Assembly (NCBI GenBank): GCA_020849655.1
Contig: JADLFU010000142.1
Location: 1-62,582, forward strand
Origin: Polyangiaceae bacterium
Lineage (GTDB): Bacteria; Myxococcota_A; Polyangia; Polyangiales; Polyangiaceae
Reading direction: 5' to 3'
DNA length: 62,582 bases
Part shown: positions 1 through 62,582 of the stretch, one piece after another
How the letters are laid out: every line of letters begins with the position of its first letter
Numbering within the stretch: position 1 is the first letter of the stretch
The notes under the pieces: generated by a model
The model's database searches: none
Seen by the model: only the letters and a program-made list of their open reading frames with translations
What the model was told of the DNA's origin: nothing
Position numbers and translations under genes: made by a program

Positions 1-16
1 GGCCACGAGCCGCGAG

Positions 17-1483
17 TTACTTGCCGCCGCGGCTCGAGCCGCTCGAGCCCCAGGTGCCGCCGCCGGTGCTGCTGCCGCCTCCCCCGCTGCAGCTGCCCGA
101 GCAGACGCCGCACACGATGATCAGGACGACGATCGCGATGACGATCCCGATCGTCATCATGCTCGTGTCGCCGCCACCACCACCGCCTCCTCCTCCGAAG
201 ACCGCGGCGGGCGCCTGCAGCTGCGAGCCCGCGCCCGAGGGATCGAGCTTGAAGGCCGCGGCGAGCTCATGCCAGGGCTTCGGCGTGCAGACCGACCACG
301 CGACCTCGTCCCCCGCGCGCTCGCGCGAGAGCACGGCGCCGCCGTGGGTGAAGTCCATCGCCTCGACCGCCTCGCCGATCTGCACCTTCCAGTAGAGCTC
401 GCCGAGGACGTACGTGACGCGCGCGGGGTTCCGGTTCCGCAGCGTGTACCGCTGCCCTCGATAGCCCGCGGCGCGCGGCATCGACGAGGTGTCGACGTCG
501 GCGATGGAGATCGGAGTGACGAAGAGCCAGGTGGACTCGTCCTTCACGAGCCAGCGGAACCCCAGCCCCGGCCCGAACAGCAGGTACTCCTGCCACGCGA
601 ACTCGTCGCTCGCGCGCTCCACGTAGCCGCACACGACGTACTCCTGGCCGTCGAGCGCGCCGCGCGAGCCGAGCGGAATGTCGGGCGACATGCGCGCCGC
701 CTGCTGCTGCGCGACGACGCGGCGCCCGGCGATCTCGCTGACCGCGTTGCAGTACGGGCACGCGAGCCGCTCGCTCCGCTGCGGCGCGAGCGCGGGCACG
801 TTGCCGCCGCAGTTCGGGCACGTGATGGCCTCCGCGCCGATCTCCTGCACCGGGCGCTCGCTCCGCGCCTCGATCTTCAGCGCGCCCTCGGGACGCTGCA
901 TGCCGACGAACAGCGTCGGCGTCGCGGACCCGTCGCCGTAGTCGATCGTCGCGAAGCCGCCGTTCGGGCCGTGCAGATCGGCGTACGCGCGCGTCTGACC
1001 GGCGCGCACCTCGAACGGCAGCTCGCCCTCGCCGGAGGTGATGGTGCCGCGCTTCTTCTCGGCGACGACGAACGTGCCAGACGCGCCGAGCGAGATCTGC
1101 TGCTCGACGTGCACGTGCTCGAACGGCGGCAACGCGGGCGGCGTGACGGCGAGCGTGACGTACCAGTTGCCCTGGGCCGACGCGAGCCAGCCCCAGCGCC
1201 CGTCCTGGAACGCGATGTACCACTCGTCCCACGGCCCCGCGCCGTGATCGAGCTGCACGCGCCCGGCGACGCGGATGCGCTGGCCGTCGATCGTGCCCGT
1301 GTCGTCGACGGCGACGAGCGACGGGACCGGCGCGAGATCGGCCACGCGCCCCATGTTCTTGAGGTCGCGATCGGTGCGGACGACCTCGTGGCGACAGTAC
1401 TTGCAGACCTGCGAGACGCTCGCGCCGACGCCGAAGGTGATGGGCGCCCCGCACTGCGGGCACTGGCCTTGCGCGACCGCCAC
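17..1483 (-). CDS. DUF4178 zinc-ribbon membrane protein
   Basis: 488 residues. The N-terminus carries a four-Cys zinc ribbon (C8/C11 and C27/C30) and a second CPxC pair-pair ribbon lies near residues 220-243. Each ribbon is followed by a beta-rich segment resembling DUF4178, so the protein looks like a tandem duplication. A run of glycines leads into one hydrophobic segment (about 443-462), then a short tail rich in Cys, Gly and Ser. The biochemical role of DUF4178 is unknown. In many bacteria it is found next to DUF350 and spermidine-synthase-like genes, and here a DUF350 gene lies directly upstream with a 1-nt gap, so the two are probably co-transcribed. The topology (large soluble N-terminus, one C-terminal TM) is inferred. 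Confidence 0.8.
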   Translation of the reverse strand: MAVAQGQCPQCGAPITFGVGASVSQVCKYCRHEVVRTDRDLKNMGRVADLAPVPSLVAVDDTGTIDGQRIRVAGRVQLDHGAGPWDEWYIAFQDGRWGWLASAQGNWYVTLAVTPPALPPFEHVHVEQQISLGASGTFVVAEKKRGTITSGEGELPFEVRAGQTRAYADLHGPNGGFATIDYGDGSATPTLFVGMQRPEGALKIEARSERPVQEIGAEAITCPNCGGNVPALAPQRSERLACPYCNAVSEIAGRRVVAQQQAARMSPDIPLGSRGALDGQEYVVCGYVERASDEFAWQEYLLFGPGLGFRWLVKDESTWLFVTPISIADVDTSSMPRAAGYRGQRYTLRNRNPARVTYVLGELYWKVQIGEAVEAMDFTHGGAVLSRERAGDEVAWSVCTPKPWHELAAAFKLDPSGAGSQLQAPAAVFGGGGGGGGGDTSMMTIGIVIAIVVLIIVCGVCSGSCSGGGGSSTGGGTWGSSGSSRGGK

Positions 1484-1484
1484 G

Positions 1485-1697
1485 TCAGCCCTTGATGGCC
1501 GACGAGATGATCATCGCGAGCCCGATGATCACCGCGCCGATCATGATGCCGAGCGAGGTGTTCTGGTCCTCCTCGATCTCCTTGCGCAGCGAGAACGGCA
1601 GGATGGCCTTGATGATGAGGAAGCTCACGCCGAACAGCACGAGGCCGAGCGCAGAGAACACGAGGCTCGAGACGATTTGCTCGACGAGGTGCGCCAT
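1485..1697 (-). CDS. DUF350 family small membrane protein
   Basis: 70 residues with two hydrophobic helices (about 9-32 and 47-67), separated by a charged loop that contains a conserved-looking EIEEDQNTSLGI segment. This matches half of the usual DUF350 (UPF0719) membrane module, so it may act as a dimer or be a short version of the family. It lies 1 nt upstream of the DUF4178 gene, and that pairing is the main functional clue. Role unknown; envelope integrity is only a guess. Confidence 0.75.
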   Translation of the reverse strand: MAHLVEQIVSSLVFSALGLVLFGVSFLIIKAILPFSLRKEIEEDQNTSLGIMIGAVIIGLAMIISSAIKG

Positions 1698-1722
1698 TTG
1701 GCCTCCGAGAGTAGCCGAGCGA

Positions 1723-3258
1723 TCAGCGCACCGAGAATGACTTTTTCACCGTGACCGCGCTGCCGCTGAACGCGGGCACCTTCGCCGCGCGGAACCTCGC
1801 GGCGATGCAGGATCCCACGCTCGTCCCCGCGAACTCGCCCTCGATCTGCGCCTGCGTGGCCCGCCCCGACGGCGCGAACGTCACGCTCGCGCGGCCGTTG
1901 CCCGTGGGGCCGTCTGCCTTCTTGCAGCCCTGCGCCGCGCCCGCCGCGGCGCCGAGCGCGCTCAGCGCCGCCGCGCGATCGAATGGCGGGGCGTCCCCGG
2001 CCGGCGCGGCCTCGGCCTCCTTGGTCTTGGCCTCGGCCTCCTTCTTCTTCTCCTTCTCCTTCTCCTCGGCCTCCTTCTTCTTCTTCTCCTCGGCCTCCTT
2101 CTTCAGCTCGGCGGCCGTCTTCGGCTTCGTGTCCTTCGGCTCCGGCGCCGCGGCGGTCGCCACGGTGGAGGGCGCGTCGGGGGGCGCGTCCGACGGCGCG
2201 GCGCTCGCGGCGACCGACGCGGACGGCGCGGGCGGGTCGGCCGTCGTCGCGTCCGGCTTCGCCTTCACGTCGGCCTTGTCTCCCCCCGGCGTCGCCGCGG
2301 CGGTCGGCTCGTCCTTCTTCGACGCCACGAGCGCGACGCCTGCGCCCGCCGCGCCGAGCACCACCACGGCCAGCACCGCGCCGACGATCAGGCCCGTGTT
2401 GGATTTCTTTGGTTGAGCGGGCAGCGGCGCCATCGCGGCCATCGCGGGCGCGGCCATGGCCACCGGGGGCGGCGCGGGGGGCGGCGGCTCGGGCGGCGAC
2501 GGCGCGTTCAGATCGAGCGTCATCAGCATCGGCTCCGGCGCGGGCGCGTCGAAGGGCGAGCTGTGGACGCCGAACAGATCGTCCATCTTCTCGTCGCGCT
2601 GCGGCTTCGCGGGACCGCCGCCTCGCATGTTCTGCAGCAGCTTGATGTCGATGAGCCCCGACGCCTCGTTCTCGTTGATGGGCGCGGGCGCCGGGCCGCC
2701 GGGAGCGGGGAGGGGCGCGGGCCGCCCGGGCACGCGCGCGGCCATCGCGCCGGGGTCGAACGCGGTCGTCGCCTGCTCCTCGTCGATCGGCTTCGGCGCG
2801 GGCGGGGCCTCGAAGAGATCTCGCCCGCGCGGCGCGTCGGCCCTGCGCGCGGCCACCTGCTGCTGGGGCGCCGAGGCGCGACCGGCGCGCATGATCTCGG
2901 ACGGCACCTTGCCCATGCGGGTCGGCTGATCGTCCTCGGCCCCCGCGACCAGCGCGCGGAGCTCGTCGACGGACGAGAGCGGGGCCCAGTCGGGCATCCC
3001 CTCGCGCCACACGTACGTGTCGTCGTCGATCACGCGATCGCGGTAGAGCGCCGCGATCTCGGCCGCCGTCGCGCTGCGCGTGTCGTCCTCACCGACGTTG
3101 ATCGACCACTCGACCGCCGCGCCCGCGGCCGCGGGCTGCTCCTCGCCGGCGACGATGGAAGTCCCACACTTCTTGCACTTGATCTTGACGGTCTTGCCGC
3201 GGACCTTCTCGTCCGAGATCGTGTACTTGGCACCGCAGGTTTGGCAGGCGACTTTCAT
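1723..3258 (-). CDS. gltJ: GltJ/AgmX-like ZnR-GYF-TM-TonB-C protein
   Basis: 511 residues from the ATG at 3258. The frame is open upstream to 4317, but homology begins at MKVACQTCG. Order of parts: an MJ0042-type zinc ribbon (C5, C8, C28, C31); a GYF_2 domain (about 48-105, with a WREGMPDW core); a long Pro/Ala linker; one TM helix (about 286-308); a Lys/Glu/Ala-rich stretch; and an AgmX/PglI C-terminal (TonB-C-like) domain (about 420-511). This is the architecture of M. xanthus GltJ (AgmX), which spans the inner membrane and links the cytoplasmic MglA-controlled machinery to the periplasm. Other myxobacterial proteins share the layout, so orthology is probable rather than proven. It lies 45 kb from gltI, whereas the two are neighbours in M. 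xanthus. Confidence 0.6.
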   Translation of the reverse strand: MKVACQTCGAKYTISDEKVRGKTVKIKCKKCGTSIVAGEEQPAAAGAAVEWSINVGEDDTRSATAAEIAALYRDRVIDDDTYVWREGMPDWAPLSSVDELRALVAGAEDDQPTRMGKVPSEIMRAGRASAPQQQVAARRADAPRGRDLFEAPPAPKPIDEEQATTAFDPGAMAARVPGRPAPLPAPGGPAPAPINENEASGLIDIKLLQNMRGGGPAKPQRDEKMDDLFGVHSSPFDAPAPEPMLMTLDLNAPSPPEPPPPAPPPVAMAAPAMAAMAPLPAQPKKSNTGLIVGAVLAVVVLGAAGAGVALVASKKDEPTAAATPGGDKADVKAKPDATTADPPAPSASVAASAAPSDAPPDAPSTVATAAAPEPKDTKPKTAAELKKEAEEKKKKEAEEKEKEKKKEAEAKTKEAEAAPAGDAPPFDRAAALSALGAAAGAAQGCKKADGPTGNGRASVTFAPSGRATQAQIEGEFAGTSVGSCIAARFRAAKVPAFSGSAVTVKKSFSVR

Positions 3259-3266
3259 CGGAATTT

Positions 3267-4274
3267 TCAGTGTACGCGGGGGGAGTGGTCGGCACCAGCG
3301 GGCTCGCGCCGTGCGCGCTTCACGGGCGACGGGCCGTCCTCGCCGTAGCGCGCGTCGAGGTACTGCTCGGTCGTCCAGCCGCAGCGCTTCATCAGGTCGG
3401 CCGCGGCGACGCCGACGAACCGATAGTGCCAGGGCTCCCAGACGTACTCGGTGATGGCCTCGTGGTCCTTGTCGTAGCTCATCACCAGGCCGAACCGGTG
3501 CGCGTTGGCGGCGACCCAGGTCATCGCGGGGCTCTCCGCGATCGTCTCCTGCGCCCAGCCGTCGTACACGGCGCCGTTCGCGCGAGCGAACACGAGGTCG
3601 GCGGTCGTGCCGAGCTGGTGCTCGGAGTGGCCCGCGCGCGCGGAGGATGCGCTCACCTTGCGCAGCGCGTACTCGCGCGATCGACCCTGCGCCAGCTCGG
3701 CGGCCACCCAGCCAGAGAACGTCGCGCTCTGCATCGTGTACGCGCGGAACCCGCTGCGCACCGTCAGCGTGTGACCGGCGGCCGCCGCGTCGTCCATCAG
3801 CGCCTTGAACCCGACCTTGCCCGCGCGCCCCACCGGCAGGCCGTCGTGCGTGAGCGAGGGGGACGAGGGCGCGTCGCTCTCGAACGCGACGCTCCGCAGC
3901 GCCTCTCGGTTGCGATACGAGTACCGCGCGGGGATGCACACGAGGTCGTCGGTGCGCTTCGCCGGCGCGGGCGTGGGGGCGCACGGTGACCAGATCGACG
4001 TGCTCGACACGGGGTACTCTGCCGGGATCGCGCGCGCGCGGTTCACGTGGAAGAGCAGATCGTCCGGGTCGGTCGGGCGCGGCGCGCTGGCCGCCCTCCG
4101 CGCCTCCTCGCACGCATCGAGCGGCTGCGGGGGGGCGGGCGCGGCCTCGCGGGGCGCCTCGACCGTCGCCGGCGCCGCCTCGCGCGGCGCAGGTGTCGCC
4201 GCGGCAGAGGGCGCGCCCGGCGCGCTGCAGCCGAGCCACCACAACGAGGCGAGGGGACACCACGCGCGCCGCAC
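3267..4274 (-). CDS. VanY-type D-alanyl-D-alanine carboxypeptidase lipoprotein
   Basis: 335 residues, GTG start. A signal sequence ends in a lipobox-like WLGC, followed by an Ala/Pro-rich tether to about residue 60. The C-terminal half has the zinc-peptidase signatures of the VanY/peptidase M15B family: SGFRAYTMQ, SEHQLGTTADL (the H...D metal pair) and EPWHYRF (the third ligand). It should trim D-Ala from peptidoglycan stem peptides in the periplasm while anchored by lipid. It ends 8 nt before the GltJ-like gene and is probably co-transcribed with it; whether the two are functionally linked is unknown. Confidence 0.8.
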   Translation of the reverse strand: MRRAWCPLASLWWLGCSAPGAPSAAATPAPREAAPATVEAPREAAPAPPQPLDACEEARRAASAPRPTDPDDLLFHVNRARAIPAEYPVSSTSIWSPCAPTPAPAKRTDDLVCIPARYSYRNREALRSVAFESDAPSSPSLTHDGLPVGRAGKVGFKALMDDAAAAGHTLTVRSGFRAYTMQSATFSGWVAAELAQGRSREYALRKVSASSARAGHSEHQLGTTADLVFARANGAVYDGWAQETIAESPAMTWVAANAHRFGLVMSYDKDHEAITEYVWEPWHYRFVGVAAADLMKRCGWTTEQYLDARYGEDGPSPVKRARREPAGADHSPRVH

Positions 4275-4321
4275 CGGCGTCTTCTAGCCGAACGGGGGCG
4301 GGACCGGCCAGTTTCACGCGG

Positions 4322-8698
<4,377 letters not shown>

Positions 8699-8700
8699 GA

Positions 8701-8729
8701 TTGTGCCGACCGTAGCACGCTCGGCACAA
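8701..8729. promoter_or_regulatory. 9-11-9 inverted repeat upstream of the kinase-sigma54 activator
   Basis: TTGTGCCGA (8701-8709) and TCGGCACAA (8721-8729) are perfect inverted 9-mers with an 11-nt spacer. They sit in the divergent region between the activator gene (start 8698) and the PH-like membrane protein (start 8848). The TGTGC/GCACA half-sites resemble dyads bound by Fis-type HTH enhancer-binding proteins, so autoregulation is possible. A leader hairpin is the alternative. Confidence 0.5.
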
Positions 8730-8847
8730 CGACGGCGGGCCGCCGCCGCATGACGCCGGCGTCGCGCCTCGGCGCGAGGGCGGGCCGTCCGCCGCGCGGA
8801 GGTTGCGTGTCCGCGCGAGATGGCAAGACTCTTGAAGGAGCGATCTC

Positions 8848-9945
8848 ATGGCGCGCGACTCGGTGTACGGAGAGCGGATCATCCACGCGGAGCGGCCAGG
8901 CGAAATCGTCCCCACCGCGCTCGAGCGCGGCGCGACCTGGCTGCTCGGCACCGCGGCGATGATCACCGCGCTGCTCGCGGTCGCGGCCGCCGTGACGATC
9001 GACGCGGAGGTGCAGGGCCTGGTCGCGTTCGCCGCGTGGTGCGCGTCGCTCGGGGTCGCGGTGCGGCTCGTGCCGCAGCTCTGGCACCAGGGCGCCGAGC
9101 TCCTCGTGACGGCGCGCCACGTCGTCTGGAGCCGAGGGGGCTTTCGCCGCTCGATCGACCGCGCGCAGATCTCGTTCGCGCGGATCCACTGGTATCCGGG
9201 CGGCAGCGGGCGCGGCGATCTGGAGCTCGTCCGCGACGTGCCGACGGGCGCGCTGAGGCGGAAGCTCTCGATCACCTTCCGGGGCGTCGCCCACCCAGAC
9301 CGCCTCTGGGAGCTCATCCGCTCGGGGGACGTGAGCCACCTCGACGATCGCGCGCCGGCGCGTCCGGTCGGCGCCCGGCTCCCCGTCGGAGAGCGGGTGG
9401 TCTGGACGGAGAAGACCCGCGCGTCATGGAGAGACTTCGTGCCGGAGCGCCGCCGCGATCTCGCGGCGTGCCTGCTCGGTGTCAGCGTCGCCGTCGCCGT
9501 CGTGTGGGTCGCGCCGCGCGCCGTCGCCGCCGCGCGAGGGGCGCTCGACGCGGGCGTGGCGCCGACCTCGCTCGGCTTCCTGGCCCTCGCCGGATCGCTC
9601 GCGCTGACGGTCGCGCTCTTGTTCGGGACGGCCGCGGCGCTCGTGTGGAGCTCGATCGTCGCCCCCGGCCTGCGCGCGGGCCGCACGCGCTACGTGATCA
9701 CGGATCAGCGGGTGCTCATCGCGTCGTGGCGCGACGAGCTGCTCATCGATCGATCGCGCATCGTGGACGTGATCGCGTCGGCGCGGGTCGACGGGCACCA
9801 CGATCTGTTCCTGGTGATCGACGGCCCGAGCTCGCGGGGCGTGACGGTGAGCGGCGCGTTCGAGGAGGGCCCGCCCGGCGAGCTGATGCCCGTGCTCCGC
9901 GGCATCGTCGACGTCGACGACGCGCGCCGCCTGCTCGTCGGCTGA
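8848..9945 (+). CDS. Membrane protein with two PH-like domains
   Basis: 365 residues, preceded by a good ribosome binding site (GGAG at 8837-8840). Two similar halves are visible. Each has a pair of hydrophobic helices (about 30-75 and 195-260) followed by a beta-rich segment. The second half contains TRYVITDQRVLIASW, the typical opening of a bacterial PH (bPH2/YdbT-like) domain, and the first contains the weaker ELLVTARHVVWS. Such proteins sit in the cytoplasmic membrane; their function is generally unknown. It faces the sigma54-activator gene across a 149-nt divergent region. Confidence 0.7.
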   Translation: MARDSVYGERIIHAERPGEIVPTALERGATWLLGTAAMITALLAVAAAVTIDAEVQGLVAFAAWCASLGVAVRLVPQLWHQGAELLVTARHVVWSRGGFRRSIDRAQISFARIHWYPGGSGRGDLELVRDVPTGALRRKLSITFRGVAHPDRLWELIRSGDVSHLDDRAPARPVGARLPVGERVVWTEKTRASWRDFVPERRRDLAACLLGVSVAVAVVWVAPRAVAAARGALDAGVAPTSLGFLALAGSLALTVALLFGTAAALVWSSIVAPGLRAGRTRYVITDQRVLIASWRDELLIDRSRIVDVIASARVDGHHDLFLVIDGPSSRGVTVSGAFEEGPPGELMPVLRGIVDVDDARRLLVG

Positions 9946-9975
9946 CCGCGCGTCCGCTACGCTCTCGACGCACGC

Positions 9976-11076
9976 ATGGCGTGGTGGTCGCGCGGTCCAG
10001 ACGACGGGACGGCGCGCGAGCTCGCGGGAGACCTCGAGGGCGCGCTCCACGTGTACCTCCGCGATGGGCGCGCGGAGGACGCGTGCCGCGTGACGATGGA
10101 GCTCGCGGACCTGGAGCCCAGCGCGGTCGCGCGGGTCGCGCGTCTGGCGCGCGTGGTGTCGATGGGCGCTCCCGCGCTCGTCGCCCGCTACGCGGAGGCG
10201 CGCGTCGATCTCGGCGAGGAGGATCCGTCGTCGCTGCTGCCGTCGGAGGCGGCGGCGCTCGCGCGCGAGCTCACGTCGCAGGGCGCGCACGCGTCCGCGG
10301 CGCGCGCGTTCCGGCTCGCGGCGATGCACGACGAGGAGGCGCGCGCGTGGGCCAGGAGCGGTGATGTGGACCGCACCGAGTCGGCGCTCATGCGAGGGCT
10401 CGCGGAGGCGCGGGACGCCCGCGCGCTCGACGCCGCGGAGTCCACCTTCCTGCTGCTGGAGCGCACGGGGCAGCGCCTCGCCGCCGTCGCGCTCGCGCGC
10501 TCGGTTCGCCACGCTCCCGAGCTCCTCGCGCGCGGAGACGCGCTCCAGGCTCGCCTGGTGACCTGGCCTCGCGTGAGGCTCGTCGTCGACGGACGCGCCG
10601 CGCGCTGGGTGCTCGGCGAGCGGATCGTGGTCGGCCGCGTCGGCGCCGATCTCGACGTGCCGTCCCCGTCGGTCAGCCGCCGGCACCTCGAGCTCACCCG
10701 CGACGCGTCGGGGGACGTCATCGTGACCGATCTCGGCAGCTCGAACGGCACGCAGGTCGCGGGCGCGCGCGTCGTCGCGCCGCTCACGCTCCGCGCGCCC
10801 ACGGTCGTTCGCCTCGGGGACGACGTGACCCTGCGGCTCGAGCCGTCGCGCGAGGGGCTTCGTGTCGAGCACGCCGGGAGGAGCGCGTGGCTCCCGCTCG
10901 GCCCGGCGCGCCTCGGCGGCTGCGAGCTCGTGCAGGCTGGAGCCCACGTGCGGCTCGTCGGGGCAGGCGGAGCGGCGCCCTGCCTCGCGGGGGTCGACGC
11001 GCCGGAGGGCGTGGATCTGTGCGAGGGCGATCGCGTGCGGTGCGACGGCGTCGAGGTCGAGGTCGCGCGGCCGTGA
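9976..11076 (+). CDS. FHA-domain protein with helical-repeat N-terminus
   Basis: 366 residues. The first 195 or so residues are helical, TPR-like and Ala/Arg-rich. The C-terminal half holds an FHA domain (about 205-290), with VVGRVGADLDV, SVSRRHLEL and GSSNGTQV giving the phosphothreonine-binding Arg, Ser, His and Asn. A second beta-rich segment follows. FHA domains bind phospho-Thr peptides, usually products of Hanks-type kinases. The stop codon overlaps the GTG start of the next gene, a kinase (GTGA at 11073-11076), so the pair is translationally coupled and this protein may recruit or read that kinase. No signal peptide or TM, so cytoplasmic. Confidence 0.85.
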   Translation: MAWWSRGPDDGTARELAGDLEGALHVYLRDGRAEDACRVTMELADLEPSAVARVARLARVVSMGAPALVARYAEARVDLGEEDPSSLLPSEAAALARELTSQGAHASAARAFRLAAMHDEEARAWARSGDVDRTESALMRGLAEARDARALDAAESTFLLLERTGQRLAAVALARSVRHAPELLARGDALQARLVTWPRVRLVVDGRAARWVLGERIVVGRVGADLDVPSPSVSRRHLELTRDASGDVIVTDLGSSNGTQVAGARVVAPLTLRAPTVVRLGDDVTLRLEPSREGLRVEHAGRSAWLPLGPARLGGCELVQAGAHVRLVGAGGAAPCLAGVDAPEGVDLCEGDRVRCDGVEVEVARP

Positions 11077-11972
11077 CCGAGCGCGCGCCCCTCGCCGCGG
11101 CGAAGGCTCTGTTGCAGGCGGGGCGCCACGCCGACGCCGCGCGGCTGCTCGCGTCGTCGAGCACCGTGGACGGCCTCGCGATGCTGACGGAGGCGCGGCT
11201 GCTCGCGGGTGATCTCGACGGAGCGCGGGTCGCGGCCGAGCGCGCGGTGCGCGTCGACCCGTCCGCGCCGGGGATCTTCGACCGGTGGCTCCGCCTGCGC
11301 GGCGACCGGGGTGCGGCGCCGGGGTTCACGATCGAGGGCACGCTGCGCGCGCGTGCGTCGACGTCGCTCTCGCTGTCGCGGGAGGTGGGGCGCGGCGGCT
11401 CGGCCGCGGTGTTCGAGGCGCGAGACTCGACGCTGGGTCGGTCGGTCGCGCTGAAGGTGCTGCACGCGCCGCGCGCCCAGCGTGCGCAGCTCGCGCGGGA
11501 GGCGTCCGCGCTGGTCGAGGTCGCAGGGCCTGGTGTGCCGCGCCTGTTCGCGGCGAACGCCTCCGAGGGCTGGCTGCAGCTCGAGTGGGCCGCCGGCGGA
11601 TCGCTCGCCGCGGGTGCTCCTGCTGGCGGAGCCTGGGTGCGGGCGCTCATCGCCGCGCTCGCTCGCGTCCACGCGCGCGGGCTGGTCCACGGGGACATCA
11701 AGCCGTCGAACGTGCTCTTCGACGCGCGCGGCGCGCCGCTCCTCTCCGACTTCGGGCTGACCGTGCGCGCCGGCGAGCCGCACGTCGGCGCGACCCCCGG
11801 CTTCGCGTCGCCGGAGCGGCTCGCCGGTCGACCGGCGCACCCGGACGACGACGTCTTCGCGCTCGGGCGCACCGTCGAGGTCGCGCTGGGTGGAGCGGCA
11901 GGCCCCGAGCACCTCGCGCTGATCGCCCGCGCGACGGCGCCTCGCCGCCCCGAGAGCGCGCGAGAGCTCTGA
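11073..11972 (+). CDS. Hanks-type Ser/Thr protein kinase (non-RD)
   Basis: 299 residues from the GTG at 11073, which overlaps the FHA gene's stop. A short TPR-like region (1-85) precedes a kinase domain with GRGGSAAVFEA, ALKVL, HGDIKPSNVLF, DFG and SPERL. The HRD Arg is replaced by Gly, making it a non-RD kinase, but the other catalytic residues are present. The domain is compact, ends abruptly near AREL, and has no TM segment, so the kinase should be cytoplasmic. Coupling to the FHA gene suggests a dedicated kinase/phospho-reader pair. The start choice is set by the 4-nt overlap; the frame is open further upstream inside the FHA gene. Confidence 0.85.
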   Translation: MTERAPLAAAKALLQAGRHADAARLLASSSTVDGLAMLTEARLLAGDLDGARVAAERAVRVDPSAPGIFDRWLRLRGDRGAAPGFTIEGTLRARASTSLSLSREVGRGGSAAVFEARDSTLGRSVALKVLHAPRAQRAQLAREASALVEVAGPGVPRLFAANASEGWLQLEWAAGGSLAAGAPAGGAWVRALIAALARVHARGLVHGDIKPSNVLFDARGAPLLSDFGLTVRAGEPHVGATPGFASPERLAGRPAHPDDDVFALGRTVEVALGGAAGPEHLALIARATAPRRPESAREL

Positions 11973-12038
11973 TCCACGAAGTGCTCGGTGGAGGCGCGGG
12001 ATCGCGATATAAGGTCGGCCTCTCGCCGCCTCGACTCG

Positions 12039-12635
12039 ATGACCCAGCCTTCTTCTCTTCCGCCGAGCAAGGTCCCTTCCGGCAACAACACGCCGCTCAT
12101 CATCGTGGCACTGCTGCTCTTCCTCGTGATGGGCGGCCTCGTGTTCTGGAAGCTGAGCGCCGCGCCGCCGCCCGCGCCGACGGTCGCGAGCGCCGCGCCT
12201 GCGCCGACGCAGACGCGGCCGGTCACCATGGACGCGCCCCCGCCTCCTCCCGAGGACGAGCCGCCCGCGCCCTCCGCCTCCGCCGCGAAGCCGAGCGCGC
12301 CGGGCGGCCGCGTGGGCGGGGGGTGCGGCTCGGGGTGCAGCGGCACCGAGGCCGGCGCGATGCGAGGCCAGATCTCCGCGATGGGCGGCGCGGCGCGCGG
12401 CTGCTACGAGCGCGCGCTGCGAAACAACTCCCAGCTCCAGGGCCGCATCGTCGTCGGCCTCTCGATCGACTCGTCCGGCACCATCTGCGGCGCGTCCGTC
12501 ACGAGCGACTCGATGGGCGACGGCAGCGTCGCGCAGTGCGTGCTCTCGATGTTCCGCGGCAAGAAGGTGGCCGCGCCCACGGGGGGTTGCGTTCAGGCCT
12601 CCGTCCCGCTCAACTTCCAGCCGAAGACCAAGTGA
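12039..12635 (+). CDS. AgmX/PglI C-terminal domain membrane protein
   Basis: 198 residues starting MTQPSSLPP. One TM helix (about 19-40) is followed by a Pro/Ala-rich periplasmic linker (45-90) and a Gly/Cys patch (GGGCGSGCSG). The C-terminal domain contains the RGCYERALRNN and VAQCVLSMF elements typical of the AgmX/PglI (TonB-C-like) family, with paired Cys. This family occurs in the GltG and GltJ motility proteins and in many other myxobacterial envelope proteins, where it is thought to mediate periplasmic contacts. A specific role cannot be assigned. It follows the FHA-kinase pair by 66 nt; an AT-rich GATATAAG lies in that gap. Confidence 0.75.
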   Translation: MTQPSSLPPSKVPSGNNTPLIIVALLLFLVMGGLVFWKLSAAPPPAPTVASAAPAPTQTRPVTMDAPPPPPEDEPPAPSASAAKPSAPGGRVGGGCGSGCSGTEAGAMRGQISAMGGAARGCYERALRNNSQLQGRIVVGLSIDSSGTICGASVTSDSMGDGSVAQCVLSMFRGKKVAAPTGGCVQASVPLNFQPKTK

Positions 12636-12661
12636 CCCAGCGGTCACGCACGGAGGAGCCC

Positions 12662-13069
12662 ATGCAACGCCTCGCCCTACTCTCCCTCGCTGCTCTCTGT
12701 CTCCTCGCGTGCGGCTCGACCGACGGCGCGACCCCGGTCTGCTCCGACTCGGCGGCCGATCCCGGGATCAACGCGGAGTCGGGCGACAAGGATCCCGGCA
12801 AGAGCTGCTTCCAGCGCCTCGGCGGCGCGACGTCCGTCGGCGCGGGCGGGGGTGCGGGTCTGGGCGGCGCAGCGGGCGCGGGCGGTGATCCGGGCGCAGC
12901 GGGCGCGGGCGGTGATCCGGGCGCAGCGGGCGCAGCTGGTGATCCCGGCGCTGGCGGAGAGGCGGGCGCTGGCGGAGAGGCGGGCGCTGGCGGAGACGCG
13001 GGCGCCGGCGGAGACGCGGGCGCTGGCGGAGACGCAGGCGCTGGCGGAGACGCGGGCTCGTCAGGCTGA
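12662..13069 (+). CDS. Gly/Ala-rich repeat lipoprotein
   Basis: 135 residues with a clear GGAGG ribosome binding site. A signal peptide ends in LLAC (lipobox), followed by a short region with two Cys (PVCSDS, KSCFQR). The rest is a low-complexity tail of GAAGAGGDP and GAGGEA/GAGGDA units encoded by tandem DNA repeats. Lipoproteins with Gly/Ala tails are abundant in Polyangia and are of unknown function, perhaps flexible surface spacers. The repeat number is likely to vary between strains. Confidence 0.75.
   Translation: MQRLALLSLAALCLLACGSTDGATPVCSDSAADPGINAESGDKDPGKSCFQRLGGATSVGAGGGAGLGGAAGAGGDPGAAGAGGDPGAAGAAGDPGAGGEAGAGGEAGAGGDAGAGGDAGAGGDAGAGGDAGSSG
12866..13054 (+). repeat. Coding minisatellite: 27-nt x3 then 18-nt x6
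   Basis: Three 27-nt units (12866-12946, each encoding about GAAGAGGDP) run directly into six near-identical 18-nt units (12947-13054, each encoding GAGGEA or GAGGDA). Units differ by single bases (GAGGCG/GACGCG, GCT/GCC). All units keep the reading frame of the lipoprotein. Confidence 0.9.
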
Positions 13070-13111
13070 GCGCGCGTGACAACTCCCAGGCTTCACGTAG
13101 CATCGGGCACC

Positions 13112-13324
13112 ATGTCGAAGCTCGCGCTCCTCGCGGTCGTCGCGCTGTCGGTCCTGGCCTGCTCCTCCGACGATCAGGGCGGCAACGGCACGGACTGTCT
13201 GAAGAACGACGACTGCGAGAGCGGCTACTGCTCCTCGAACAAGTGTCGCCCGAAGCCCTCGTTCGGCGGCGCGACGGGCGGCTCCTCGGGGAGCGGCGGC
13301 GCCGCGGGCGCCGGCGGGAGCTGA
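13112..13324 (+). CDS. Small Cys-rich lipoprotein
   Basis: 70 residues from the ATG at 13112; an upstream in-frame ATG at 13076 would spoil the signal peptide. MSKLALLAVVALSVLAC is a signal peptide with lipobox. The mature part has four Cys in a CLKNDDCESGYCSSNKC pattern, similar to the short Cys motifs that open many myxobacterial secreted proteins, then a Gly/Ser/Ala tail. It may be a shortened relative of larger secreted proteins with this header. Function unknown. Confidence 0.65.
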   Translation: MSKLALLAVVALSVLACSSDDQGGNGTDCLKNDDCESGYCSSNKCRPKPSFGGATGGSSGSGGAAGAGGS

Positions 13325-13336
13325 GCGCCGCGCGGC

Positions 13337-14110
13337 GTGTCCGAGGGCGTCCTCCTCACGGTCGCGTACGCGGGCGGCGGCTTCTCCGGGTGGGCTCCGC
13401 AGCGAGGGCAGCGGACGGCGCACGACGCGTTGCTCGACGCGGTGAGGACGATGCGCGCGGGCGTGAGCGGCCTGCGCGCGGCGAGCCGGACGGACGCCGG
13501 CGTCCACGCGCGCGATCAGCGCGTGGCGTTCGACAGCGACGGGGTGATCACGCCGCGAGGCTGGGCGCTCGGGCTGAACGCGCGCCTGCCCGACGACGTC
13601 TCCGTCCGCGGCGCGTGCCGGGTCGAGGCCGGGTTCGATCCTCGCTTCGCGTCCCGCGGGAAGCGCTACGCCTACCGCGTCCTGTGTGACCCGCTCCGAG
13701 ACCCTTTCCTCGAGCAGACGCACCTGCGCGTCACGCGCCCGCTCGATCTCGTCGCGATGCGCGCCGAGGCCGCGGACGCGGTGGGTCAGCACGATTTCGC
13801 GGCGTTCCGGTCGGTGGCGGATCACCGCACGAACACGGTGCGCACGCTCTCGCGCGTCGACGTGGTCCGCCACCCGACGGACGCGCGCCGTGTCGCCATC
13901 GTCGTCGAGGGAGACGGGTTCTTGCACAACATGGTGCGCATCCTCGCCGGCACGCTCGTCCAGATCGGCCAGGGGCGCCGCGCGAGGGGCGCCTTCGCGC
14001 GCGGGCTCGCGTCACGCGCGCGCGACGATCTCGGCAAGACGGCGCCCGCGCACGGCCTCACGCTCGAGCAGGTGCTCGTGGACGCCCGCGGCGCGGACGT
14101 GTTCCCCTGA
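13337..14110 (+). CDS. truA: tRNA pseudouridine(38-40) synthase TruA
   Basis: 257 residues from a GTG start 12 nt after the preceding lipoprotein gene, the usual length for TruA. The catalytic Asp lies in ASRTDAGVHA (about 48-57). The typical RYAYRVL strand and the C-terminal FLHNMVRILAGTLVQIGQG motif are present. It converts U38-U40 in the anticodon stem-loop of many tRNAs to pseudouridine. Housekeeping gene, with no evident functional link to its neighbours. Confidence 0.95.
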   Translation: MSEGVLLTVAYAGGGFSGWAPQRGQRTAHDALLDAVRTMRAGVSGLRAASRTDAGVHARDQRVAFDSDGVITPRGWALGLNARLPDDVSVRGACRVEAGFDPRFASRGKRYAYRVLCDPLRDPFLEQTHLRVTRPLDLVAMRAEAADAVGQHDFAAFRSVADHRTNTVRTLSRVDVVRHPTDARRVAIVVEGDGFLHNMVRILAGTLVQIGQGRRARGAFARGLASRARDDLGKTAPAHGLTLEQVLVDARGADVFP

Positions 14111-14117
14111 CGCGCGC

Positions 14118-15617
<1,500 letters not shown>

Positions 15618-15679
15618 GCGCCTCGACGTGCGGGCGGGCTCGGTTACCCTGACGCTCGGATGAGGTCCTGGGCCGGCAG

Positions 15680-16372
15680 ATGAGCGACGTCGACGCGATC
15701 GTCTCCGCGCACCTCGGGCTCGCGGCCGCGATGGCCGCGTCGACGGCGCGCCAGCTGCGCGTGCCAGGGTCGCTGCGGCAGGATCTGGAGGCGGCGGCGC
15801 GCGAGGGGCTGTTCGACGCCGCCCGCAGGTTCGACGAGGGCCGCGGCGTGCCGTTCTCCGCGTTCGCGCGCGCCCGCATCCGCGGCGCGATGACCGACGC
15901 CCTTCGGCGCGAGGGCGCCCTGTCCCGGCGCGCGTACGCGCGGCTCAGCGGCCTCGAAGGCGTCGCGCGGATCGCCGACTCGATCGAGGACGACGGCGCC
16001 GCCGCGGGCACGGCGCGCGAGCTCGACGCGCGCCTCTCCGACCACCTGACCACGATGGCGACGGCGCTGGCGCTCGGCCTGCACGCGCCGCCGGACGACG
16101 GCCCGCGGGCCGCCGCGCCGAGCGAAGACCTCGACGAGACCGCCGAGACCCGCCTCGCGCGCCAGCAGACCCGCGCCGCGCTCCGTGCCGCGCTGCAGAG
16201 CCTGGAGGAGCCCGATCGCTCCCTCATCGATCGGCACTATTTTCAGGGCGAAGACCTCTTCGTGCTGGCCCGTGAGCTCGGGTACTCACCGTCGTGGGCC
16301 TCGCGGGTCCACGCCCGCGCCGTCAAGGCGCTCGGTCGCGCGCTCGGGCCGCGCGCCGCGCACGCGTGGTAG
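15680..16372 (+). CDS. FliA/SigF-type sigma-70 family sigma factor
   Basis: 230 residues. Region 2 (about 33-78) includes GLFDAARRFDEGRG and FSAFARARIRGAMTDALR, the FliA/WhiG/SigF pattern. A degenerate linker covers region 3, and region 4 (about 172-222) has SLEEPDRSLIDRHYF followed by an HTH with SPSWASRVHARA. It should direct RNA polymerase to a special promoter set. Flagellar genes are absent here and usual myxobacteria lack flagella, so its regulon is not flagellar by default. It is followed 9 nt later by mnmA, so the two may be co-transcribed, and it faces a Ser/Thr kinase gene. Confidence 0.85.
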   Translation: MSDVDAIVSAHLGLAAAMAASTARQLRVPGSLRQDLEAAAREGLFDAARRFDEGRGVPFSAFARARIRGAMTDALRREGALSRRAYARLSGLEGVARIADSIEDDGAAAGTARELDARLSDHLTTMATALALGLHAPPDDGPRAAAPSEDLDETAETRLARQQTRAALRAALQSLEEPDRSLIDRHYFQGEDLFVLARELGYSPSWASRVHARAVKALGRALGPRAAHAW

Positions 16373-16381
16373 AGAGGGCGA

Positions 16382-17461
16382 GTGGCGCGGCAGCGGGTGA
16401 TCATCGCGATGAGCGGCGGGGTCGACTCCTCGGTCGCCGCCGCGCTGCTCGCGGACGAGGGCCTCGATGTCGTGGGCGTCACGCTCCACCTCTGGGACAC
16501 CCCCGACGACGGCTCGGTGCGCGGCCGCTGCTGCGCCCCGGAGGACCAGCACGACGCGCGCCGCGTCGCCGATCACCTCGGGATCTCGCACTACGCGTTC
16601 GATCGCCGCGCCGAGTTCCGCCGCGAGGTCGTCACGCCGTTCGTCGACGCGTACCTCGGGGGCGAGACGCCGAGCCCGTGCGTCGCGTGCAACCGCGGGC
16701 CGAAGCTCCGCGAGCTGTTCGACCTCGCCGACGATCTCGGCGCGGAGCTCGTCGCGACGGGGCACTACGCCCGGCTCGGGCGCGACGACGTCGGCCCGTG
16801 CCTGCTGCGGGCCCGCGACGGCTCGAAGGATCAGAGCTACTTCCTGCACGCGCTCGGCCGCGAGCAGCTCTCTCGCCTGCGCCTCCCGCTCGGCTCGCTC
16901 ACGAAGCCCGAGGTGCGCGAGATCGCCCGCGCGCGCGGGCTGCCCGGCGCGGCGAAGGGAGAGAGCCAGGAGCTGTGCTTCGTGCCGTCCGGTCGCTACG
17001 ACGCCTTCGTCGACGCGCGCGCCGCGGGGCGCGCGAGGCCTGGCCCCATCCTCGACGGGAGCGGCGCGGTCGTCGGTCGCCACGCGGGCGTGCACGGCTT
17101 CACGATCGGTCAGCGTCGCGGGCTCGGGGTCGCGCTCGGCAAGCCCGCGTTCGTCGTCGACCTCGACGGCGCGACGGGCGCCGTGCAGCTCGGAGACGAG
17201 GCCGCGCTCGGCGCGACGCGCCTCACCGCGGTCGACGGGAGGTTCCTCGAGGGGGCGCCGCGCGAGCTCGTGGCGACGGTGCGGGTCCGCGCCCGCCACG
17301 AGGGCGAGCGCGCGCGCGTGACGATCGATCCCTCGGGGGCGATGCAGGCGGACTTCGAGCGCCCCGTCCGCGCCGTCGCGCGCGGGCAGTACGCGGTCGT
17401 GTACGACGGCGATCGCGTGCTCGGCGGCGCGCGGATCACCTCGACGGAGCGCCCGTCGTGA
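16382..17461 (+). CDS. mnmA: tRNA-specific 2-thiouridylase MnmA
   Basis: 359 residues, GTG start. It has the PP-loop SGGVDSS near the N-terminus, the catalytic Cys in PCVACN (about 102), ATGHYAR, and the second catalytic Cys in SQELCFV (about 200), in the usual order. It thiolates U34 of tRNA(Lys/Glu/Gln) using persulfide sulfur and ATP. The TGA at 17459-17461 overlaps the GTG of the next gene (GTGA), so a lipoprotein gene is translationally coupled behind it. Confidence 0.95.
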   Translation: MARQRVIIAMSGGVDSSVAAALLADEGLDVVGVTLHLWDTPDDGSVRGRCCAPEDQHDARRVADHLGISHYAFDRRAEFRREVVTPFVDAYLGGETPSPCVACNRGPKLRELFDLADDLGAELVATGHYARLGRDDVGPCLLRARDGSKDQSYFLHALGREQLSRLRLPLGSLTKPEVREIARARGLPGAAKGESQELCFVPSGRYDAFVDARAAGRARPGPILDGSGAVVGRHAGVHGFTIGQRRGLGVALGKPAFVVDLDGATGAVQLGDEAALGATRLTAVDGRFLEGAPRELVATVRVRARHEGERARVTIDPSGAMQADFERPVRAVARGQYAVVYDGDRVLGGARITSTERPS

Positions 17462-18090
17462 CCCGCGTGGCCCGCCGCGTCCTCGCGCTCGCCGTCGCCG
17501 CGCTCGTCGTCGCGTGCACCGTCGGCGACGGGGAGGGCAGCGTCACCAGCGACGATCTGAAGGCGCGCGACTGCTTCCGCGGCCCGTTCGATCTCGGCCC
17601 GACCTTCTTCGCGTCGAACCCGTACCGCGACCAGCAGCTCATCCGCATCCAGCGCGGCGACGATCTCGAGGAGAACTCCGACGGCGTGATGATCCTGGTG
17701 CGCAACACGGGCGCCGTGCGCGGGCGGCTCGGTCAGGCGCTCGAGGTCGGCCTCGGACCCGGCGTCGCCCCGCCTGGGATCCCCATCAAGGCGGACGCGG
17801 ATCCCCCGCTCGTCGGGCTCACGGTCTACCTCCACCAGACGTGCCACGGGAAGAACGTCGCGCTCTACGCGGTCGAGGGGACCATCACGTTCTCCAGCCT
17901 GTTCAGCGGCGATCCGAACGAGCGCGACGGCGGCGAGAAGCTCTCGGAGGGGACGTTCGACGTGCTCGTCGGCGACCCGCGCGACCAGCCGTCGAGCGGC
18001 GCGCCGATCCCGAGCGAGGCGCTCTCACGGGTGAGAGGATCGTTTCGTTTCTACTTCCAGAGAGGACAGCCCGCGCAACCCTTCGGGTGA
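17458..18090 (+). CDS. Predicted lipoprotein coupled to mnmA
   Basis: 210 residues from the GTG at 17458. The signal peptide ends in LVVAC. The mature part is mostly beta, with a CFRGPFDLGPTFFASNPY opening and a later QTCHGKN segment that supplies a second Cys. I do not recognise the family; it looks like a conserved myxobacterial envelope protein. The start is set by the 4-nt overlap with mnmA and by the signal peptide. The gene ends 21 nt before the stop of the convergent pseudokinase gene. Confidence 0.75.
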   Translation: MTRVARRVLALAVAALVVACTVGDGEGSVTSDDLKARDCFRGPFDLGPTFFASNPYRDQQLIRIQRGDDLEENSDGVMILVRNTGAVRGRLGQALEVGLGPGVAPPGIPIKADADPPLVGLTVYLHQTCHGKNVALYAVEGTITFSSLFSGDPNERDGGEKLSEGTFDVLVGDPRDQPSSGAPIPSEALSRVRGSFRFYFQRGQPAQPFG

Positions 18091-18111
18091 GGAGATTCAT
18101 GCTGAGCTGCC

Positions 18112-19434
18112 TCACGGCGACGGCGGCGCAGGCGGCGCGGACGAGGCGGCGGGCGGCGGCCTCGGGGGCACCCGCATCTCGACCTCGACGAGCGCGGTCT
18201 CGCCCTCGGTCACGCGCACGACCCGCCGCTCGTCGGGCGCCGACGGGTGCCGGAACGTGAGCCTGTGCTCGCCGGCCCGCACCGGCACCGGTCGCGCGAA
18301 GGGCGTCACGTCGACCAGCTGACCGTTCACGTACACCGTCGCCCACGGCCGCGCGACGACGCGCAGGTTCGCCGCGCGCTCGGGCACGAGCGGGAGCACC
18401 TCCGGGGAGTCCTCGAGCTCGGAAGGGGGCGCCGTCGCGCGGATGGCCGAGACGCCCAGGATCATCGCGGCGAGCACGAAGAGCTGCCCGAACGCCGCGC
18501 GCCCGAGGCCGGGCGAGCGACCGCTCGCGCGCTCCGCCGACGCGGCGCCGGGTCGCAGCACCGAGAGCCCCGCGACGACCATCGCGCGGCGCACCGGCTC
18601 CTCGTCGGGCTCGATCGACAGCTCGCGCGCGGCCTGTGAGAGCGCGTCGTAGAGCGCCGTCGCCGAGGGGAACCGCTCCTCGAGCTCGGGCGCGATCGCG
18701 CGGGCGATCACGCGCTCGACGAGCGACGGCACCTCGACGAGATCGCCGAGTCGGGGCGCGTCGCCGCCGCGCGCCCGCGGCGGGCTCGGGTCGTCCTCGC
18801 CGCCGCCGAACGGGTGCGTCCCCGCGAGCAGCTCGAAGAGCCACGCGCCGACGACGAACACGTCCGATCCCTGCGATGGCGCCTCGCCGAGGAGCTCCTC
18901 CGGAGAGAGGCACCGCGCCGACCGTCGCTCTGCCTGCGCGGGCACCTCGCCGAGCTCGGCGAGCGCCGGGCCGGTCGCGCGCGAGAAGCCGGAGAGCTTC
19001 ACCACGCCCTCCCGCGTCAGCCACACGTCGGAGAGCTCGCCGCCGCCGTGGTGGACGCCGCGGGCGTGCGCGTGCGCGAGCGCCGACGCGAGCGCGCAGC
19101 CGATCGACAGCGCGGCCCCGACCGACACGCCGCCGTGGGCTCCGCGCAGGAGGTCGCGCGCCGTCGCCCCGTCGACGAGCTCGCGCGCGAGCCAGGGCGC
19201 CGGCCCGTCCACGAACTCGTAGAGCTGCGGCACGTTGCCGTGGTTCAGCCGGCCGAGCGCGCGCGCCTCTCTCCGCACCGGGTCCACGAGCGCCGCCCCT
19301 GCGCCCTCGCGCGGCCGCTTCACCACGGCGGCGCGCGACGTCGAGAGGTGCGTCGCCCGCCAGGCGACGGTGAGGTGCCCCCGGCCGAGCTCGCCCTCGA
19401 CGCGGTACGAGCCGAGCACCTCCCCGGCGGTCAC
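18112..19434 (-). CDS. Predicted pseudokinase with TM and PEGA domain
   Basis: 440 residues from the GTG at 19434, overlapping the gpmI stop (GTGA); the frame is open further upstream. The N-terminal 270 residues have the kinase fold, with VVKRP supplying the ATP-binding Lys. The catalytic loop reads VHHGGGELSDV instead of HRDxKPxN, and the DFG position reads SGFS, so the catalytic Asp, Asn and metal Asp are all gone. A single TM helix (about 330-350) leads to a periplasmic PEGA domain (about 370-425, with ATVYVNGQLV and AGEHRLTF) and a Pro/Ala tail. It should bind partners rather than phosphorylate. Coupling to gpmI is probably positional only. Confidence 0.85.
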   Translation of the reverse strand: MTAGEVLGSYRVEGELGRGHLTVAWRATHLSTSRAAVVKRPREGAGAALVDPVRREARALGRLNHGNVPQLYEFVDGPAPWLARELVDGATARDLLRGAHGGVSVGAALSIGCALASALAHAHARGVHHGGGELSDVWLTREGVVKLSGFSRATGPALAELGEVPAQAERRSARCLSPEELLGEAPSQGSDVFVVGAWLFELLAGTHPFGGGEDDPSPPRARGGDAPRLGDLVEVPSLVERVIARAIAPELEERFPSATALYDALSQAARELSIEPDEEPVRRAMVVAGLSVLRPGAASAERASGRSPGLGRAAFGQLFVLAAMILGVSAIRATAPPSELEDSPEVLPLVPERAANLRVVARPWATVYVNGQLVDVTPFARPVPVRAGEHRLTFRHPSAPDERRVVRVTEGETALVEVEMRVPPRPPPAASSAPPAPPSP

Positions 19435-20957
19435 GGCGCGAGGAGGCTCTGCCCGGTCATCTCGTCGGGCGCCGCGATCCCGAGCAGCTGGAGCATCGTC
19501 GGCGCCACGTCCGCGAGCCGCCCGGATCGCAGCCGCGCGCCGCGCCGCGCCTCGTCGACCAGCACGAAGCGGACGGGGTTCGTCGTGTGCGCCGTGTGCG
19601 GCGCGCCCGTCACGGGATCGCGCATCTGCTCGCAGTTGCCATGGTCCGCCGTCACGAGCACCGCGCCGTCGCGCGCGAGGGCGGCGTCGATGATGCGCGC
19701 GAGCCCCGCGTCGACCGCCTCGAGCGCCGCGACCGCGGCCGGGAGCACGCCCGTGTGCCCCACCATGTCCGGGTTCGCGAAGTTCACGACGACGACGTCG
19801 GTCGCGTCCGCCTCGATCGCGCCCACCACCGCGTCCGCGACCTTCGCGGCGCTCATCTCGGGCCTCAGATCGTACGTCGCGACGTCTCGCGGCGACGGCA
19901 CGAGCGCGCGCGCCTCGCCCTCGTACGGCGCCTCGCGCCCGCCGTTGAAGAAGAACGTGACGTGCGCGAACTTCTCCGTCTCCGCGCACCGCAGCTGCGT
20001 GAGGCCCGCTCTCGACAGCACCTCGCCGAGCATGCCCGCGTGCTCGACCTTCGCGAACGCGACCGGCAGCTCCAGCCGCGCGTCGTACTCGGTCATGCAC
20101 ACGTACGCGCCGAACGCGCGCGGCGTCGGCCTCGCGAACCCGTCGAACGACGGCCGCGTGAGCGCGGCGGACAGCTCACGCGCGCGATCTGCCCGGAAAT
20201 TGAAGCAGATCGCCGCGTCGCGAGACGGATCGGCGCCCCGGTAGCCCTCGAGGACGACCGGCTCGACGAACTCGTCGTCCTTGCCCGCCGCGTACGACGC
20301 CTCGACGGCGTCGCCTGCGCGCGCCACGCGCGGCCCCTCGCCCGACACGATCGCGTCGTACGCGGCCCGCACGCGCTCCCAGCGCTGATCGCGGTCCATC
20401 GCGTAGTAGCGGCCGCTCAGCGTGGCGACGCCGCCCTTGTCCGCGAGGCGCGCGAGCAGCGCGTCGAGGTACCCGAGCGCGCTCCGCGGCGGCGTGTCCC
20501 GCCCGTCGAGGAAGGCGTGCACCCACACCGCGACGCCGGCGCGCGCCGCGAGCTCGATCAGCGCGAAGAGGTGCTCGATGGAGCTGTGCACGCCGCCGTC
20601 CGACAGGAGGCCGAGCAGGTGCAGGCGCCCGCCGTGCGCGGCCGCGTGACCGACGGCGCGCGCGATCTCGGGGTTGTCGCCGAGCGAGCCGTCGGCGACC
20701 GCGCAGTCGATCCGCGAGATGTCCATCTGCGCGACCCGGCCCGCGCCGAAGTTGAGGTGCCCGACCTCGCTGTTGCCCATCTGGCCGACGGGGAGCCCCA
20801 CGTCGGGTCCGCTCGCGCCGAGCGTCGTGTGCGGGTAGCGCTCGAGCAGCGCGCGGTAGCGCGGCATCGTCGCCTGCGTCACGGCGTTGTCGTCGCTCGG
20901 GGGGCCCACACCGAAGCCATCGAGGATGCACAGCACGAGCGGTCGAGGTCGCGTCAT
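19431..20957 (-). CDS. gpmI: 2,3-bisphosphoglycerate-independent phosphoglycerate mutase
   Basis: 508 residues from the ATG at 20957 (MTRPRPLVLCILDGFG), the typical family length; the in-frame ATG at 21014 would add 19 residues without homology. Metal sites are visible in LDGFG, DHGNCE and the HLFALIEL/FLDGRDTPP region, and the phospho-serine nucleophile in MGNSEVGH. It interconverts 3- and 2-phosphoglycerate in glycolysis/gluconeogenesis using Mn2+. Divergent from ftsY and coupled by 4 nt to the downstream pseudokinase gene. Confidence 0.96.
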   Translation of the reverse strand: MTRPRPLVLCILDGFGVGPPSDDNAVTQATMPRYRALLERYPHTTLGASGPDVGLPVGQMGNSEVGHLNFGAGRVAQMDISRIDCAVADGSLGDNPEIARAVGHAAAHGGRLHLLGLLSDGGVHSSIEHLFALIELAARAGVAVWVHAFLDGRDTPPRSALGYLDALLARLADKGGVATLSGRYYAMDRDQRWERVRAAYDAIVSGEGPRVARAGDAVEASYAAGKDDEFVEPVVLEGYRGADPSRDAAICFNFRADRARELSAALTRPSFDGFARPTPRAFGAYVCMTEYDARLELPVAFAKVEHAGMLGEVLSRAGLTQLRCAETEKFAHVTFFFNGGREAPYEGEARALVPSPRDVATYDLRPEMSAAKVADAVVGAIEADATDVVVVNFANPDMVGHTGVLPAAVAALEAVDAGLARIIDAALARDGAVLVTADHGNCEQMRDPVTGAPHTAHTTNPVRFVLVDEARRGARLRSGRLADVAPTMLQLLGIAAPDEMTGQSLLAP

Positions 20958-21121
20958 CGGCGCTGCGAGGATGCTCCAGCCGGTCGCCCTCGCGGCAATG
21001 AAATGCGCCGACACGCCGAAAATTCGCGCGTCGCGCCGAGGTTGACCGCGCCGGGCCGTTCCGATACTCCCGCCCCCCTCCCGCGCTCCTGCGGGAGGTC
21101 ATTTCGAAGGGGCCCCCCGCG

Positions 21122-22423
21122 ATGTCCACGCCGCTGATCCTCGTCCTCGTCGTCGCCGTCGTCGTCGTCCTGTACTTCGTCTTCGGCTCCAAGAAGCCGC
21201 AGGAGCTCCCCGCGAAGGAGGAGGCCGACGAGGCGCCGCGCCTGAAGAAGAAGGACGGCCCGACGCTCCAGGAGAAGCTCGATCAGCGCCGCGAGGAGCT
21301 GTCGAAGGCGAAGGTCGAGGAGGTCACGAAGCCCGAGGCCGCAGAGCCCGCGGAGCCCGCGCCCGCGAAGGCGGAGGAGCCCGCGAAGACCGAGCCCGCG
21401 AAGCCGGAGGAGCCCGCGCAGGCGCCGGAGCCGACCGCTGCGCCCCCGGCGATCGAGGCGAAGCCCACGGTCGTCGCGCGCCCCACGAAGCCCGGCGACG
21501 TCGAGGGGATGCGCAAGGGCCTCGCGAAGTCACGCGGCGCCGACGGCTTCTTCGGCCGCCTGGCCGCGCTCGTCACGGGCAAGAAGGAGATCGACGCCGC
21601 GCTGCTCGGCGAGATCGAGGAGGTCTTGCTGGCGAGCGACGTGGGCGTGAAGGCGACCGAGACGCTCACCGCGCGCGTGCGCGACGCGCTGTCGAAGAAC
21701 GAGCTCTCCGACCCCGCGCGCGTGTGGGAGACGCTGCGCGCCGAGGCGCGGCGCATCCTGTCCGTCGGCGGCGGCGGCGTCGTGCTCTCGGGCAAGCCGA
21801 CCGTGGTGATGATGGTCGGCGTCAACGGCGCCGGCAAGACGACCACCATCGGCAAGATCGCGACGAAGCTCCACGGCGAGGGCACGAGCGTGATGCTCGC
21901 CGCCGGTGACACGTTCCGCGCCGCGGCCGTCGCGCAGCTCGAGGTCTGGGGCAAGCGCGTCGGGGTCGAGGTCGTGAAGGGCAAGGACGGCGCAGACCCG
22001 GCCGCGGTCGCGTTCGACGCCGTGACGAAGGCCAAGGCCGCGGGCGTCGACGTGCTCCTCGTCGACACCGCCGGCCGCCTCCACACGAAGTCGAACCTGA
22101 TGGATGAGCTGAAGAAGATCGGCAAGTCCGTCGGCAAGGCCATCGAGAGCGCGCCTCACGAGACGCTGCTCGTGCTCGACGCGACGAACGGTCAGAACGC
22201 GCTCGCCCAGGCGAAGCAGTTCAAGGAGGCGATGACGCTCACCGGGATCGTCCTCACCAAGCTCGACGGCACCGCGAAGGGCGGCATCATCCTCGCGATC
22301 GCCGACGAGCTGGGCGTGCCGGTTCGCTACGTCGGCCTCGGCGAGCGCGCCGACGATCTCCATGAATTCTCGGCCGACGAGTACGTCGAGGCGCTGCTCG
22401 GCGACCTCGGTAAGCAGGGATGA
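21122..22423 (+). CDS. ftsY: Signal recognition particle receptor FtsY
   Basis: 433 residues. The first 22 or so residues form a hydrophobic anchor ([20 protein letters not shown]), followed by an acidic Lys/Glu/Pro/Ala-rich A-domain (to about 130), then the NG domain with [13 protein letters not shown] (G1), [14 protein letters not shown] and TKLDG. It docks SRP-ribosome complexes at the membrane for co-translational insertion. The direct N-terminal TM differs from the E. coli peripheral form but is common in this group. An 8-bp hairpin (21077-21098) precedes the start; its role is unclear. Confidence 0.96.
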
Positions 22424-22614
22424 TCGTGTTCGCGACCACCGGAAACTTTCGCCTCGACAAGAAAGCCAACAACGGCGATTTGGTTGTTGAATGTGCGAAA
22501 AGGGTTGAGGTAGCTTGCCACCTCGTTCGGGCGCCTTTGCTCGAACCATGCCGCGTGAAACCGAGCATTCAAGGCCAACCTGACACCTCGCGGACGGTGC
22601 GGAAGGGGTATCGG
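22424..22614. other. Non-coding spacer before the outer-membrane protein pair
   Basis: This 191-nt stretch is more AT-rich than its surroundings (especially 22480-22520) and probably carries the promoter of the two barrel genes. I could not pick convincing -35/-10 boxes. A GAGGT/ACCTC 5-bp inverted repeat surrounds 22510-22530. The ribosome binding site GGAAGGGG precedes the ATG at 22615. Confidence 0.4.
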
Positions 22615-23613
22615 ATGAACCAGGGTCGCATGGGCCTCCTCGTAGCGGCGGCCCTGCTAGCAGTGCCCGCCACGGCGAGCGCCCAGAAGCCCGGCAAAGG
22701 CGCGAAGCCGCCCGCCGGAGCCACGGACAAGCCCGCCGACAAGGCTGACGAGAAGAAGCCCGAGGACAAGCCAGCGGGCGGCGCCGACGCGAAGCCCGCC
22801 GACGCGCCCGCTGCCGACGCGCCCGCTGCCGACGCCCCCAAGGGCGAAGACCCGAGCGCTGGCGGCATCTGCGACCTCGACCCTTCTCAGTGCCCTCAGG
22901 TCGACTTCGACGCCGCGGCGAGCAAGCCCATCCCCGCGCAGATGTACGCGGTGCAGCAGCTGTACGCGCTGCGCGTGCGCCGCGTCGAGGTGAACCCCTA
23001 CTGGTCGTTCTCTCTCAACGATCAGTTCGTGTCGCACCCGGCGCCGGGCATGGCGATCAACTACTACGTGACGAACGTCCTCGCGGTGGGCGTCAACGGC
23101 ACCTGGTACCGGCCGTTCGGCTCGAACCTCAACCAGGACTCCGCGTTCAACGCGCAGACGCGGCGCGCGGCGCGCGTCGGCGTGCCGCTCACCGAGTATG
23201 ACTGGTCGGCGGCGCTGAACTTCACGTACGTCCCCGTCTACGGAAAGTTCGCCGGCTTCGGCGACTTCATCTTCCACTACGACGCGTACATCGTCGGCGG
23301 CCTGGGCATGCTGTCGAACCGCCCCATCGCGGTCATCGACCCCGACAACCGCACGTTCGACTCCAAGGCCCACCTGGCGTTCAATGCCGGCCTCGGGCTG
23401 CGCATCTTCTTCAACCGCTGGTTCGCGGCGGTCGGCGAGGTTCGCAACTACGTGTTCCAGGACCAGCTCGAGGCGACGACGATCGCCAGGGACAAGGCCG
23501 CGACCGACAAGGCGACCTGGTACGGTGACAAACCCATCACGGTGAACGTCCAGGCCCAGGTCGGGCTCGCGATCTTCTTGCCGTTCTCCTGGGAGTACCG
23601 GTTGCCGAAATGA
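22615..23613 (+). CDS. Outer-membrane beta-barrel protein (GltA/GltB-like candidate)
   Basis: 332 residues from the ATG at 22615. A signal peptide (cleaved near ATASAQ) leads to a Lys/Ala/Asp/Pro-rich linker with PADAPAADAP repeats (to about 95), a Cys pair (ICDLDPSQCPQ), then a barrel of alternating aromatic strands such as RVEVNPYWSFSLNDQF, ending in a beta strand. It matches the myxobacterial outer-membrane beta-barrel family that includes GltA and GltB of the gliding machinery. The next gene overlaps or nearly abuts it and is of the same family, as gltA and gltB pair in M. xanthus. Family assignment is good; the Glt identity is inference. Confidence 0.7.
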   Translation: MNQGRMGLLVAAALLAVPATASAQKPGKGAKPPAGATDKPADKADEKKPEDKPAGGADAKPADAPAADAPAADAPKGEDPSAGGICDLDPSQCPQVDFDAAASKPIPAQMYAVQQLYALRVRRVEVNPYWSFSLNDQFVSHPAPGMAINYYVTNVLAVGVNGTWYRPFGSNLNQDSAFNAQTRRAARVGVPLTEYDWSAALNFTYVPVYGKFAGFGDFIFHYDAYIVGGLGMLSNRPIAVIDPDNRTFDSKAHLAFNAGLGLRIFFNRWFAAVGEVRNYVFQDQLEATTIARDKAATDKATWYGDKPITVNVQAQVGLAIFLPFSWEYRLPK

Positions 23614-23633
23614 CGACGGGAAGGACCTCTCCG

Positions 23634-24551
23634 ATGATGCGGCGTATCCTCACGGTGGCGCTCCCGACGGCGGCCTTGCTCGGATTCTCGAGCCAGGCGT
23701 CGGCGCAGGAGAACCAGCTCACAGGTCCGCTCGCCGGCGCTCCGGCGGTGCGCGGTCTGCGGCTCCACAGGAAGCAGCGCTTCGAGATCGCGCCCGCGGT
23801 CTCGTTCACGCTGCTCGACGAATACCAGCGCCATATCCTCCTCGGCGCGCGGCTCACGTACAACGTGACCGACTGGCTCGGCCTCGGCGCCTGGGGTGCC
23901 TTCGGCGCGGTCAAGCAGACGACCGGCCTCTCCGACCGCATCCAGGACGCCAACGATCAGCGCTTCAACCCCCGCTCCCCGAACTTCACCACGGGCCAGG
24001 AGAGCACGGGGCGCACGCTGGTCCGCGCGAACATCGGCAAGGACTTCAAGCAGCAGCTGGCGACGATCAACTGGATCTTCTCGCCGCAGATCACGGCCGT
24101 GCCGTTCCGCGGCAAGCTGTCGCTGTTCCAGAAGATCTTCGTCGACACCGACGCGTACTTCTTCGCCGGGCCTGCGTTCGTCAACCTCCGCGAGCGCGCC
24201 GACTGCGGCGGGTCGAGCGGCGTCGACTGCGCGGCGCGCGAGGGCTCGGGCCCGGATCCGGGCAACGTCCGCCCCGCCGCGACGAAGGCCACCGCGAGCC
24301 GGATGGCCATCGCCCCGACGTTCGGCCTCGGCCTCAGCTTCTACACGGGGCAGTGGACGAGCTTCGGCCTCGAGTGGCGCGCGCTGATGTACTCGGCGAA
24401 CACCGGCGGCTTCGACATCGCCGGCGGCGGCGAGGGCGGACGCTTCCCCGACGGCAAGGTCGACAAGAGCGATCGCGAGTTCAAGTTCAACCAGATGATC
24501 ACGGTGAGCTTCGGGATGCAGTTCCCGCGGACGATCAAGCAGTCCGACTAG
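23634..24551 (+). CDS. Outer-membrane beta-barrel protein, second of pair
   Basis: 305 residues from the ATG at 23634, chosen because GGGAAGG lies about 10 nt upstream and MMRRILTVALPTAALLG is a clean signal peptide. An ATG at 23610 overlapping the previous stop (ATGA) would give 313 residues. The mature protein begins QENQLTGPL and continues as a barrel (RFEIAPAVSFTLLDEYQR, LLGARLTYNVTDWLGLGAW), with a Cys-containing loop (DCGGSSGVDC) and a final amphipathic strand. It probably works with its partner upstream in the outer membrane. GltA/GltB identity is possible but unproven. Confidence 0.7.
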   Translation: MMRRILTVALPTAALLGFSSQASAQENQLTGPLAGAPAVRGLRLHRKQRFEIAPAVSFTLLDEYQRHILLGARLTYNVTDWLGLGAWGAFGAVKQTTGLSDRIQDANDQRFNPRSPNFTTGQESTGRTLVRANIGKDFKQQLATINWIFSPQITAVPFRGKLSLFQKIFVDTDAYFFAGPAFVNLRERADCGGSSGVDCAAREGSGPDPGNVRPAATKATASRMAIAPTFGLGLSFYTGQWTSFGLEWRALMYSANTGGFDIAGGGEGGRFPDGKVDKSDREFKFNQMITVSFGMQFPRTIKQSD

Positions 24552-24574
24552 TCACCGCGACGTCGTCGCGAGCG

Positions 24575-24617
24575 AAGAGGCCGCTCCCTCCACCGAGGGC
24601 GCGGCCTCTTGGCGTTT
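24575..24617 (+). terminator. Hairpin terminator after the barrel-protein pair
   Basis: AAGAGGCCGC (24575-24584) pairs with GCGGCCTCTT (24601-24610), with an inner CCCTC/GAGGG stem and a CACC loop. The T-tract is short (GGCGTTT), so it is strong as a hairpin but imperfect as an intrinsic terminator. Confidence 0.65.
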
Positions 24618-24688
24618 CAGGTGCATCGAGACGATTTGCTGGCTCCAGCTTGACCCCATCGCCGATCAGGCCCATTTGCCGGGTCTCG

Positions 24689-25438
24689 ATGGGCCTCTTC
24701 GACATCTTCAAGGGCAAGGGAAAAGACCAGGGCGCGCCCCAGGCGCCCGCCGACAAGAACGCCGCGAAGTTCGCCCGCACCGCGTGCGACAAGCTCGCGC
24801 AGAACTACGACCGCCAGGAGGCGCTGCAGGCGCTCGCGAAGCTCGGCACGCCCGAGGCGGCGGCCGTGCTGCTGAAGCGCTTCTCGTTCTACATCGAGCC
24901 GTCGATGAACGACCAGGAGGAGAAGGAGCTCGCGTTTCAGGGCATCGCCGCCGTCGGCGAGGGCGCGGTCGAGGTCATCGTCGCGTACTGCGAGCGCGCC
25001 GACAGCCTGACGTGGCCGCTGAAGCTGCTGAAGACCATCCTCTCGTCAGAGGCGTACGTCGAGGAAGTGGTCGATCTGCTCGGCGACCGAGACACCGACT
25101 ACGCCCGGAACATCGATCCCAAGCTGCAGCTGATCTCGGCGTTGACGGGCGCGGAGGGCGAGGATCTGCAGGCGGAGATCGTGAGGTTCCTCGAGGACGT
25201 GAGCGAGCCCGTGCGCTTCCAGGCGGTCCTCACGTTGCTCTCGCTGAAGGGCGAGGCGGCGCTCGAGCCGCTGATCGATCTCGCGATCGCGGAGGAGTCC
25301 GTGCGCATCCGCAACAAGGTCGGCGAGGGGTTCGCGGAGCGGCGGTGGGTCGTCCCGTCCGAGAAGCGCGCGGCCTTCGCGCGCGCCATCTCCGGCGCGG
25401 GGCGACAGGTGGGCGGCGACGGCGTCGTCCACGGCTGA
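24689..25438 (+). CDS. HEAT-repeat cytoplasmic protein
   Basis: 249 residues from the ATG at 24689 (MGLFDIFKGKGK). The body is made of HEAT/PBS-lyase-type helical repeats, e.g. QEALQALAKLGTPEAAAVLL and RFQAVLTLLSLKGEAALEPL. No signal peptide or TM segment. Homologues with this MGLFDIF opening are widespread in Myxococcota but have no known role; HEAT arrays usually serve as protein-binding scaffolds. It stands alone after a terminator. Confidence 0.8.
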   Translation: MGLFDIFKGKGKDQGAPQAPADKNAAKFARTACDKLAQNYDRQEALQALAKLGTPEAAAVLLKRFSFYIEPSMNDQEEKELAFQGIAAVGEGAVEVIVAYCERADSLTWPLKLLKTILSSEAYVEEVVDLLGDRDTDYARNIDPKLQLISALTGAEGEDLQAEIVRFLEDVSEPVRFQAVLTLLSLKGEAALEPLIDLAIAEESVRIRNKVGEGFAERRWVVPSEKRAAFARAISGAGRQVGGDGVVHG

Positions 25439-25475
25439 GGCATTTCAACCTACCTCACACGCCGTCCGGCGCGGA

Positions 25476-25604
25476 TCAGTCCGTGAAGGGCAGGTTGTAC
25501 GGGTCGAGATCGTCGATGACCCCGCTCTCGCGCGGCTCCGGCGCGGGCTCACGCGGCGCGTCGTCGGGGGTCGTGTGCTGCGGGGCTTCGGGCTGCGTGG
25601 TCAT
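25476..25604 (-). CDS. Small hypothetical protein, 42 residues
   Basis: An ATG-to-TGA frame of 43 codons reads MTTQPEAPQHTTPDD and ends in DDLDPYNLPFTD. It is acidic, Pro-rich and probably disordered, with a hydrophobic terminal motif. It occupies the gap between the HEAT gene and the next plus-strand gene, where a gene would otherwise be missing on either strand. No family recognised, and coding status is uncertain. Confidence 0.35.
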   Translation of the reverse strand: MTTQPEAPQHTTPDDAPREPAPEPRESGVIDDLDPYNLPFTD

Positions 25605-25749
25605 GGTGAGCGCGCGGGAGCAGGTTCCGCGCCAGCCGGCCGCCGCCGCAAATCATGGCGCTCGCGCGGACGGTGCGTCGGCGAGTTCGCACGTCGGTGC
25701 GCAGGCGCGCGCGCGTGCGCCCCGCGTCATGCGGTAGCCTCGCGTCACG

Positions 25750-27018
25750 ATGCGCGTCGCGGTGCTGATCGTGCCGGCGGTGACGTTCGCCGCGGCGACG
25801 CTCGCGCTGCTCGGGCTCGCGCGCCCGCGCACGCTCCTGGCCGCGCGCCTCTCGGGCGGACCGACGACGGAGGCCGGCAGCGTGCGCCTGTCGTGCGTGC
25901 GCCGCGCGGTGGGCGTCGAGGACGCGGTGCCGCTCTCGGACCTCGACGTGCAGCTGGGCCCGCACGTCTCGAGCACGCGGTGCGACGCGGACGGCCACGC
26001 GGAGCTGCCGCTCCCGCGGGGCGAGGCGGGCCCCATCGCGGTCCGCGTGGCGCACGGCGGGGAGGTGCTGGCCTCGGGGCGCGTCGTCGTCACGCTCGAC
26101 GACTGGCTGAGAGGCGCGGTCACGAGGCGGGCGCGCGTGCGCGGCGGTGGACGTCTCGACGGGCACGCGGAGATCCCCGGCGGCGCGCTCGCGACCGAGC
26201 AGACGACGGAGGTGCGGCTGGTCTTGCGAGGCGGATCGGGCGCGGCGACGCTCGAAGCGAACGGCGCGGATCTCGGCGTGGCACGCCTGGTCGACGGGAC
26301 GACCGAGGGCGCGCCCACGCTCTCGCTCGCCGTGCCGGTGACCCCACGGTTTCATCAGGTGACGCTGACGGCGCGGCGCGCGGACCCGGACGAGACGTGG
26401 CAAGGGAGATTGCCGGTGGTCGCGGGCCAGCCGATGATGACCGCGATCGAGCCTCGAGGCTCCGAGCTTCGCGTCTCCATCGCCGCGCCTGGGAGACGCA
26501 CCCACGCGTACGTCCGCTTCGACGCCGAGCGAGGCAGGCGTCAGGCGCGGCGGATAGCGCTCGCTGGCGATGAGCGCGCGACCCATGGCGAGGCGACGCT
26601 GACCGACACCGGCGAGCGGCCCGCGTGGATCGTCGTCGGCGACTCGCCCGACCTGCCTCCCGACGAGTCGACCGGCGCACCGCTGCCCGGCAACCCCACG
26701 CTCGATGGCCGTGTCGTCCAGGACGTCCCGTGGCTCGACGGGATGCCAGCGGTGCGCGCCGCCGACGAGCGGCGCACCACGACCGTCGTTCGCCTGGTGA
26801 TCGCGCTCGTCGCGAGCGGCGGGCTGCTCGAGGTGTTCCTCGTCCTCGACGCCTCGCGCGCCGCCCGCGACCGGCTCGCCGCGCACCTGGCGTCGGTCGG
26901 TGACGACGCGCCCGCGCGCCCCGAGCAGGCGCGACCGTGGCTCCCGCTGGTGCTCGGCCTCTTGGCGATCTCGTTCGCGTTCGCGCTCGTGTCGCTCCTG
27001 TTCACGCTGAAGGCGTGA
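25750..27018 (+). CDS. Membrane protein with beta-rich extracytoplasmic domain
   Basis: 422 residues. An N-terminal hydrophobic segment (about 3-24, probably an uncleaved anchor) is followed by a 300-residue beta-rich region with Ig-like or carboxypeptidase-regulatory-like strands, then two C-terminal TM helices (about 345-370 and 395-418) joined by a short charged loop. Its layout recalls the Ig-like membrane protein at 33477-35153, so they may be distant paralogues. No catalytic motif seen. The next gene (HAD phosphatase) starts 54 nt downstream on the same strand. Confidence 0.65.
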   Translation: MRVAVLIVPAVTFAAATLALLGLARPRTLLAARLSGGPTTEAGSVRLSCVRRAVGVEDAVPLSDLDVQLGPHVSSTRCDADGHAELPLPRGEAGPIAVRVAHGGEVLASGRVVVTLDDWLRGAVTRRARVRGGGRLDGHAEIPGGALATEQTTEVRLVLRGGSGAATLEANGADLGVARLVDGTTEGAPTLSLAVPVTPRFHQVTLTARRADPDETWQGRLPVVAGQPMMTAIEPRGSELRVSIAAPGRRTHAYVRFDAERGRRQARRIALAGDERATHGEATLTDTGERPAWIVVGDSPDLPPDESTGAPLPGNPTLDGRVVQDVPWLDGMPAVRAADERRTTTVVRLVIALVASGGLLEVFLVLDASRAARDRLAAHLASVGDDAPARPEQARPWLPLVLGLLAISFAFALVSLLFTLKA

Positions 27019-27072
27019 GGCTGCCGGCGCGAGCGCGTTCTGTCCGCGCGCCCGCGCGCGTAAGGAGCGATC

Positions 27073-27723
27073 ATGCCTCGCGCCGCGCTGTTCGATCTCG
27101 ACCGCACGCTCGTCCGCAAGGAGACGGCGAGCCTCTACGTCCGCTACCAGCGCGAGATCGGTGAGGCGACCACCGTCGACCTCGTGCGCACGCTCTGGTG
27201 GGTCGCACAGTACACGCTCGGCGTGCTCGACGCCGAGAAGATCGCGGCGCGCGCCGCGTCGAGCTTGGAGGGCACGCTCGAGGCCGCGATGGTGGAGCGC
27301 TGCGAGCGATGGGTCGAGCGAGACGTGATGCCTCACGTCGGAGAGGCCGCGCGCGCCGCCGTCGCGCGCCACCGCGCGGCCGGCGATCTGCTCGCGATCG
27401 TCACCGGGGCCACGCCGTACGCGGCGCGCCCGGTGGCCCGCCGCCTCGAGATCCCCCACGTGCTGTCGAGCGAGCTCGAGGTCGACGACGGGGCGTTCAC
27501 GGGGCGGTTCGTGCAACCGCTCTGCTACGGACACGGCAAGATCGCGCGGGTCGAGCGGCTCGCCGCGGCGCACGGGTTCTCGCTGTCCGAGGCGACGTTC
27601 TACACCGACAGCAACACCGACTTGCCGCTGCTGCTCGCCGTCGGGGAGCCCGTCGTCGTGAACCCCGACGGGCGACTCCTGCGCGAGGCGCGCCGCCGAC
27701 GCTGGCGCGTGGAGCGCTGGTGA
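27073..27723 (+). CDS. HAD-IB family phosphatase (SerB-like)
   Basis: 216 residues with an AAGGAG ribosome binding site. Motif I is FDLDRTL (nucleophile Asp near residue 8), motif II is IVTGATP, a Lys is present in YGHGK, and motif IV is YTDSNTDLPLL. This is the HAD-IB subfamily that includes phosphoserine phosphatase and lipid-phosphate phosphatases such as CicA. The cap is all-alpha. The substrate cannot be told from sequence. Convergent with the lipoprotein gene that ends 12 nt away. Confidence 0.88.
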   Translation: MPRAALFDLDRTLVRKETASLYVRYQREIGEATTVDLVRTLWWVAQYTLGVLDAEKIAARAASSLEGTLEAAMVERCERWVERDVMPHVGEAARAAVARHRAAGDLLAIVTGATPYAARPVARRLEIPHVLSSELEVDDGAFTGRFVQPLCYGHGKIARVERLAAAHGFSLSEATFYTDSNTDLPLLLAVGEPVVVNPDGRLLREARRRRWRVERW

Positions 27724-27735
27724 CGCGAGCGACCG

Positions 27736-28551
27736 TCACCGGGGCGCGTCGATCTTCTTCAGCTCGACGCGCACGCGGAGCTTGAGAGGCGCGGTCTCCG
27801 GCTTCGGGAACGCCGCGGCGGCGAGCACCACGTCCGCGCACGCGACCGTCTCCTTCAGCAAAGCGCCGCGCTGGGTCACCTTGTGCTTCGTGACGCTGCC
27901 GTCGGCGGCGATCTCGAGCTCGGCCTCGAGCAGCCCCTTCGACGCCGCCTCTCGCTCCAGCGCGAGGAGGTAACAGCCGCGGAGCCTGCCGAGCGCCGCG
28001 TCGACGGCGCCCGTCGCGGCGGCGGACCTCCCGGCGAGGATCTCCGTGCGCGGTGTCGCCGTCGCGCCCGCGAACCGACCGCCCCCGTCGTCGCGATCGC
28101 CGTAGCGCAGCGTGAGCTTCGCGGTCGTCGCCTTCTCGGGCGGCGGCAGCTCGATGCGCCTCAGGATCTCGGTCGCGCAGCCGGTGATCTTCGGCGCGAG
28201 CTTCGTCTCGTCCGGCCTGGCGTCGGTGACGAAGCCGCGAGGATCGACGGCCAGCGTGTACGTCACCTCGCCCCGCGCCGCGCCGTCGCGCAGCGCGCCC
28301 GCGCACTCCTGCAGCGGCCCGCCGGAGCATCGAAGCGCGGCGAGGGTCTTGTCAGCGGGGAGATCGAGCGCCACGACGGACGCGATCTCGATCGACGAGG
28401 TCGCCGTCGCGCTCTCGTAGCGGCACTTCGTCGCGCTCTCGACGCCCTCCGGGGGGCCGTCGTTCGGCCCACGGGCCTCCGGCTTGCGCTGCTCCGCGCA
28501 GCCGACGATCACGCACACTCCCCACGCGACGATCCACGCCCGCTTCGCCAT
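27736..28551 (-). CDS. Lipoprotein with AgmX/PglI-type C-terminal domains
   Basis: 271 residues. The signal peptide ends in VCVIVGC (lipobox). Two similar domains follow (about 65-155 and 170-271), each with a Cys near its start and a second Cys in a GCATEIL or ACADVVL helix, then paired beta strands. This is the TonB-C-like fold found at the end of GltG and GltJ, apparently duplicated. It is the last gene of a minus-strand cluster: Ig-like membrane protein, kinase, beta-propeller lipoprotein, this gene. The specific role is unknown. Confidence 0.7.
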   Translation of the reverse strand: MAKRAWIVAWGVCVIVGCAEQRKPEARGPNDGPPEGVESATKCRYESATATSSIEIASVVALDLPADKTLAALRCSGGPLQECAGALRDGAARGEVTYTLAVDPRGFVTDARPDETKLAPKITGCATEILRRIELPPPEKATTAKLTLRYGDRDDGGGRFAGATATPRTEILAGRSAAATGAVDAALGRLRGCYLLALEREAASKGLLEAELEIAADGSVTKHKVTQRGALLKETVACADVVLAAAAFPKPETAPLKLRVRVELKKIDAPR

Positions 28552-28578
28552 GATCGATCGCTACCAGAGGCGCGCGGC

Positions 28579-31500
28579 TCAGGGGCTCGAATCCGTCGCG
28601 GGCGCGCGCGCGAGGCCGTCGAGCTCGCGCAGCACCTCGAGCGGCACCTGGGCCTTGGGATCGGTGCGACACGTCATCGGGCGCGCCTCCACCTCGCGGC
28701 CCCCGCGGAACAGCCACCCGGTCTGCTCGGCGATCGACACGAGCGCGTGCAGGCGGTCTTCTCCCGCGCGTGCGGCGGTGGGCAGGGGGCTCGCGGCGTC
28801 GAGGCCCGCCTGGCAAGGAGACTCTGCCGTTCCGTAGAGCACCATCGCCGACGAGACGAGCGCCGCGAAGCGCGCGCCGTCGGGCCCCTCGATGAGCACC
28901 GCGCGCCGCGTGCCGGGATCCGCGGGCGCGACGATGCGAGGGGTCTTCGCGCGGTCGTCCTCCGCGCACGGTCGCGGTCGCTCGAGCGCCCGGGTCTGCG
29001 TCGGCCCCGCGCGCCCGCCGTCGACGAGGCCCTGCGCTCGAAACGCGAACGTGGAGATCTCCCAGCGCCCACCGTCGCGTGTCCGCGTCTGGGTGACGAG
29101 CAGCGGCGCGCCGCTCGCGTACGAGAAGCTCGTGTTCGTGTCGAACCCAGGCTCCTGCGCGGGCGTCAGCGCGACGGCGACCCCACGGCCCACCAGGCCC
29201 GTCGCGGCGCGGCGCTCGGTGTTCGAGCCCGGCTCTGCGGCGCTGCGGACGACCGCGAAGGGCACGGTCGTCGCGCCGATGCGCACGGCGTCCGCGTTCA
29301 CCTGCAGCGGCTCCCCGAGCCGCGTCACGCTCGGCCACGGCTGGTAGGCGCTGCGCTCGACCCGCCCGGCGTAGTCGACGAAGAACAGCTCGGCGAGCCC
29401 GCCCGCGTCGGGGCGGACGTAGATCCCGCCGGCGGTGATCGACAGCAGCTCCGGCCGCGCCTGGTGAGCGCCGCCGGGCTCTGTGGGCTCGGTGAAGGCG
29501 GCGCTCGGCGCGGGTGACGGCCGCAGGGTCGCGCGTCCGACCTTGCCCTCGAGCAGGTTCTCCCACGCGACCTCGAGCGCGGCGGGGTGCGCGCTGTCGC
29601 CCGTGCGTGGCGAGACGATGGCGGGCCCGTCTGGCCGCGCGCCCTCTCGCACTGCGAACCGGAGGGCCGCGGCGCCCTCCACCTGCGGCAGCGCGAGCAC
29701 CGCCACGCCGCCCGCCTGCGGCACCTTCGGCAGCAGCGTCAGCTCGTCGAGCTTCCCTGACGGCGAGCCGTGCACGACGGTCACCGCGGCCGTCATGGGG
29801 TCGACCGACACCGTGGAGAACGCGACCCGACCGCGCTCCGACTCGCCCGCGCCGGGGGCCGACGTCCCGGCTGGCAGGCGCTGCCACTTGTCACGGCGCA
29901 GCCGGCAGACGAGCGGGGGAGCGGCGAGCGCGATGCCGCGCGATGGCGCGACGTCCGCGTCGAGGTCGAGCACCTGCCGAGCCGCGCGCTCCGCGCCCCA
30001 GCCGATCCTCGCGACCTTCGCGCCCACGACGCAGCCCTCGGGCGCGCAGCTCACCGGGTGCGCGCAGCCCCGTGCGTCCTGGCAGCGCAGCGCTCCGACG
30101 GCGCCGAGCGAGGTCCAGGAGACCCCGGCGTCGCTGCTCTCCCACGCCTCGCCAGGCGTCACCGCGAGCGCCCGGCGCCCGGCGACGCCGAGCCTCAGCG
30201 AGCTCGTCCGCACGGGAGGGGCGCCGACCGAGAGCGCGCGACCGTCCTGGTCTGCGAGCACGACGGCGGGCGCAGCGCCCTCGATCGCGATCGTGATGAC
30301 ACCGGGCTCGGTCACCGAGATGGAGGCCGCGGTCGCCACGCCGTGGTCGGGCAGCGGGAGCTCGCGCGCCTCGAACGTGCGGCCCGCGTCGGCGCTGACG
30401 AACAGGCCGAGATCCCCGGACTTCGCCCGCCTCCCGACGAGGTAGACCGTCGCACCTCGGCCCGCGAACTTCACGTCCAGCACGCCCCCGCCGAGCGCCG
30501 GTGCGCGCGTCGCGCCCCAGGGGGAGCCGACAGCCTCGACGCCCTCCGAGGCCGGGTCCCATTGCCCCAGCCAGAGCGGCGTCTCCACGTCACATCGCTC
30601 CTCCGTGCGGCGGCACGCGCCCCAGACGATGAGCCGGTCGGACGGGCCGAGCACCAGCCGCGTCGCGGACGTGCCCTCGAGCGCGCCGCTCAGCTCCTCG
30701 GGGGCCTCGGCGACGTTCGTGTAGCGGAGCACGCGCACGCGCCCGCGCGCCGATCCGCGCTGCGGCACGAGGCAGGCGGCGTAGAGCGCGCGATCGTCGC
30801 CCGCGAGCGAGAGCTCCGAGCAGCGCTCCGTTCCCGCGAGCGGCGTCACCTCGAGGTGCTCGCCGAGGCGGCCTCGCCCGAGCGACGCCGGCGCGCCGGG
30901 CTTGTCGCGCTTCGTGATGGGCACGTAGACCGTGCCTCGCCAGACGAAGCCGCGCCCGCGCGTGAGGTCTGCGCCGTCGACCACCGCGCGCGGGGGGACC
31001 ACGAACGGCGGCGGTGAGACAGGCTCGCTCGCGTCGACGAGCCGTGGCGCATCGCCGGCGTCGAGCTCCACCGCGCGCTGGTAGCCGAGCGCGGTGACGA
31101 CGCCGCGCTCGGACGACAGGCGCGACGCGCCGACCGGCGGCGCCTCGATCCTCGCGAACGTCCTGCCGCCGTCGCGCGTGACGAACAGCCGCTCGGGCAG
31201 CCCGAGCACCACGCCTCGCTCGCCCTCGACCCGCACGTCGAGGATCCACCGCGCGTCGAGCTTCACGTCTCGCCACGTCTCGCCCGCGTCGTTCGACCAC
31301 GAGAGCGCGCCGCGCTCGCCGACGATCGCCACGGTCGATCCCGACGCCGACACCGCGGTCGCGGTCCCGCGCGGTCTCGAGATCCGCGAGAACGCGCCGA
31401 GCGGTGACGCGGCCTCGTACAGCGCGCCCGTCCGTCCGACGAATCGCCACGCGCCGCTGGCGCCTCTCGAGAGGCCGACGAGATCCTCTGGCGCGAGATC

Positions 31501-31764
31501 GCCCGCGGCCTCGGCCTCGCCCGTCTCCCGCACCAGCCAGCGCTCGCCGTCGCGTCCCCACGCGACCCAGGAGCGGTCCGCCTGGGAGATGGACCCGAGG
31601 ATCGTCGACGGCCTCTGGGGCGCGTACACCCACCTCGCAGCCCCCGTCGCGTCCGCGCTCGGCGGCGCGCGCCAGGTGATGTCCACGCGAGGTGGCGGCG
31701 CCGCGGCGGGCGCGCAGGCCGACGCGCCGAGCGCCGCACAGAGCCAGGCTCGCCTCGATCGCAC
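28579..31764 (-). CDS. Large beta-propeller (Asp-box) lipoprotein
   Basis: 1061 residues, GTG start 6 nt after the kinase stop. A short signal with lipobox-like GASAC is followed by a long all-beta protein. At least four Asp-box-like motifs of the sialidase/YCF48 type are visible: SNDAGETW, TRDGGRTF, SADAGRTF and SSDAGVSW. This suggests two or more propellers exposed at the cell envelope. No sialidase catalytic signature is evident. Together with the adjoining kinase it may form a surface-sensing unit; that is inference. Confidence 0.75.
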   Translation of the reverse strand: MRSRRAWLCAALGASACAPAAAPPPRVDITWRAPPSADATGAARWVYAPQRPSTILGSISQADRSWVAWGRDGERWLVRETGEAEAAGDLAPEDLVGLSRGASGAWRFVGRTGALYEAASPLGAFSRISRPRGTATAVSASGSTVAIVGERGALSWSNDAGETWRDVKLDARWILDVRVEGERGVVLGLPERLFVTRDGGRTFARIEAPPVGASRLSSERGVVTALGYQRAVELDAGDAPRLVDASEPVSPPPFVVPPRAVVDGADLTRGRGFVWRGTVYVPITKRDKPGAPASLGRGRLGEHLEVTPLAGTERCSELSLAGDDRALYAACLVPQRGSARGRVRVLRYTNVAEAPEELSGALEGTSATRLVLGPSDRLIVWGACRRTEERCDVETPLWLGQWDPASEGVEAVGSPWGATRAPALGGGVLDVKFAGRGATVYLVGRRAKSGDLGLFVSADAGRTFEARELPLPDHGVATAASISVTEPGVITIAIEGAAPAVVLADQDGRALSVGAPPVRTSSLRLGVAGRRALAVTPGEAWESSDAGVSWTSLGAVGALRCQDARGCAHPVSCAPEGCVVGAKVARIGWGAERAARQVLDLDADVAPSRGIALAAPPLVCRLRRDKWQRLPAGTSAPGAGESERGRVAFSTVSVDPMTAAVTVVHGSPSGKLDELTLLPKVPQAGGVAVLALPQVEGAAALRFAVREGARPDGPAIVSPRTGDSAHPAALEVAWENLLEGKVGRATLRPSPAPSAAFTEPTEPGGAHQARPELLSITAGGIYVRPDAGGLAELFFVDYAGRVERSAYQPWPSVTRLGEPLQVNADAVRIGATTVPFAVVRSAAEPGSNTERRAATGLVGRGVAVALTPAQEPGFDTNTSFSYASGAPLLVTQTRTRDGGRWEISTFAFRAQGLVDGGRAGPTQTRALERPRPCAEDDRAKTPRIVAPADPGTRRAVLIEGPDGARFAALVSSAMVLYGTAESPCQAGLDAASPLPTAARAGEDRLHALVSIAEQTGWLFRGGREVEARPMTCRTDPKAQVPLEVLRELDGLARAPATDSSP

Positions 31765-31770
31765 GCGCCC

Positions 31771-33423
31771 TCAGAAGTCTGGCTTCTGCAGCGGCGGAGG
31801 GGCGAACCCGGACGGCGGCTTCGGCTTCGTCTCCTTGTCGGGCTTCGTCTCCTTGTCGGGCTTCGCCTCCACAGGAGCGGCGTGGGTCGGCTCGGCCTGC
31901 GCGGCGACAGCGACCGGGCGCGGCGCGCCTTGCCCCACGGTCGGGAGCGCGTCGATCGTGTCGGGCGTGCTCGACGACGCGGCCGACGCCGACGCGTGGG
32001 GAGGCGCGGCGCTGGGGACGGCCGCTGCGCTCGGCGCCTCTGCGGTCTTCGTCGCCGTCGACGCGGAGGCGGGCGGCGCGCTCGCGGCCTTCGTCCCGCT
32101 CGTCGTCGTCGCGGCCGCGATGACCCCGACGACGAGCCCGGCCGCCACGACGAGCCCGGCCGCCGCGATGAGCCCGACCGGCGTCTTCTTCGGCGCAGGC
32201 ACCGCGCCGCTCGGGGGCATGCTCGCGTACACGCCGGGCGACGCGACCGCCGTGATGGACGGCTGCGAGCCGGTCGACGGGTACAGGCTCGGGCGCGACG
32301 GCGGGGGCAGGCCGTCGAGCGGGATGAGGCCGCTCGGCAGCCCCTGCACCGCGCTGAACTGGCCGGTCATCCCGATGTCGTGGACCGGGCGCGCCATCAG
32401 CCGCTGCGCCTCGGCGTGGTTCGCCCACTGCTCGTCGGCGAGCTTCACCGCCGACTTCAGCGCGTCGCGGCGCCGCTCCCCGCGCTCGCCGACCACCTCC
32501 CGCACGAAGCGCCCGACGTCGGCCGGCCGCACGCGCGGCGCCGTCGGAGGCATCACGCGGTCGAGGGCCGCCTCGAGCTCCGCGCACGTCTGGAACCGCC
32601 GGCTCGGATCCTTCTCGAGCACCTTCATCAGCACCGCCTCGAGCGTCTTCGGGTACGACGGCACGTACGTGGACGGCGGCGGGCAGGGCTGATCGAGGAT
32701 GTTGCGCAGCGTCGCGACGTCGCCGTCTCCCTTGAAGGGGTGCCGCCCCGTCGTCAGCTGGTAGAGCACGATGCCGAGCGCGAAGATGTCCGTGCGGCGG
32801 TCGAGCGGCTTGCCCATCGCCTGCTCGGGCGACATGTACGACGCCTTGCCCTTCACCGTGCCGACGCCCGTCTTCGCCGACTCGCGCCCGTGCGCGAGCA
32901 CCACTCCAAAATCAACAATCTTGACGTTGCCGTCGTACGTGACGAGGATGTTCTGCGGCGAGACGTCGCGGTGGACGAGCCCCACGGGCGCGCCGTCCTC
33001 GTCGAGCAGCTCGTGCGCCGCGTGCAGGCCCGCCGCGGCGTCCGCGATGATGCGGACGGCGATGCCGATCGGCATCCCTTGCTTCTTCAGCGACGTGCGC
33101 CAGATCGCCGACAGCGGCTCGCCGTCGACATACTCCATCACGATGTAGAGGACCTCGTTCTCCTCCCCGAGGTCGAAGATCTCGACGACGTTCGGGTGGT
33201 GGATCCTCGACGCGATCCGCGCCTCGTCGAGGAACATCTCCTCGAACATCGGATCGTCCGACAGCTTCGCGAGCATCATCTTGATCGCGAGGTGCTTCTG
33301 GAACCCGCGCGAGCCCTTCATGCGCGCCGCCCAGACGCTCGCCATGCCGCCCTCGGCTATCGGGACGAGAAACTCGTATCGCCCGATCGACTGGCCGGGC
33401 TGAACGTCACTGAGCGATCGCAT
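31771..33423 (-). CDS. Transmembrane Ser/Thr protein kinase
   Basis: 550 residues from the ATG at 33423. Kinase domain (about 15-285) with AEGGMASVW, AIKMM, HRDVSPQNILV, DFG and SPEQ. The HRDVSPQN form is typical of myxobacterial kinases, and catalytic residues are intact. A Pro/Ser linker, one TM helix (about 430-455), and an extracytoplasmic Ala/Pro/Lys tail with two ETKPDK repeats follow. The tail has no recognisable sensor domain. It overlaps no gene but is flanked within 6 nt by the propeller lipoprotein and within 53 nt by the Ig-like membrane protein, so the three are probably one operon. Confidence 0.92.
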   Translation of the reverse strand: MRSLSDVQPGQSIGRYEFLVPIAEGGMASVWAARMKGSRGFQKHLAIKMMLAKLSDDPMFEEMFLDEARIASRIHHPNVVEIFDLGEENEVLYIVMEYVDGEPLSAIWRTSLKKQGMPIGIAVRIIADAAAGLHAAHELLDEDGAPVGLVHRDVSPQNILVTYDGNVKIVDFGVVLAHGRESAKTGVGTVKGKASYMSPEQAMGKPLDRRTDIFALGIVLYQLTTGRHPFKGDGDVATLRNILDQPCPPPSTYVPSYPKTLEAVLMKVLEKDPSRRFQTCAELEAALDRVMPPTAPRVRPADVGRFVREVVGERGERRRDALKSAVKLADEQWANHAEAQRLMARPVHDIGMTGQFSAVQGLPSGLIPLDGLPPPSRPSLYPSTGSQPSITAVASPGVYASMPPSGAVPAPKKTPVGLIAAAGLVVAAGLVVGVIAAATTTSGTKAASAPPASASTATKTAEAPSAAAVPSAAPPHASASAASSSTPDTIDALPTVGQGAPRPVAVAAQAEPTHAAPVEAKPDKETKPDKETKPKPPSGFAPPPLQKPDF

Positions 33424-33476
33424 GCAGCAGACTCGCGGGGAGGATACCTTCGCGCGCTCGACACGACAACAGGCCG

Positions 33477-35153
33477 CTACCGCGCCCGCCGCTCGGCGGG
33501 AGCGCCGAGGTCTCGCTCCTTCGAGGCGACCGCGGCCTCGCGGACCGCGTCCACGGGCTCGGCGCCATACGCCGCGTCCTCGACAGCGCGCGCCCACTCC
33601 GCGACGTCTCCCCGCGCGCGCCCCTCGGCCAGCCTCGCGACCGCGGAGGGGGTCGGCTCGGGCCTCGTGATCCACGCCGGACCCGCGCGCTTCAGCGCTT
33701 CCATCAGGCGCTCGAGCACGGCGCGTCGGCGGAGCTGCAGCCCGAGCTGCGCGCGGCCTCGGCGCGGCGTCGGCACCTCGACGCGCGTGTGCAGCGGCCC
33801 CTCGGCGACGAGCACGCGGCTCGACGCGGCGTCCACGCCGAGCGTGAACTCCCCGCGCTCGTCCGTGGTCGTCGCGGCGATCTCTCGATCGCCCTGGAAG
33901 TCCCTCGCGCGCACCGCGACGGTGATCCCCGCGAGCGGGCGTCGCTCGTGCGCGTCCAGCACGACGCCGCGAACGCCCGGCGCGCCGTCGTCGGGCAGCA
34001 GCACGAGGTCGGGGAGGCGCGCCCCCGGCGCCTCGCGCGTCGCGAGCCTCGCGGGCCGCGGCAGCCTGCGCCAGCCGTTGGCGAGCACGAGCAGCAGCAC
34101 CGCGGCCACGACCAGCAGCGGCGCCTTCCGCCAGAGAGACGGCGGCCGGACGGGGACGCGCAGCGTGAGCGGCGGGCCCCCGCGCAGCCCCGCGGACGTG
34201 GGCAGGAACGTGAACGTGACCTCGAGCGAGCCCGCCGCCGGGACGTCGAACGCGAGCGGGACGGTCGCGCGGCCGCCTGCCACCGCGCCCGTGCCCACGA
34301 CCTGTGCGCCGACGCGCGCCTCGACCGCGCCCGAGAGCGCGGGGCCGCGTGACGTCTCCACCGCGAGCGTGAGCTCGTGGCCGTCGCTCGGCACGATGGG
34401 CGCCGCCGGCGGCGCGCCCACCAGCGTGACCCTCGCTGCGCGGACGATCTTCGCGTGGAGCTCGGCGCCGCCCTCCGACGTCACGACGAGCGCTCCCACC
34501 CCGGGCCCTGCGAGCGCGTCCGTCGCGACGTCGAACACGGCGCGACCCCGGGCGTCGGTGCGCACCTTGCCGAGGCGCGCGCCGCGCTCGTCGGACAGCG
34601 ACAGCCACGCGCCCTCGATCGGTCTGTCGGCGCCCGCGCTCGCGGTCACGCGCGCGCCCACCCGCGCGGTGCGCCCGTCGAGATCGAGCGCGTCGGGCAG
34701 CGGATCCCACGCGAGCGCCGCCGCTCCGCGCGCGAGATCGTACGCGCGCTCCCACGCTCCCGCGTCGAGCGCGCTCCCTCCGCCGAACCTCGCGCGCACG
34801 CGCCCGCTCGTCGGCATCCCGCCCGTGCGCACGCAGAACACGCCCCCCGCGTCCGTCTCCAGCGCGACGGTGTCTGGCTGAGGCTGGGTCGGCGCGCCTC
34901 CCGCCCCGCACGCTCGAGGCGTCCCGAGCGGCACCGCGCGCGCGCCATCCATCACGGAGAGCTCGACGCGCCGGCCACCGAGCGGCTGGCCCACGTCGTC
35001 CCGCAGCGTGCCCCGGATCTCCTGCGCGTCCCCGTCCGCCGCGACGTGGACGTCGATCACGGCGTCGCCTCGCACCGAGAGCTTCGCGCCCCACGCGAGC
35101 GCCCCCGCGGTCACGGCGGCGAGCGTCAGGCGAATTCGTGCACCACGGAACAT
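33477..35153 (-). CDS. Ig-like/carboxypeptidase-regulatory-like membrane protein
   Basis: 558 residues from the ATG at 35153, where the signal/anchor helix RIRLTLAAVTAGALAWG begins; a start at 35252 would add 33 polar residues. Several Ig-like or CarboxypepD-regulatory domains are visible: EIRGTLRDDVGQPLGGRRVEL, and a later GVVLDAHERRPLAGITVAVR. One TM helix (about 370-388) splits an outer part from a second regulatory-like domain and a helical tail. First gene of the kinase/propeller cluster. It starts only 24 nt from the divergent HEAT gene, so promoters must overlap. Confidence 0.7.
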   Translation of the reverse strand: MFRGARIRLTLAAVTAGALAWGAKLSVRGDAVIDVHVAADGDAQEIRGTLRDDVGQPLGGRRVELSVMDGARAVPLGTPRACGAGGAPTQPQPDTVALETDAGGVFCVRTGGMPTSGRVRARFGGGSALDAGAWERAYDLARGAAALAWDPLPDALDLDGRTARVGARVTASAGADRPIEGAWLSLSDERGARLGKVRTDARGRAVFDVATDALAGPGVGALVVTSEGGAELHAKIVRAARVTLVGAPPAAPIVPSDGHELTLAVETSRGPALSGAVEARVGAQVVGTGAVAGGRATVPLAFDVPAAGSLEVTFTFLPTSAGLRGGPPLTLRVPVRPPSLWRKAPLLVVAAVLLLVLANGWRRLPRPARLATREAPGARLPDLVLLPDDGAPGVRGVVLDAHERRPLAGITVAVRARDFQGDREIAATTTDERGEFTLGVDAASSRVLVAEGPLHTRVEVPTPRRGRAQLGLQLRRRAVLERLMEALKRAGPAWITRPEPTPSAVARLAEGRARGDVAEWARAVEDAAYGAEPVDAVREAAVASKERDLGAPAERRAR

Positions 35154-35177
35154 GAAATCGAGCGGCGCTGTCGTATC

Positions 35178-35984
35178 ATGGTCCCGATGGTCGTGGCCTC
35201 GCGCGTCGGTCGCTGGATCGCCCCTGCGATCGTGCTCGTCGTCGCGTCGCACGCGTCGGACGCGCGCGCCGAGCCGGTCGAGAAGCTCGCGAAGGAGCTG
35301 AAGGACAACGAGGACTTCCGCGTGCGCACGCAGGCCGCGCTCTCGCTCGGCAAGTCAGGGAGCGCCGACGCCGTCTCGCCGCTCTGCGACGCGCTCGCGG
35401 GCGACTCGTCCGAGGCCGTCCGCGGCGCGTCCGCGGCCGCGCTCGGCAAGCTCGGCAAGCCCGCCGGGCTGCCGTGCCTCGAGGCGCGCAAGGAGGCGGA
35501 GGCGAGCGCGAGCGTCAAGTCGCAGATCGGCAAGTCGATCGCGCTGCTCTCGAAGGGCAACGTCCCTCCCGGCTCGAAGTACTACGTCTCGGTCGGCAAG
35601 GTGAACAACAAGACCCAGCGCGGCGAGGTCGACGCCATCGTGCGCGAGGCCGCGACGAAGAAGCTCGGCGCGATGTCCGGCTACGCGGTCGCGCCGAAGG
35701 GCGAGGCGTCCGCCGCGGCGAAGAGGATCATCGGCGAGAAGAGCCTGAAGGGCTTCCAGCTCCTCACGACCGTCGATCCGCCCGTGTACGACGGCGACAA
35801 GCTCACGATCGCGCTGAAGATCACGGTGACGTCCTACCCGGGGTCGTCGATCCTCGCGGGGTTCAGCCCGAAGCTCACGCAGTCCGGCGTCTCCGGCACC
35901 GACAAGGCGTCCGAGGACGAGCTCGTGAAGATGGCCATCGATCGCGCGCTCGACAGCCTCGAGAAGGTCGCGCCGAGCCTCTGA
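35178..35984 (+). CDS. Exported HEAT-repeat protein
   Basis: 268 residues (ATG at 35178; a second ATG at 35187 is possible). The signal peptide is cleaved near DARA. HEAT repeats cover about 33-120 (DNEDFRVRTQAALSLGKSGS, RGASAAALGKLGKPAG), followed by a mixed alpha/beta domain with a SKYYVSVGKVNNKT strand. Likely periplasmic. It is followed 51 nt downstream by the HAMP protein on the same strand, and both lie next to the gliding locus, but no direct link is shown. Confidence 0.75.
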   Translation: MVPMVVASRVGRWIAPAIVLVVASHASDARAEPVEKLAKELKDNEDFRVRTQAALSLGKSGSADAVSPLCDALAGDSSEAVRGASAAALGKLGKPAGLPCLEARKEAEASASVKSQIGKSIALLSKGNVPPGSKYYVSVGKVNNKTQRGEVDAIVREAATKKLGAMSGYAVAPKGEASAAAKRIIGEKSLKGFQLLTTVDPPVYDGDKLTIALKITVTSYPGSSILAGFSPKLTQSGVSGTDKASEDELVKMAIDRALDSLEKVAPSL

Positions 35985-36035
35985 CGCGCGGTTTGTTGCG
36001 CCCGCGCCGGCCCGCGCCGTAACCTGCTCCCCGCG

Positions 36036-36848
36036 ATGGACAAGCCGAGCGCGCCGACGGGTCGACACCAGAGGAGCTTCAAGAACTACCTCCTCGATCC
36101 GGCGTTCCAGCTCAAGTACTCGTCGTACCTCGTCGCCATCGCGGTCACGCTGTCCGTCGCGCTCGGCGGCCTGCTCTGGCGCACGAGCGGCGAGGTGCTC
36201 GCCGAGAGCCGAGTGTCGGTGAAGCAGGGCGAGGAGACCGTGCGGCAGGGCTCGGAGACCGTGCGCCGAGGCCAGGAGCTCGTGAAGGAGAGCCAGAAGC
36301 TCTCCGCGGTCGTGCGCATGCAGATCCAGAAGGAGTACGGCGACTCCCCCGATCTCGCGAAGAGCTTCAACGAGGAGGCCGACCGCGAGCAGAAGCGCCT
36401 CGAGGGGGAGCAGCAGCGGCTCCTCGGTGAGCAGAAGCGCCTCGAGGCCGAGAAGGCGACGCTCGCCGCGCGCTCCGGCCAGATCGAGGCCCAGCAGCGC
36501 ACGATCATGGCGACGCTGGTGAGCGTGCTCCTCGCGCTCGTCGTCGCGATCGGCCTCGCGGGCATCCTCATCACCCACAAGATCGCGGGCCCGATCTTCA
36601 AGATGAAGCGCCAGATCCGCGAGCTCGGCGAGGGCAGCCTCAAGATCCCGTCGAAGCTGCGCAAGGGCGACGAGCTGGTCGATTTCTTCCAGGCGTTCGA
36701 GGACACCGTCAAGAGCCTCCGCGCGCGCCAGCAGAAGGAGATCGAGCAGCTCGACGACGCGATGAAGGCGGCGGAGGACGGCGGCCACGACGCCTGCCTC
36801 GCGAAGCTGAAGAAGCTCCGCGACGACATGCAGGCCGAGCTCGCGTAG
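36036..36848 (+). CDS. HAMP-domain membrane protein with periplasmic coiled coil, no output domain
   Basis: 270 residues. TM1 (about 29-50) is followed by a periplasmic coiled coil rich in Gln/Glu/Arg heptads (EQKRLEGEQQRLLGEQKRLE), then TM2 (about 160-182) and a HAMP domain starting HKIAGPIFKMKRQIREL. The chain ends in a short helical segment with no histidine kinase, cyclase or methyl-accepting domain. It could act as a signal-transducing adaptor, with HAMP output to a separate partner. The gene overlaps nothing and ends 2 nt from convergent yraN. Confidence 0.8.
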   Translation: MDKPSAPTGRHQRSFKNYLLDPAFQLKYSSYLVAIAVTLSVALGGLLWRTSGEVLAESRVSVKQGEETVRQGSETVRRGQELVKESQKLSAVVRMQIQKEYGDSPDLAKSFNEEADREQKRLEGEQQRLLGEQKRLEAEKATLAARSGQIEAQQRTIMATLVSVLLALVVAIGLAGILITHKIAGPIFKMKRQIRELGEGSLKIPSKLRKGDELVDFFQAFEDTVKSLRARQQKEIEQLDDAMKAAEDGGHDACLAKLKKLRDDMQAELA

Positions 36849-36850
36849 GC

Positions 36851-37210
36851 TCAGCGCAGCCCCTCGGCGATCTCCACTGTCACCGGGCGCGCGTCGAGGT
36901 CGACCGACGCGACGTCGATCCGCACGCGCTCGATCGTCACGTCAGCGGAGAACGTCCGCCACAGCCGCTCGGTCGCGTCCCGCAGGCGCGCGCGCTTCGC
37001 GGGGCTCACCGACGCGAACGCCGACTCGTACGCGCCGCGCCCTCGCGTCCGCACCTCGACGACGACGAGCAGCGGGCCCTCTCGCGCGACGATGTCCAGC
37101 TCGAGCGCGCCGAGCCGCACGTTCGTGCCCAGCACCTCGAACCCCCTCGCCACCAGGAGGTCGATGACGACCCGCTCGGCCGCGCGCCCCCTCCGTGCGC
37201 GGCCGCTCAC
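36851..37210 (-). CDS. YraN/UPF0102 family protein
   Basis: 119 residues from a GTG at 37210, the usual family length. It has the conserved opening (GRAAERVVIDLLVARGFEVL) and the nuclease-like Asp and ExR motif (LELDIVAREG, VVVEVRTR). The family has a PD-(D/E)XK-like fold and an uncertain role in DNA processing. As read, the upstream lipoprotein frame runs on through most of this gene; the overlap disappears if the proposed indel at 37225-37227 is corrected. Confidence 0.88.
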   Translation of the reverse strand: MSGRARRGRAAERVVIDLLVARGFEVLGTNVRLGALELDIVAREGPLLVVVEVRTRGRGAYESAFASVSPAKRARLRDATERLWRTFSADVTIERVRIDVASVDLDARPVTVEIAEGLR

Positions 37211-37219
37211 GCCGGGGCG

Positions 37220-37913
37220 CTAACGGGTTCGCCTTGACGTTGCACGCGCCGTTCGCCGCCGTGCACTCGTTGAGGACCGAGCCGCTGGCCGCGCTGCACT
37301 GGTCGGGGAAATAGCCCTTGTCCTCGTCCTTCACGCAGTACGATCCGCCGAGCTGAGCGCTGCCTTTCGCGACGAGCGCGCCGACGTCGAGCTCCTTGAA
37401 CGGCTTGCAGGAGAAGCCGTTCGGGCACTCGCAGTACTTCGCGTCCTTCTCCGGGCCGTCGCAGCGGCACGAGCAGTACACCGCGAGCTTGTCGGGGCGC
37501 TTGCTGCACTGGCCGAAGACGCGCGCGCGGACCATGTCGGCGTTCTTGCCCGTCGAGCCGGGGATGCGGCACGTGTCCGGGGCCGTCCGCAGCTTCTCGA
37601 GCTCCGCCTTCTCGTCGGCGCTGAGCGACGTCTCCCTCGCGACGAGATCGTCGATGCGCGCGGCGTTCTCCTCGGACTGACCGATGGGGCACGTCACGCG
37701 GCCGCGGAAGTGGTTCACCAGGCAGACGCGCGTCTCGCACTGGAACGAGCGAGACTCGATGTTGACCTCGGTGACCGCGAAGCCGCCGAAGTTCGAGAGG
37801 TACTCGTCCTCCGGGATGCAGGGGTCGCCGACGCCGCCGCTCTGGCAGCCCTGCGCGAAGAGGGCCAACGGGGACAGGAAGGCGGACAGCACAACGGCTT
37901 TTCGCAGCATCAT
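37220..37913 (-). CDS. Cys-rich lipoprotein (expected stop lost by +1 indel)
   Basis: About 230 residues of plausible protein starting at MMLRKAVVL. The signal peptide ends in FAQGC, and the mature part has many Cys (PCIPEDE, CETRVC, CSCRCDGPEK, CECPNGFSC), typical of a disulphide-bonded envelope lipoprotein of unknown function. As read, the frame has no stop here and continues to 36942 in Arg-rich shadow sequence across yraN. Removing one base from GGG at 37225-37227 creates a TAG at 37220-37222, 10 nt before the yraN start. I therefore give the end as 37220 and flag a sequencing indel or true frameshift. Confidence 0.65.
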
Positions 37914-38259
37914 CGTCGAGGGGCTCCCAGAGTCGAGCGTCCGCGGCCGTCAGGTACGACCGCGCACGCGAGGCGACGACGGACGCTAGCCGAGGCCGGA
38001 AGCGTTCGTCAACGGGCAATCGGACGAATTCCACGCAGAAACCGTGGGGACGGAGAACTCTTCGGCGACTGGATTCTCCGTGCAGGGAGGGCCATTTGTG
38101 CCTTGACAGGGCGAGCGCGCCCTTCCTACCATCCGCGGCTTGCGTGGGCGATCCCTCGAAGTTTTCAGGGGTTTTTCACACTGTTGAACATTTCCAGCCC
38201 CGGCTCCCGGGGCTCCGCCCTCCCTCATCCCCGGACTCCCGCCCGAAAGCGACAAGACG
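37914..38259. other. Divergent intergenic region upstream of gltC
   Basis: 346 nt with no gene. It separates the Cys-rich lipoprotein (minus) from gltC (plus). It contains a sigma-70-like promoter (38103-38132, listed separately) and a T-rich stretch near 38159-38190 in the gltC leader. No RNA gene or repeat was seen. Confidence 0.6.
38103..38132 (+). promoter_or_regulatory. Sigma-70-type promoter for gltC
   Basis: A perfect TTGACA -35 box (38103-38108), an 18-nt spacer and TACCAT (38127-38132; 4 of 6 matches to TATAAT). It would start transcription about 120 nt before the gltC ATG. A full TTGACA is rare by chance in such GC-rich DNA. Confidence 0.5.
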
Positions 38260-40048
38260 ATGCGAAATCGGTTGTCTCGTGCCTGCCTGATCGCCTCCCT
38301 CCTCACCGTCGGCCCCTCGGTCGCGGTGCTGTCCTACTCGCCCCTCGCGTCCGCGCAAGCCAAGCCCAAGCCCAAGAAGGACGACAAGAAAGCCGACAAG
38401 GACAAGAAAGCCGACAAGGGCGACAAGAAGGACGAGAAGGACGGGAAGCCCGTCGAGGTCGACCTCGACGAGGGCAGCCCCGACGCCAAGAAGTCCAAGG
38501 ACACGGGCCCCGTGACGGCCGGCCAGATGACCGAGGAGGCCGCGACCGCGAAGCGCCTCTTCGAGGGAGAGAAGTGGGCCGAGGCGGCGCTCGCGCTCTT
38601 CCGGGTCACGAAGGGCGAGACGGGCGACGACGAGGGAAACAAGCAGATCGCCCAGTACGATCTCGCGGTCTCCCTGTACCGGCTGCAGTTCTACCAGCAC
38701 TCGTACAGCATCTTCAGCGAGATCGCCGACCGGCCGAACCACCTGCGCTTCAACGAGACGCTGCTGTGGCTCGCGCGCCTCGCGACCACGCTCCCCGAGC
38801 CCGCCGACATCGTCGAGCGCATCGGCAAGTACTCGGCCGAGCAGGTCGGCCGCTTCAACAACGCGAAGCAGAACGACCTCTACTGGCAGCTCAACTACCT
38901 CCTCGGTCGGTACAAGTACCGAAACCGCCAGTACGAGGAGGCGATCCAGCTCTTCGAGAAGGTCGACAAGCGCAGCAAGTACTACGTGCAGGCGCAGTTC
39001 TTCAACGGCATCAGCTACGTGCAGCTGAAGAAGAGCGTCCCCGCCGTCACGGCCTTCACGCGCATCGTGCAGGCGGTGGACGACGGCGCGGAGGGCGTCG
39101 AGGACGAGCAGCGCATGCGCGACCTCGCGCACCTCTCGATGGCCCGCACCTACTACTCCGCGTCGGTGCGCCTCGACGAGAACAACCAGCCGACGATCGA
39201 CGAGAAGAAGCTCTCCGCGGCCGTCAAGTACTGGAACCGCGTCGACATCGCGAGCGAGTACTGGCTCGACGGGCTGTTCGAGGAGTCCTGGGCGTACTTC
39301 ATGGCCGGCGACTACCCGCGCGCGCTCGGCAACATTCACACGATCCAGGCGCCGTACTTCCCGCACAGCTTCTACCCCGAGGCGGAGATCCTGAAGGCCC
39401 AGATCTACTTCGCCACCTGCCAGTACGACCACGCGACGACGGTCGTCGCCAGGTTCAAGAAGAAGTACGAGCCGGTGCAGAAGGAGCTCGACACGATCCT
39501 CAAGGAGTTCGCGGACGAGGGCAAGGAGGAGCAGGCGTTCCAGTTCTTCCGCGAGGTCAAGAGCCAGAAGCGCTCGCTGCCCGCCAACGTGAAGCCCATC
39601 GTCGAGCTGGCGCTCTCCGACCGCGCGCTCCTGAAGCACCTCGAGTACGCGCGCGTCCTCGAGGAGGAGGAGGGTCGCTTCAAGAAGGCGCCGGCGAGCT
39701 TCCGCGACTCCGGGCTCGGCAACGAGGTGCGCGACGCGCTCGACCTCGCGAAGAGCGTCGCGGTGAAGAACGGCGGCAAGGAGGTGCGCGACCGCTACCA
39801 GCGCAACCTCGACGAGCTCAATGAGCACCTCCGCGACTCCGCGAAGATCCTCATCGACATCACGTCGGCCGAGCGCACGAAGCTCGAGTCCACCATCGAG
39901 AGCGGCAAGTTCACCCAGGAGGACGCCAAGGTGTTCGGCGTCGTCAAGCCCGACGAGGAGCACGTCATCTGGCCGTTCAACGGCGAGTTCTGGCGTGACG
40001 AGCTCGGGTTCTATCGGCAGGTCGTCGTCTCGAAGTGCGGGAGGTTAG
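38260..40048 (+). CDS. gltC: Periplasmic TPR protein GltC (expected stop lost by +1 indel)
   Basis: About 595 residues. A signal peptide (cleavage near LASAQ) is followed by a Lys/Asp-rich linker (about 35-80) and TPR-like helical repeats to about residue 520. The conserved end reads WPFNGEFWRDELGFYR. In M. xanthus GltC is a periplasmic TPR protein of the Glt gliding complex that works with outer-membrane barrels. Its place directly before gltD supports the name, although M. xanthus keeps gltC in a separate cluster. As read, the frame stays open to 40683 across the gltD start. Removing one G from GGG at 40038-40040 gives a TAG at 40046-40048, just before gltD, so I place the end there. Confidence 0.65.
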
Positions 40049-40051
40049 GTG

Positions 40052-43000
40052 ATGAAGAACACGACTCGTTTCGCAGTCTCCCTCGCGCTCGGCGCCTCGC
40101 TCGGCGCGGTGTCCACGACCGCCCTCGCGGCCGACGGGCCGATGTGCGTCAGCCAGGAGGCGCAGGACGCGCTCTCCAAGTGCGACGGCGTCGCGATGGG
40201 CTCGTTCGTCCCGAAGGGCGACAAGGTCGGCGTCAAGCCGCCCCAGGTCTCGACGGACGCGCAGGCCAAGAAGGACAACAAGCCCGGCGCCCCCGACCAG
40301 GCCATGGCCGCGGGCCAGCGCGACATCCGCCGCGCGTCGATGAAGGACAAGACGCAGAAGCTCCTCATCAGCGAGATCGCGCAGCTCGAGCAGCTGTGGA
40401 AGGCCACGAGCAAGAAGGCCTCCGACCGCCCGCAGCTCGCGCGCCGCCTCGCGGAGACCTACGTCGAGCTCGAGAACGCCGCCTTCCGCGAGAAGACGGA
40501 GGCCGACATCAAGAAGGACGCGGCCGCGGCCGCGAAGGCGAAGAAGACCCTCGACGGCGCCCGCGCGAGCGGCATCCGTTACTACAAGGTCATCGTCGAC
40601 GAGTACGGCGCCGACTACCCGCAGTTCGACGAGGTGCTGTACTACCTGGCCTACGAGTACGAGCAGGGCCAGATGCTCGATGACGCGCGCAAGGTGTACT
40701 TCCGCATCATCAGCGACACGCCGCAGTCCAAGTACATCCCCAACGCGTACCTCGCGTTCGGCGAGCTGTACTTCACCGAGGCGCAGGGCGACCCGAGCAA
40801 GTGGGAGCTCGCGCGGCAGTCGTACGCCAAGGTGCTCGAGTACGACCAGGCCACCAACAAGGTGTGGGGCTACGCGCAGTACAAGCTCGCGTACGTCTAC
40901 TGGAACATGGCCGAGAAGGACAAGCTCGCGCTCGCCCTCGAGGGCTTCAAGAAGGTCATCGAGTACTCGAAGAAGTTCGCGGCCAACGCGGGCATCCCGG
41001 CGCTCGGCAACAGCGCGCGCAAGGACATCGTCCCGGTCTACGCCCTCATCGGCAAGCCCGAGGGCGCGTACGGCTTCTTCAAGCCGCTGTCCGAGGACGG
41101 CTCCGACGCGAAGACGTACGACATGATGGACCAGCTGGGCCTCAACTACATCGACACCGGCCACTACGCCGAGGCCGTCGGCCTGTACGAGGATCTGCTG
41201 AAGCGCGACAAGGGCGAGAAGACCTGCCAGTACCAGGCGCACATCGTCTCGGCCACGCAGGCGATGAAGGGTGGGTCAAATAAACCTAACGTCCGCGCGA
41301 AGATGGACGACATGGTGAAGCGCCTGAAGGAGTACCGCACGGGCTCCTACAGCGAGGACGCCAAGCTGAAGTGCGCGAACGTGACCGCCGAGCTGCTCTA
41401 CGAGACGGGCGCGGCCTGGCAGATCGAGGCGCAGGGCTCCGGCGGCCAGCGCGGCACCGGCGACAAGAAGACGATGGCGCTCGCGGCCGAGCTCTACAAC
41501 CTCGTCGCGCTGAACTTCCAGAAGGAGGAGTTCGCGAAGTTCGAGTTCCCGCGCATCGTCAAGGATGACTGGCCTTCGCTCTTCAAGGTGAAGTACGCGA
41601 TGGCCGATCTGCTCTACTTCCAGGAGGACTGGGAGAAGTGCGGCCCTGCCTTCGACATGGTCGTCGAGGAGGATCCGCAGAGCAAGGAGGCGCCCGAGGC
41701 CGCGTACGCCGCCGTCCTCTGTTACCAGAAGCTCTACGACAAGCAGCACGCCGGCGGCTCCGCGAAGAAGGGCACCGGCAACCTGCCCGGCCAGAAGGAC
41801 AAGAAGGGCGCCGGCAAGGCCGACCCGAAGGCCGAGCTCGCGAAGAAGGAGCTGACGGCCCAGCAGAAGGGGATGACGAAGGCGTTCTCCCGCTACCTCT
41901 GCGTCGTGAAGCCCGAGGACGCGAAGGCGAAGGAGCAGTACGCCGAGGTGAAGTACGCGCGCGCCCGCACGTACTTCGAGGCGCACTACTGGGAGGAGTC
42001 CGCCGCGGCGTTCAAGGACATCGCGATGAACCACTCCGACCTCGACTCGGGGATCTACGCCGCGCAGCTGTACCTCGAGTCGCTCAACATCCTCGGCACG
42101 CACGCCGACCCGCCGCGGGCGTCCTGCTACGAGGAGATGGGCGAGAGCGTGCCGAAGTTCATCACGCTCTACTGCGACGGCGGCAAGGCCGCGAAGAACC
42201 CCGATCAGTGCGCGATGCTGACGTCGATCCAGATCGACATCCTCCGCCTGAAGGCCGAGGCGCTCCTGAAGGCCGCGCAGACGGCGACCACCAACTCCGC
42301 GCGCCAGTTCGAGGCGGCGGGCAACGCGTACCTCGAGCTCTGGAAGAAGTACGGCGAGGCGCCGATCGCGGCGGGCAAGAAGCCCGAGTACGCGAAGATG
42401 GACGAGGTGCTGTGGAACGCGGCCGAGGCGTTCCAGTCCGCGCACCTCGTGATGAAGAGCATCCAGGTGCGCCTCATCCTCCTCGACCCGAAGAACGGGT
42501 TCGAGAAGGGCGAGCTCGCGAAGAAGTCCGTCTACAAGATCGGCGGCAACTACCAGGCGATCGCCGTCTACGACGAGGCCGCCAAGTGGTACGAGCGCTA
42601 CGCGAAGGAGTTCACGAAGGCCGACAAGGCCGACGCGGCGCTCTCCGACGCCGTCGTGCTGCGCCTCGGCCTCGGTCAGGACTCCGAGGCCATCAAGGAC
42701 GCCGACGATTTCATGAAGCTCTACGGCAAGGCGAAGCCGGCGGAGACGGCGCGCGTCGCCTTCGCCATCGGCGCGCACTACGTCGAGCGCGAGGACTGGG
42801 ACAACGCGCGCAAGCGCCTGTCGGGCGCGATGGGCCTCATCGACAAGAGCGCGCCGCTCGACGTGCAGGTGCAGGCGCACGCGCTGCTCGGTCGCGTGAT
42901 GGTCCGCATCAAGAGCGACTCGGCGGCGGCCACCGAGTACAACAAGGTGAAGGCCCTCTGGTCGAACCCGAAGGCCGCGGCCGACAAGGTCACCGGCAGC

Positions 43001-43720
43001 GACGCCGACGGCGGCCTCCGCAAGCTCGCGAAGGCGCTCACGGCGGTCGGCGAGGCGTACTTCTACTTCGCCGAGAAGGAGAAGAAGAAGGTCGATGCCA
43101 TTCGGTTCCCCGACTACAAGGGCCCGAACGACAAGGAGAGCGTCCTCAAGCACATCAAGACGAAGGTCGCCGACTGGATCAAGAAGAAGGCGCCGGCGAT
43201 CGAGGCCGCCGAGAAGGAGTACCTGAAGATCGTCGAGCTCGAGCCCGCGCCGCCGCCGCGCTGGGTCATCGCCGCCGGCTCTCGCGTCGGGACGATGTGG
43301 GGAGAGTTCGTCCGCGAGTTCCGCGCGGCGCCCATCCCCGCCGAGATGAAGGCCGACGTCGAGCTGCGCCAGACCTACTACGCCGCCCTCGACGACGCCT
43401 CCGAGCCGCAGAAGGTGCGAGCGAAGCGCGCCTTCGAGACGTGCCTCGGGTACTCCGTCAAGTACCAGTACTTCGACGAGTACTCGCGCACCTGCGAGGT
43501 GTGGCTCTCGAAGACCTACAAGAACGAGTACCACAAGGTCGACGAGTACCGCGGCTCGCCCAACCGGCTCTCGAGCGGCCTCAGCGATCGCTCGTACCCG
43601 CTCGACACGAACGGCAAGCCCGTCAACCCGAACCCGGTGCTCGAGGCCGACAAGGCCGACGAGGCGGTCGACTCGAAGAAGTCCGAAGACAAGAAGGGCG
43701 CCGCTCCGGCGAAGAAGTGA
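40052..43720 (+). CDS. gltD: Large periplasmic TPR motility protein GltD (AgmU)
   Basis: 1222 residues from the ATG at 40052 (GGGAGG upstream), close to the roughly 1,200 residues of M. xanthus AgmU/GltD. The signal peptide MKNTTRFAVSLALGASLG is cleaved near ALAA. Almost the whole mature protein is TPR-like helical repeats rich in Tyr, Lys and Ala, with a Lys/Asp/Ala-rich insert near 570-600 (GNLPGQKDKKGAGKADPK) and a charged C-terminal tail. In M. xanthus it is part of the envelope-spanning gliding machinery. The gene is followed after 8 nt by gltE, the same order as in M. xanthus. Confidence 0.8.
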   Translation: MKNTTRFAVSLALGASLGAVSTTALAADGPMCVSQEAQDALSKCDGVAMGSFVPKGDKVGVKPPQVSTDAQAKKDNKPGAPDQAMAAGQRDIRRASMKDKTQKLLISEIAQLEQLWKATSKKASDRPQLARRLAETYVELENAAFREKTEADIKKDAAAAAKAKKTLDGARASGIRYYKVIVDEYGADYPQFDEVLYYLAYEYEQGQMLDDARKVYFRIISDTPQSKYIPNAYLAFGELYFTEAQGDPSKWELARQSYAKVLEYDQATNKVWGYAQYKLAYVYWNMAEKDKLALALEGFKKVIEYSKKFAANAGIPALGNSARKDIVPVYALIGKPEGAYGFFKPLSEDGSDAKTYDMMDQLGLNYIDTGHYAEAVGLYEDLLKRDKGEKTCQYQAHIVSATQAMKGGSNKPNVRAKMDDMVKRLKEYRTGSYSEDAKLKCANVTAELLYETGAAWQIEAQGSGGQRGTGDKKTMALAAELYNLVALNFQKEEFAKFEFPRIVKDDWPSLFKVKYAMADLLYFQEDWEKCGPAFDMVVEEDPQSKEAPEAAYAAVLCYQKLYDKQHAGGSAKKGTGNLPGQKDKKGAGKADPKAELAKKELTAQQKGMTKAFSRYLCVVKPEDAKAKEQYAEVKYARARTYFEAHYWEESAAAFKDIAMNHSDLDSGIYAAQLYLESLNILGTHADPPRASCYEEMGESVPKFITLYCDGGKAAKNPDQCAMLTSIQIDILRLKAEALLKAAQTATTNSARQFEAAGNAYLELWKKYGEAPIAAGKKPEYAKMDEVLWNAAEAFQSAHLVMKSIQVRLILLDPKNGFEKGELAKKSVYKIGGNYQAIAVYDEAAKWYERYAKEFTKADKADAALSDAVVLRLGLGQDSEAIKDADDFMKLYGKAKPAETARVAFAIGAHYVEREDWDNARKRLSGAMGLIDKSAPLDVQVQAHALLGRVMVRIKSDSAAATEYNKVKALWSNPKAAADKVTGSDADGGLRKLAKALTAVGEAYFYFAEKEKKKVDAIRFPDYKGPNDKESVLKHIKTKVADWIKKKAPAIEAAEKEYLKIVELEPAPPPRWVIAAGSRVGTMWGEFVREFRAAPIPAEMKADVELRQTYYAALDDASEPQKVRAKRAFETCLGYSVKYQYFDEYSRTCEVWLSKTYKNEYHKVDEYRGSPNRLSSGLSDRSYPLDTNGKPVNPNPVLEADKADEAVDSKKSEDKKGAAPAKK

Positions 43721-43728
43721 GGAAGGCC

Positions 43729-45201
43729 ATGAAGAAGAGCACCGCAAGCATCGCCCTCGTCACCCTCGCCGCGTTCGCGCTCACCGGCTGCGGGAAGAAG
43801 GAGCCCAACGTCCCCGGCGGCGGCAAGGGGGGCGCCCTCGGATCGGAGGGCGGCCCCGCCGTCGACTCGAAGACCCAGGCCGCGTTCGACAAGGCGCTCG
43901 AGGAGTTCATCGCCCACGAGCGCGCCAACGACTGGACCGACGCCGCCTGCGACGACATGGCGAAGAAGTTCCGCGCCGCGAACGACCAGGCGAAGGCCAC
44001 CTCCAAGGCAGACTTCGCGCCCGCGCTCTACAACGCCGGCCTCGCGAGCCAGCGCTGCAACAAGGACGCGGACGCGAAGAAGGCGTTCTCCGACGCGCTC
44101 GCGGCCGATCCGAAGTTCCACCGCGCGAAGGTGCAGATCGCTTTGTACGACTACAAGGCCGGCGGCGACGCCGCGCTCGAGCCGACGATCCAGGCGCTGC
44201 AGCAGGCGGTGCTCGACGCCGAGTTCCAGAGCCCGGACGCGCTCGTCAACCTCGCGATGCTCGAGATGAAGCGCGGCGGCTCGGGCGGCTGGCAGGGCTG
44301 CACGAACGACATGGAGTGCGCGAAGAAGAACATCGAGCGCGCGCTCGCCGTCGACGACGGCTACATGCCCGCCTTCAACCAGCTGGCCCTCTACTACCTC
44401 GCCCGCGCGAAGGAGAAGGTGGGCCGCAAGGACGCGAAGGTCACCGCCGGCCGCAAGAAGGAGAAGAAGATCGACCAGCAGCAGCTCGAGCTCGCGGCGC
44501 TGGTGTGCTCCCAGGCCATCCGCAAGAACCCCAAGTACGCGCCCATCCACAACACGGCGGGCATCATCCAGGTCGAGCTCGGCAACATCAACTCGGCCGT
44601 CGCCTCCTTCAAGACGGCGTCGCAGCTGGACGCGGGCTTCTTCGAGGCGCACATGAACTACGCCGCGGTCAACCTGTCCTTCCGCGGGTTCAAGCCCGCC
44701 GAGGACGCGTACCGCGCGGCGCTCAAGCTCCGCCCCAACGACTACGACGTGCGCCTCGGCCTGTCGCTCGCGATCCGCGGTCAGATCAACGATTCCAACT
44801 TCGACCAGTTCACGAAGGACGCCGAGGCCGAGCTCCTGAAGGCGAAGGAGATCGCGCCGGACCGCCCCGAGACCTACTTCAACCTCGGCGTCCTCACGCA
44901 GGAGTTCAAGGTCAAGGGCATCACGGGCGACGAGAAGGCGAAGATCCCGGTGTTCGACGCCGCGATCGCGCTCTTCAGGGAGTTCCAGACGAAGGCCGGC
45001 TCGAACCCCGAGTTCGCCGACGGCATCAAGCAGTCGAAGGAGCGCATCGAGGACATCGACGCCCTGAAGAAGTTCATCGTCGAGGGCATCAAGGCCGCCG
45101 AAGAGGCGCCTCCCGCGCTCGATCAGCCGGGAGGGCTCGAGGGCCCGAAGGACGGCGACCCGCCGCCCCCCGCCGGCGGCGACGCTGCGAAGCCCCAGTG
45201 A
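43729..45201 (+). CDS. gltE: TPR lipoprotein GltE (AglT)
   Basis: 490 residues from the ATG at 43729, with ribosome binding site GAGGAAGG. The signal peptide ends in FALTGC (lipobox). TPR repeats follow, e.g. PALYNAGLASQRCNKDADAK and PDRPETYFNLGVLTQEFK, ending in a Pro/Gly/Asp-rich tail. A basic loop (about 225-250, KKEKKIDQQQ) interrupts the array. M. xanthus AglT/GltE is a TPR lipoprotein needed for gliding and lies just after agmU, as here. A strong terminator follows the stop codon. Confidence 0.8.
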   Translation: MKKSTASIALVTLAAFALTGCGKKEPNVPGGGKGGALGSEGGPAVDSKTQAAFDKALEEFIAHERANDWTDAACDDMAKKFRAANDQAKATSKADFAPALYNAGLASQRCNKDADAKKAFSDALAADPKFHRAKVQIALYDYKAGGDAALEPTIQALQQAVLDAEFQSPDALVNLAMLEMKRGGSGGWQGCTNDMECAKKNIERALAVDDGYMPAFNQLALYYLARAKEKVGRKDAKVTAGRKKEKKIDQQQLELAALVCSQAIRKNPKYAPIHNTAGIIQVELGNINSAVASFKTASQLDAGFFEAHMNYAAVNLSFRGFKPAEDAYRAALKLRPNDYDVRLGLSLAIRGQINDSNFDQFTKDAEAELLKAKEIAPDRPETYFNLGVLTQEFKVKGITGDEKAKIPVFDAAIALFREFQTKAGSNPEFADGIKQSKERIEDIDALKKFIVEGIKAAEEAPPALDQPGGLEGPKDGDPPPPAGGDAAKPQ

Positions 45202-45212
45202 GGTGATGGCTG

Positions 45213-45252
45213 ACGAGCGACGGAGGATCTCTTCGTCGCTCGTTCGCTTTTT
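45213..45252 (+). terminator. Intrinsic terminator after gltE
   Basis: ACGAGCGACG (45213-45222) pairs perfectly with CGTCGCTCGT (45234-45243), followed by TCGC and a TTTTT run (45248-45252). It ends the gltC-gltD-gltE unit. Confidence 0.85.
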
Positions 45253-45306
45253 GTGACACGGGCCGGAACAATCCCCTGGCGGCGCTGTCGACACGCCCAC
45301 GTCAAC

Positions 45307-45323
45307 CGATTCCGAAAGAATCG
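45307..45323. promoter_or_regulatory. Palindromic site at the gltF promoter
   Basis: CGATTC (45307-45312) and GAATCG (45318-45323) form a perfect 6-5-6 inverted repeat. It lies 2 nt upstream of the -35 box, a normal position for an activator or repressor site. Confidence 0.4.
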
Positions 45324-45325
45324 CG

Positions 45326-45354
45326 TTGACGATCCCGGCCGACCGAAGTACACT
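45326..45354 (+). promoter_or_regulatory. Sigma-70-type promoter for gltF-gltG
   Basis: TTGACG (45326-45331), a 17-nt spacer and TACACT (45349-45354). The region to 45380 is unusually AT-rich. It lies downstream of the gltE terminator, so gltF and gltG probably have their own transcript. Confidence 0.6.
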
Positions 45355-45395
45355 GTTACTGTAATCTCATCGTCATTTTCCGAGGAGACTGAATC

Positions 45396-45665
45396 ATGAG
45401 CACCAAGAACATCCTCGTCGGTCTGGCCGCGATCTCGTTGTTCCTCGTCTCGTCCGTCGCCTCCGCGCAGAAGAAGGCGGACGCGAAGAGCTCGAAGGAA
45501 GCTGACGGCTACGGCTACGAGTTCTCTGACGATCCGCTCAGCGCGGGTGGCTTCGGGCCGAACGACGCGACCATCCGCGTCCGTCCCGGCGCCGTGCGCA
45601 CCACGCTCATCCGTCCGCGCACGTCGTTCGTGCCGGAGATGCTGAAGAGCGTCGAGAACCTCTGA
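45396..45665 (+). CDS. gltF: Small exported protein GltF
   Basis: 89 residues with a strong ribosome binding site (CGAGGAGA). The signal peptide is cleaved near ASAQ; a Lys/Asp/Ser-rich stretch precedes a conserved-looking core (YEFSDDPLSAGGFGPND and VRPGAVRTTLIRPRTSF) ending in MLKSVENL. In M. xanthus the gene between aglT and pglI is gltF, encoding a small exported component of the gliding complex. The name rests mainly on this position, size and export signal. Two small hairpins (45676-45691 and 45712-45725) lie in the 104-nt gap to gltG. Confidence 0.6.
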   Translation: MSTKNILVGLAAISLFLVSSVASAQKKADAKSSKEADGYGYEFSDDPLSAGGFGPNDATIRVRPGAVRTTLIRPRTSFVPEMLKSVENL

Positions 45666-45675
45666 GCCTCGGTTC

Positions 45676-45725
45676 GCCTCGCTGGCGAGGCAGAGTGGAA
45701 TTTTCTCGTCTGGTGACAGCTCACC
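45676..45725 (+). other. Two small hairpins between gltF and gltG
   Basis: GCCTCGC/GCGAGGC (45676-45691) and GGTGA/TCACC (45712-45725) flank an AATTTTC stretch. They could attenuate transcription or stabilise the gltF message. The stems are short. Confidence 0.3.
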
Positions 45726-45769
45726 AGGCGCGCGGGTTTCGTTTACCCAGAACTGCAGGAAGGTCGCAC

Positions 45770-47830
45770 ATGGAAAAGGCTAAGGTCTCGCTGACGTTCG
45801 GTATCTACGAGGGTGACGCGCTCTTGCGGCGGGAGACGATCACCCAGGACATCGTCAAGGTGGGCAAGGATCCGAAGAGCCACCTGCGCATCGACGACGA
45901 GCTCGCCTCGCGCATGCACGCGGTGATCGAGGTCGTGTCGACCGACGACATCACGCTCATCGACCTCGGCAACGAGCCCGGCACGAAGGTCAACGGCGCC
46001 AACGTCAACAAGTGCAAGATCAAGGCGGGCGACCAGATCGAGATCGGCGGCACGCGGATCTTGCTCGAGGTCGCCGAGGCGGTGAGCGCGGCGGCCGCGC
46101 GCCCGTCCGCGCCGCAGGGGCAGCCCGCTCCCGCGGCCCCTTCCACGAACCCCTTCGCGGCGCCCGCCCCCGCGGCGCCGTCCGCGAACCCCTTCGCCGC
46201 CCCCTCCGGGAACCCGTTCGCGGCCAACCCGTTCGCGGCGCCCGCGGCCGCGGCGAACCCCTTCGGCGCGCCGTCGGCGCCGGTCGCCCTCGCGCCCGAT
46301 CCCTTCGGCGATCCCGACAAGCCCGCCGCGCCGGGGACGTACGCGATGATCAAGGCCGGCCCGGACGTCAACTCCGACGAGGTCGAGGACCACGGCAAGC
46401 CCGCGGTCGAGGTCATGGTGATGTGGGACACCACCGTGCTCCACTGCGAGCACCTCTCGCCTCCGCGGTCCTTCTACGTGGGCGAGGAGGAGGGGAAGAA
46501 CTTCAAGTGTGACTTCTTCATCCCGAGCGAGAAGCTGAACTCGACCCGCGCGCCGGTGCTCCTCGCGAGCGGCGCGACCGCCTACGCGGTGCTCTTGCCC
46601 CGCGCGAAGGGCACGATCGAGATGCCGGGTCAAGAGAAAATGACGATCCAGGAGGCGATCGACACGGGCAGGGCGCAGCCGTGCCCCGAGATGTCGGGGG
46701 CCCACCAGATCGCGCTGAAGGCCGGCGCCCGCGTCCGCGTCGAGGTGGACGGCCTGGTGTTCCAGACGAGCGCCGTGTCCGCCGGCCGCAAGATCCCTGT
46801 GCCGCTCATCGCCGCGGCGTCGCTGTCGGTCTTCATGTTCGTCGGGATGTCGTTCCTCGTGCACGCGGGCATGCTCGCGGGCTTCGCGTTCTTCAAGCCG
46901 AAGATGTCCGGCGCGGACGACGAGGAGAACCGCAAGGAGCAGCAGATCCTGATGCAGCAGTTCCTGAAGGCGGCCGCCGAGCGCGAGCAGGAGGAGAAGC
47001 CGCCGGAGGACGTCACGACGCCGCAGGCCGACAACAAGGAGGGCGGCACGGGCACCCGCGCGAAGGGCGACGAGGGCTCGATGGGCAACCCCAACACCTC
47101 CGCGACGAACAAGCGCTACGCCGTCCAGGGCCCGAAGGACAACCCCGATCCCCACATCGCGCGGCAGGCTGCGCTGCGTGAGGCGGCCGAGTTCGGCATC
47201 ATCGGCCTCCTGAACACCGGCGCTGCGGGCGATCCCAACGCGCCGACCGCGCCGTGGGGCCGCGACGACTCGCAGGGCACCGACGCGCTCAGCGCGCGGG
47301 GCAACATGTGGGGCGCGGACATCGGCGAGGCGTTCGGCGCCGGCGGCCTGGGTCTGTCGGGCATCGGCGAGGGCGGCGGCGGTCGCGGCGAGGGCATCGG
47401 CCTCGGGTCGATCGGCACCCTCGGCCACGGCTCGGGCACGGGCTCCGGCTCGGGCTTCGGGTCCGGGCACGGGCGCCTCGGCGGCGATCACAAGGCGAAG
47501 CCGCCGCAGGTGCGCATGGGCGCGACGACGGTGAGCGGGCGCCTCCCCGCCGAGGTCATCCAGCGCATCGTCCGGCAGAACTTCGGTCGCTTCCGTCTCT
47601 GCTACGAGAACGGCCTGAAGAACAACCCGTCGCTCGCCGGGCGCGTGTCCGTGCGCTTCGTCATCGGTCGCGACGGAGCCGTGGCGAACGTGGGCAACGG
47701 CGGGTCGGATCTGCCGGACTCGGCGGTCGTGAGCTGCGTCGTCCGCTCGTTCTCCGGGCTCTCGTTCCCGCAGCCCGAGGGCGGCATCGTGACGGTCGTC
47801 TACCCGATCTCCTTCTCGCCGGGCGGCTGA
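45770..47830 (+). CDS. gltG: FHA-TM-TonB-C motility protein GltG (PglI)
   Basis: 686 residues. An FHA domain (about 25-100) has VGKDPKSHLRI, SRMHA and GTKVNG, so phosphothreonine binding is plausible. A linker carries repeated NPFAAP units (about 115-185), then an unassigned domain, one TM helix (about 344-372), a charged linker, a Gly-rich segment (about 520-570), and a C-terminal AgmX/PglI domain (about 580-686, with RLCYENGLKNN and VVSCVVRSF). This is the exact architecture of M. xanthus PglI/GltG, an inner-membrane Glt component whose periplasmic domain reaches toward the outer membrane. An FHA domain at the cytoplasmic side invites control by the Ser/Thr kinases of the cell. Confidence 0.85.
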   Translation: MEKAKVSLTFGIYEGDALLRRETITQDIVKVGKDPKSHLRIDDELASRMHAVIEVVSTDDITLIDLGNEPGTKVNGANVNKCKIKAGDQIEIGGTRILLEVAEAVSAAAARPSAPQGQPAPAAPSTNPFAAPAPAAPSANPFAAPSGNPFAANPFAAPAAAANPFGAPSAPVALAPDPFGDPDKPAAPGTYAMIKAGPDVNSDEVEDHGKPAVEVMVMWDTTVLHCEHLSPPRSFYVGEEEGKNFKCDFFIPSEKLNSTRAPVLLASGATAYAVLLPRAKGTIEMPGQEKMTIQEAIDTGRAQPCPEMSGAHQIALKAGARVRVEVDGLVFQTSAVSAGRKIPVPLIAAASLSVFMFVGMSFLVHAGMLAGFAFFKPKMSGADDEENRKEQQILMQQFLKAAAEREQEEKPPEDVTTPQADNKEGGTGTRAKGDEGSMGNPNTSATNKRYAVQGPKDNPDPHIARQAALREAAEFGIIGLLNTGAAGDPNAPTAPWGRDDSQGTDALSARGNMWGADIGEAFGAGGLGLSGIGEGGGGRGEGIGLGSIGTLGHGSGTGSGSGFGSGHGRLGGDHKAKPPQVRMGATTVSGRLPAEVIQRIVRQNFGRFRLCYENGLKNNPSLAGRVSVRFVIGRDGAVANVGNGGSDLPDSAVVSCVVRSFSGLSFPQPEGGIVTVVYPISFSPGG

Positions 47831-47849
47831 CCGCCGCGCGAGCGACCAC

Positions 47850-47886
47850 GACGCGCCGGGAGCACGCTCCCGGCGCGTCCGCTTTT
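47850..47886 (+). terminator. Intrinsic terminator after gltG
   Basis: GACGCGCCGGGAGC (47850-47863) is perfectly complementary to GCTCCCGGCGCGTC (47866-47879), and CGCTTTT follows. A very stable hairpin, so transcription of gltF-gltG should stop here. Confidence 0.85.
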
Positions 47887-48142
47887 GTGGGGCCGAACGC
47901 GCTCGCCGCCCGAGCGTCTCAGGCGCATTTTTTCGACGTCACGCTTTGTTGCCGCGTGAGGTCGCGACCCCTGGACTTCTCTTTCGCGTGGCGTCTATTC
48001 TGCCGCCGCTCGTGGAGTCGCGCGAGCCTCGCGCACGGCGGTCTTCGCGAGTCGTCCCTTAGCCTCTGCCGCGGCCTCGCGACGCCACGCGACGCTCGCG
48101 CGGCGCGCCTCCGAAACCACGAACCCAGCCAAGAAAACGCCG
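47887..48142. other. Non-coding spacer where gltH would be expected
   Basis: 256 nt between the gltG terminator and the TPR lipoprotein gene (312 nt counted from the gltG stop). It has an AT-richer patch (47928-47960, GCATTTTTTCGACGTC) that may include the promoter of the next unit. I see no remnant of an outer-membrane barrel gene, although M. xanthus has gltH at this place. Confidence 0.5.
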
Positions 48143-49048
48143 ATGAATTCGCTACTCGGAAAGACCTCGCTCGCCGTCACGCTCACGCTCTCGCTGGCCG
48201 CGTGCAACCGCAACGACATCGAGGCCATCAACCTCGCGAACGAGGGCGACGGCCTCGCCAAGGTGGACATCGAGGGCGCCATCTCGAAGTACGAGCAGGC
48301 GACGAAGCTCGATCCGACCAACGCCCTCATCTTCCACAAGCTCGGCAACGCGTACGAGAAGAAGGAGGCCTGGGACAAGGTGGCCTCGACGATGGCGACG
48401 GCGACGCGGCTGCAGCCGAAGAACGCGACGTTCTTCTACAAGCGCGGCAAGGCGCTGCGCATGCAGGCCGAGAAGGGCCCGACGAGCTGGGACGAGGCGA
48501 AGGATCCGCTCGAGATGTGCATCAAGCTGGATCCGAATTATGAGGATTGTTACTTCAACCTCGGCGAGGTCTACCTGCAGACCGACGACGAGCAGCGCGC
48601 CCTCGAGAACTGGACGAAGGCCGTCCAGCACAACCCGAAGGAGCTGATCTTCTACGGGCCCCTCGCGGAGCTGTACAACAACCTCGGCTACCTCGATCAG
48701 GTGCTCGCGGTGACGAAGGAGGGCATCTCGTTCGGCAAGCCCGGCGCGCCCGGCTACGTGACGCTCTTCGTGCTGCAGGCGAGCGCGTACCAGGCGAAGG
48801 GCGACATCGCGAGCGCGGTCGCGTCGCTCGAGAAGGCCAAGGAGGCCGACACCGACGGCACGCACCCGGAGCTGCTCTTCAACCTCGGCAGCACCTACGC
48901 CGTGATGAACCCGCCGAAGAAGGACAAGGCGCTGCAGATGCTGAAGGTGTTCAACCAGCGCACGTGCAAGGGCCCGAAGGCGGCGAAGTTCAAGGCCCAG
49001 TGCGACCAGTCGCAGACGCTGCTCCAGGGCCTCGGCGGCCCAGGCTGA
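48143..49048 (+). CDS. TPR lipoprotein of the glt locus
   Basis: 301 residues. The signal peptide ends in LSLAAC (lipobox). At least six TPR units follow, e.g. ISKYEQATKLDPTNALIFHK and EDCYFNLGEVYLQTDDEQRA, ending in a Cys-containing helix (RTCKGPKAAKFKAQC). M. xanthus carries additional genes (including agmV) between gltG and gltI, and this may correspond to one of them, but I cannot name it safely. It precedes gltI by 87 nt and is probably co-transcribed with it. Likely periplasmic, lipid-anchored and an interaction adaptor. Confidence 0.75.
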   Translation: MNSLLGKTSLAVTLTLSLAACNRNDIEAINLANEGDGLAKVDIEGAISKYEQATKLDPTNALIFHKLGNAYEKKEAWDKVASTMATATRLQPKNATFFYKRGKALRMQAEKGPTSWDEAKDPLEMCIKLDPNYEDCYFNLGEVYLQTDDEQRALENWTKAVQHNPKELIFYGPLAELYNNLGYLDQVLAVTKEGISFGKPGAPGYVTLFVLQASAYQAKGDIASAVASLEKAKEADTDGTHPELLFNLGSTYAVMNPPKKDKALQMLKVFNQRTCKGPKAAKFKAQCDQSQTLLQGLGGPG

Positions 49049-49135
49049 GCGTCCGACCGGCGCGCGCGCCGCGCGTCAAGCAGCACCCCTCGCAGTAGTC
49101 GTCCGGCCAGCAGTCGAAAACAGCAAGGACAGTCC

Positions 49136-52100
49136 ATGGATCTCGCAGAGCGGCTCAATCTTCTGGAAGCGAATCGTGATTGGCAGGGCCTGGTGGAGGA
49201 GCTGGAGCGCGCGGTCGCCTCCGAAGGGAACGCGGCCGAGAAGGCGAAGCTCTTGCTGCAGCTCGGGCGGGTGCAGTCCCAGAAGCTGCTCCAGTCCGCG
49301 AAGGGGCTGAAGCTGTTCCAGGACGCCTTCAAGGCGAGCCCCCAGCTCGTCGAGGCGCTCGCCGAGGCGCGCGGCGTGTACTGGTCGCTCGGCAAGCTGA
49401 ACATGGTGCAGAAGCTCCTCGAGATGGAGCTGAAGGTCGCGGGCGAGGGCGCGCAGGCGCCGGCGCTGCTCGTCGAGCTCGGCGACGTGATTTCGGACGG
49501 CGGCGACTACGACGGCGCCGCGCAGCGCTACGCGAAGGCGCTCGGCGCCTCCGGCGGCTCCCTCGACGACGCGCGCGAGCGCCTCGAGGACTCGCAGGCG
49601 ACCGACGGCACGTGGCAGGAGCGCATCGCCCTGTTGCTGCGCGCCGCGAACGACGCGACCACCGCGTCCGACCGTGCGGCGCTGTTCGTGCGCGCGGCGC
49701 GCGTCGCGAGGAGGTTCGCCCCGAGCGAGGTCGAGGGCCTGCTCGCGAAGGCGTACGCCGCCGACCCGTCCGATCGCGCGGCCGCCGCGCTCTACGAGGG
49801 GCTGCTCACCGACGCACAGCGCACCGCCGATCTCGCGAGCGAGCAGGCGACCGTGCTCGGCGCGCTCGAGGGGCACCAGAAGGCTGTCGCCGCGCTCCAC
49901 GTCGGCTCGCGATGGATCACGCGGCACCAGAACCTCGAGAACGCCGCGAGGTTCCTCGAGGTGTCGCTCGCCGCGGAGCCGAGCGAGGCCGCGTTCGCGT
50001 TCTTCCGCGAGGTCTGGGGCACGAAGGACGGCAACTGGGAGAAGGTCGCGGCGCTCGCCGACTCGGCCGCGGAGCGCTCCACGGGATCGTTGCGCCTGTT
50101 CTTCGTCGGGCAGTCGGCCGTCGTGCAGTGGCGCCAGGTGGGCAACCTCATCCGCGCGCGGCAGCTCTTCACCGCGCTCGCCGCCGAGGCGCCCGAGCAC
50201 CCGAGCGTCAAGGCGTTCGAGCTGCAGATCGGCGAGTCGCTCTCCGCCGCTCCGGCGCCCGCCGCGGTGGCCGAGCCGACGCCGCCGCCGCCCGTCGCAG
50301 CGGCCGAGCCGCCGCCGCCGCCGCCCGTGGCCGAGCCGACGCCGGCGCCCGCCGCGGTGGCCGAGCCGACGCCGCCTCCGCCCGTCGTCGAGGCCGCGGC
50401 GGCCGCCCCTGCGCCGTCGGTGCCGCCCGCCGCTGGCTCCGAGGGCGAGATCGCGAAGCTCCGCGCGGACCTCGCGAAGCAGGAGGGCGCGAAGCGCTAC
50501 AACGAGTACGTCAAGACGCTGGTCGCGCTCGCGCACGCCGTCCCGGACGACGCCGAGAAGATCGAGCTCCTCGGCAAGGCTGCCGAGATGTACGTCACGC
50601 GCTTCGCGAACCACTCGGAGGCGGTGAAGGTCTACGAGTCGCTGCTCGAGCTCGACGCGGAGCACGGCGCCGGCACGAAGTACCTCACCGAGCAGTACGA
50701 GAAGCGCCGCGACTGGGAGAAGCTGCTCGGCCTGCAGCGCCGCGAGGCGGAGCGGCTGCCGCCGGGCGGCGCCAAGCTCACGAGGTTCCTCGAGATGGCG
50801 CGCCTCGCGAGCGAGCGCGTCCGCAAGCCCGAGGTGAACATCGAGCTCTGGAAGACCGTCCTCGACGCCGACGACGGCAACGCAGAGGCGCTGCACAACC
50901 TCGCGAGCCTGTACGAGAAGGCGCGCGAGTTCGAGCCGCTCGTGAGGGTGCTCGAGCGCCAGGTCGAGACCACGCACGACAACGCGAACCGCGCCGCGAT
51001 CCTCACGAAGCTCGCGCAGCACTACGGCGACAAGCTCAACGACGACGAGGGCGCCGTCCGCGCGTGGCGCGCGCTCCTCGCGCTCGACCCGAACGACCGG
51101 CGCGCGCAGGAGGCGCTGAAGAAGAAGTACCTCGCGCTCGGCAAGTGGGACGACCTCGAGGTGTTCTACGCCGAGAGCGGCAAGTGGGACGAGTTCATCC
51201 GCGTGCTCGAGAGCCAGGAGGCCAAGGAGACCGAGGCCGCCGCGAAGATCGGCATGCTGATGAAGATCGCCGAGCTCTGGGCCGACAAGAAGCAGAAGGC
51301 CGATCGCGCCGCGAAGAGCTACGAGAAGGTGCTCGACCTCGATCCGCAGCACCTCGCCGCCGCCGAGGCGCTCATCCCGATCTACCAGCACGCGCAGAAC
51401 GCGAAGGGCCTGGCGACCGCGATCGAGGTCAAGCTCGCGCACGAGCAGGATCCGTTCGACCGCCTCGAGCTGTTCCGCGAGGTCGCGGCGCTCTACGAGA
51501 CGAAGCTGAAGGACGGCGCGAAGGCGTTCGATCGCTACCTCTCCGCCTTCGGGATCTCGGCCGGCGACGACACCTGCCGCGAGGACGCCGAGCGCCTCGC
51601 GAAGGCCACCGGGCGCTGGGACGATCTCATCACCGCGTACCGCGGCGCCATCGCCGACGCCGACACGAACGCCGAGCGCGACCTCGGCATCGCGCTCCGG
51701 CTGCGGCTCGGGCGCATCCTCGTCGACGAGGTGGGCCGCGTGGACGACGCGCTCGCCGAGTTCCGCGCGGTGTACGACGCCGACAACGAGAACCTCGACG
51801 CCATCACCGCGCTCGAGCGCCTCTACCGGCAGACGAAGAAGTTCGACGAGCTGCTCTCGATCTACGACAAGAAGCGCGAGCTCGCGACGTCGTTCGAGGA
51901 CAAGCGAGAGACGCTGTTCGGCATCGCGCGCCTGTACGAGTCCGAGCTGTCCGACACCGCGAAGGCCATCGCGACCTACAACGCCGTGCTCGAGGAGGAT
52001 CCGGCCGACGCCGCGGCGCTCCGCGCGCTCGACAAGCTGTTCGGCGAGACGTCCGCGTGGACGGAGTACGTCGACGTGCTCCGGCGACGCATCGAGCTCG

Positions 52101-55100
52101 AGGCCACCGACGCGGAGCTCATCGATCTCAAGTACCGCCTCGGCCGCACGCTCGAGCAGCACATGAGCGATCCGTCGGGCGCGCTTGGCAACTACCGCGA
52201 GATCCTCTCGCTCGACGCCTCTCACGAGGGCGCTCGCTCGGCGCTCGAGGCGCTGCTCGCGCACGCGGAGCTCGCCCCCGAGGCGGCGTCCATCCTCGAG
52301 CCGATCTACGAGGCGCGTGAGGAGTGGGAGAAGCTGATCCAGGCGCTCGAGATCCTCGCGAAGCACGAGGGTGACGTCGACGCGCGCGTGGGCCTGCTGC
52401 GCAAGGTGGCGCGCACGGCGGCCGGATGCCTCGGCGATCTCGGCCGGGCGTTCGACTCGTCCGCGCGGGCGCTGAAGGACGACCCGGCCAGCACGGAGTC
52501 TCGCGGCGAGCTCGAGAACTGGGCGCGCCAGGCGAACGCGTGGGACAAGCTCGACGCGGTGCTGTTCGAGATCGCGCAGGGCCTCGCGGACCCGACGCTG
52601 GCGCGCGAGTACTGGCTGCGGCTCGGCCGCATCAACGAGCACCTCGAGCGCATCGACGCGGCCGCGGAGCGCTACGGCCAGGTGCTCGCGCTCGATCCGA
52701 ACGACGCGGAGGGCCTCGCCGCGCTCGACGCGCTCTACCGCCGCACGGAGCGTTGGACCGATCTCGTCAGCGTGTTCCGCCGCCGCATCGAGCTGACCGG
52801 CGACACGCGAGAGCGCGAGGAGCTCTACGGCCAGATGGCCGCCGTCTACGAGGAGAAGCTCGCGCAGCCCGATCAGGCGATCGCGGCGTACCGGGAGGTG
52901 CTGTCGAGCGACGAGACGAGCCAGGTCGCGCTGACGGCGCTCGACGCGCTGTTCACGCGGCAGAGCATGTGGGCCGAGCTCGCCGACAACCTCGAGGCGC
53001 AGCTGCGCCTCGCGGACGCGGACGACGCGCAGCTCGGGTTCATGCTGCGCCTCGCCGATCTGCGCGAGACGCGGATGAGCCAGACGGAGATGGCGATCGA
53101 CATCCACCGGCAGGTGCTCGATCGCGATCCGGCGAACGCGCAGGCGCTCGCGGCGCTCGAGCGGCTCGGGAAGGACGAGCGCCACGAGGTCGACATCGCC
53201 GAGATCCTCGAGCCGCTGTACAGGCAGTCCGGCGATTTCGCGAAGCTGATCGGCGTGCACGAGGTGCAGGTGCGCCGCAGCGACACGCCGAGCCGCCAGG
53301 TCGAGCTGTTGCACCAGGTCGCGCAGCTCCACGAGGACGCCGCCGGCGATCTGAACGCCGCGTTCGACACGCTCGCGCGCGCGCTCGCGGTCGATCCGTC
53401 CGCGCCCGACACGATCGCGGGGCTCGACAGGCTCGCGCGCGCGACGGGGCGGTTCCAGGACCTCGCCGGCGTCTACGAGTCGCTCGCCGACAAGCAGGAG
53501 GATCCCGCCGTCGGCACCGCGCTCTTCGCGATGAGCGCGCGCGTGTACGAGTCCGACCTCGGCAACGTCGAGAGCGCGGTCGCGCACTACCGCAAGGTGC
53601 TCTCGATCGATCCGGTGAACCTCGACGCCGCAGAGAGCCTCGAGCGCCTGTTCCGCCAGACGGAGCGCTACGCCGACCTCGGGCTCATCCTGCAGCGCAA
53701 GGCGGAGATCGTCGACGACGTCGACCAGAAGAAGAACGCGCTCTACCAGGCCGCCTCCATCGAGGAGGACGTGCTCTCGCGCCCCGACCCGGCGATCGCG
53801 GTCTACGGCAAGGTGCTCGAGATCGACCCCGAGGACATGCGCAGCATCGACGCCTTGATCAAGCTCTACCTGTCGCTGTCGCGCTGGGAGGAGCTGCTCG
53901 GCGTCTACACGAAGAAGGTCGATCTCGTCTCCGACCCGGACGAGAAGAAGCGCATCTACTACGAGGAGGGCGCCGTCTACGAGCGCGAGCTCTCCGACGT
54001 CGCGCGCGCGACCGACGTCTACCAGCGCGTGCTCGAGCTCGACCCGGACGATCTCGTCGCGCTGGGGCGCCTCGACGTCCTGTACCAGGCGTCGAAGAAC
54101 TGGCCCGAGCTGCTCGCCGTGCTCCAGCACGAGGCCGAGCTCTGCAACGATCCGGCCGAGGGGATCTCGTACCAGTACCGCATCGCGGAGCTCTACGAGA
54201 AGCACCTCGGCGATCCGAACCGCGCCGTCGAGCTGTACCGCGAGATCCTGCAGCAGGCGCCCGACCACGAACCGACGCTCGCGGCGCTCGAGGGGCTGAA
54301 GACCACCGCCGAGGATCCGCTGCCCGCCGCGCTCGTGCTCGAGCCGGTCTACGAGGCCTCGGGCGACTGGGCCAAGCTCATCAGCGCCCTCGATGTGCAG
54401 GTCAAGCACGCGGACGATCCGTACCGGAAGGTCGAGCTGCTGCACCGCATCGCGCGGCTCTACGAGGACAGCCTCGGCGATCTGAAGAACGCGTTCCAGA
54501 CCTACGCGCTCGCGCTGCCCATCGAGAACTCGAACGAGGACACGCTCCTGTCGCTCGAGCGGATCGGCGCGGCGATCGAGCAGTGGGTGAGCGTCGCGCG
54601 GCTGTACGACGTCGAGCTCGACCGCCTCGCCGACACGCCCGAGCGCCTCGTCGAGCTCGGGCTGCGCGTGGCGCAGATCTACGAGGTACAGATCGAGGAC
54701 GTCGACTCCGCGGTCGCGCGCTACCGGCGCGTGCTCGCCGCCGATCCCGAGAACCAGAGCGCCGTCCGCGCGCTCGATCGCCTCTTCTCGATGACCGAGC
54801 GCTGGGCCGACCTCGCCGAGGTGCTCGGGCGCGAGGCGGAGATCGGGCAGTCGCCCGACGAGATCCTGGAGTTCAAGTACCGCCTCGGTCAGCTGCGTCA
54901 GCTGCGCCTCCAGGACGTGCCCGGCGCGATCGCCGCGTACCGCGAGATCCTCGGCGCGGCGCCCGAGCACGAGCAGACGCTCGCCGCCCTCGAGGGCCTG
55001 TTCGCCGGGGGCGTGAGCCAGGTGGAGATCGGCGAGACGCTGGAGCCGCTCTACCAGGCCGCGGGCGAGTGGGAGAAGCTGCTGAAGGTCCACGAGGCGC

Positions 55101-58100
55101 AGCTCGCGCACCTGACCGACGGAGCCGATCGGCTCGCGATGTACTACCGCATCGCCGAGCTCGGCGAGGAGAAGCTGCTCGACGCTGCGGCCGCGCTCGA
55201 CGTCTACGTCCGCGCGCTGAAGGAGGCCCCGCTCGACGAGAAATCGGGCGAAGAGGCCGAGCGCCTCGCAGGCGCCGTCGACGGCGGCTGGGAGCGCGTC
55301 GCGAACGCGTACGCCGACATCACCGGCGTCAGCCAGGACGACGCGACGCTCGCGGCCATCGGCAAGCGCCTCGCGCGCGTGTTCGAGGAGGAGCTCGGGG
55401 ACGTCGCGAGGGCGGAGGACACGTACCGCTACGTGCTCGGCGTCCGCGCGCTCGACGTCGAGGCGCTGTCGAACCTCGACCGCATCTCGCTCGCACAGGA
55501 GAAGTGGCCCGAGCTCGCCGAGGTGCTCGAGCAGCGCGTGAAGGCGACCGAGGACGCGCCGGACCTCGTCGACCTCTACGCGCGCCTCGGCGAGACGTAC
55601 GAGGAGAAGCTCGCGAAGCCCGACGACGCCATCCGCGCGTACCGCCGGATCTTCGACGAGCTCGACAAGCAGCACGAGCCGGCCATCGCCGCGCTCGAGC
55701 GCCTCTACGAGCAGAAGGGCGCGCACGCCGAGCTCCTGGGCGTCCACGAGCGTCAGCTCGAGAACGCCGTCGGCGACGTCGAGGAGGCCGACGTCCGCGC
55801 GAAGATGGCCCGCCTGCTCGCCGAGAAGCTCGGCCAGGTGACCCGGGCGATCGACACGTGGAAGCGCGTGCTCGACGTGCGCGGCGAGGATCCCGAGGCG
55901 CTCGCCGGCCTCGCGGATCTCTACGAGCGCGAGCAGCTCTGGGCGGAGTTCTGCGACGTGCTCGACCGCCAAGCGTACATCGCCCCCGACGACGACGTCC
56001 GCGTCTCGGCGCTGACCCGCCGCGCGCGCACGTTCACCGAGAAGCTCGGCCGCGACGACCAGGCCCTCGAGGACTGGACCCGCGTGCTCGAGGTCGACTA
56101 CGCGAACGTCGACGCCTTGCGCGCGATCGCCGAGATCCGGCGCAAGCAGGGCGACGCGAACGAGCTCGTGCTCGCGCTGCACCAGATCATCGAGCGCGCC
56201 GCCGCGGCCATCGAGGCCGACGAGCAGAAGGCCGTGTTCCGCGAGCTCGGCAAGACGTACGGCGAGACGCTCGCGCAGCCGTACGACGCCGCCGACGCGT
56301 GGACGAAGCTCCTCGAGGTCGACCCGTCGGACTTCGAGGCGATGAACGCGCTCGAGGCCATCTACCGCGCCGACGAGCGCTGGCAGGACGTCGTCAACGT
56401 CAAGCTCCAGCGCGCCGACGCGCTCGAGGACCCGGCGGAGAAGGTCCGCGAGCTGCTCGAGGTCGCGGGGCTCTGGGAGCACAACCTGGAGGATCGCGAC
56501 GGCGGTCGGCTCGCGTTCGAGAAGATCCTCGGCATCGACGCGACGCACGACCAGGCGTTCCTCGCGCTCGAGGAGCTGCACACGGTGGCGGGGCGCTGGG
56601 AGCCCTTGATCGAGCTCTACCTCGGGCGGCTCGACACCCGTGAGGAGGTCGCCGAGAAGAGCGATCTGCTGCGCAAGATCGCGCGCGTGTTCGAGGAGAA
56701 GCTCAACGACAAGGGCCAGGCGTTCGACGCCTTGCTCAACGCGTTCGCCGAGGACTTCGAGGACGACGAGACGTCGCGGTACCTCGAGCGCATGGCGCAG
56801 GCGACCGGGCGCTGGGGCGAGCTGCTCCAGAACGCGAACACCTGGGTGCAGCAGCAGGCCGATCGCCGCGCGAAGATCACGCTCTACCTGCGCCTCGGCA
56901 AGTGGTACGGCGAGGATCTCGGCCGCGCCGACTACGCGCAGGCGAACTTCGCCGAGGTCGTCAAGCTCGACCCGAACAACGTCGCCGTCCTGCGGCAGAG
57001 CGCGAGCCTCTTCAAGAAGAACGCGCAGTGGCAGCAGGCGGGCCAGATGCTGATGCGCGCGAAGGACGTCGCCGTCATCGACACCGATCGCAAGACGGTG
57101 CTGACCGATCTCGGCGATCTGCTGTTCCACAACATGGGGCAGCCCGACCAGGCGCTCGGGTACTACAAGCAGGCGCTCGACGTCGACCCGCACTACGTGC
57201 CGGCGCTCGACTCGCTCGAGAAGTTCTACTCCGAGCGCGACATGAACGAGGACCTCGCGAGGACGCTCTCGCAGAAGGTGTTCGGCCTGAGCGATCCCGA
57301 GAAGATCTCCCACACGAAGCTGCGCGCGGCGGGTCTCTACGAGGCGAAGCTCGGCAAGGCCGAGGACGCCGCGCGGCTCTACAAGGAGGTGCTCGACGCC
57401 GACGCCTCGAACCTCACCGCGATGCGCGGCCTCGAGCGCACCTACGCGGCGCTCGGCCAGTGGCAGGAGTACGTCGGCGTGCTCGAGATCCAGCTCGACG
57501 TCGTGCCGAGCGAGCGCGAGCGCATCGAGACGCTCTTCAAGATCGCCTCCGTGATGGAGGAGCAGTTCCTGAAGGCCGACGTGCAGGCGCAGCGGCTCGA
57601 GCAGGTCATCGAGATCGACCCGAACCACGAGCCGTCGCTCGAGGGCCTCGCGCGCGCCTACGGGCGGCTGCGCCAGTGGCACGATCTCATCAACACGTAC
57701 GAGCGTCACATCCAGGCCACGCTCGACCGGCAGAAGAAGGTCGAGCTCTACGGCAAGATCGCGCTCGTCTACGCGGACGAGGTCGCCGACGTCGACCACG
57801 CGATCGACGCGTACCGCAACATCGTCGACCTCGACGAGTCGAACGTCCCCGCGCTCGAGGCGCTCGGCAAGCTGTACGAGAAGCAGGGCGACATCGCGTC
57901 GTCGATCGACTTCATGACCCGCGTCGCCGACCTGACGGGCGACGGCGCGCAGCGCGTGGAGATGTACTACCGCATCGGCAAGGCGCTCGACGAGAAGCTC
58001 GGCGATCGCGGGCAGGCCGAGCAGCGCTACGAGATGGCGCTCGACCTCGACCCGTCGCACCTGCCGACGCTGGCGGCGCTGCGGCAGATCGCGATCGACT

Positions 58101-60457
58101 CGGCCGACTGGGATCGCGCGGCCCGCTACCTCGATCAGGAGCAGATGAACACGCCGACGCCGCGCGTGCGCGCCAAGCTCCTCGTCGAGCTCGGCAAGCT
58201 GCGCGACGAGATGCTCGGCGAGCACGAGCTCGCGGTGCAGGCGTACGAGCTCGCGCTGCAGGCGGACGGCGACAGCGAGGAGGCCGCGCTCCCGCTGATG
58301 GACGAGTACTTCACGCAGGGCAGGTTCGCCGAGGCCGAGCCGCTCGCCGACATGCTCGTGAAGAAGGCCGGCAAGCGCGACCGAGGCGAGCAGCACCGCC
58401 TGTGGAACACCGCGGCCAAGATCGCGGCGGCGAACGGCAACGACGAGAAGGCGCTGAAGTCGTACCAGCAGGCGCTCCAGCTCGATCTCACCGACCAGGA
58501 GACCATCCGCGGCCTCGCGGACGTCAACTTCCGCCTGAAGGACTGGGCGGGCGCGCTCACCAACTTCCAGAAGGTGCTGACGTCGCTCGGCGAGGAGGAG
58601 GTCGACGCGCGCGCGGAGGTCTACTTCAAGCTCGGGTGCATCAAGCGCGAGCAGGGCCAGGCGAAGCAGGCGATCAACAACTTCGAGAAGGCGCTCGGCG
58701 TCGTCAGCGGCCACCGAGACACGCTCGAGGCGCTCGTCAGCATCTACGGCGACGTCAAGGACTGGAAGCAGGTCGCCGAGTACAAGCGCCAGATCCTCGA
58801 CAACGTGATGGACGGCGACGAGCGGTTCAACATCCTGCTCGAGATCGCCGACGTCTGGGAGAAGAGCGAGAAGAACCTCGCGAAGGCCGTCGAGGCGCTC
58901 GAGGAGGCGAAGGATCTCCGCCCCGACGACCAGAAGCTGCTCAACCGCCTGCTGCCGCTCTATCAGGGCACGCAGAACTTCGGGAAGATGATCGACACGA
59001 TCCAGGAGATCGAGTCGCTCGACACCGATCCGCTCCGCAAGAGCCGCTACAAGTTCACGCTCGGCCAGCTCTACCGCGACTTCGAGAAGGACACGGGCAA
59101 GGCGATCGAGATGTTCAACGAGGCGCTCGATCTGAACCCCGACAACTTCGAGCCCTTCGTCCGCATCGAGAAGATCTACGCGGCCGACAAGGACTGGAAG
59201 GGCCTCGAGCGCGCGTACCGCAAGATGCTGTTCCGCGTGAAGGACCGCGGCGCGAACGACGTCGAGTACGGGCTCGCGCACGCGCTCGGGCTCATCTACC
59301 GCGACCGCCTGAAGGATCCGGCGCAGGCGATCGAGGCGTTCAAGCTCGCCTTGTCGAAGAAGGACGAGCTGGTCGAGCGCCAGATCCTCGCCGAGCTGTT
59401 CGAGCTGAACGGCCAGATCGAGGAGGCCGTCGAGCAGCAGGAGGAGATGCTGAAGCGCGACGCGACGCGGGTCGAGCCGTACCGCGCGCTCTACCGCCTC
59501 TACCTCACGAAGCAGGCCTACGACGAGGCGTGGTGCATGTCGGCGGCGCTGGCGTTCCTCCGCAAGGCGGACGAGGAGGAGAAGCAGTTCTACGCGGACT
59601 ACAAGCCGCAGGATCTGCCCAAGGTCAAGGCGAAGCTCGACCACAACGCGTGGGTGCGCGGCCTCTTCCACGAGGACGTGATGAACCCCATCTCGAAGAT
59701 CTTCGAGGCGCTCGCGAGCGCCGCGCTCGCCGCGAAGTACGACGATCTGAAGCGCCAGAACAAGCTGCCGAACCTCGATCCGAAGTTCAAGCAGGACCCG
59801 GCGTCCTCGACGGTGACCTTCGCGAAGACCTTCGGCTGGGCGGCGCAGGTGCTCTCCATCCCGAACGTGCCGCAGCTCTTCGTCCGCAGCGACATCGCGG
59901 GCGGCGTCGCGCACGCGGTCGCGGTGCCCCCGGCGGTCGTCGCGGGGCAGGGCGTGCTCTCGGGCGCGCAGCCGATCGATCTGATGTTCGTCTGCGGCAG
60001 GACGCTGTCGATGTACCGGACGGAGTTCTTCATCAAGACGATCTTCGGGACGCAGACCGAGCTCGAGATCCTGCTGTACGCGGGCATCAAGATCGCGCGG
60101 CCCGACTTCGCGCTGCCCCCGGCGCAGGCGGGGCAGGTGATGCCCGTCGCGCAGGTGCTCGCGTCGAAGATGGCGCCGGCCCACGTCGACGCGCTGAAGA
60201 GCGCCGTGAAGGCGTTCTTCGACCAGGGCGCGAAGGCGAACCTGAAGAAGTGGATCCACGGCGTCGATCTCACCTCGGCGCGGGCCGGGCTCGTGCTCTG
60301 CGGCGACCTCGAGGTCGCGCGCAAGGTGCTGCAGCAAGAGCCCCAGGCGCCCGGGGATCTGTCGGCCGCCGAGAAGGTGAAGGAGCTGCTGACGTTCAGC
60401 GTGTCGGCGAAGTACTTCGCGCTCCGCAAGCAGATCGGCGTCGCGATCGGCGCCTGA
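49136..60457 (+). CDS. gltI: Giant TPR scaffold GltI (AgmK)
   Basis: 3773 residues, close to M. xanthus AgmK (about 3,800). No signal peptide or TM, so cytoplasmic. Nearly the whole chain is tandem TPR-like helical repeats of the form 'LYxxxxxWxELxxVLxRxxE...DPxxxxALxALxxLY', in dozens of copies. A Pro/Ala/Glu linker (about 370-440, EPTPPPPV repeats) splits a short N-terminal block from the main array. The last 300 residues (from about 3470) form a different, mixed alpha/beta domain with DLMFVCGRTLSMYRTEFF. In M. xanthus GltI is a cytoplasmic part of the gliding complex. The sense frame contains no TTA, CTA or TCA codon, which leaves an equally long open frame on the other strand. Confidence 0.88.
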   Translation: MDLAERLNLLEANRDWQGLVEELERAVASEGNAAEKAKLLLQLGRVQSQKLLQSAKGLKLFQDAFKASPQLVEALAEARGVYWSLGKLNMVQKLLEMELKVAGEGAQAPALLVELGDVISDGGDYDGAAQRYAKALGASGGSLDDARERLEDSQATDGTWQERIALLLRAANDATTASDRAALFVRAARVARRFAPSEVEGLLAKAYAADPSDRAAAALYEGLLTDAQRTADLASEQATVLGALEGHQKAVAALHVGSRWITRHQNLENAARFLEVSLAAEPSEAAFAFFREVWGTKDGNWEKVAALADSAAERSTGSLRLFFVGQSAVVQWRQVGNLIRARQLFTALAAEAPEHPSVKAFELQIGESLSAAPAPAAVAEPTPPPPVAAAEPPPPPPVAEPTPAPAAVAEPTPPPPVVEAAAAAPAPSVPPAAGSEGEIAKLRADLAKQEGAKRYNEYVKTLVALAHAVPDDAEKIELLGKAAEMYVTRFANHSEAVKVYESLLELDAEHGAGTKYLTEQYEKRRDWEKLLGLQRREAERLPPGGAKLTRFLEMARLASERVRKPEVNIELWKTVLDADDGNAEALHNLASLYEKAREFEPLVRVLERQVETTHDNANRAAILTKLAQHYGDKLNDDEGAVRAWRALLALDPNDRRAQEALKKKYLALGKWDDLEVFYAESGKWDEFIRVLESQEAKETEAAAKIGMLMKIAELWADKKQKADRAAKSYEKVLDLDPQHLAAAEALIPIYQHAQNAKGLATAIEVKLAHEQDPFDRLELFREVAALYETKLKDGAKAFDRYLSAFGISAGDDTCREDAERLAKATGRWDDLITAYRGAIADADTNAERDLGIALRLRLGRILVDEVGRVDDALAEFRAVYDADNENLDAITALERLYRQTKKFDELLSIYDKKRELATSFEDKRETLFGIARLYESELSDTAKAIATYNAVLEEDPADAAALRALDKLFGETSAWTEYVDVLRRRIELEATDAELIDLKYRLGRTLEQHMSDPSGALGNYREILSLDASHEGARSALEALLAHAELAPEAASILEPIYEAREEWEKLIQALEILAKHEGDVDARVGLLRKVARTAAGCLGDLGRAFDSSARALKDDPASTESRGELENWARQANAWDKLDAVLFEIAQGLADPTLAREYWLRLGRINEHLERIDAAAERYGQVLALDPNDAEGLAALDALYRRTERWTDLVSVFRRRIELTGDTREREELYGQMAAVYEEKLAQPDQAIAAYREVLSSDETSQVALTALDALFTRQSMWAELADNLEAQLRLADADDAQLGFMLRLADLRETRMSQTEMAIDIHRQVLDRDPANAQALAALERLGKDERHEVDIAEILEPLYRQSGDFAKLIGVHEVQVRRSDTPSRQVELLHQVAQLHEDAAGDLNAAFDTLARALAVDPSAPDTIAGLDRLARATGRFQDLAGVYESLADKQEDPAVGTALFAMSARVYESDLGNVESAVAHYRKVLSIDPVNLDAAESLERLFRQTERYADLGLILQRKAEIVDDVDQKKNALYQAASIEEDVLSRPDPAIAVYGKVLEIDPEDMRSIDALIKLYLSLSRWEELLGVYTKKVDLVSDPDEKKRIYYEEGAVYERELSDVARATDVYQRVLELDPDDLVALGRLDVLYQASKNWPELLAVLQHEAELCNDPAEGISYQYRIAELYEKHLGDPNRAVELYREILQQAPDHEPTLAALEGLKTTAEDPLPAALVLEPVYEASGDWAKLISALDVQVKHADDPYRKVELLHRIARLYEDSLGDLKNAFQTYALALPIENSNEDTLLSLERIGAAIEQWVSVARLYDVELDRLADTPERLVELGLRVAQIYEVQIEDVDSAVARYRRVLAADPENQSAVRALDRLFSMTERWADLAEVLGREAEIGQSPDEILEFKYRLGQLRQLRLQDVPGAIAAYREILGAAPEHEQTLAALEGLFAGGVSQVEIGETLEPLYQAAGEWEKLLKVHEAQLAHLTDGADRLAMYYRIAELGEEKLLDAAAALDVYVRALKEAPLDEKSGEEAERLAGAVDGGWERVANAYADITGVSQDDATLAAIGKRLARVFEEELGDVARAEDTYRYVLGVRALDVEALSNLDRISLAQEKWPELAEVLEQRVKATEDAPDLVDLYARLGETYEEKLAKPDDAIRAYRRIFDELDKQHEPAIAALERLYEQKGAHAELLGVHERQLENAVGDVEEADVRAKMARLLAEKLGQVTRAIDTWKRVLDVRGEDPEALAGLADLYEREQLWAEFCDVLDRQAYIAPDDDVRVSALTRRARTFTEKLGRDDQALEDWTRVLEVDYANVDALRAIAEIRRKQGDANELVLALHQIIERAAAAIEADEQKAVFRELGKTYGETLAQPYDAADAWTKLLEVDPSDFEAMNALEAIYRADERWQDVVNVKLQRADALEDPAEKVRELLEVAGLWEHNLEDRDGGRLAFEKILGIDATHDQAFLALEELHTVAGRWEPLIELYLGRLDTREEVAEKSDLLRKIARVFEEKLNDKGQAFDALLNAFAEDFEDDETSRYLERMAQATGRWGELLQNANTWVQQQADRRAKITLYLRLGKWYGEDLGRADYAQANFAEVVKLDPNNVAVLRQSASLFKKNAQWQQAGQMLMRAKDVAVIDTDRKTVLTDLGDLLFHNMGQPDQALGYYKQALDVDPHYVPALDSLEKFYSERDMNEDLARTLSQKVFGLSDPEKISHTKLRAAGLYEAKLGKAEDAARLYKEVLDADASNLTAMRGLERTYAALGQWQEYVGVLEIQLDVVPSERERIETLFKIASVMEEQFLKADVQAQRLEQVIEIDPNHEPSLEGLARAYGRLRQWHDLINTYERHIQATLDRQKKVELYGKIALVYADEVADVDHAIDAYRNIVDLDESNVPALEALGKLYEKQGDIASSIDFMTRVADLTGDGAQRVEMYYRIGKALDEKLGDRGQAEQRYEMALDLDPSHLPTLAALRQIAIDSADWDRAARYLDQEQMNTPTPRVRAKLLVELGKLRDEMLGEHELAVQAYELALQADGDSEEAALPLMDEYFTQGRFAEAEPLADMLVKKAGKRDRGEQHRLWNTAAKIAAANGNDEKALKSYQQALQLDLTDQETIRGLADVNFRLKDWAGALTNFQKVLTSLGEEEVDARAEVYFKLGCIKREQGQAKQAINNFEKALGVVSGHRDTLEALVSIYGDVKDWKQVAEYKRQILDNVMDGDERFNILLEIADVWEKSEKNLAKAVEALEEAKDLRPDDQKLLNRLLPLYQGTQNFGKMIDTIQEIESLDTDPLRKSRYKFTLGQLYRDFEKDTGKAIEMFNEALDLNPDNFEPFVRIEKIYAADKDWKGLERAYRKMLFRVKDRGANDVEYGLAHALGLIYRDRLKDPAQAIEAFKLALSKKDELVERQILAELFELNGQIEEAVEQQEEMLKRDATRVEPYRALYRLYLTKQAYDEAWCMSAALAFLRKADEEEKQFYADYKPQDLPKVKAKLDHNAWVRGLFHEDVMNPISKIFEALASAALAAKYDDLKRQNKLPNLDPKFKQDPASSTVTFAKTFGWAAQVLSIPNVPQLFVRSDIAGGVAHAVAVPPAVVAGQGVLSGAQPIDLMFVCGRTLSMYRTEFFIKTIFGTQTELEILLYAGIKIARPDFALPPAQAGQVMPVAQVLASKMAPAHVDALKSAVKAFFDQGAKANLKKWIHGVDLTSARAGLVLCGDLEVARKVLQQEPQAPGDLSAAEKVKELLTFSVSAKYFALRKQIGVAIGA

Positions 60458-60482
60458 GCCGCAGAGCGTCGCCGGCGCGCTC

Positions 60483-60514
60483 GCGGCCGCCTCCCACCTC
60501 GGGACGGCGGCCGC
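60483..60514. terminator. Possible bidirectional hairpin between convergent genes
   Basis: GCGGCCGCC (60483-60491) pairs with GGCGGCCGC (60506-60514), between the end of gltI and the end of the minus-strand gene. No T-tract, so termination is uncertain. Confidence 0.4.
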
Positions 60515-60519
60515 GCGCG

Positions 60520-61077
60520 TCAGGCGTCCGTGTAGTCGGCGTCCTCGAAGAACACGTCGCCCTGGTCGCGCGCGACGGCGCGGGCCTTCAGCTGGTCGAC
60601 GACGATCTCGAGCACGTCGAAGCGCGTCGTCAGCCGCGCGAACTCGTCCTCCGGAACGGGCGGCAGCGAGGCGAGGTGCGCGCCGATGATCTCGAGCTCG
60701 TCCTCGTCGATCACGAGCCCCGCGAGCTCGCGCTCCTCGTCGGACCCGAGGCCGAGCGCCGTCGCCGCGAGCGCGTAGGGCTGCACGGAGAGGTACACCG
60801 GCCCGAAGCGCAGCTCGTAGGTCGCGACGTCGTCGCCGACGCACGCCCACCAGCAGTCGAAGCGACCGCGCAGCACCTCGCCGAAGTACGCGGCCGCCGC
60901 GCGCGCGACGAGCTCCTGCGCCTCGGGGCGGTCGACGCGCCGCGCCTCGATGAGGTAGTGATCGAGCACGGGCAGCGTGTCGCTCGTGGCGTCGAGGGTG
61001 ACGCCGAGCGCGCGCTCCACGTACTCGACGCAGGCGCGGGAGAGCTCAGCCACGTCGGGCGGGGCGGCGGCGGGCAT
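60520..61077 (-). CDS. Conserved hypothetical acidic protein
   Basis: 185 residues, cytoplasmic, very acidic. Mixed alpha/beta with an LPVLDHYLIEARR helix, an aromatic DCWWACVGDD patch and a C-terminal FFEDADYTDA tail. I do not recognise a family. It ends 62 nt from gltI (convergent) and is divergent from the metallophosphoesterase gene across a spacer that holds a perfect palindrome, so the two divergent genes may share a regulator. Confidence 0.7.
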   Translation of the reverse strand: MPAAAPPDVAELSRACVEYVERALGVTLDATSDTLPVLDHYLIEARRVDRPEAQELVARAAAAYFGEVLRGRFDCWWACVGDDVATYELRFGPVYLSVQPYALAATALGLGSDEERELAGLVIDEDELEIIGAHLASLPPVPEDEFARLTTRFDVLEIVVDQLKARAVARDQGDVFFEDADYTDA

Positions 61078-61097
61078 CGGCGCGCAGTAGCCCGACG

Positions 61098-61114
61098 ATT
61101 TGCCCAGGGCAAAT
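61098..61114. promoter_or_regulatory. Perfect 8-1-8 palindrome in a divergent promoter region
   Basis: ATTTGCCC-A-GGGCAAAT (61098-61114) lies between the starts at 61077 (minus) and 61157 (plus). Position and symmetry suggest an operator for a dimeric regulator controlling both genes. Confidence 0.55.
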
Positions 61115-61156
61115 GGCCACAGCGCGAAAAGTGCGTGTATGCTGCCGCTCCCGAGT

Positions 61157-61894
61157 ATGCGCCTAGGCGTCTTCTCCGATACCCACGCGAACTACGAGGC
61201 GCTCTCTGCCGTCCTCGAGGCCTATCGATCGGAGAAGATCGACGTCTACTACTGCCTCGGCGACACGGTCGGCTACGGCGGCTCACCGAACGAGTGCACC
61301 GAGATCGTGCGCGGGCTCGCGAGGGTCACCATCCTCGGCAACCACGACGCCGCGGTCGCGGGCCGCATGGACTACTCGTACTACTACGAGGCCGCGCGGC
61401 AGGCGCTCGACACGCACGCGGGCCTGCTCAGCGCCGACAACATGGCGTGGCTGCGCGGGCTGCCCTACTCGTACCGCGTGCCCGACGCCGACGTCCTGCT
61501 CTGCCACGGCTCTCCGGTGCGCCTCGAGGAGTTCGAGTACATCTTCGCGCCCGAGCAGGCGCGCGAGTGCCTCGGCGTGTGGGACGAGCTCGGCCACATC
61601 ACGCTGATCGGGCACTCGCACCTGTGCAAGGTTTTTTCGCTCTCCCGCACGGGCGTCGAGGAGCTGCCCGACGTCGACTTCACGCTCGAGCCCGACCGCA
61701 AGTACATCGTCAGCGTCGGCTCCGTCGGCCAGCCGCGCGACTACGACAACCGGGCGAGCTTCACCGTGTTCGACACCGAGACGAAGCGGTTCGAGTTCAA
61801 GCGCATCGAGTACGACATCGAGACGGCCGCCGAGAAGGTGCTGAAGCTGAAGCTCGAGCGAAACTTCGCGCATCGCCTCTTCATCGGCGTGTAG
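61157..61894 (+). CDS. Calcineurin-like metallophosphoesterase
   Basis: 245 residues from the ATG at 61157 (MRLGVFSDTHANYE); an upstream in-frame start at 61100 would begin inside the palindrome and adds no homology. All metal motifs are present: FSDTHAN, GDTVGYG, GNHD, CHGSP and GHSH. This is the YfcE/MJ0936-like group of phosphodiesterases or protein phosphatases. The substrate is unknown; cyclic nucleotides or phosphoproteins are possible. Its last 14 nt overlap the convergent hydrolase gene. Confidence 0.9.
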   Translation: MRLGVFSDTHANYEALSAVLEAYRSEKIDVYYCLGDTVGYGGSPNECTEIVRGLARVTILGNHDAAVAGRMDYSYYYEAARQALDTHAGLLSADNMAWLRGLPYSYRVPDADVLLCHGSPVRLEEFEYIFAPEQARECLGVWDELGHITLIGHSHLCKVFSLSRTGVEELPDVDFTLEPDRKYIVSVGSVGQPRDYDNRASFTVFDTETKRFEFKRIEYDIETAAEKVLKLKLERNFAHRLFIGV

Positions 61895-62582
61895 CTCGGG
61901 GCTCGTCCCACGCGGCGCGCAGGACGCCCGACATGAACTCGACGAGCGCGGCCTCGTCCGCGATCCGCGGCGCCCCCTTCAGCTCGACGTGCCCGAGGGA
62001 CGGGCTGACGAGCAGGGCGCCCCGCGCGCGCGACGGCAGCTCGGACCAGATCCAGCGCGCCTCGCTCGCCGGCACGACGTCGTCCTCGGCGCCGTGCAGC
62101 AAGAACACCGGCCGGGTGAGCGCGCCGAGCTTGCCGCGAGGAGACGCCGCGAGCCCGCGCTCCGCCTCGTCCGCGAGGATCGCCTCGACCCGAGGCGCGA
62201 GCGCCGCCTGATCGTGCCGCACGAGGCGCTCCATCGTCGCGCGCGCGGCGGGCTCGAGCGCCTGGGCGTCGCGCCTCGCGCCCTCGGGATCGCCCTGCAA
62301 CCAGCGCCGCAGCACCTGCCGCGCGCGGGCGGCGTCGGTCGGGAACAAGCGCTCTGAGTGCCCCTGCGCGAACACCAGCAGGCCGTAGTCGTGCGCGGGG
62401 CGGCGCAGGCGGCCCTCCGGCGCCTCGATCTCGTTCGTCACGAGGAACCTGAGCACGCGCGGCAGGTCGTGGTGCCCGCCGACCGACACGGCGAACGCGA
62501 CGTGCTCGGGGTGCGACGCCGCGAGCATCAAGGACAGGCCGCCGGCGAAGCTCAGGCCCATCACGCCCACGCGCGCGCGGCC
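61881..62582 (-). CDS. Alpha/beta hydrolase, 5' end cut by window edge
   Basis: About 234 residues are visible; the frame continues past the window end (RARVGVMGLSFAGG), so the N-terminus is missing. The nucleophile elbow GLSFAGG, an Asp in LLHGAEDDVVP and a His in SPSLGHVELK make a complete Ser-Asp-His triad. A helical insertion (lid) lies between them. Probably an esterase or peptidase of the BAAT/DLH-like group; substrate unknown. The internal ATG at 62570 lies just before the Ser and cannot be the true start. Confidence 0.8.
   Translation of the reverse strand, partial: GRARVGVMGLSFAGGLSLMLAASHPEHVAFAVSVGGHHDLPRVLRFLVTNEIEAPEGRLRRPAHDYGLLVFAQGHSERLFPTDAARARQVLRRWLQGDPEGARRDAQALEPAARATMERLVRHDQAALAPRVEAILADEAERGLAASPRGKLGALTRPVFLLHGAEDDVVPASEARWIWSELPSRARGALLVSPSLGHVELKGAPRIADEAALVEFMSGVLRAAWDEPRATRR

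Follow-up and report, generated by a model that had tools for sequence, protein, structure and literature searches.

The gltC-to-gltI locus described here probably constitutes the trans-envelope part of an Agl–Glt surface motor and would correspond, in Polyangia, to the Myxococcus xanthus gliding machine, as judged from sequence comparison. Agl–Glt gliding is understood almost solely from M. xanthus; the present locus belongs to a separate lineage (type I, the window type), which is compared below with the M. xanthus-type gliding Glt (type II). The counterpart reading is backed by NCBIfam matches, a shared gene order, a phylogenetic position as sister of gliding Glt, the mutually exclusive distribution of the two types, a CglC homologue, an outer-membrane barrel pair, AglRQS genes and a GltJ candidate. 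The window, that is, the whole stretch of DNA analysed (62,582 nucleotides), corresponds to the complete contig C142; the metagenome-assembled genome to which it belongs comprises 307 contigs totalling 6.56 Mb, with a completeness of 96.9%.

The gltC-to-gltI run and its partner genes

All seven genes of the run, gltC-gltD-gltE-gltF-gltG-TPR lipoprotein-gltI, were confirmed at 38260-60457, where an earlier note on this DNA had placed them; all are encoded on the + strand. The unit is larger than that run, adding a GltK/CglC-like gene and a gltB/gltA-type pair. The features are as follows:

22420-23613, + strand: gltB-type outer-membrane beta-barrel gene (TIGR04565 83.8 bits, over cut-off; gltB profile 68 bits)
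23610-24551, + strand: gltA-type outer-membrane beta-barrel gene (TIGR04565 56 bits, slightly below cut-off; gltA profile 46 bits)
36942-37913, − strand: GltK/CglC-like cysteine-rich lipoprotein gene, divergent from gltC (hhalign 97.1% against M. xanthus-type GltK)
38103-38132, + strand: promoter-like site 5' of gltC (consensus scan only: 2 sites against 0.4 expected)
38260 to about 40041 (ORF open to 40683), + strand: gltC (NF033756, GltC, 1.3e-79)
40052-43720, + strand: gltD, periplasmic TPR protein (gltD profile 1225 bits)
43729-45201, + strand: gltE, TPR lipoprotein (NF033758 5e-17; lipobox LTGC)
45396-45665, + strand: gltF/cglF, 89 aa with signal peptide (NF033764, CglF = GltF, 1.8e-4)
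45770-47830, + strand: gltG, with FHA domain, membrane helix and periplasmic TonB-like tail (NF033760 2.4e-97, NF033768 1.2e-23, PF00498)
48143-49048, + strand: TPR lipoprotein gene (tprL) in the gltH slot (conserved gltG/gltI interval, 34/38 type I loci)
49136-60457, + strand: gltI-like gene for a giant TPR protein of 3773 aa without signal peptide (profile and relatives)

GltC, GltE, CglF (= GltF) and GltG were named independently by NCBIfam, all four under the strict equivalog cut-offs, and the gltD and gltI profiles built here, when applied to loci of M. xanthus and Anaeromyxobacter, identified these genes at the positions expected from the gene order. The top M. xanthus BLASTP match of the window GltD is GltD, over 1128 columns; the profile matching the window gltI also picks M. 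xanthus GltI (1237 bits), and the gltI-like gene shares about 60% identity with the downstream gene of relatives. M. xanthus GltF is likewise 89 aa long (PMC3169522). Signal peptides in GltC, GltD and GltF and lipoboxes in GltE and the TPR protein were read from the sequence. The genes 3' of gltI are unrelated, and the contig ends 2.1 kb beyond; gltJ is thus not beside gltI, as had been observed earlier.

At the gltC stop (40030-40055), relatives read KCGR-TAG and the window KCGR-TTAG, with one additional base, because of which the gltC ORF stays open as far as 40683 and overlaps gltD in a different frame. The earlier description of gltC as fused to the D-E-F-G order holds as adjacency only; the extra base may be a sequencing error or real. 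Terminator-like hairpins occur after gltE (45212-45244) and gltG (47850-47879), with a promoter-like site at 45326-45354; together they suggest putative transcription units CDE, FG and TPR-I.

The cysteine-rich lipoprotein gene upstream represents a diverged GltK/CglC homologue, transcribed away from the gltC operon. A profile of its family, run against 12,121 ORFs, ranked its own family first and GltK next among the matches listed; with NF033754 (gliding_CglC) one family member matches weakly (E 9e-4) and the window protein lies below reach. The M. xanthus gene cglC (= gltK) likewise points away from gltBAC, and its product is required to insert GltA and GltB into the outer membrane (PMC4488436). 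A late acquisition of gltK has been proposed (PMC3169522); that type I and type II each have a CglC relative suggests instead an older origin of CglC/GltK.

The barrel pair lies 13.7 kb from gltC and is thus non-adjacent. Matches to TIGR04565 are confined in M. xanthus to GltA, GltB, NfsA, NfsB and a single third-cluster protein, and in Anaeromyxobacter oryzae to GltB and GltA; in the genome studied here, 22420-24551 is the sole pair. It is preceded by an ftsY-like gene, the same block occurs upstream of the cluster in relatives, and in genomes G103, G341 and G357, too, such a pair precedes the type I cluster. HEAT-like and HAMP genes at 35178-36848, 5' of the divergent promoter, show conserved synteny in the majority of Polyangiales loci and may be part of the Glt system.

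The remaining motor parts were sought elsewhere in the genome, where the earlier note had proposed looking for gltK and aglRQS; a diverged homologue of the former is the gene at 36942-37913, and the latter lies on contig C223. Two AglRQS-like trios were detected, on C223 and C257. AglR of the first (C223:2319-4162) shares 55% identity with M. xanthus AglR of the 245/162/194-aa trio, the lengths given for aglRQS in PMC3169522 (245, 162 and 194 residues), whereas the C257 trio matches the second M. xanthus trio; by its best AglR match, the C223 trio is the AglRQS orthologue. The best GltJ candidate, on C109, has a zinc ribbon, a GYF-like region and an AgmX tail (77.7 bits against a cut-off of 450). 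A GltJ-like gene in the window (1723-3258, − strand) encodes an MJ0042 zinc ribbon, a GYF-like region and a weak AgmX tail (NF033761 72.8 bits); because of that weak tail the C109 protein was preferred.

Gene order across the phylum and the GltH slot

To survey gene order, all ORFs in 20-kb stretches around GltC matches were searched with profiles in 39 genomes spread over the phylum, and named genomes (M. xanthus AM003, Archangium, Corallococcus, Anaeromyxobacter and others) were added for comparison; the M. xanthus reference is a draft with its Glt loci spread over separate contigs. The order C-D-G-TPR lipoprotein-I was found on one strand in 34 of 38 loci, and every E and F that was called in them lay in the D/G interval; these loci were picked non-randomly for family coverage, so that the count is a tally rather than a frequency estimate, and two G002 loci, which group elsewhere in the tree, were excluded. 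The shared order occurs in Polyangiales, in other orders and in distant families. The four exceptions (L064, L074, L079 and L090) keep C-D-E-F-G, and no adjoining TPR lipoprotein-I pair was found in them. Since the identical order recurs in dozens of other genomes, the seven-gene arrangement is beyond chance. The earlier note had named a lack of synteny in other Polyangia as an outcome that would speak against it; the synteny is shared.

That note had also called the order rearranged. It does differ from that of M. xanthus, where K(−)-B-A-C stands separately (L120) and D-E, then F-G-H-(561 aa)-I-J, lie on other draft contigs, an arrangement that the note had given in agreement with Table 1 of PMC3169522. 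Yet the window order is seen phylum-wide, gltBAC stands alone in Myxococcaceae-type loci only, and Anaeromyxobacter, which belongs to the M. xanthus clade, has C beside D; in A. oryzae the genes form a single run, K(−)-B-A-C-D-E-F-G-H-I-J. A derivation of the window order from the M. xanthus order is contradicted by the survey and is very improbable; the comparison is to be reversed, M. xanthus being the split case. In other phyla gltC, D, E and G are linked together with aglRQS, they are grouped in Anaeromyxobacter, and the linkage of the core gltC-D-E-G has been described as ancestral (PMC3169522). Because of this linkage in other phyla and in Anaeromyxobacter, the arrangement with gltC next to gltD-G is taken as the older one. 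That the contiguous gltC-gltI order, the commonest in the phylum, is ancestral, one of the two options raised in the earlier note, is well supported and, for the core linkage, already published.

GltH (= CglE by model identity) was undetected in the genome with its own profile or with NF033755; its absence from the usual place, noted before, thus extends to the whole genome by two independent models. In four other window-type genomes, weak and distant GltH matches occur elsewhere (30-37 bits; cut-off 70). The TPR lipoprotein occupies the gltG/gltI interval, where M. xanthus-type loci carry gltH, and this position suggests that it may stand in for GltH. Its AlphaFold model (pLDDT 92.9) is a TPR superhelix, and a fold search returned generic TPR superhelices with no specific lead, so that the fold is uninformative on function. 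As a copy of GltE or Tgl it was rejected, the matches being weak (18 bits) and the fold generic. Locus L069, from G002 on a deep branch of the gliding-type clade, also carries the TPR lipoprotein, which suggests an ancestral lipoprotein and a later arrival of gltH; G002 additionally has a gltH relative on a different contig. It is conceivable, and we propose it tentatively, that, apart from the Myxococcus and Anaeromyxobacter lineages, most Myxococcota have a GltH-free Glt machine with the TPR lipoprotein in GltH's outer-membrane role, and that the M. xanthus machine is derived, its gain of GltH having been followed by the dispersal of its genes.

Phylogenetic position of the cluster

A tree built from concatenated GltC, GltD, GltE and GltG (58 rows; LG+G4, quick search, with some long branches flagged) resolved four groups, each with branch support of at least 97: type I (27 rows), type II with M. 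xanthus gliding Glt (13), Nfs (4) and a third type (14). With the third type as root, SH-aLRT support was 100 for the type I clade, 99 for type II with M. xanthus Glt and 100 for the two joined, with Nfs outside. The main split of a GltC-only tree agrees with that of the concatenated tree. The window cluster is therefore sister to the M. xanthus Glt clade and not nested within it, and so falls outside type II; the core set of the broad Agl–Glt machinery (GltC, D, E and G) is complete in it. The earlier suggestion of a variant machinery is supported insofar as this is a sister lineage, GltH-free and with a TPR lipoprotein instead.

An identity as the Nfs (sporulation) machine of the type I lineage would accord with the arrangement of the parts in a single run, as in nfs, and with GltD, GltE and GltF being about equally Nfs-like. 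Pairwise scores do not separate Glt from Nfs for these three proteins, which were placed by the tree; among best M. xanthus matches, the expectation that the Glt proteins would come first is borne out for GltG (226 bits for gliding GltG against 130 for NfsG) and likewise for GltC, and stays undecided pairwise for D, E and F. The AU test rejected both Nfs with gliding Glt (p 0.00017) and Nfs with the window type (p 0.00016), so that the cluster does not join the NfsC, D, E, G clade; moreover, no NfsH was found in the genome, the cluster includes GltI and has a CglC relative, and A/B are non-adjacent. Tree and AU test together reject an Nfs-type identity, which we regard as most improbable, and favour kinship with gliding Glt.

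Among 17 window-type genomes no gliding-type GltC was found, and among 12 gliding-type genomes no window-type GltC (scores and tree-placed copies); types I and II are thus mutually exclusive in the examined genomes, which fits orthology better than paralogy. In the cited Glt literature we found no mention of a type I lineage, of a CglC homologue in it or of the TPR/GltH alternation.

Proposed machine and known systems

In the machine that we propose, the proton-driven AglRQS motor (contig C223) would push the inner-membrane GltG, and force would pass from GltG via periplasmic GltC, D, E and F to the outer-membrane GltA/GltB barrels. The CglC-like lipoprotein would assist barrel insertion, the giant GltI would act from the cytoplasm, and the TPR lipoprotein would fill GltH's outer-membrane role wholly or partly. 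By analogy, the output is most likely gliding or other directed movement of surface material; the motor-to-barrel force path and CglC-assisted insertion have been shown only in M. xanthus. Several findings count against the counterpart reading: GltH is missing though essential in M. xanthus, GltC and GltG fall short of the gliding equivalog cut-offs, D, E and F have no pairwise Glt preference over Nfs, GltA/B lie 13.7 kb off, and the tree model is simple with long branches.

Type I might instead be an ancient Glt relative with another job, such as surface polysaccharide transport or the building of an envelope layer. Nfs demonstrates that Glt-type complexes can perform different functions while using the same motor (PMC3858216), the core complex is present in bacteria not known to glide (PMC3169522), and GltH, essential for M. 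xanthus gliding, is absent here. However, type I has relatives of CglC, GltF and GltI, whereas nfs is without counterparts of GltI, J and K (PMC3169522); it is sister to gliding Glt rather than to Nfs, and it is the sole Glt-type cluster found in the genome besides the divergent third type. We consider such another job unlikely and retain the gliding counterpart as the preferred reading.

With M. xanthus Glt (G1 gltD-J, G2 gltK-B-A-C; AglRQS motor; PMC3169522, PMC4488436) the present system shares gltC, D, E, F, G and I, the divergent CglC/GltK relative, one GltA/GltB-type pair and the AglRQS orthologue. It differs in that C-D-E-F-G-I are contiguous, A/B lie 13.7 kb upstream and J elsewhere, the locus is GltH-free with the TPR lipoprotein at the gltG/gltI interval, and the proteins form a sister clade at about 24-33% identity. 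In Anaeromyxobacter, as in the window, gltC adjoins gltD-E-F-G, gltI is in the run and K is divergent; unlike in the window, B-A lie immediately 5' of C, H is at the G/I interval, J follows I and the genes belong to the M. xanthus-type clade. Nfs of M. xanthus (G3) is likewise a single run (A-B-C-D-E-F-G-H) with the same motor (PMC3858216), yet it forms a separate clade, lacks GltI, J and K (PMC3169522) and has the NfsH that is absent here. The Group B core complex (Geobacter, gammaproteobacteria, Fibrobacter; PMC3169522) also links gltC, D, E and G; by its published description aglRQS is in the cluster and Group A genes are missing, whereas the genome studied here encodes its motor on a contig apart from the cluster and has F, I, A/B and the K relative.

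If type I drives gliding, the machine does not universally include GltH, CglC/GltK arose earlier than was proposed in 2011 and the TPR lipoprotein becomes a candidate machine component. Type I would also provide a cleaner criterion for likely glider genomes.

Other Glt-type genes were met during the survey. Two lone GltC-like proteins in family f5 genomes (L239:13403-15862 and L240:3431-5386) each lie by a sigma-factor-like gene, with no gltD or gltE profile matches around them. A GltG paralogue without an FHA domain (G000:C55:32088-33524; L029:8083-9576) is 55% identical to residues 203-685 of the window GltG, and C91 has a GltG-type segment (64%) within a 1507-residue ORF. L234-L238 (families f33 and f43) carry second clusters of unusual arrangement, ordered A/B-C-D-E-F, with a GltJ-like gene at GltG's place and a downstream TPR gene in some. 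A second Glt-type cluster, of the third type and with GltC-, D- and E-like genes, was found at L027:6869-15748 (G000:C64); third-type clusters also occur in Archangium (L196) and many other genomes, and may be the M. xanthus G4/G5 clusters of unassigned role.
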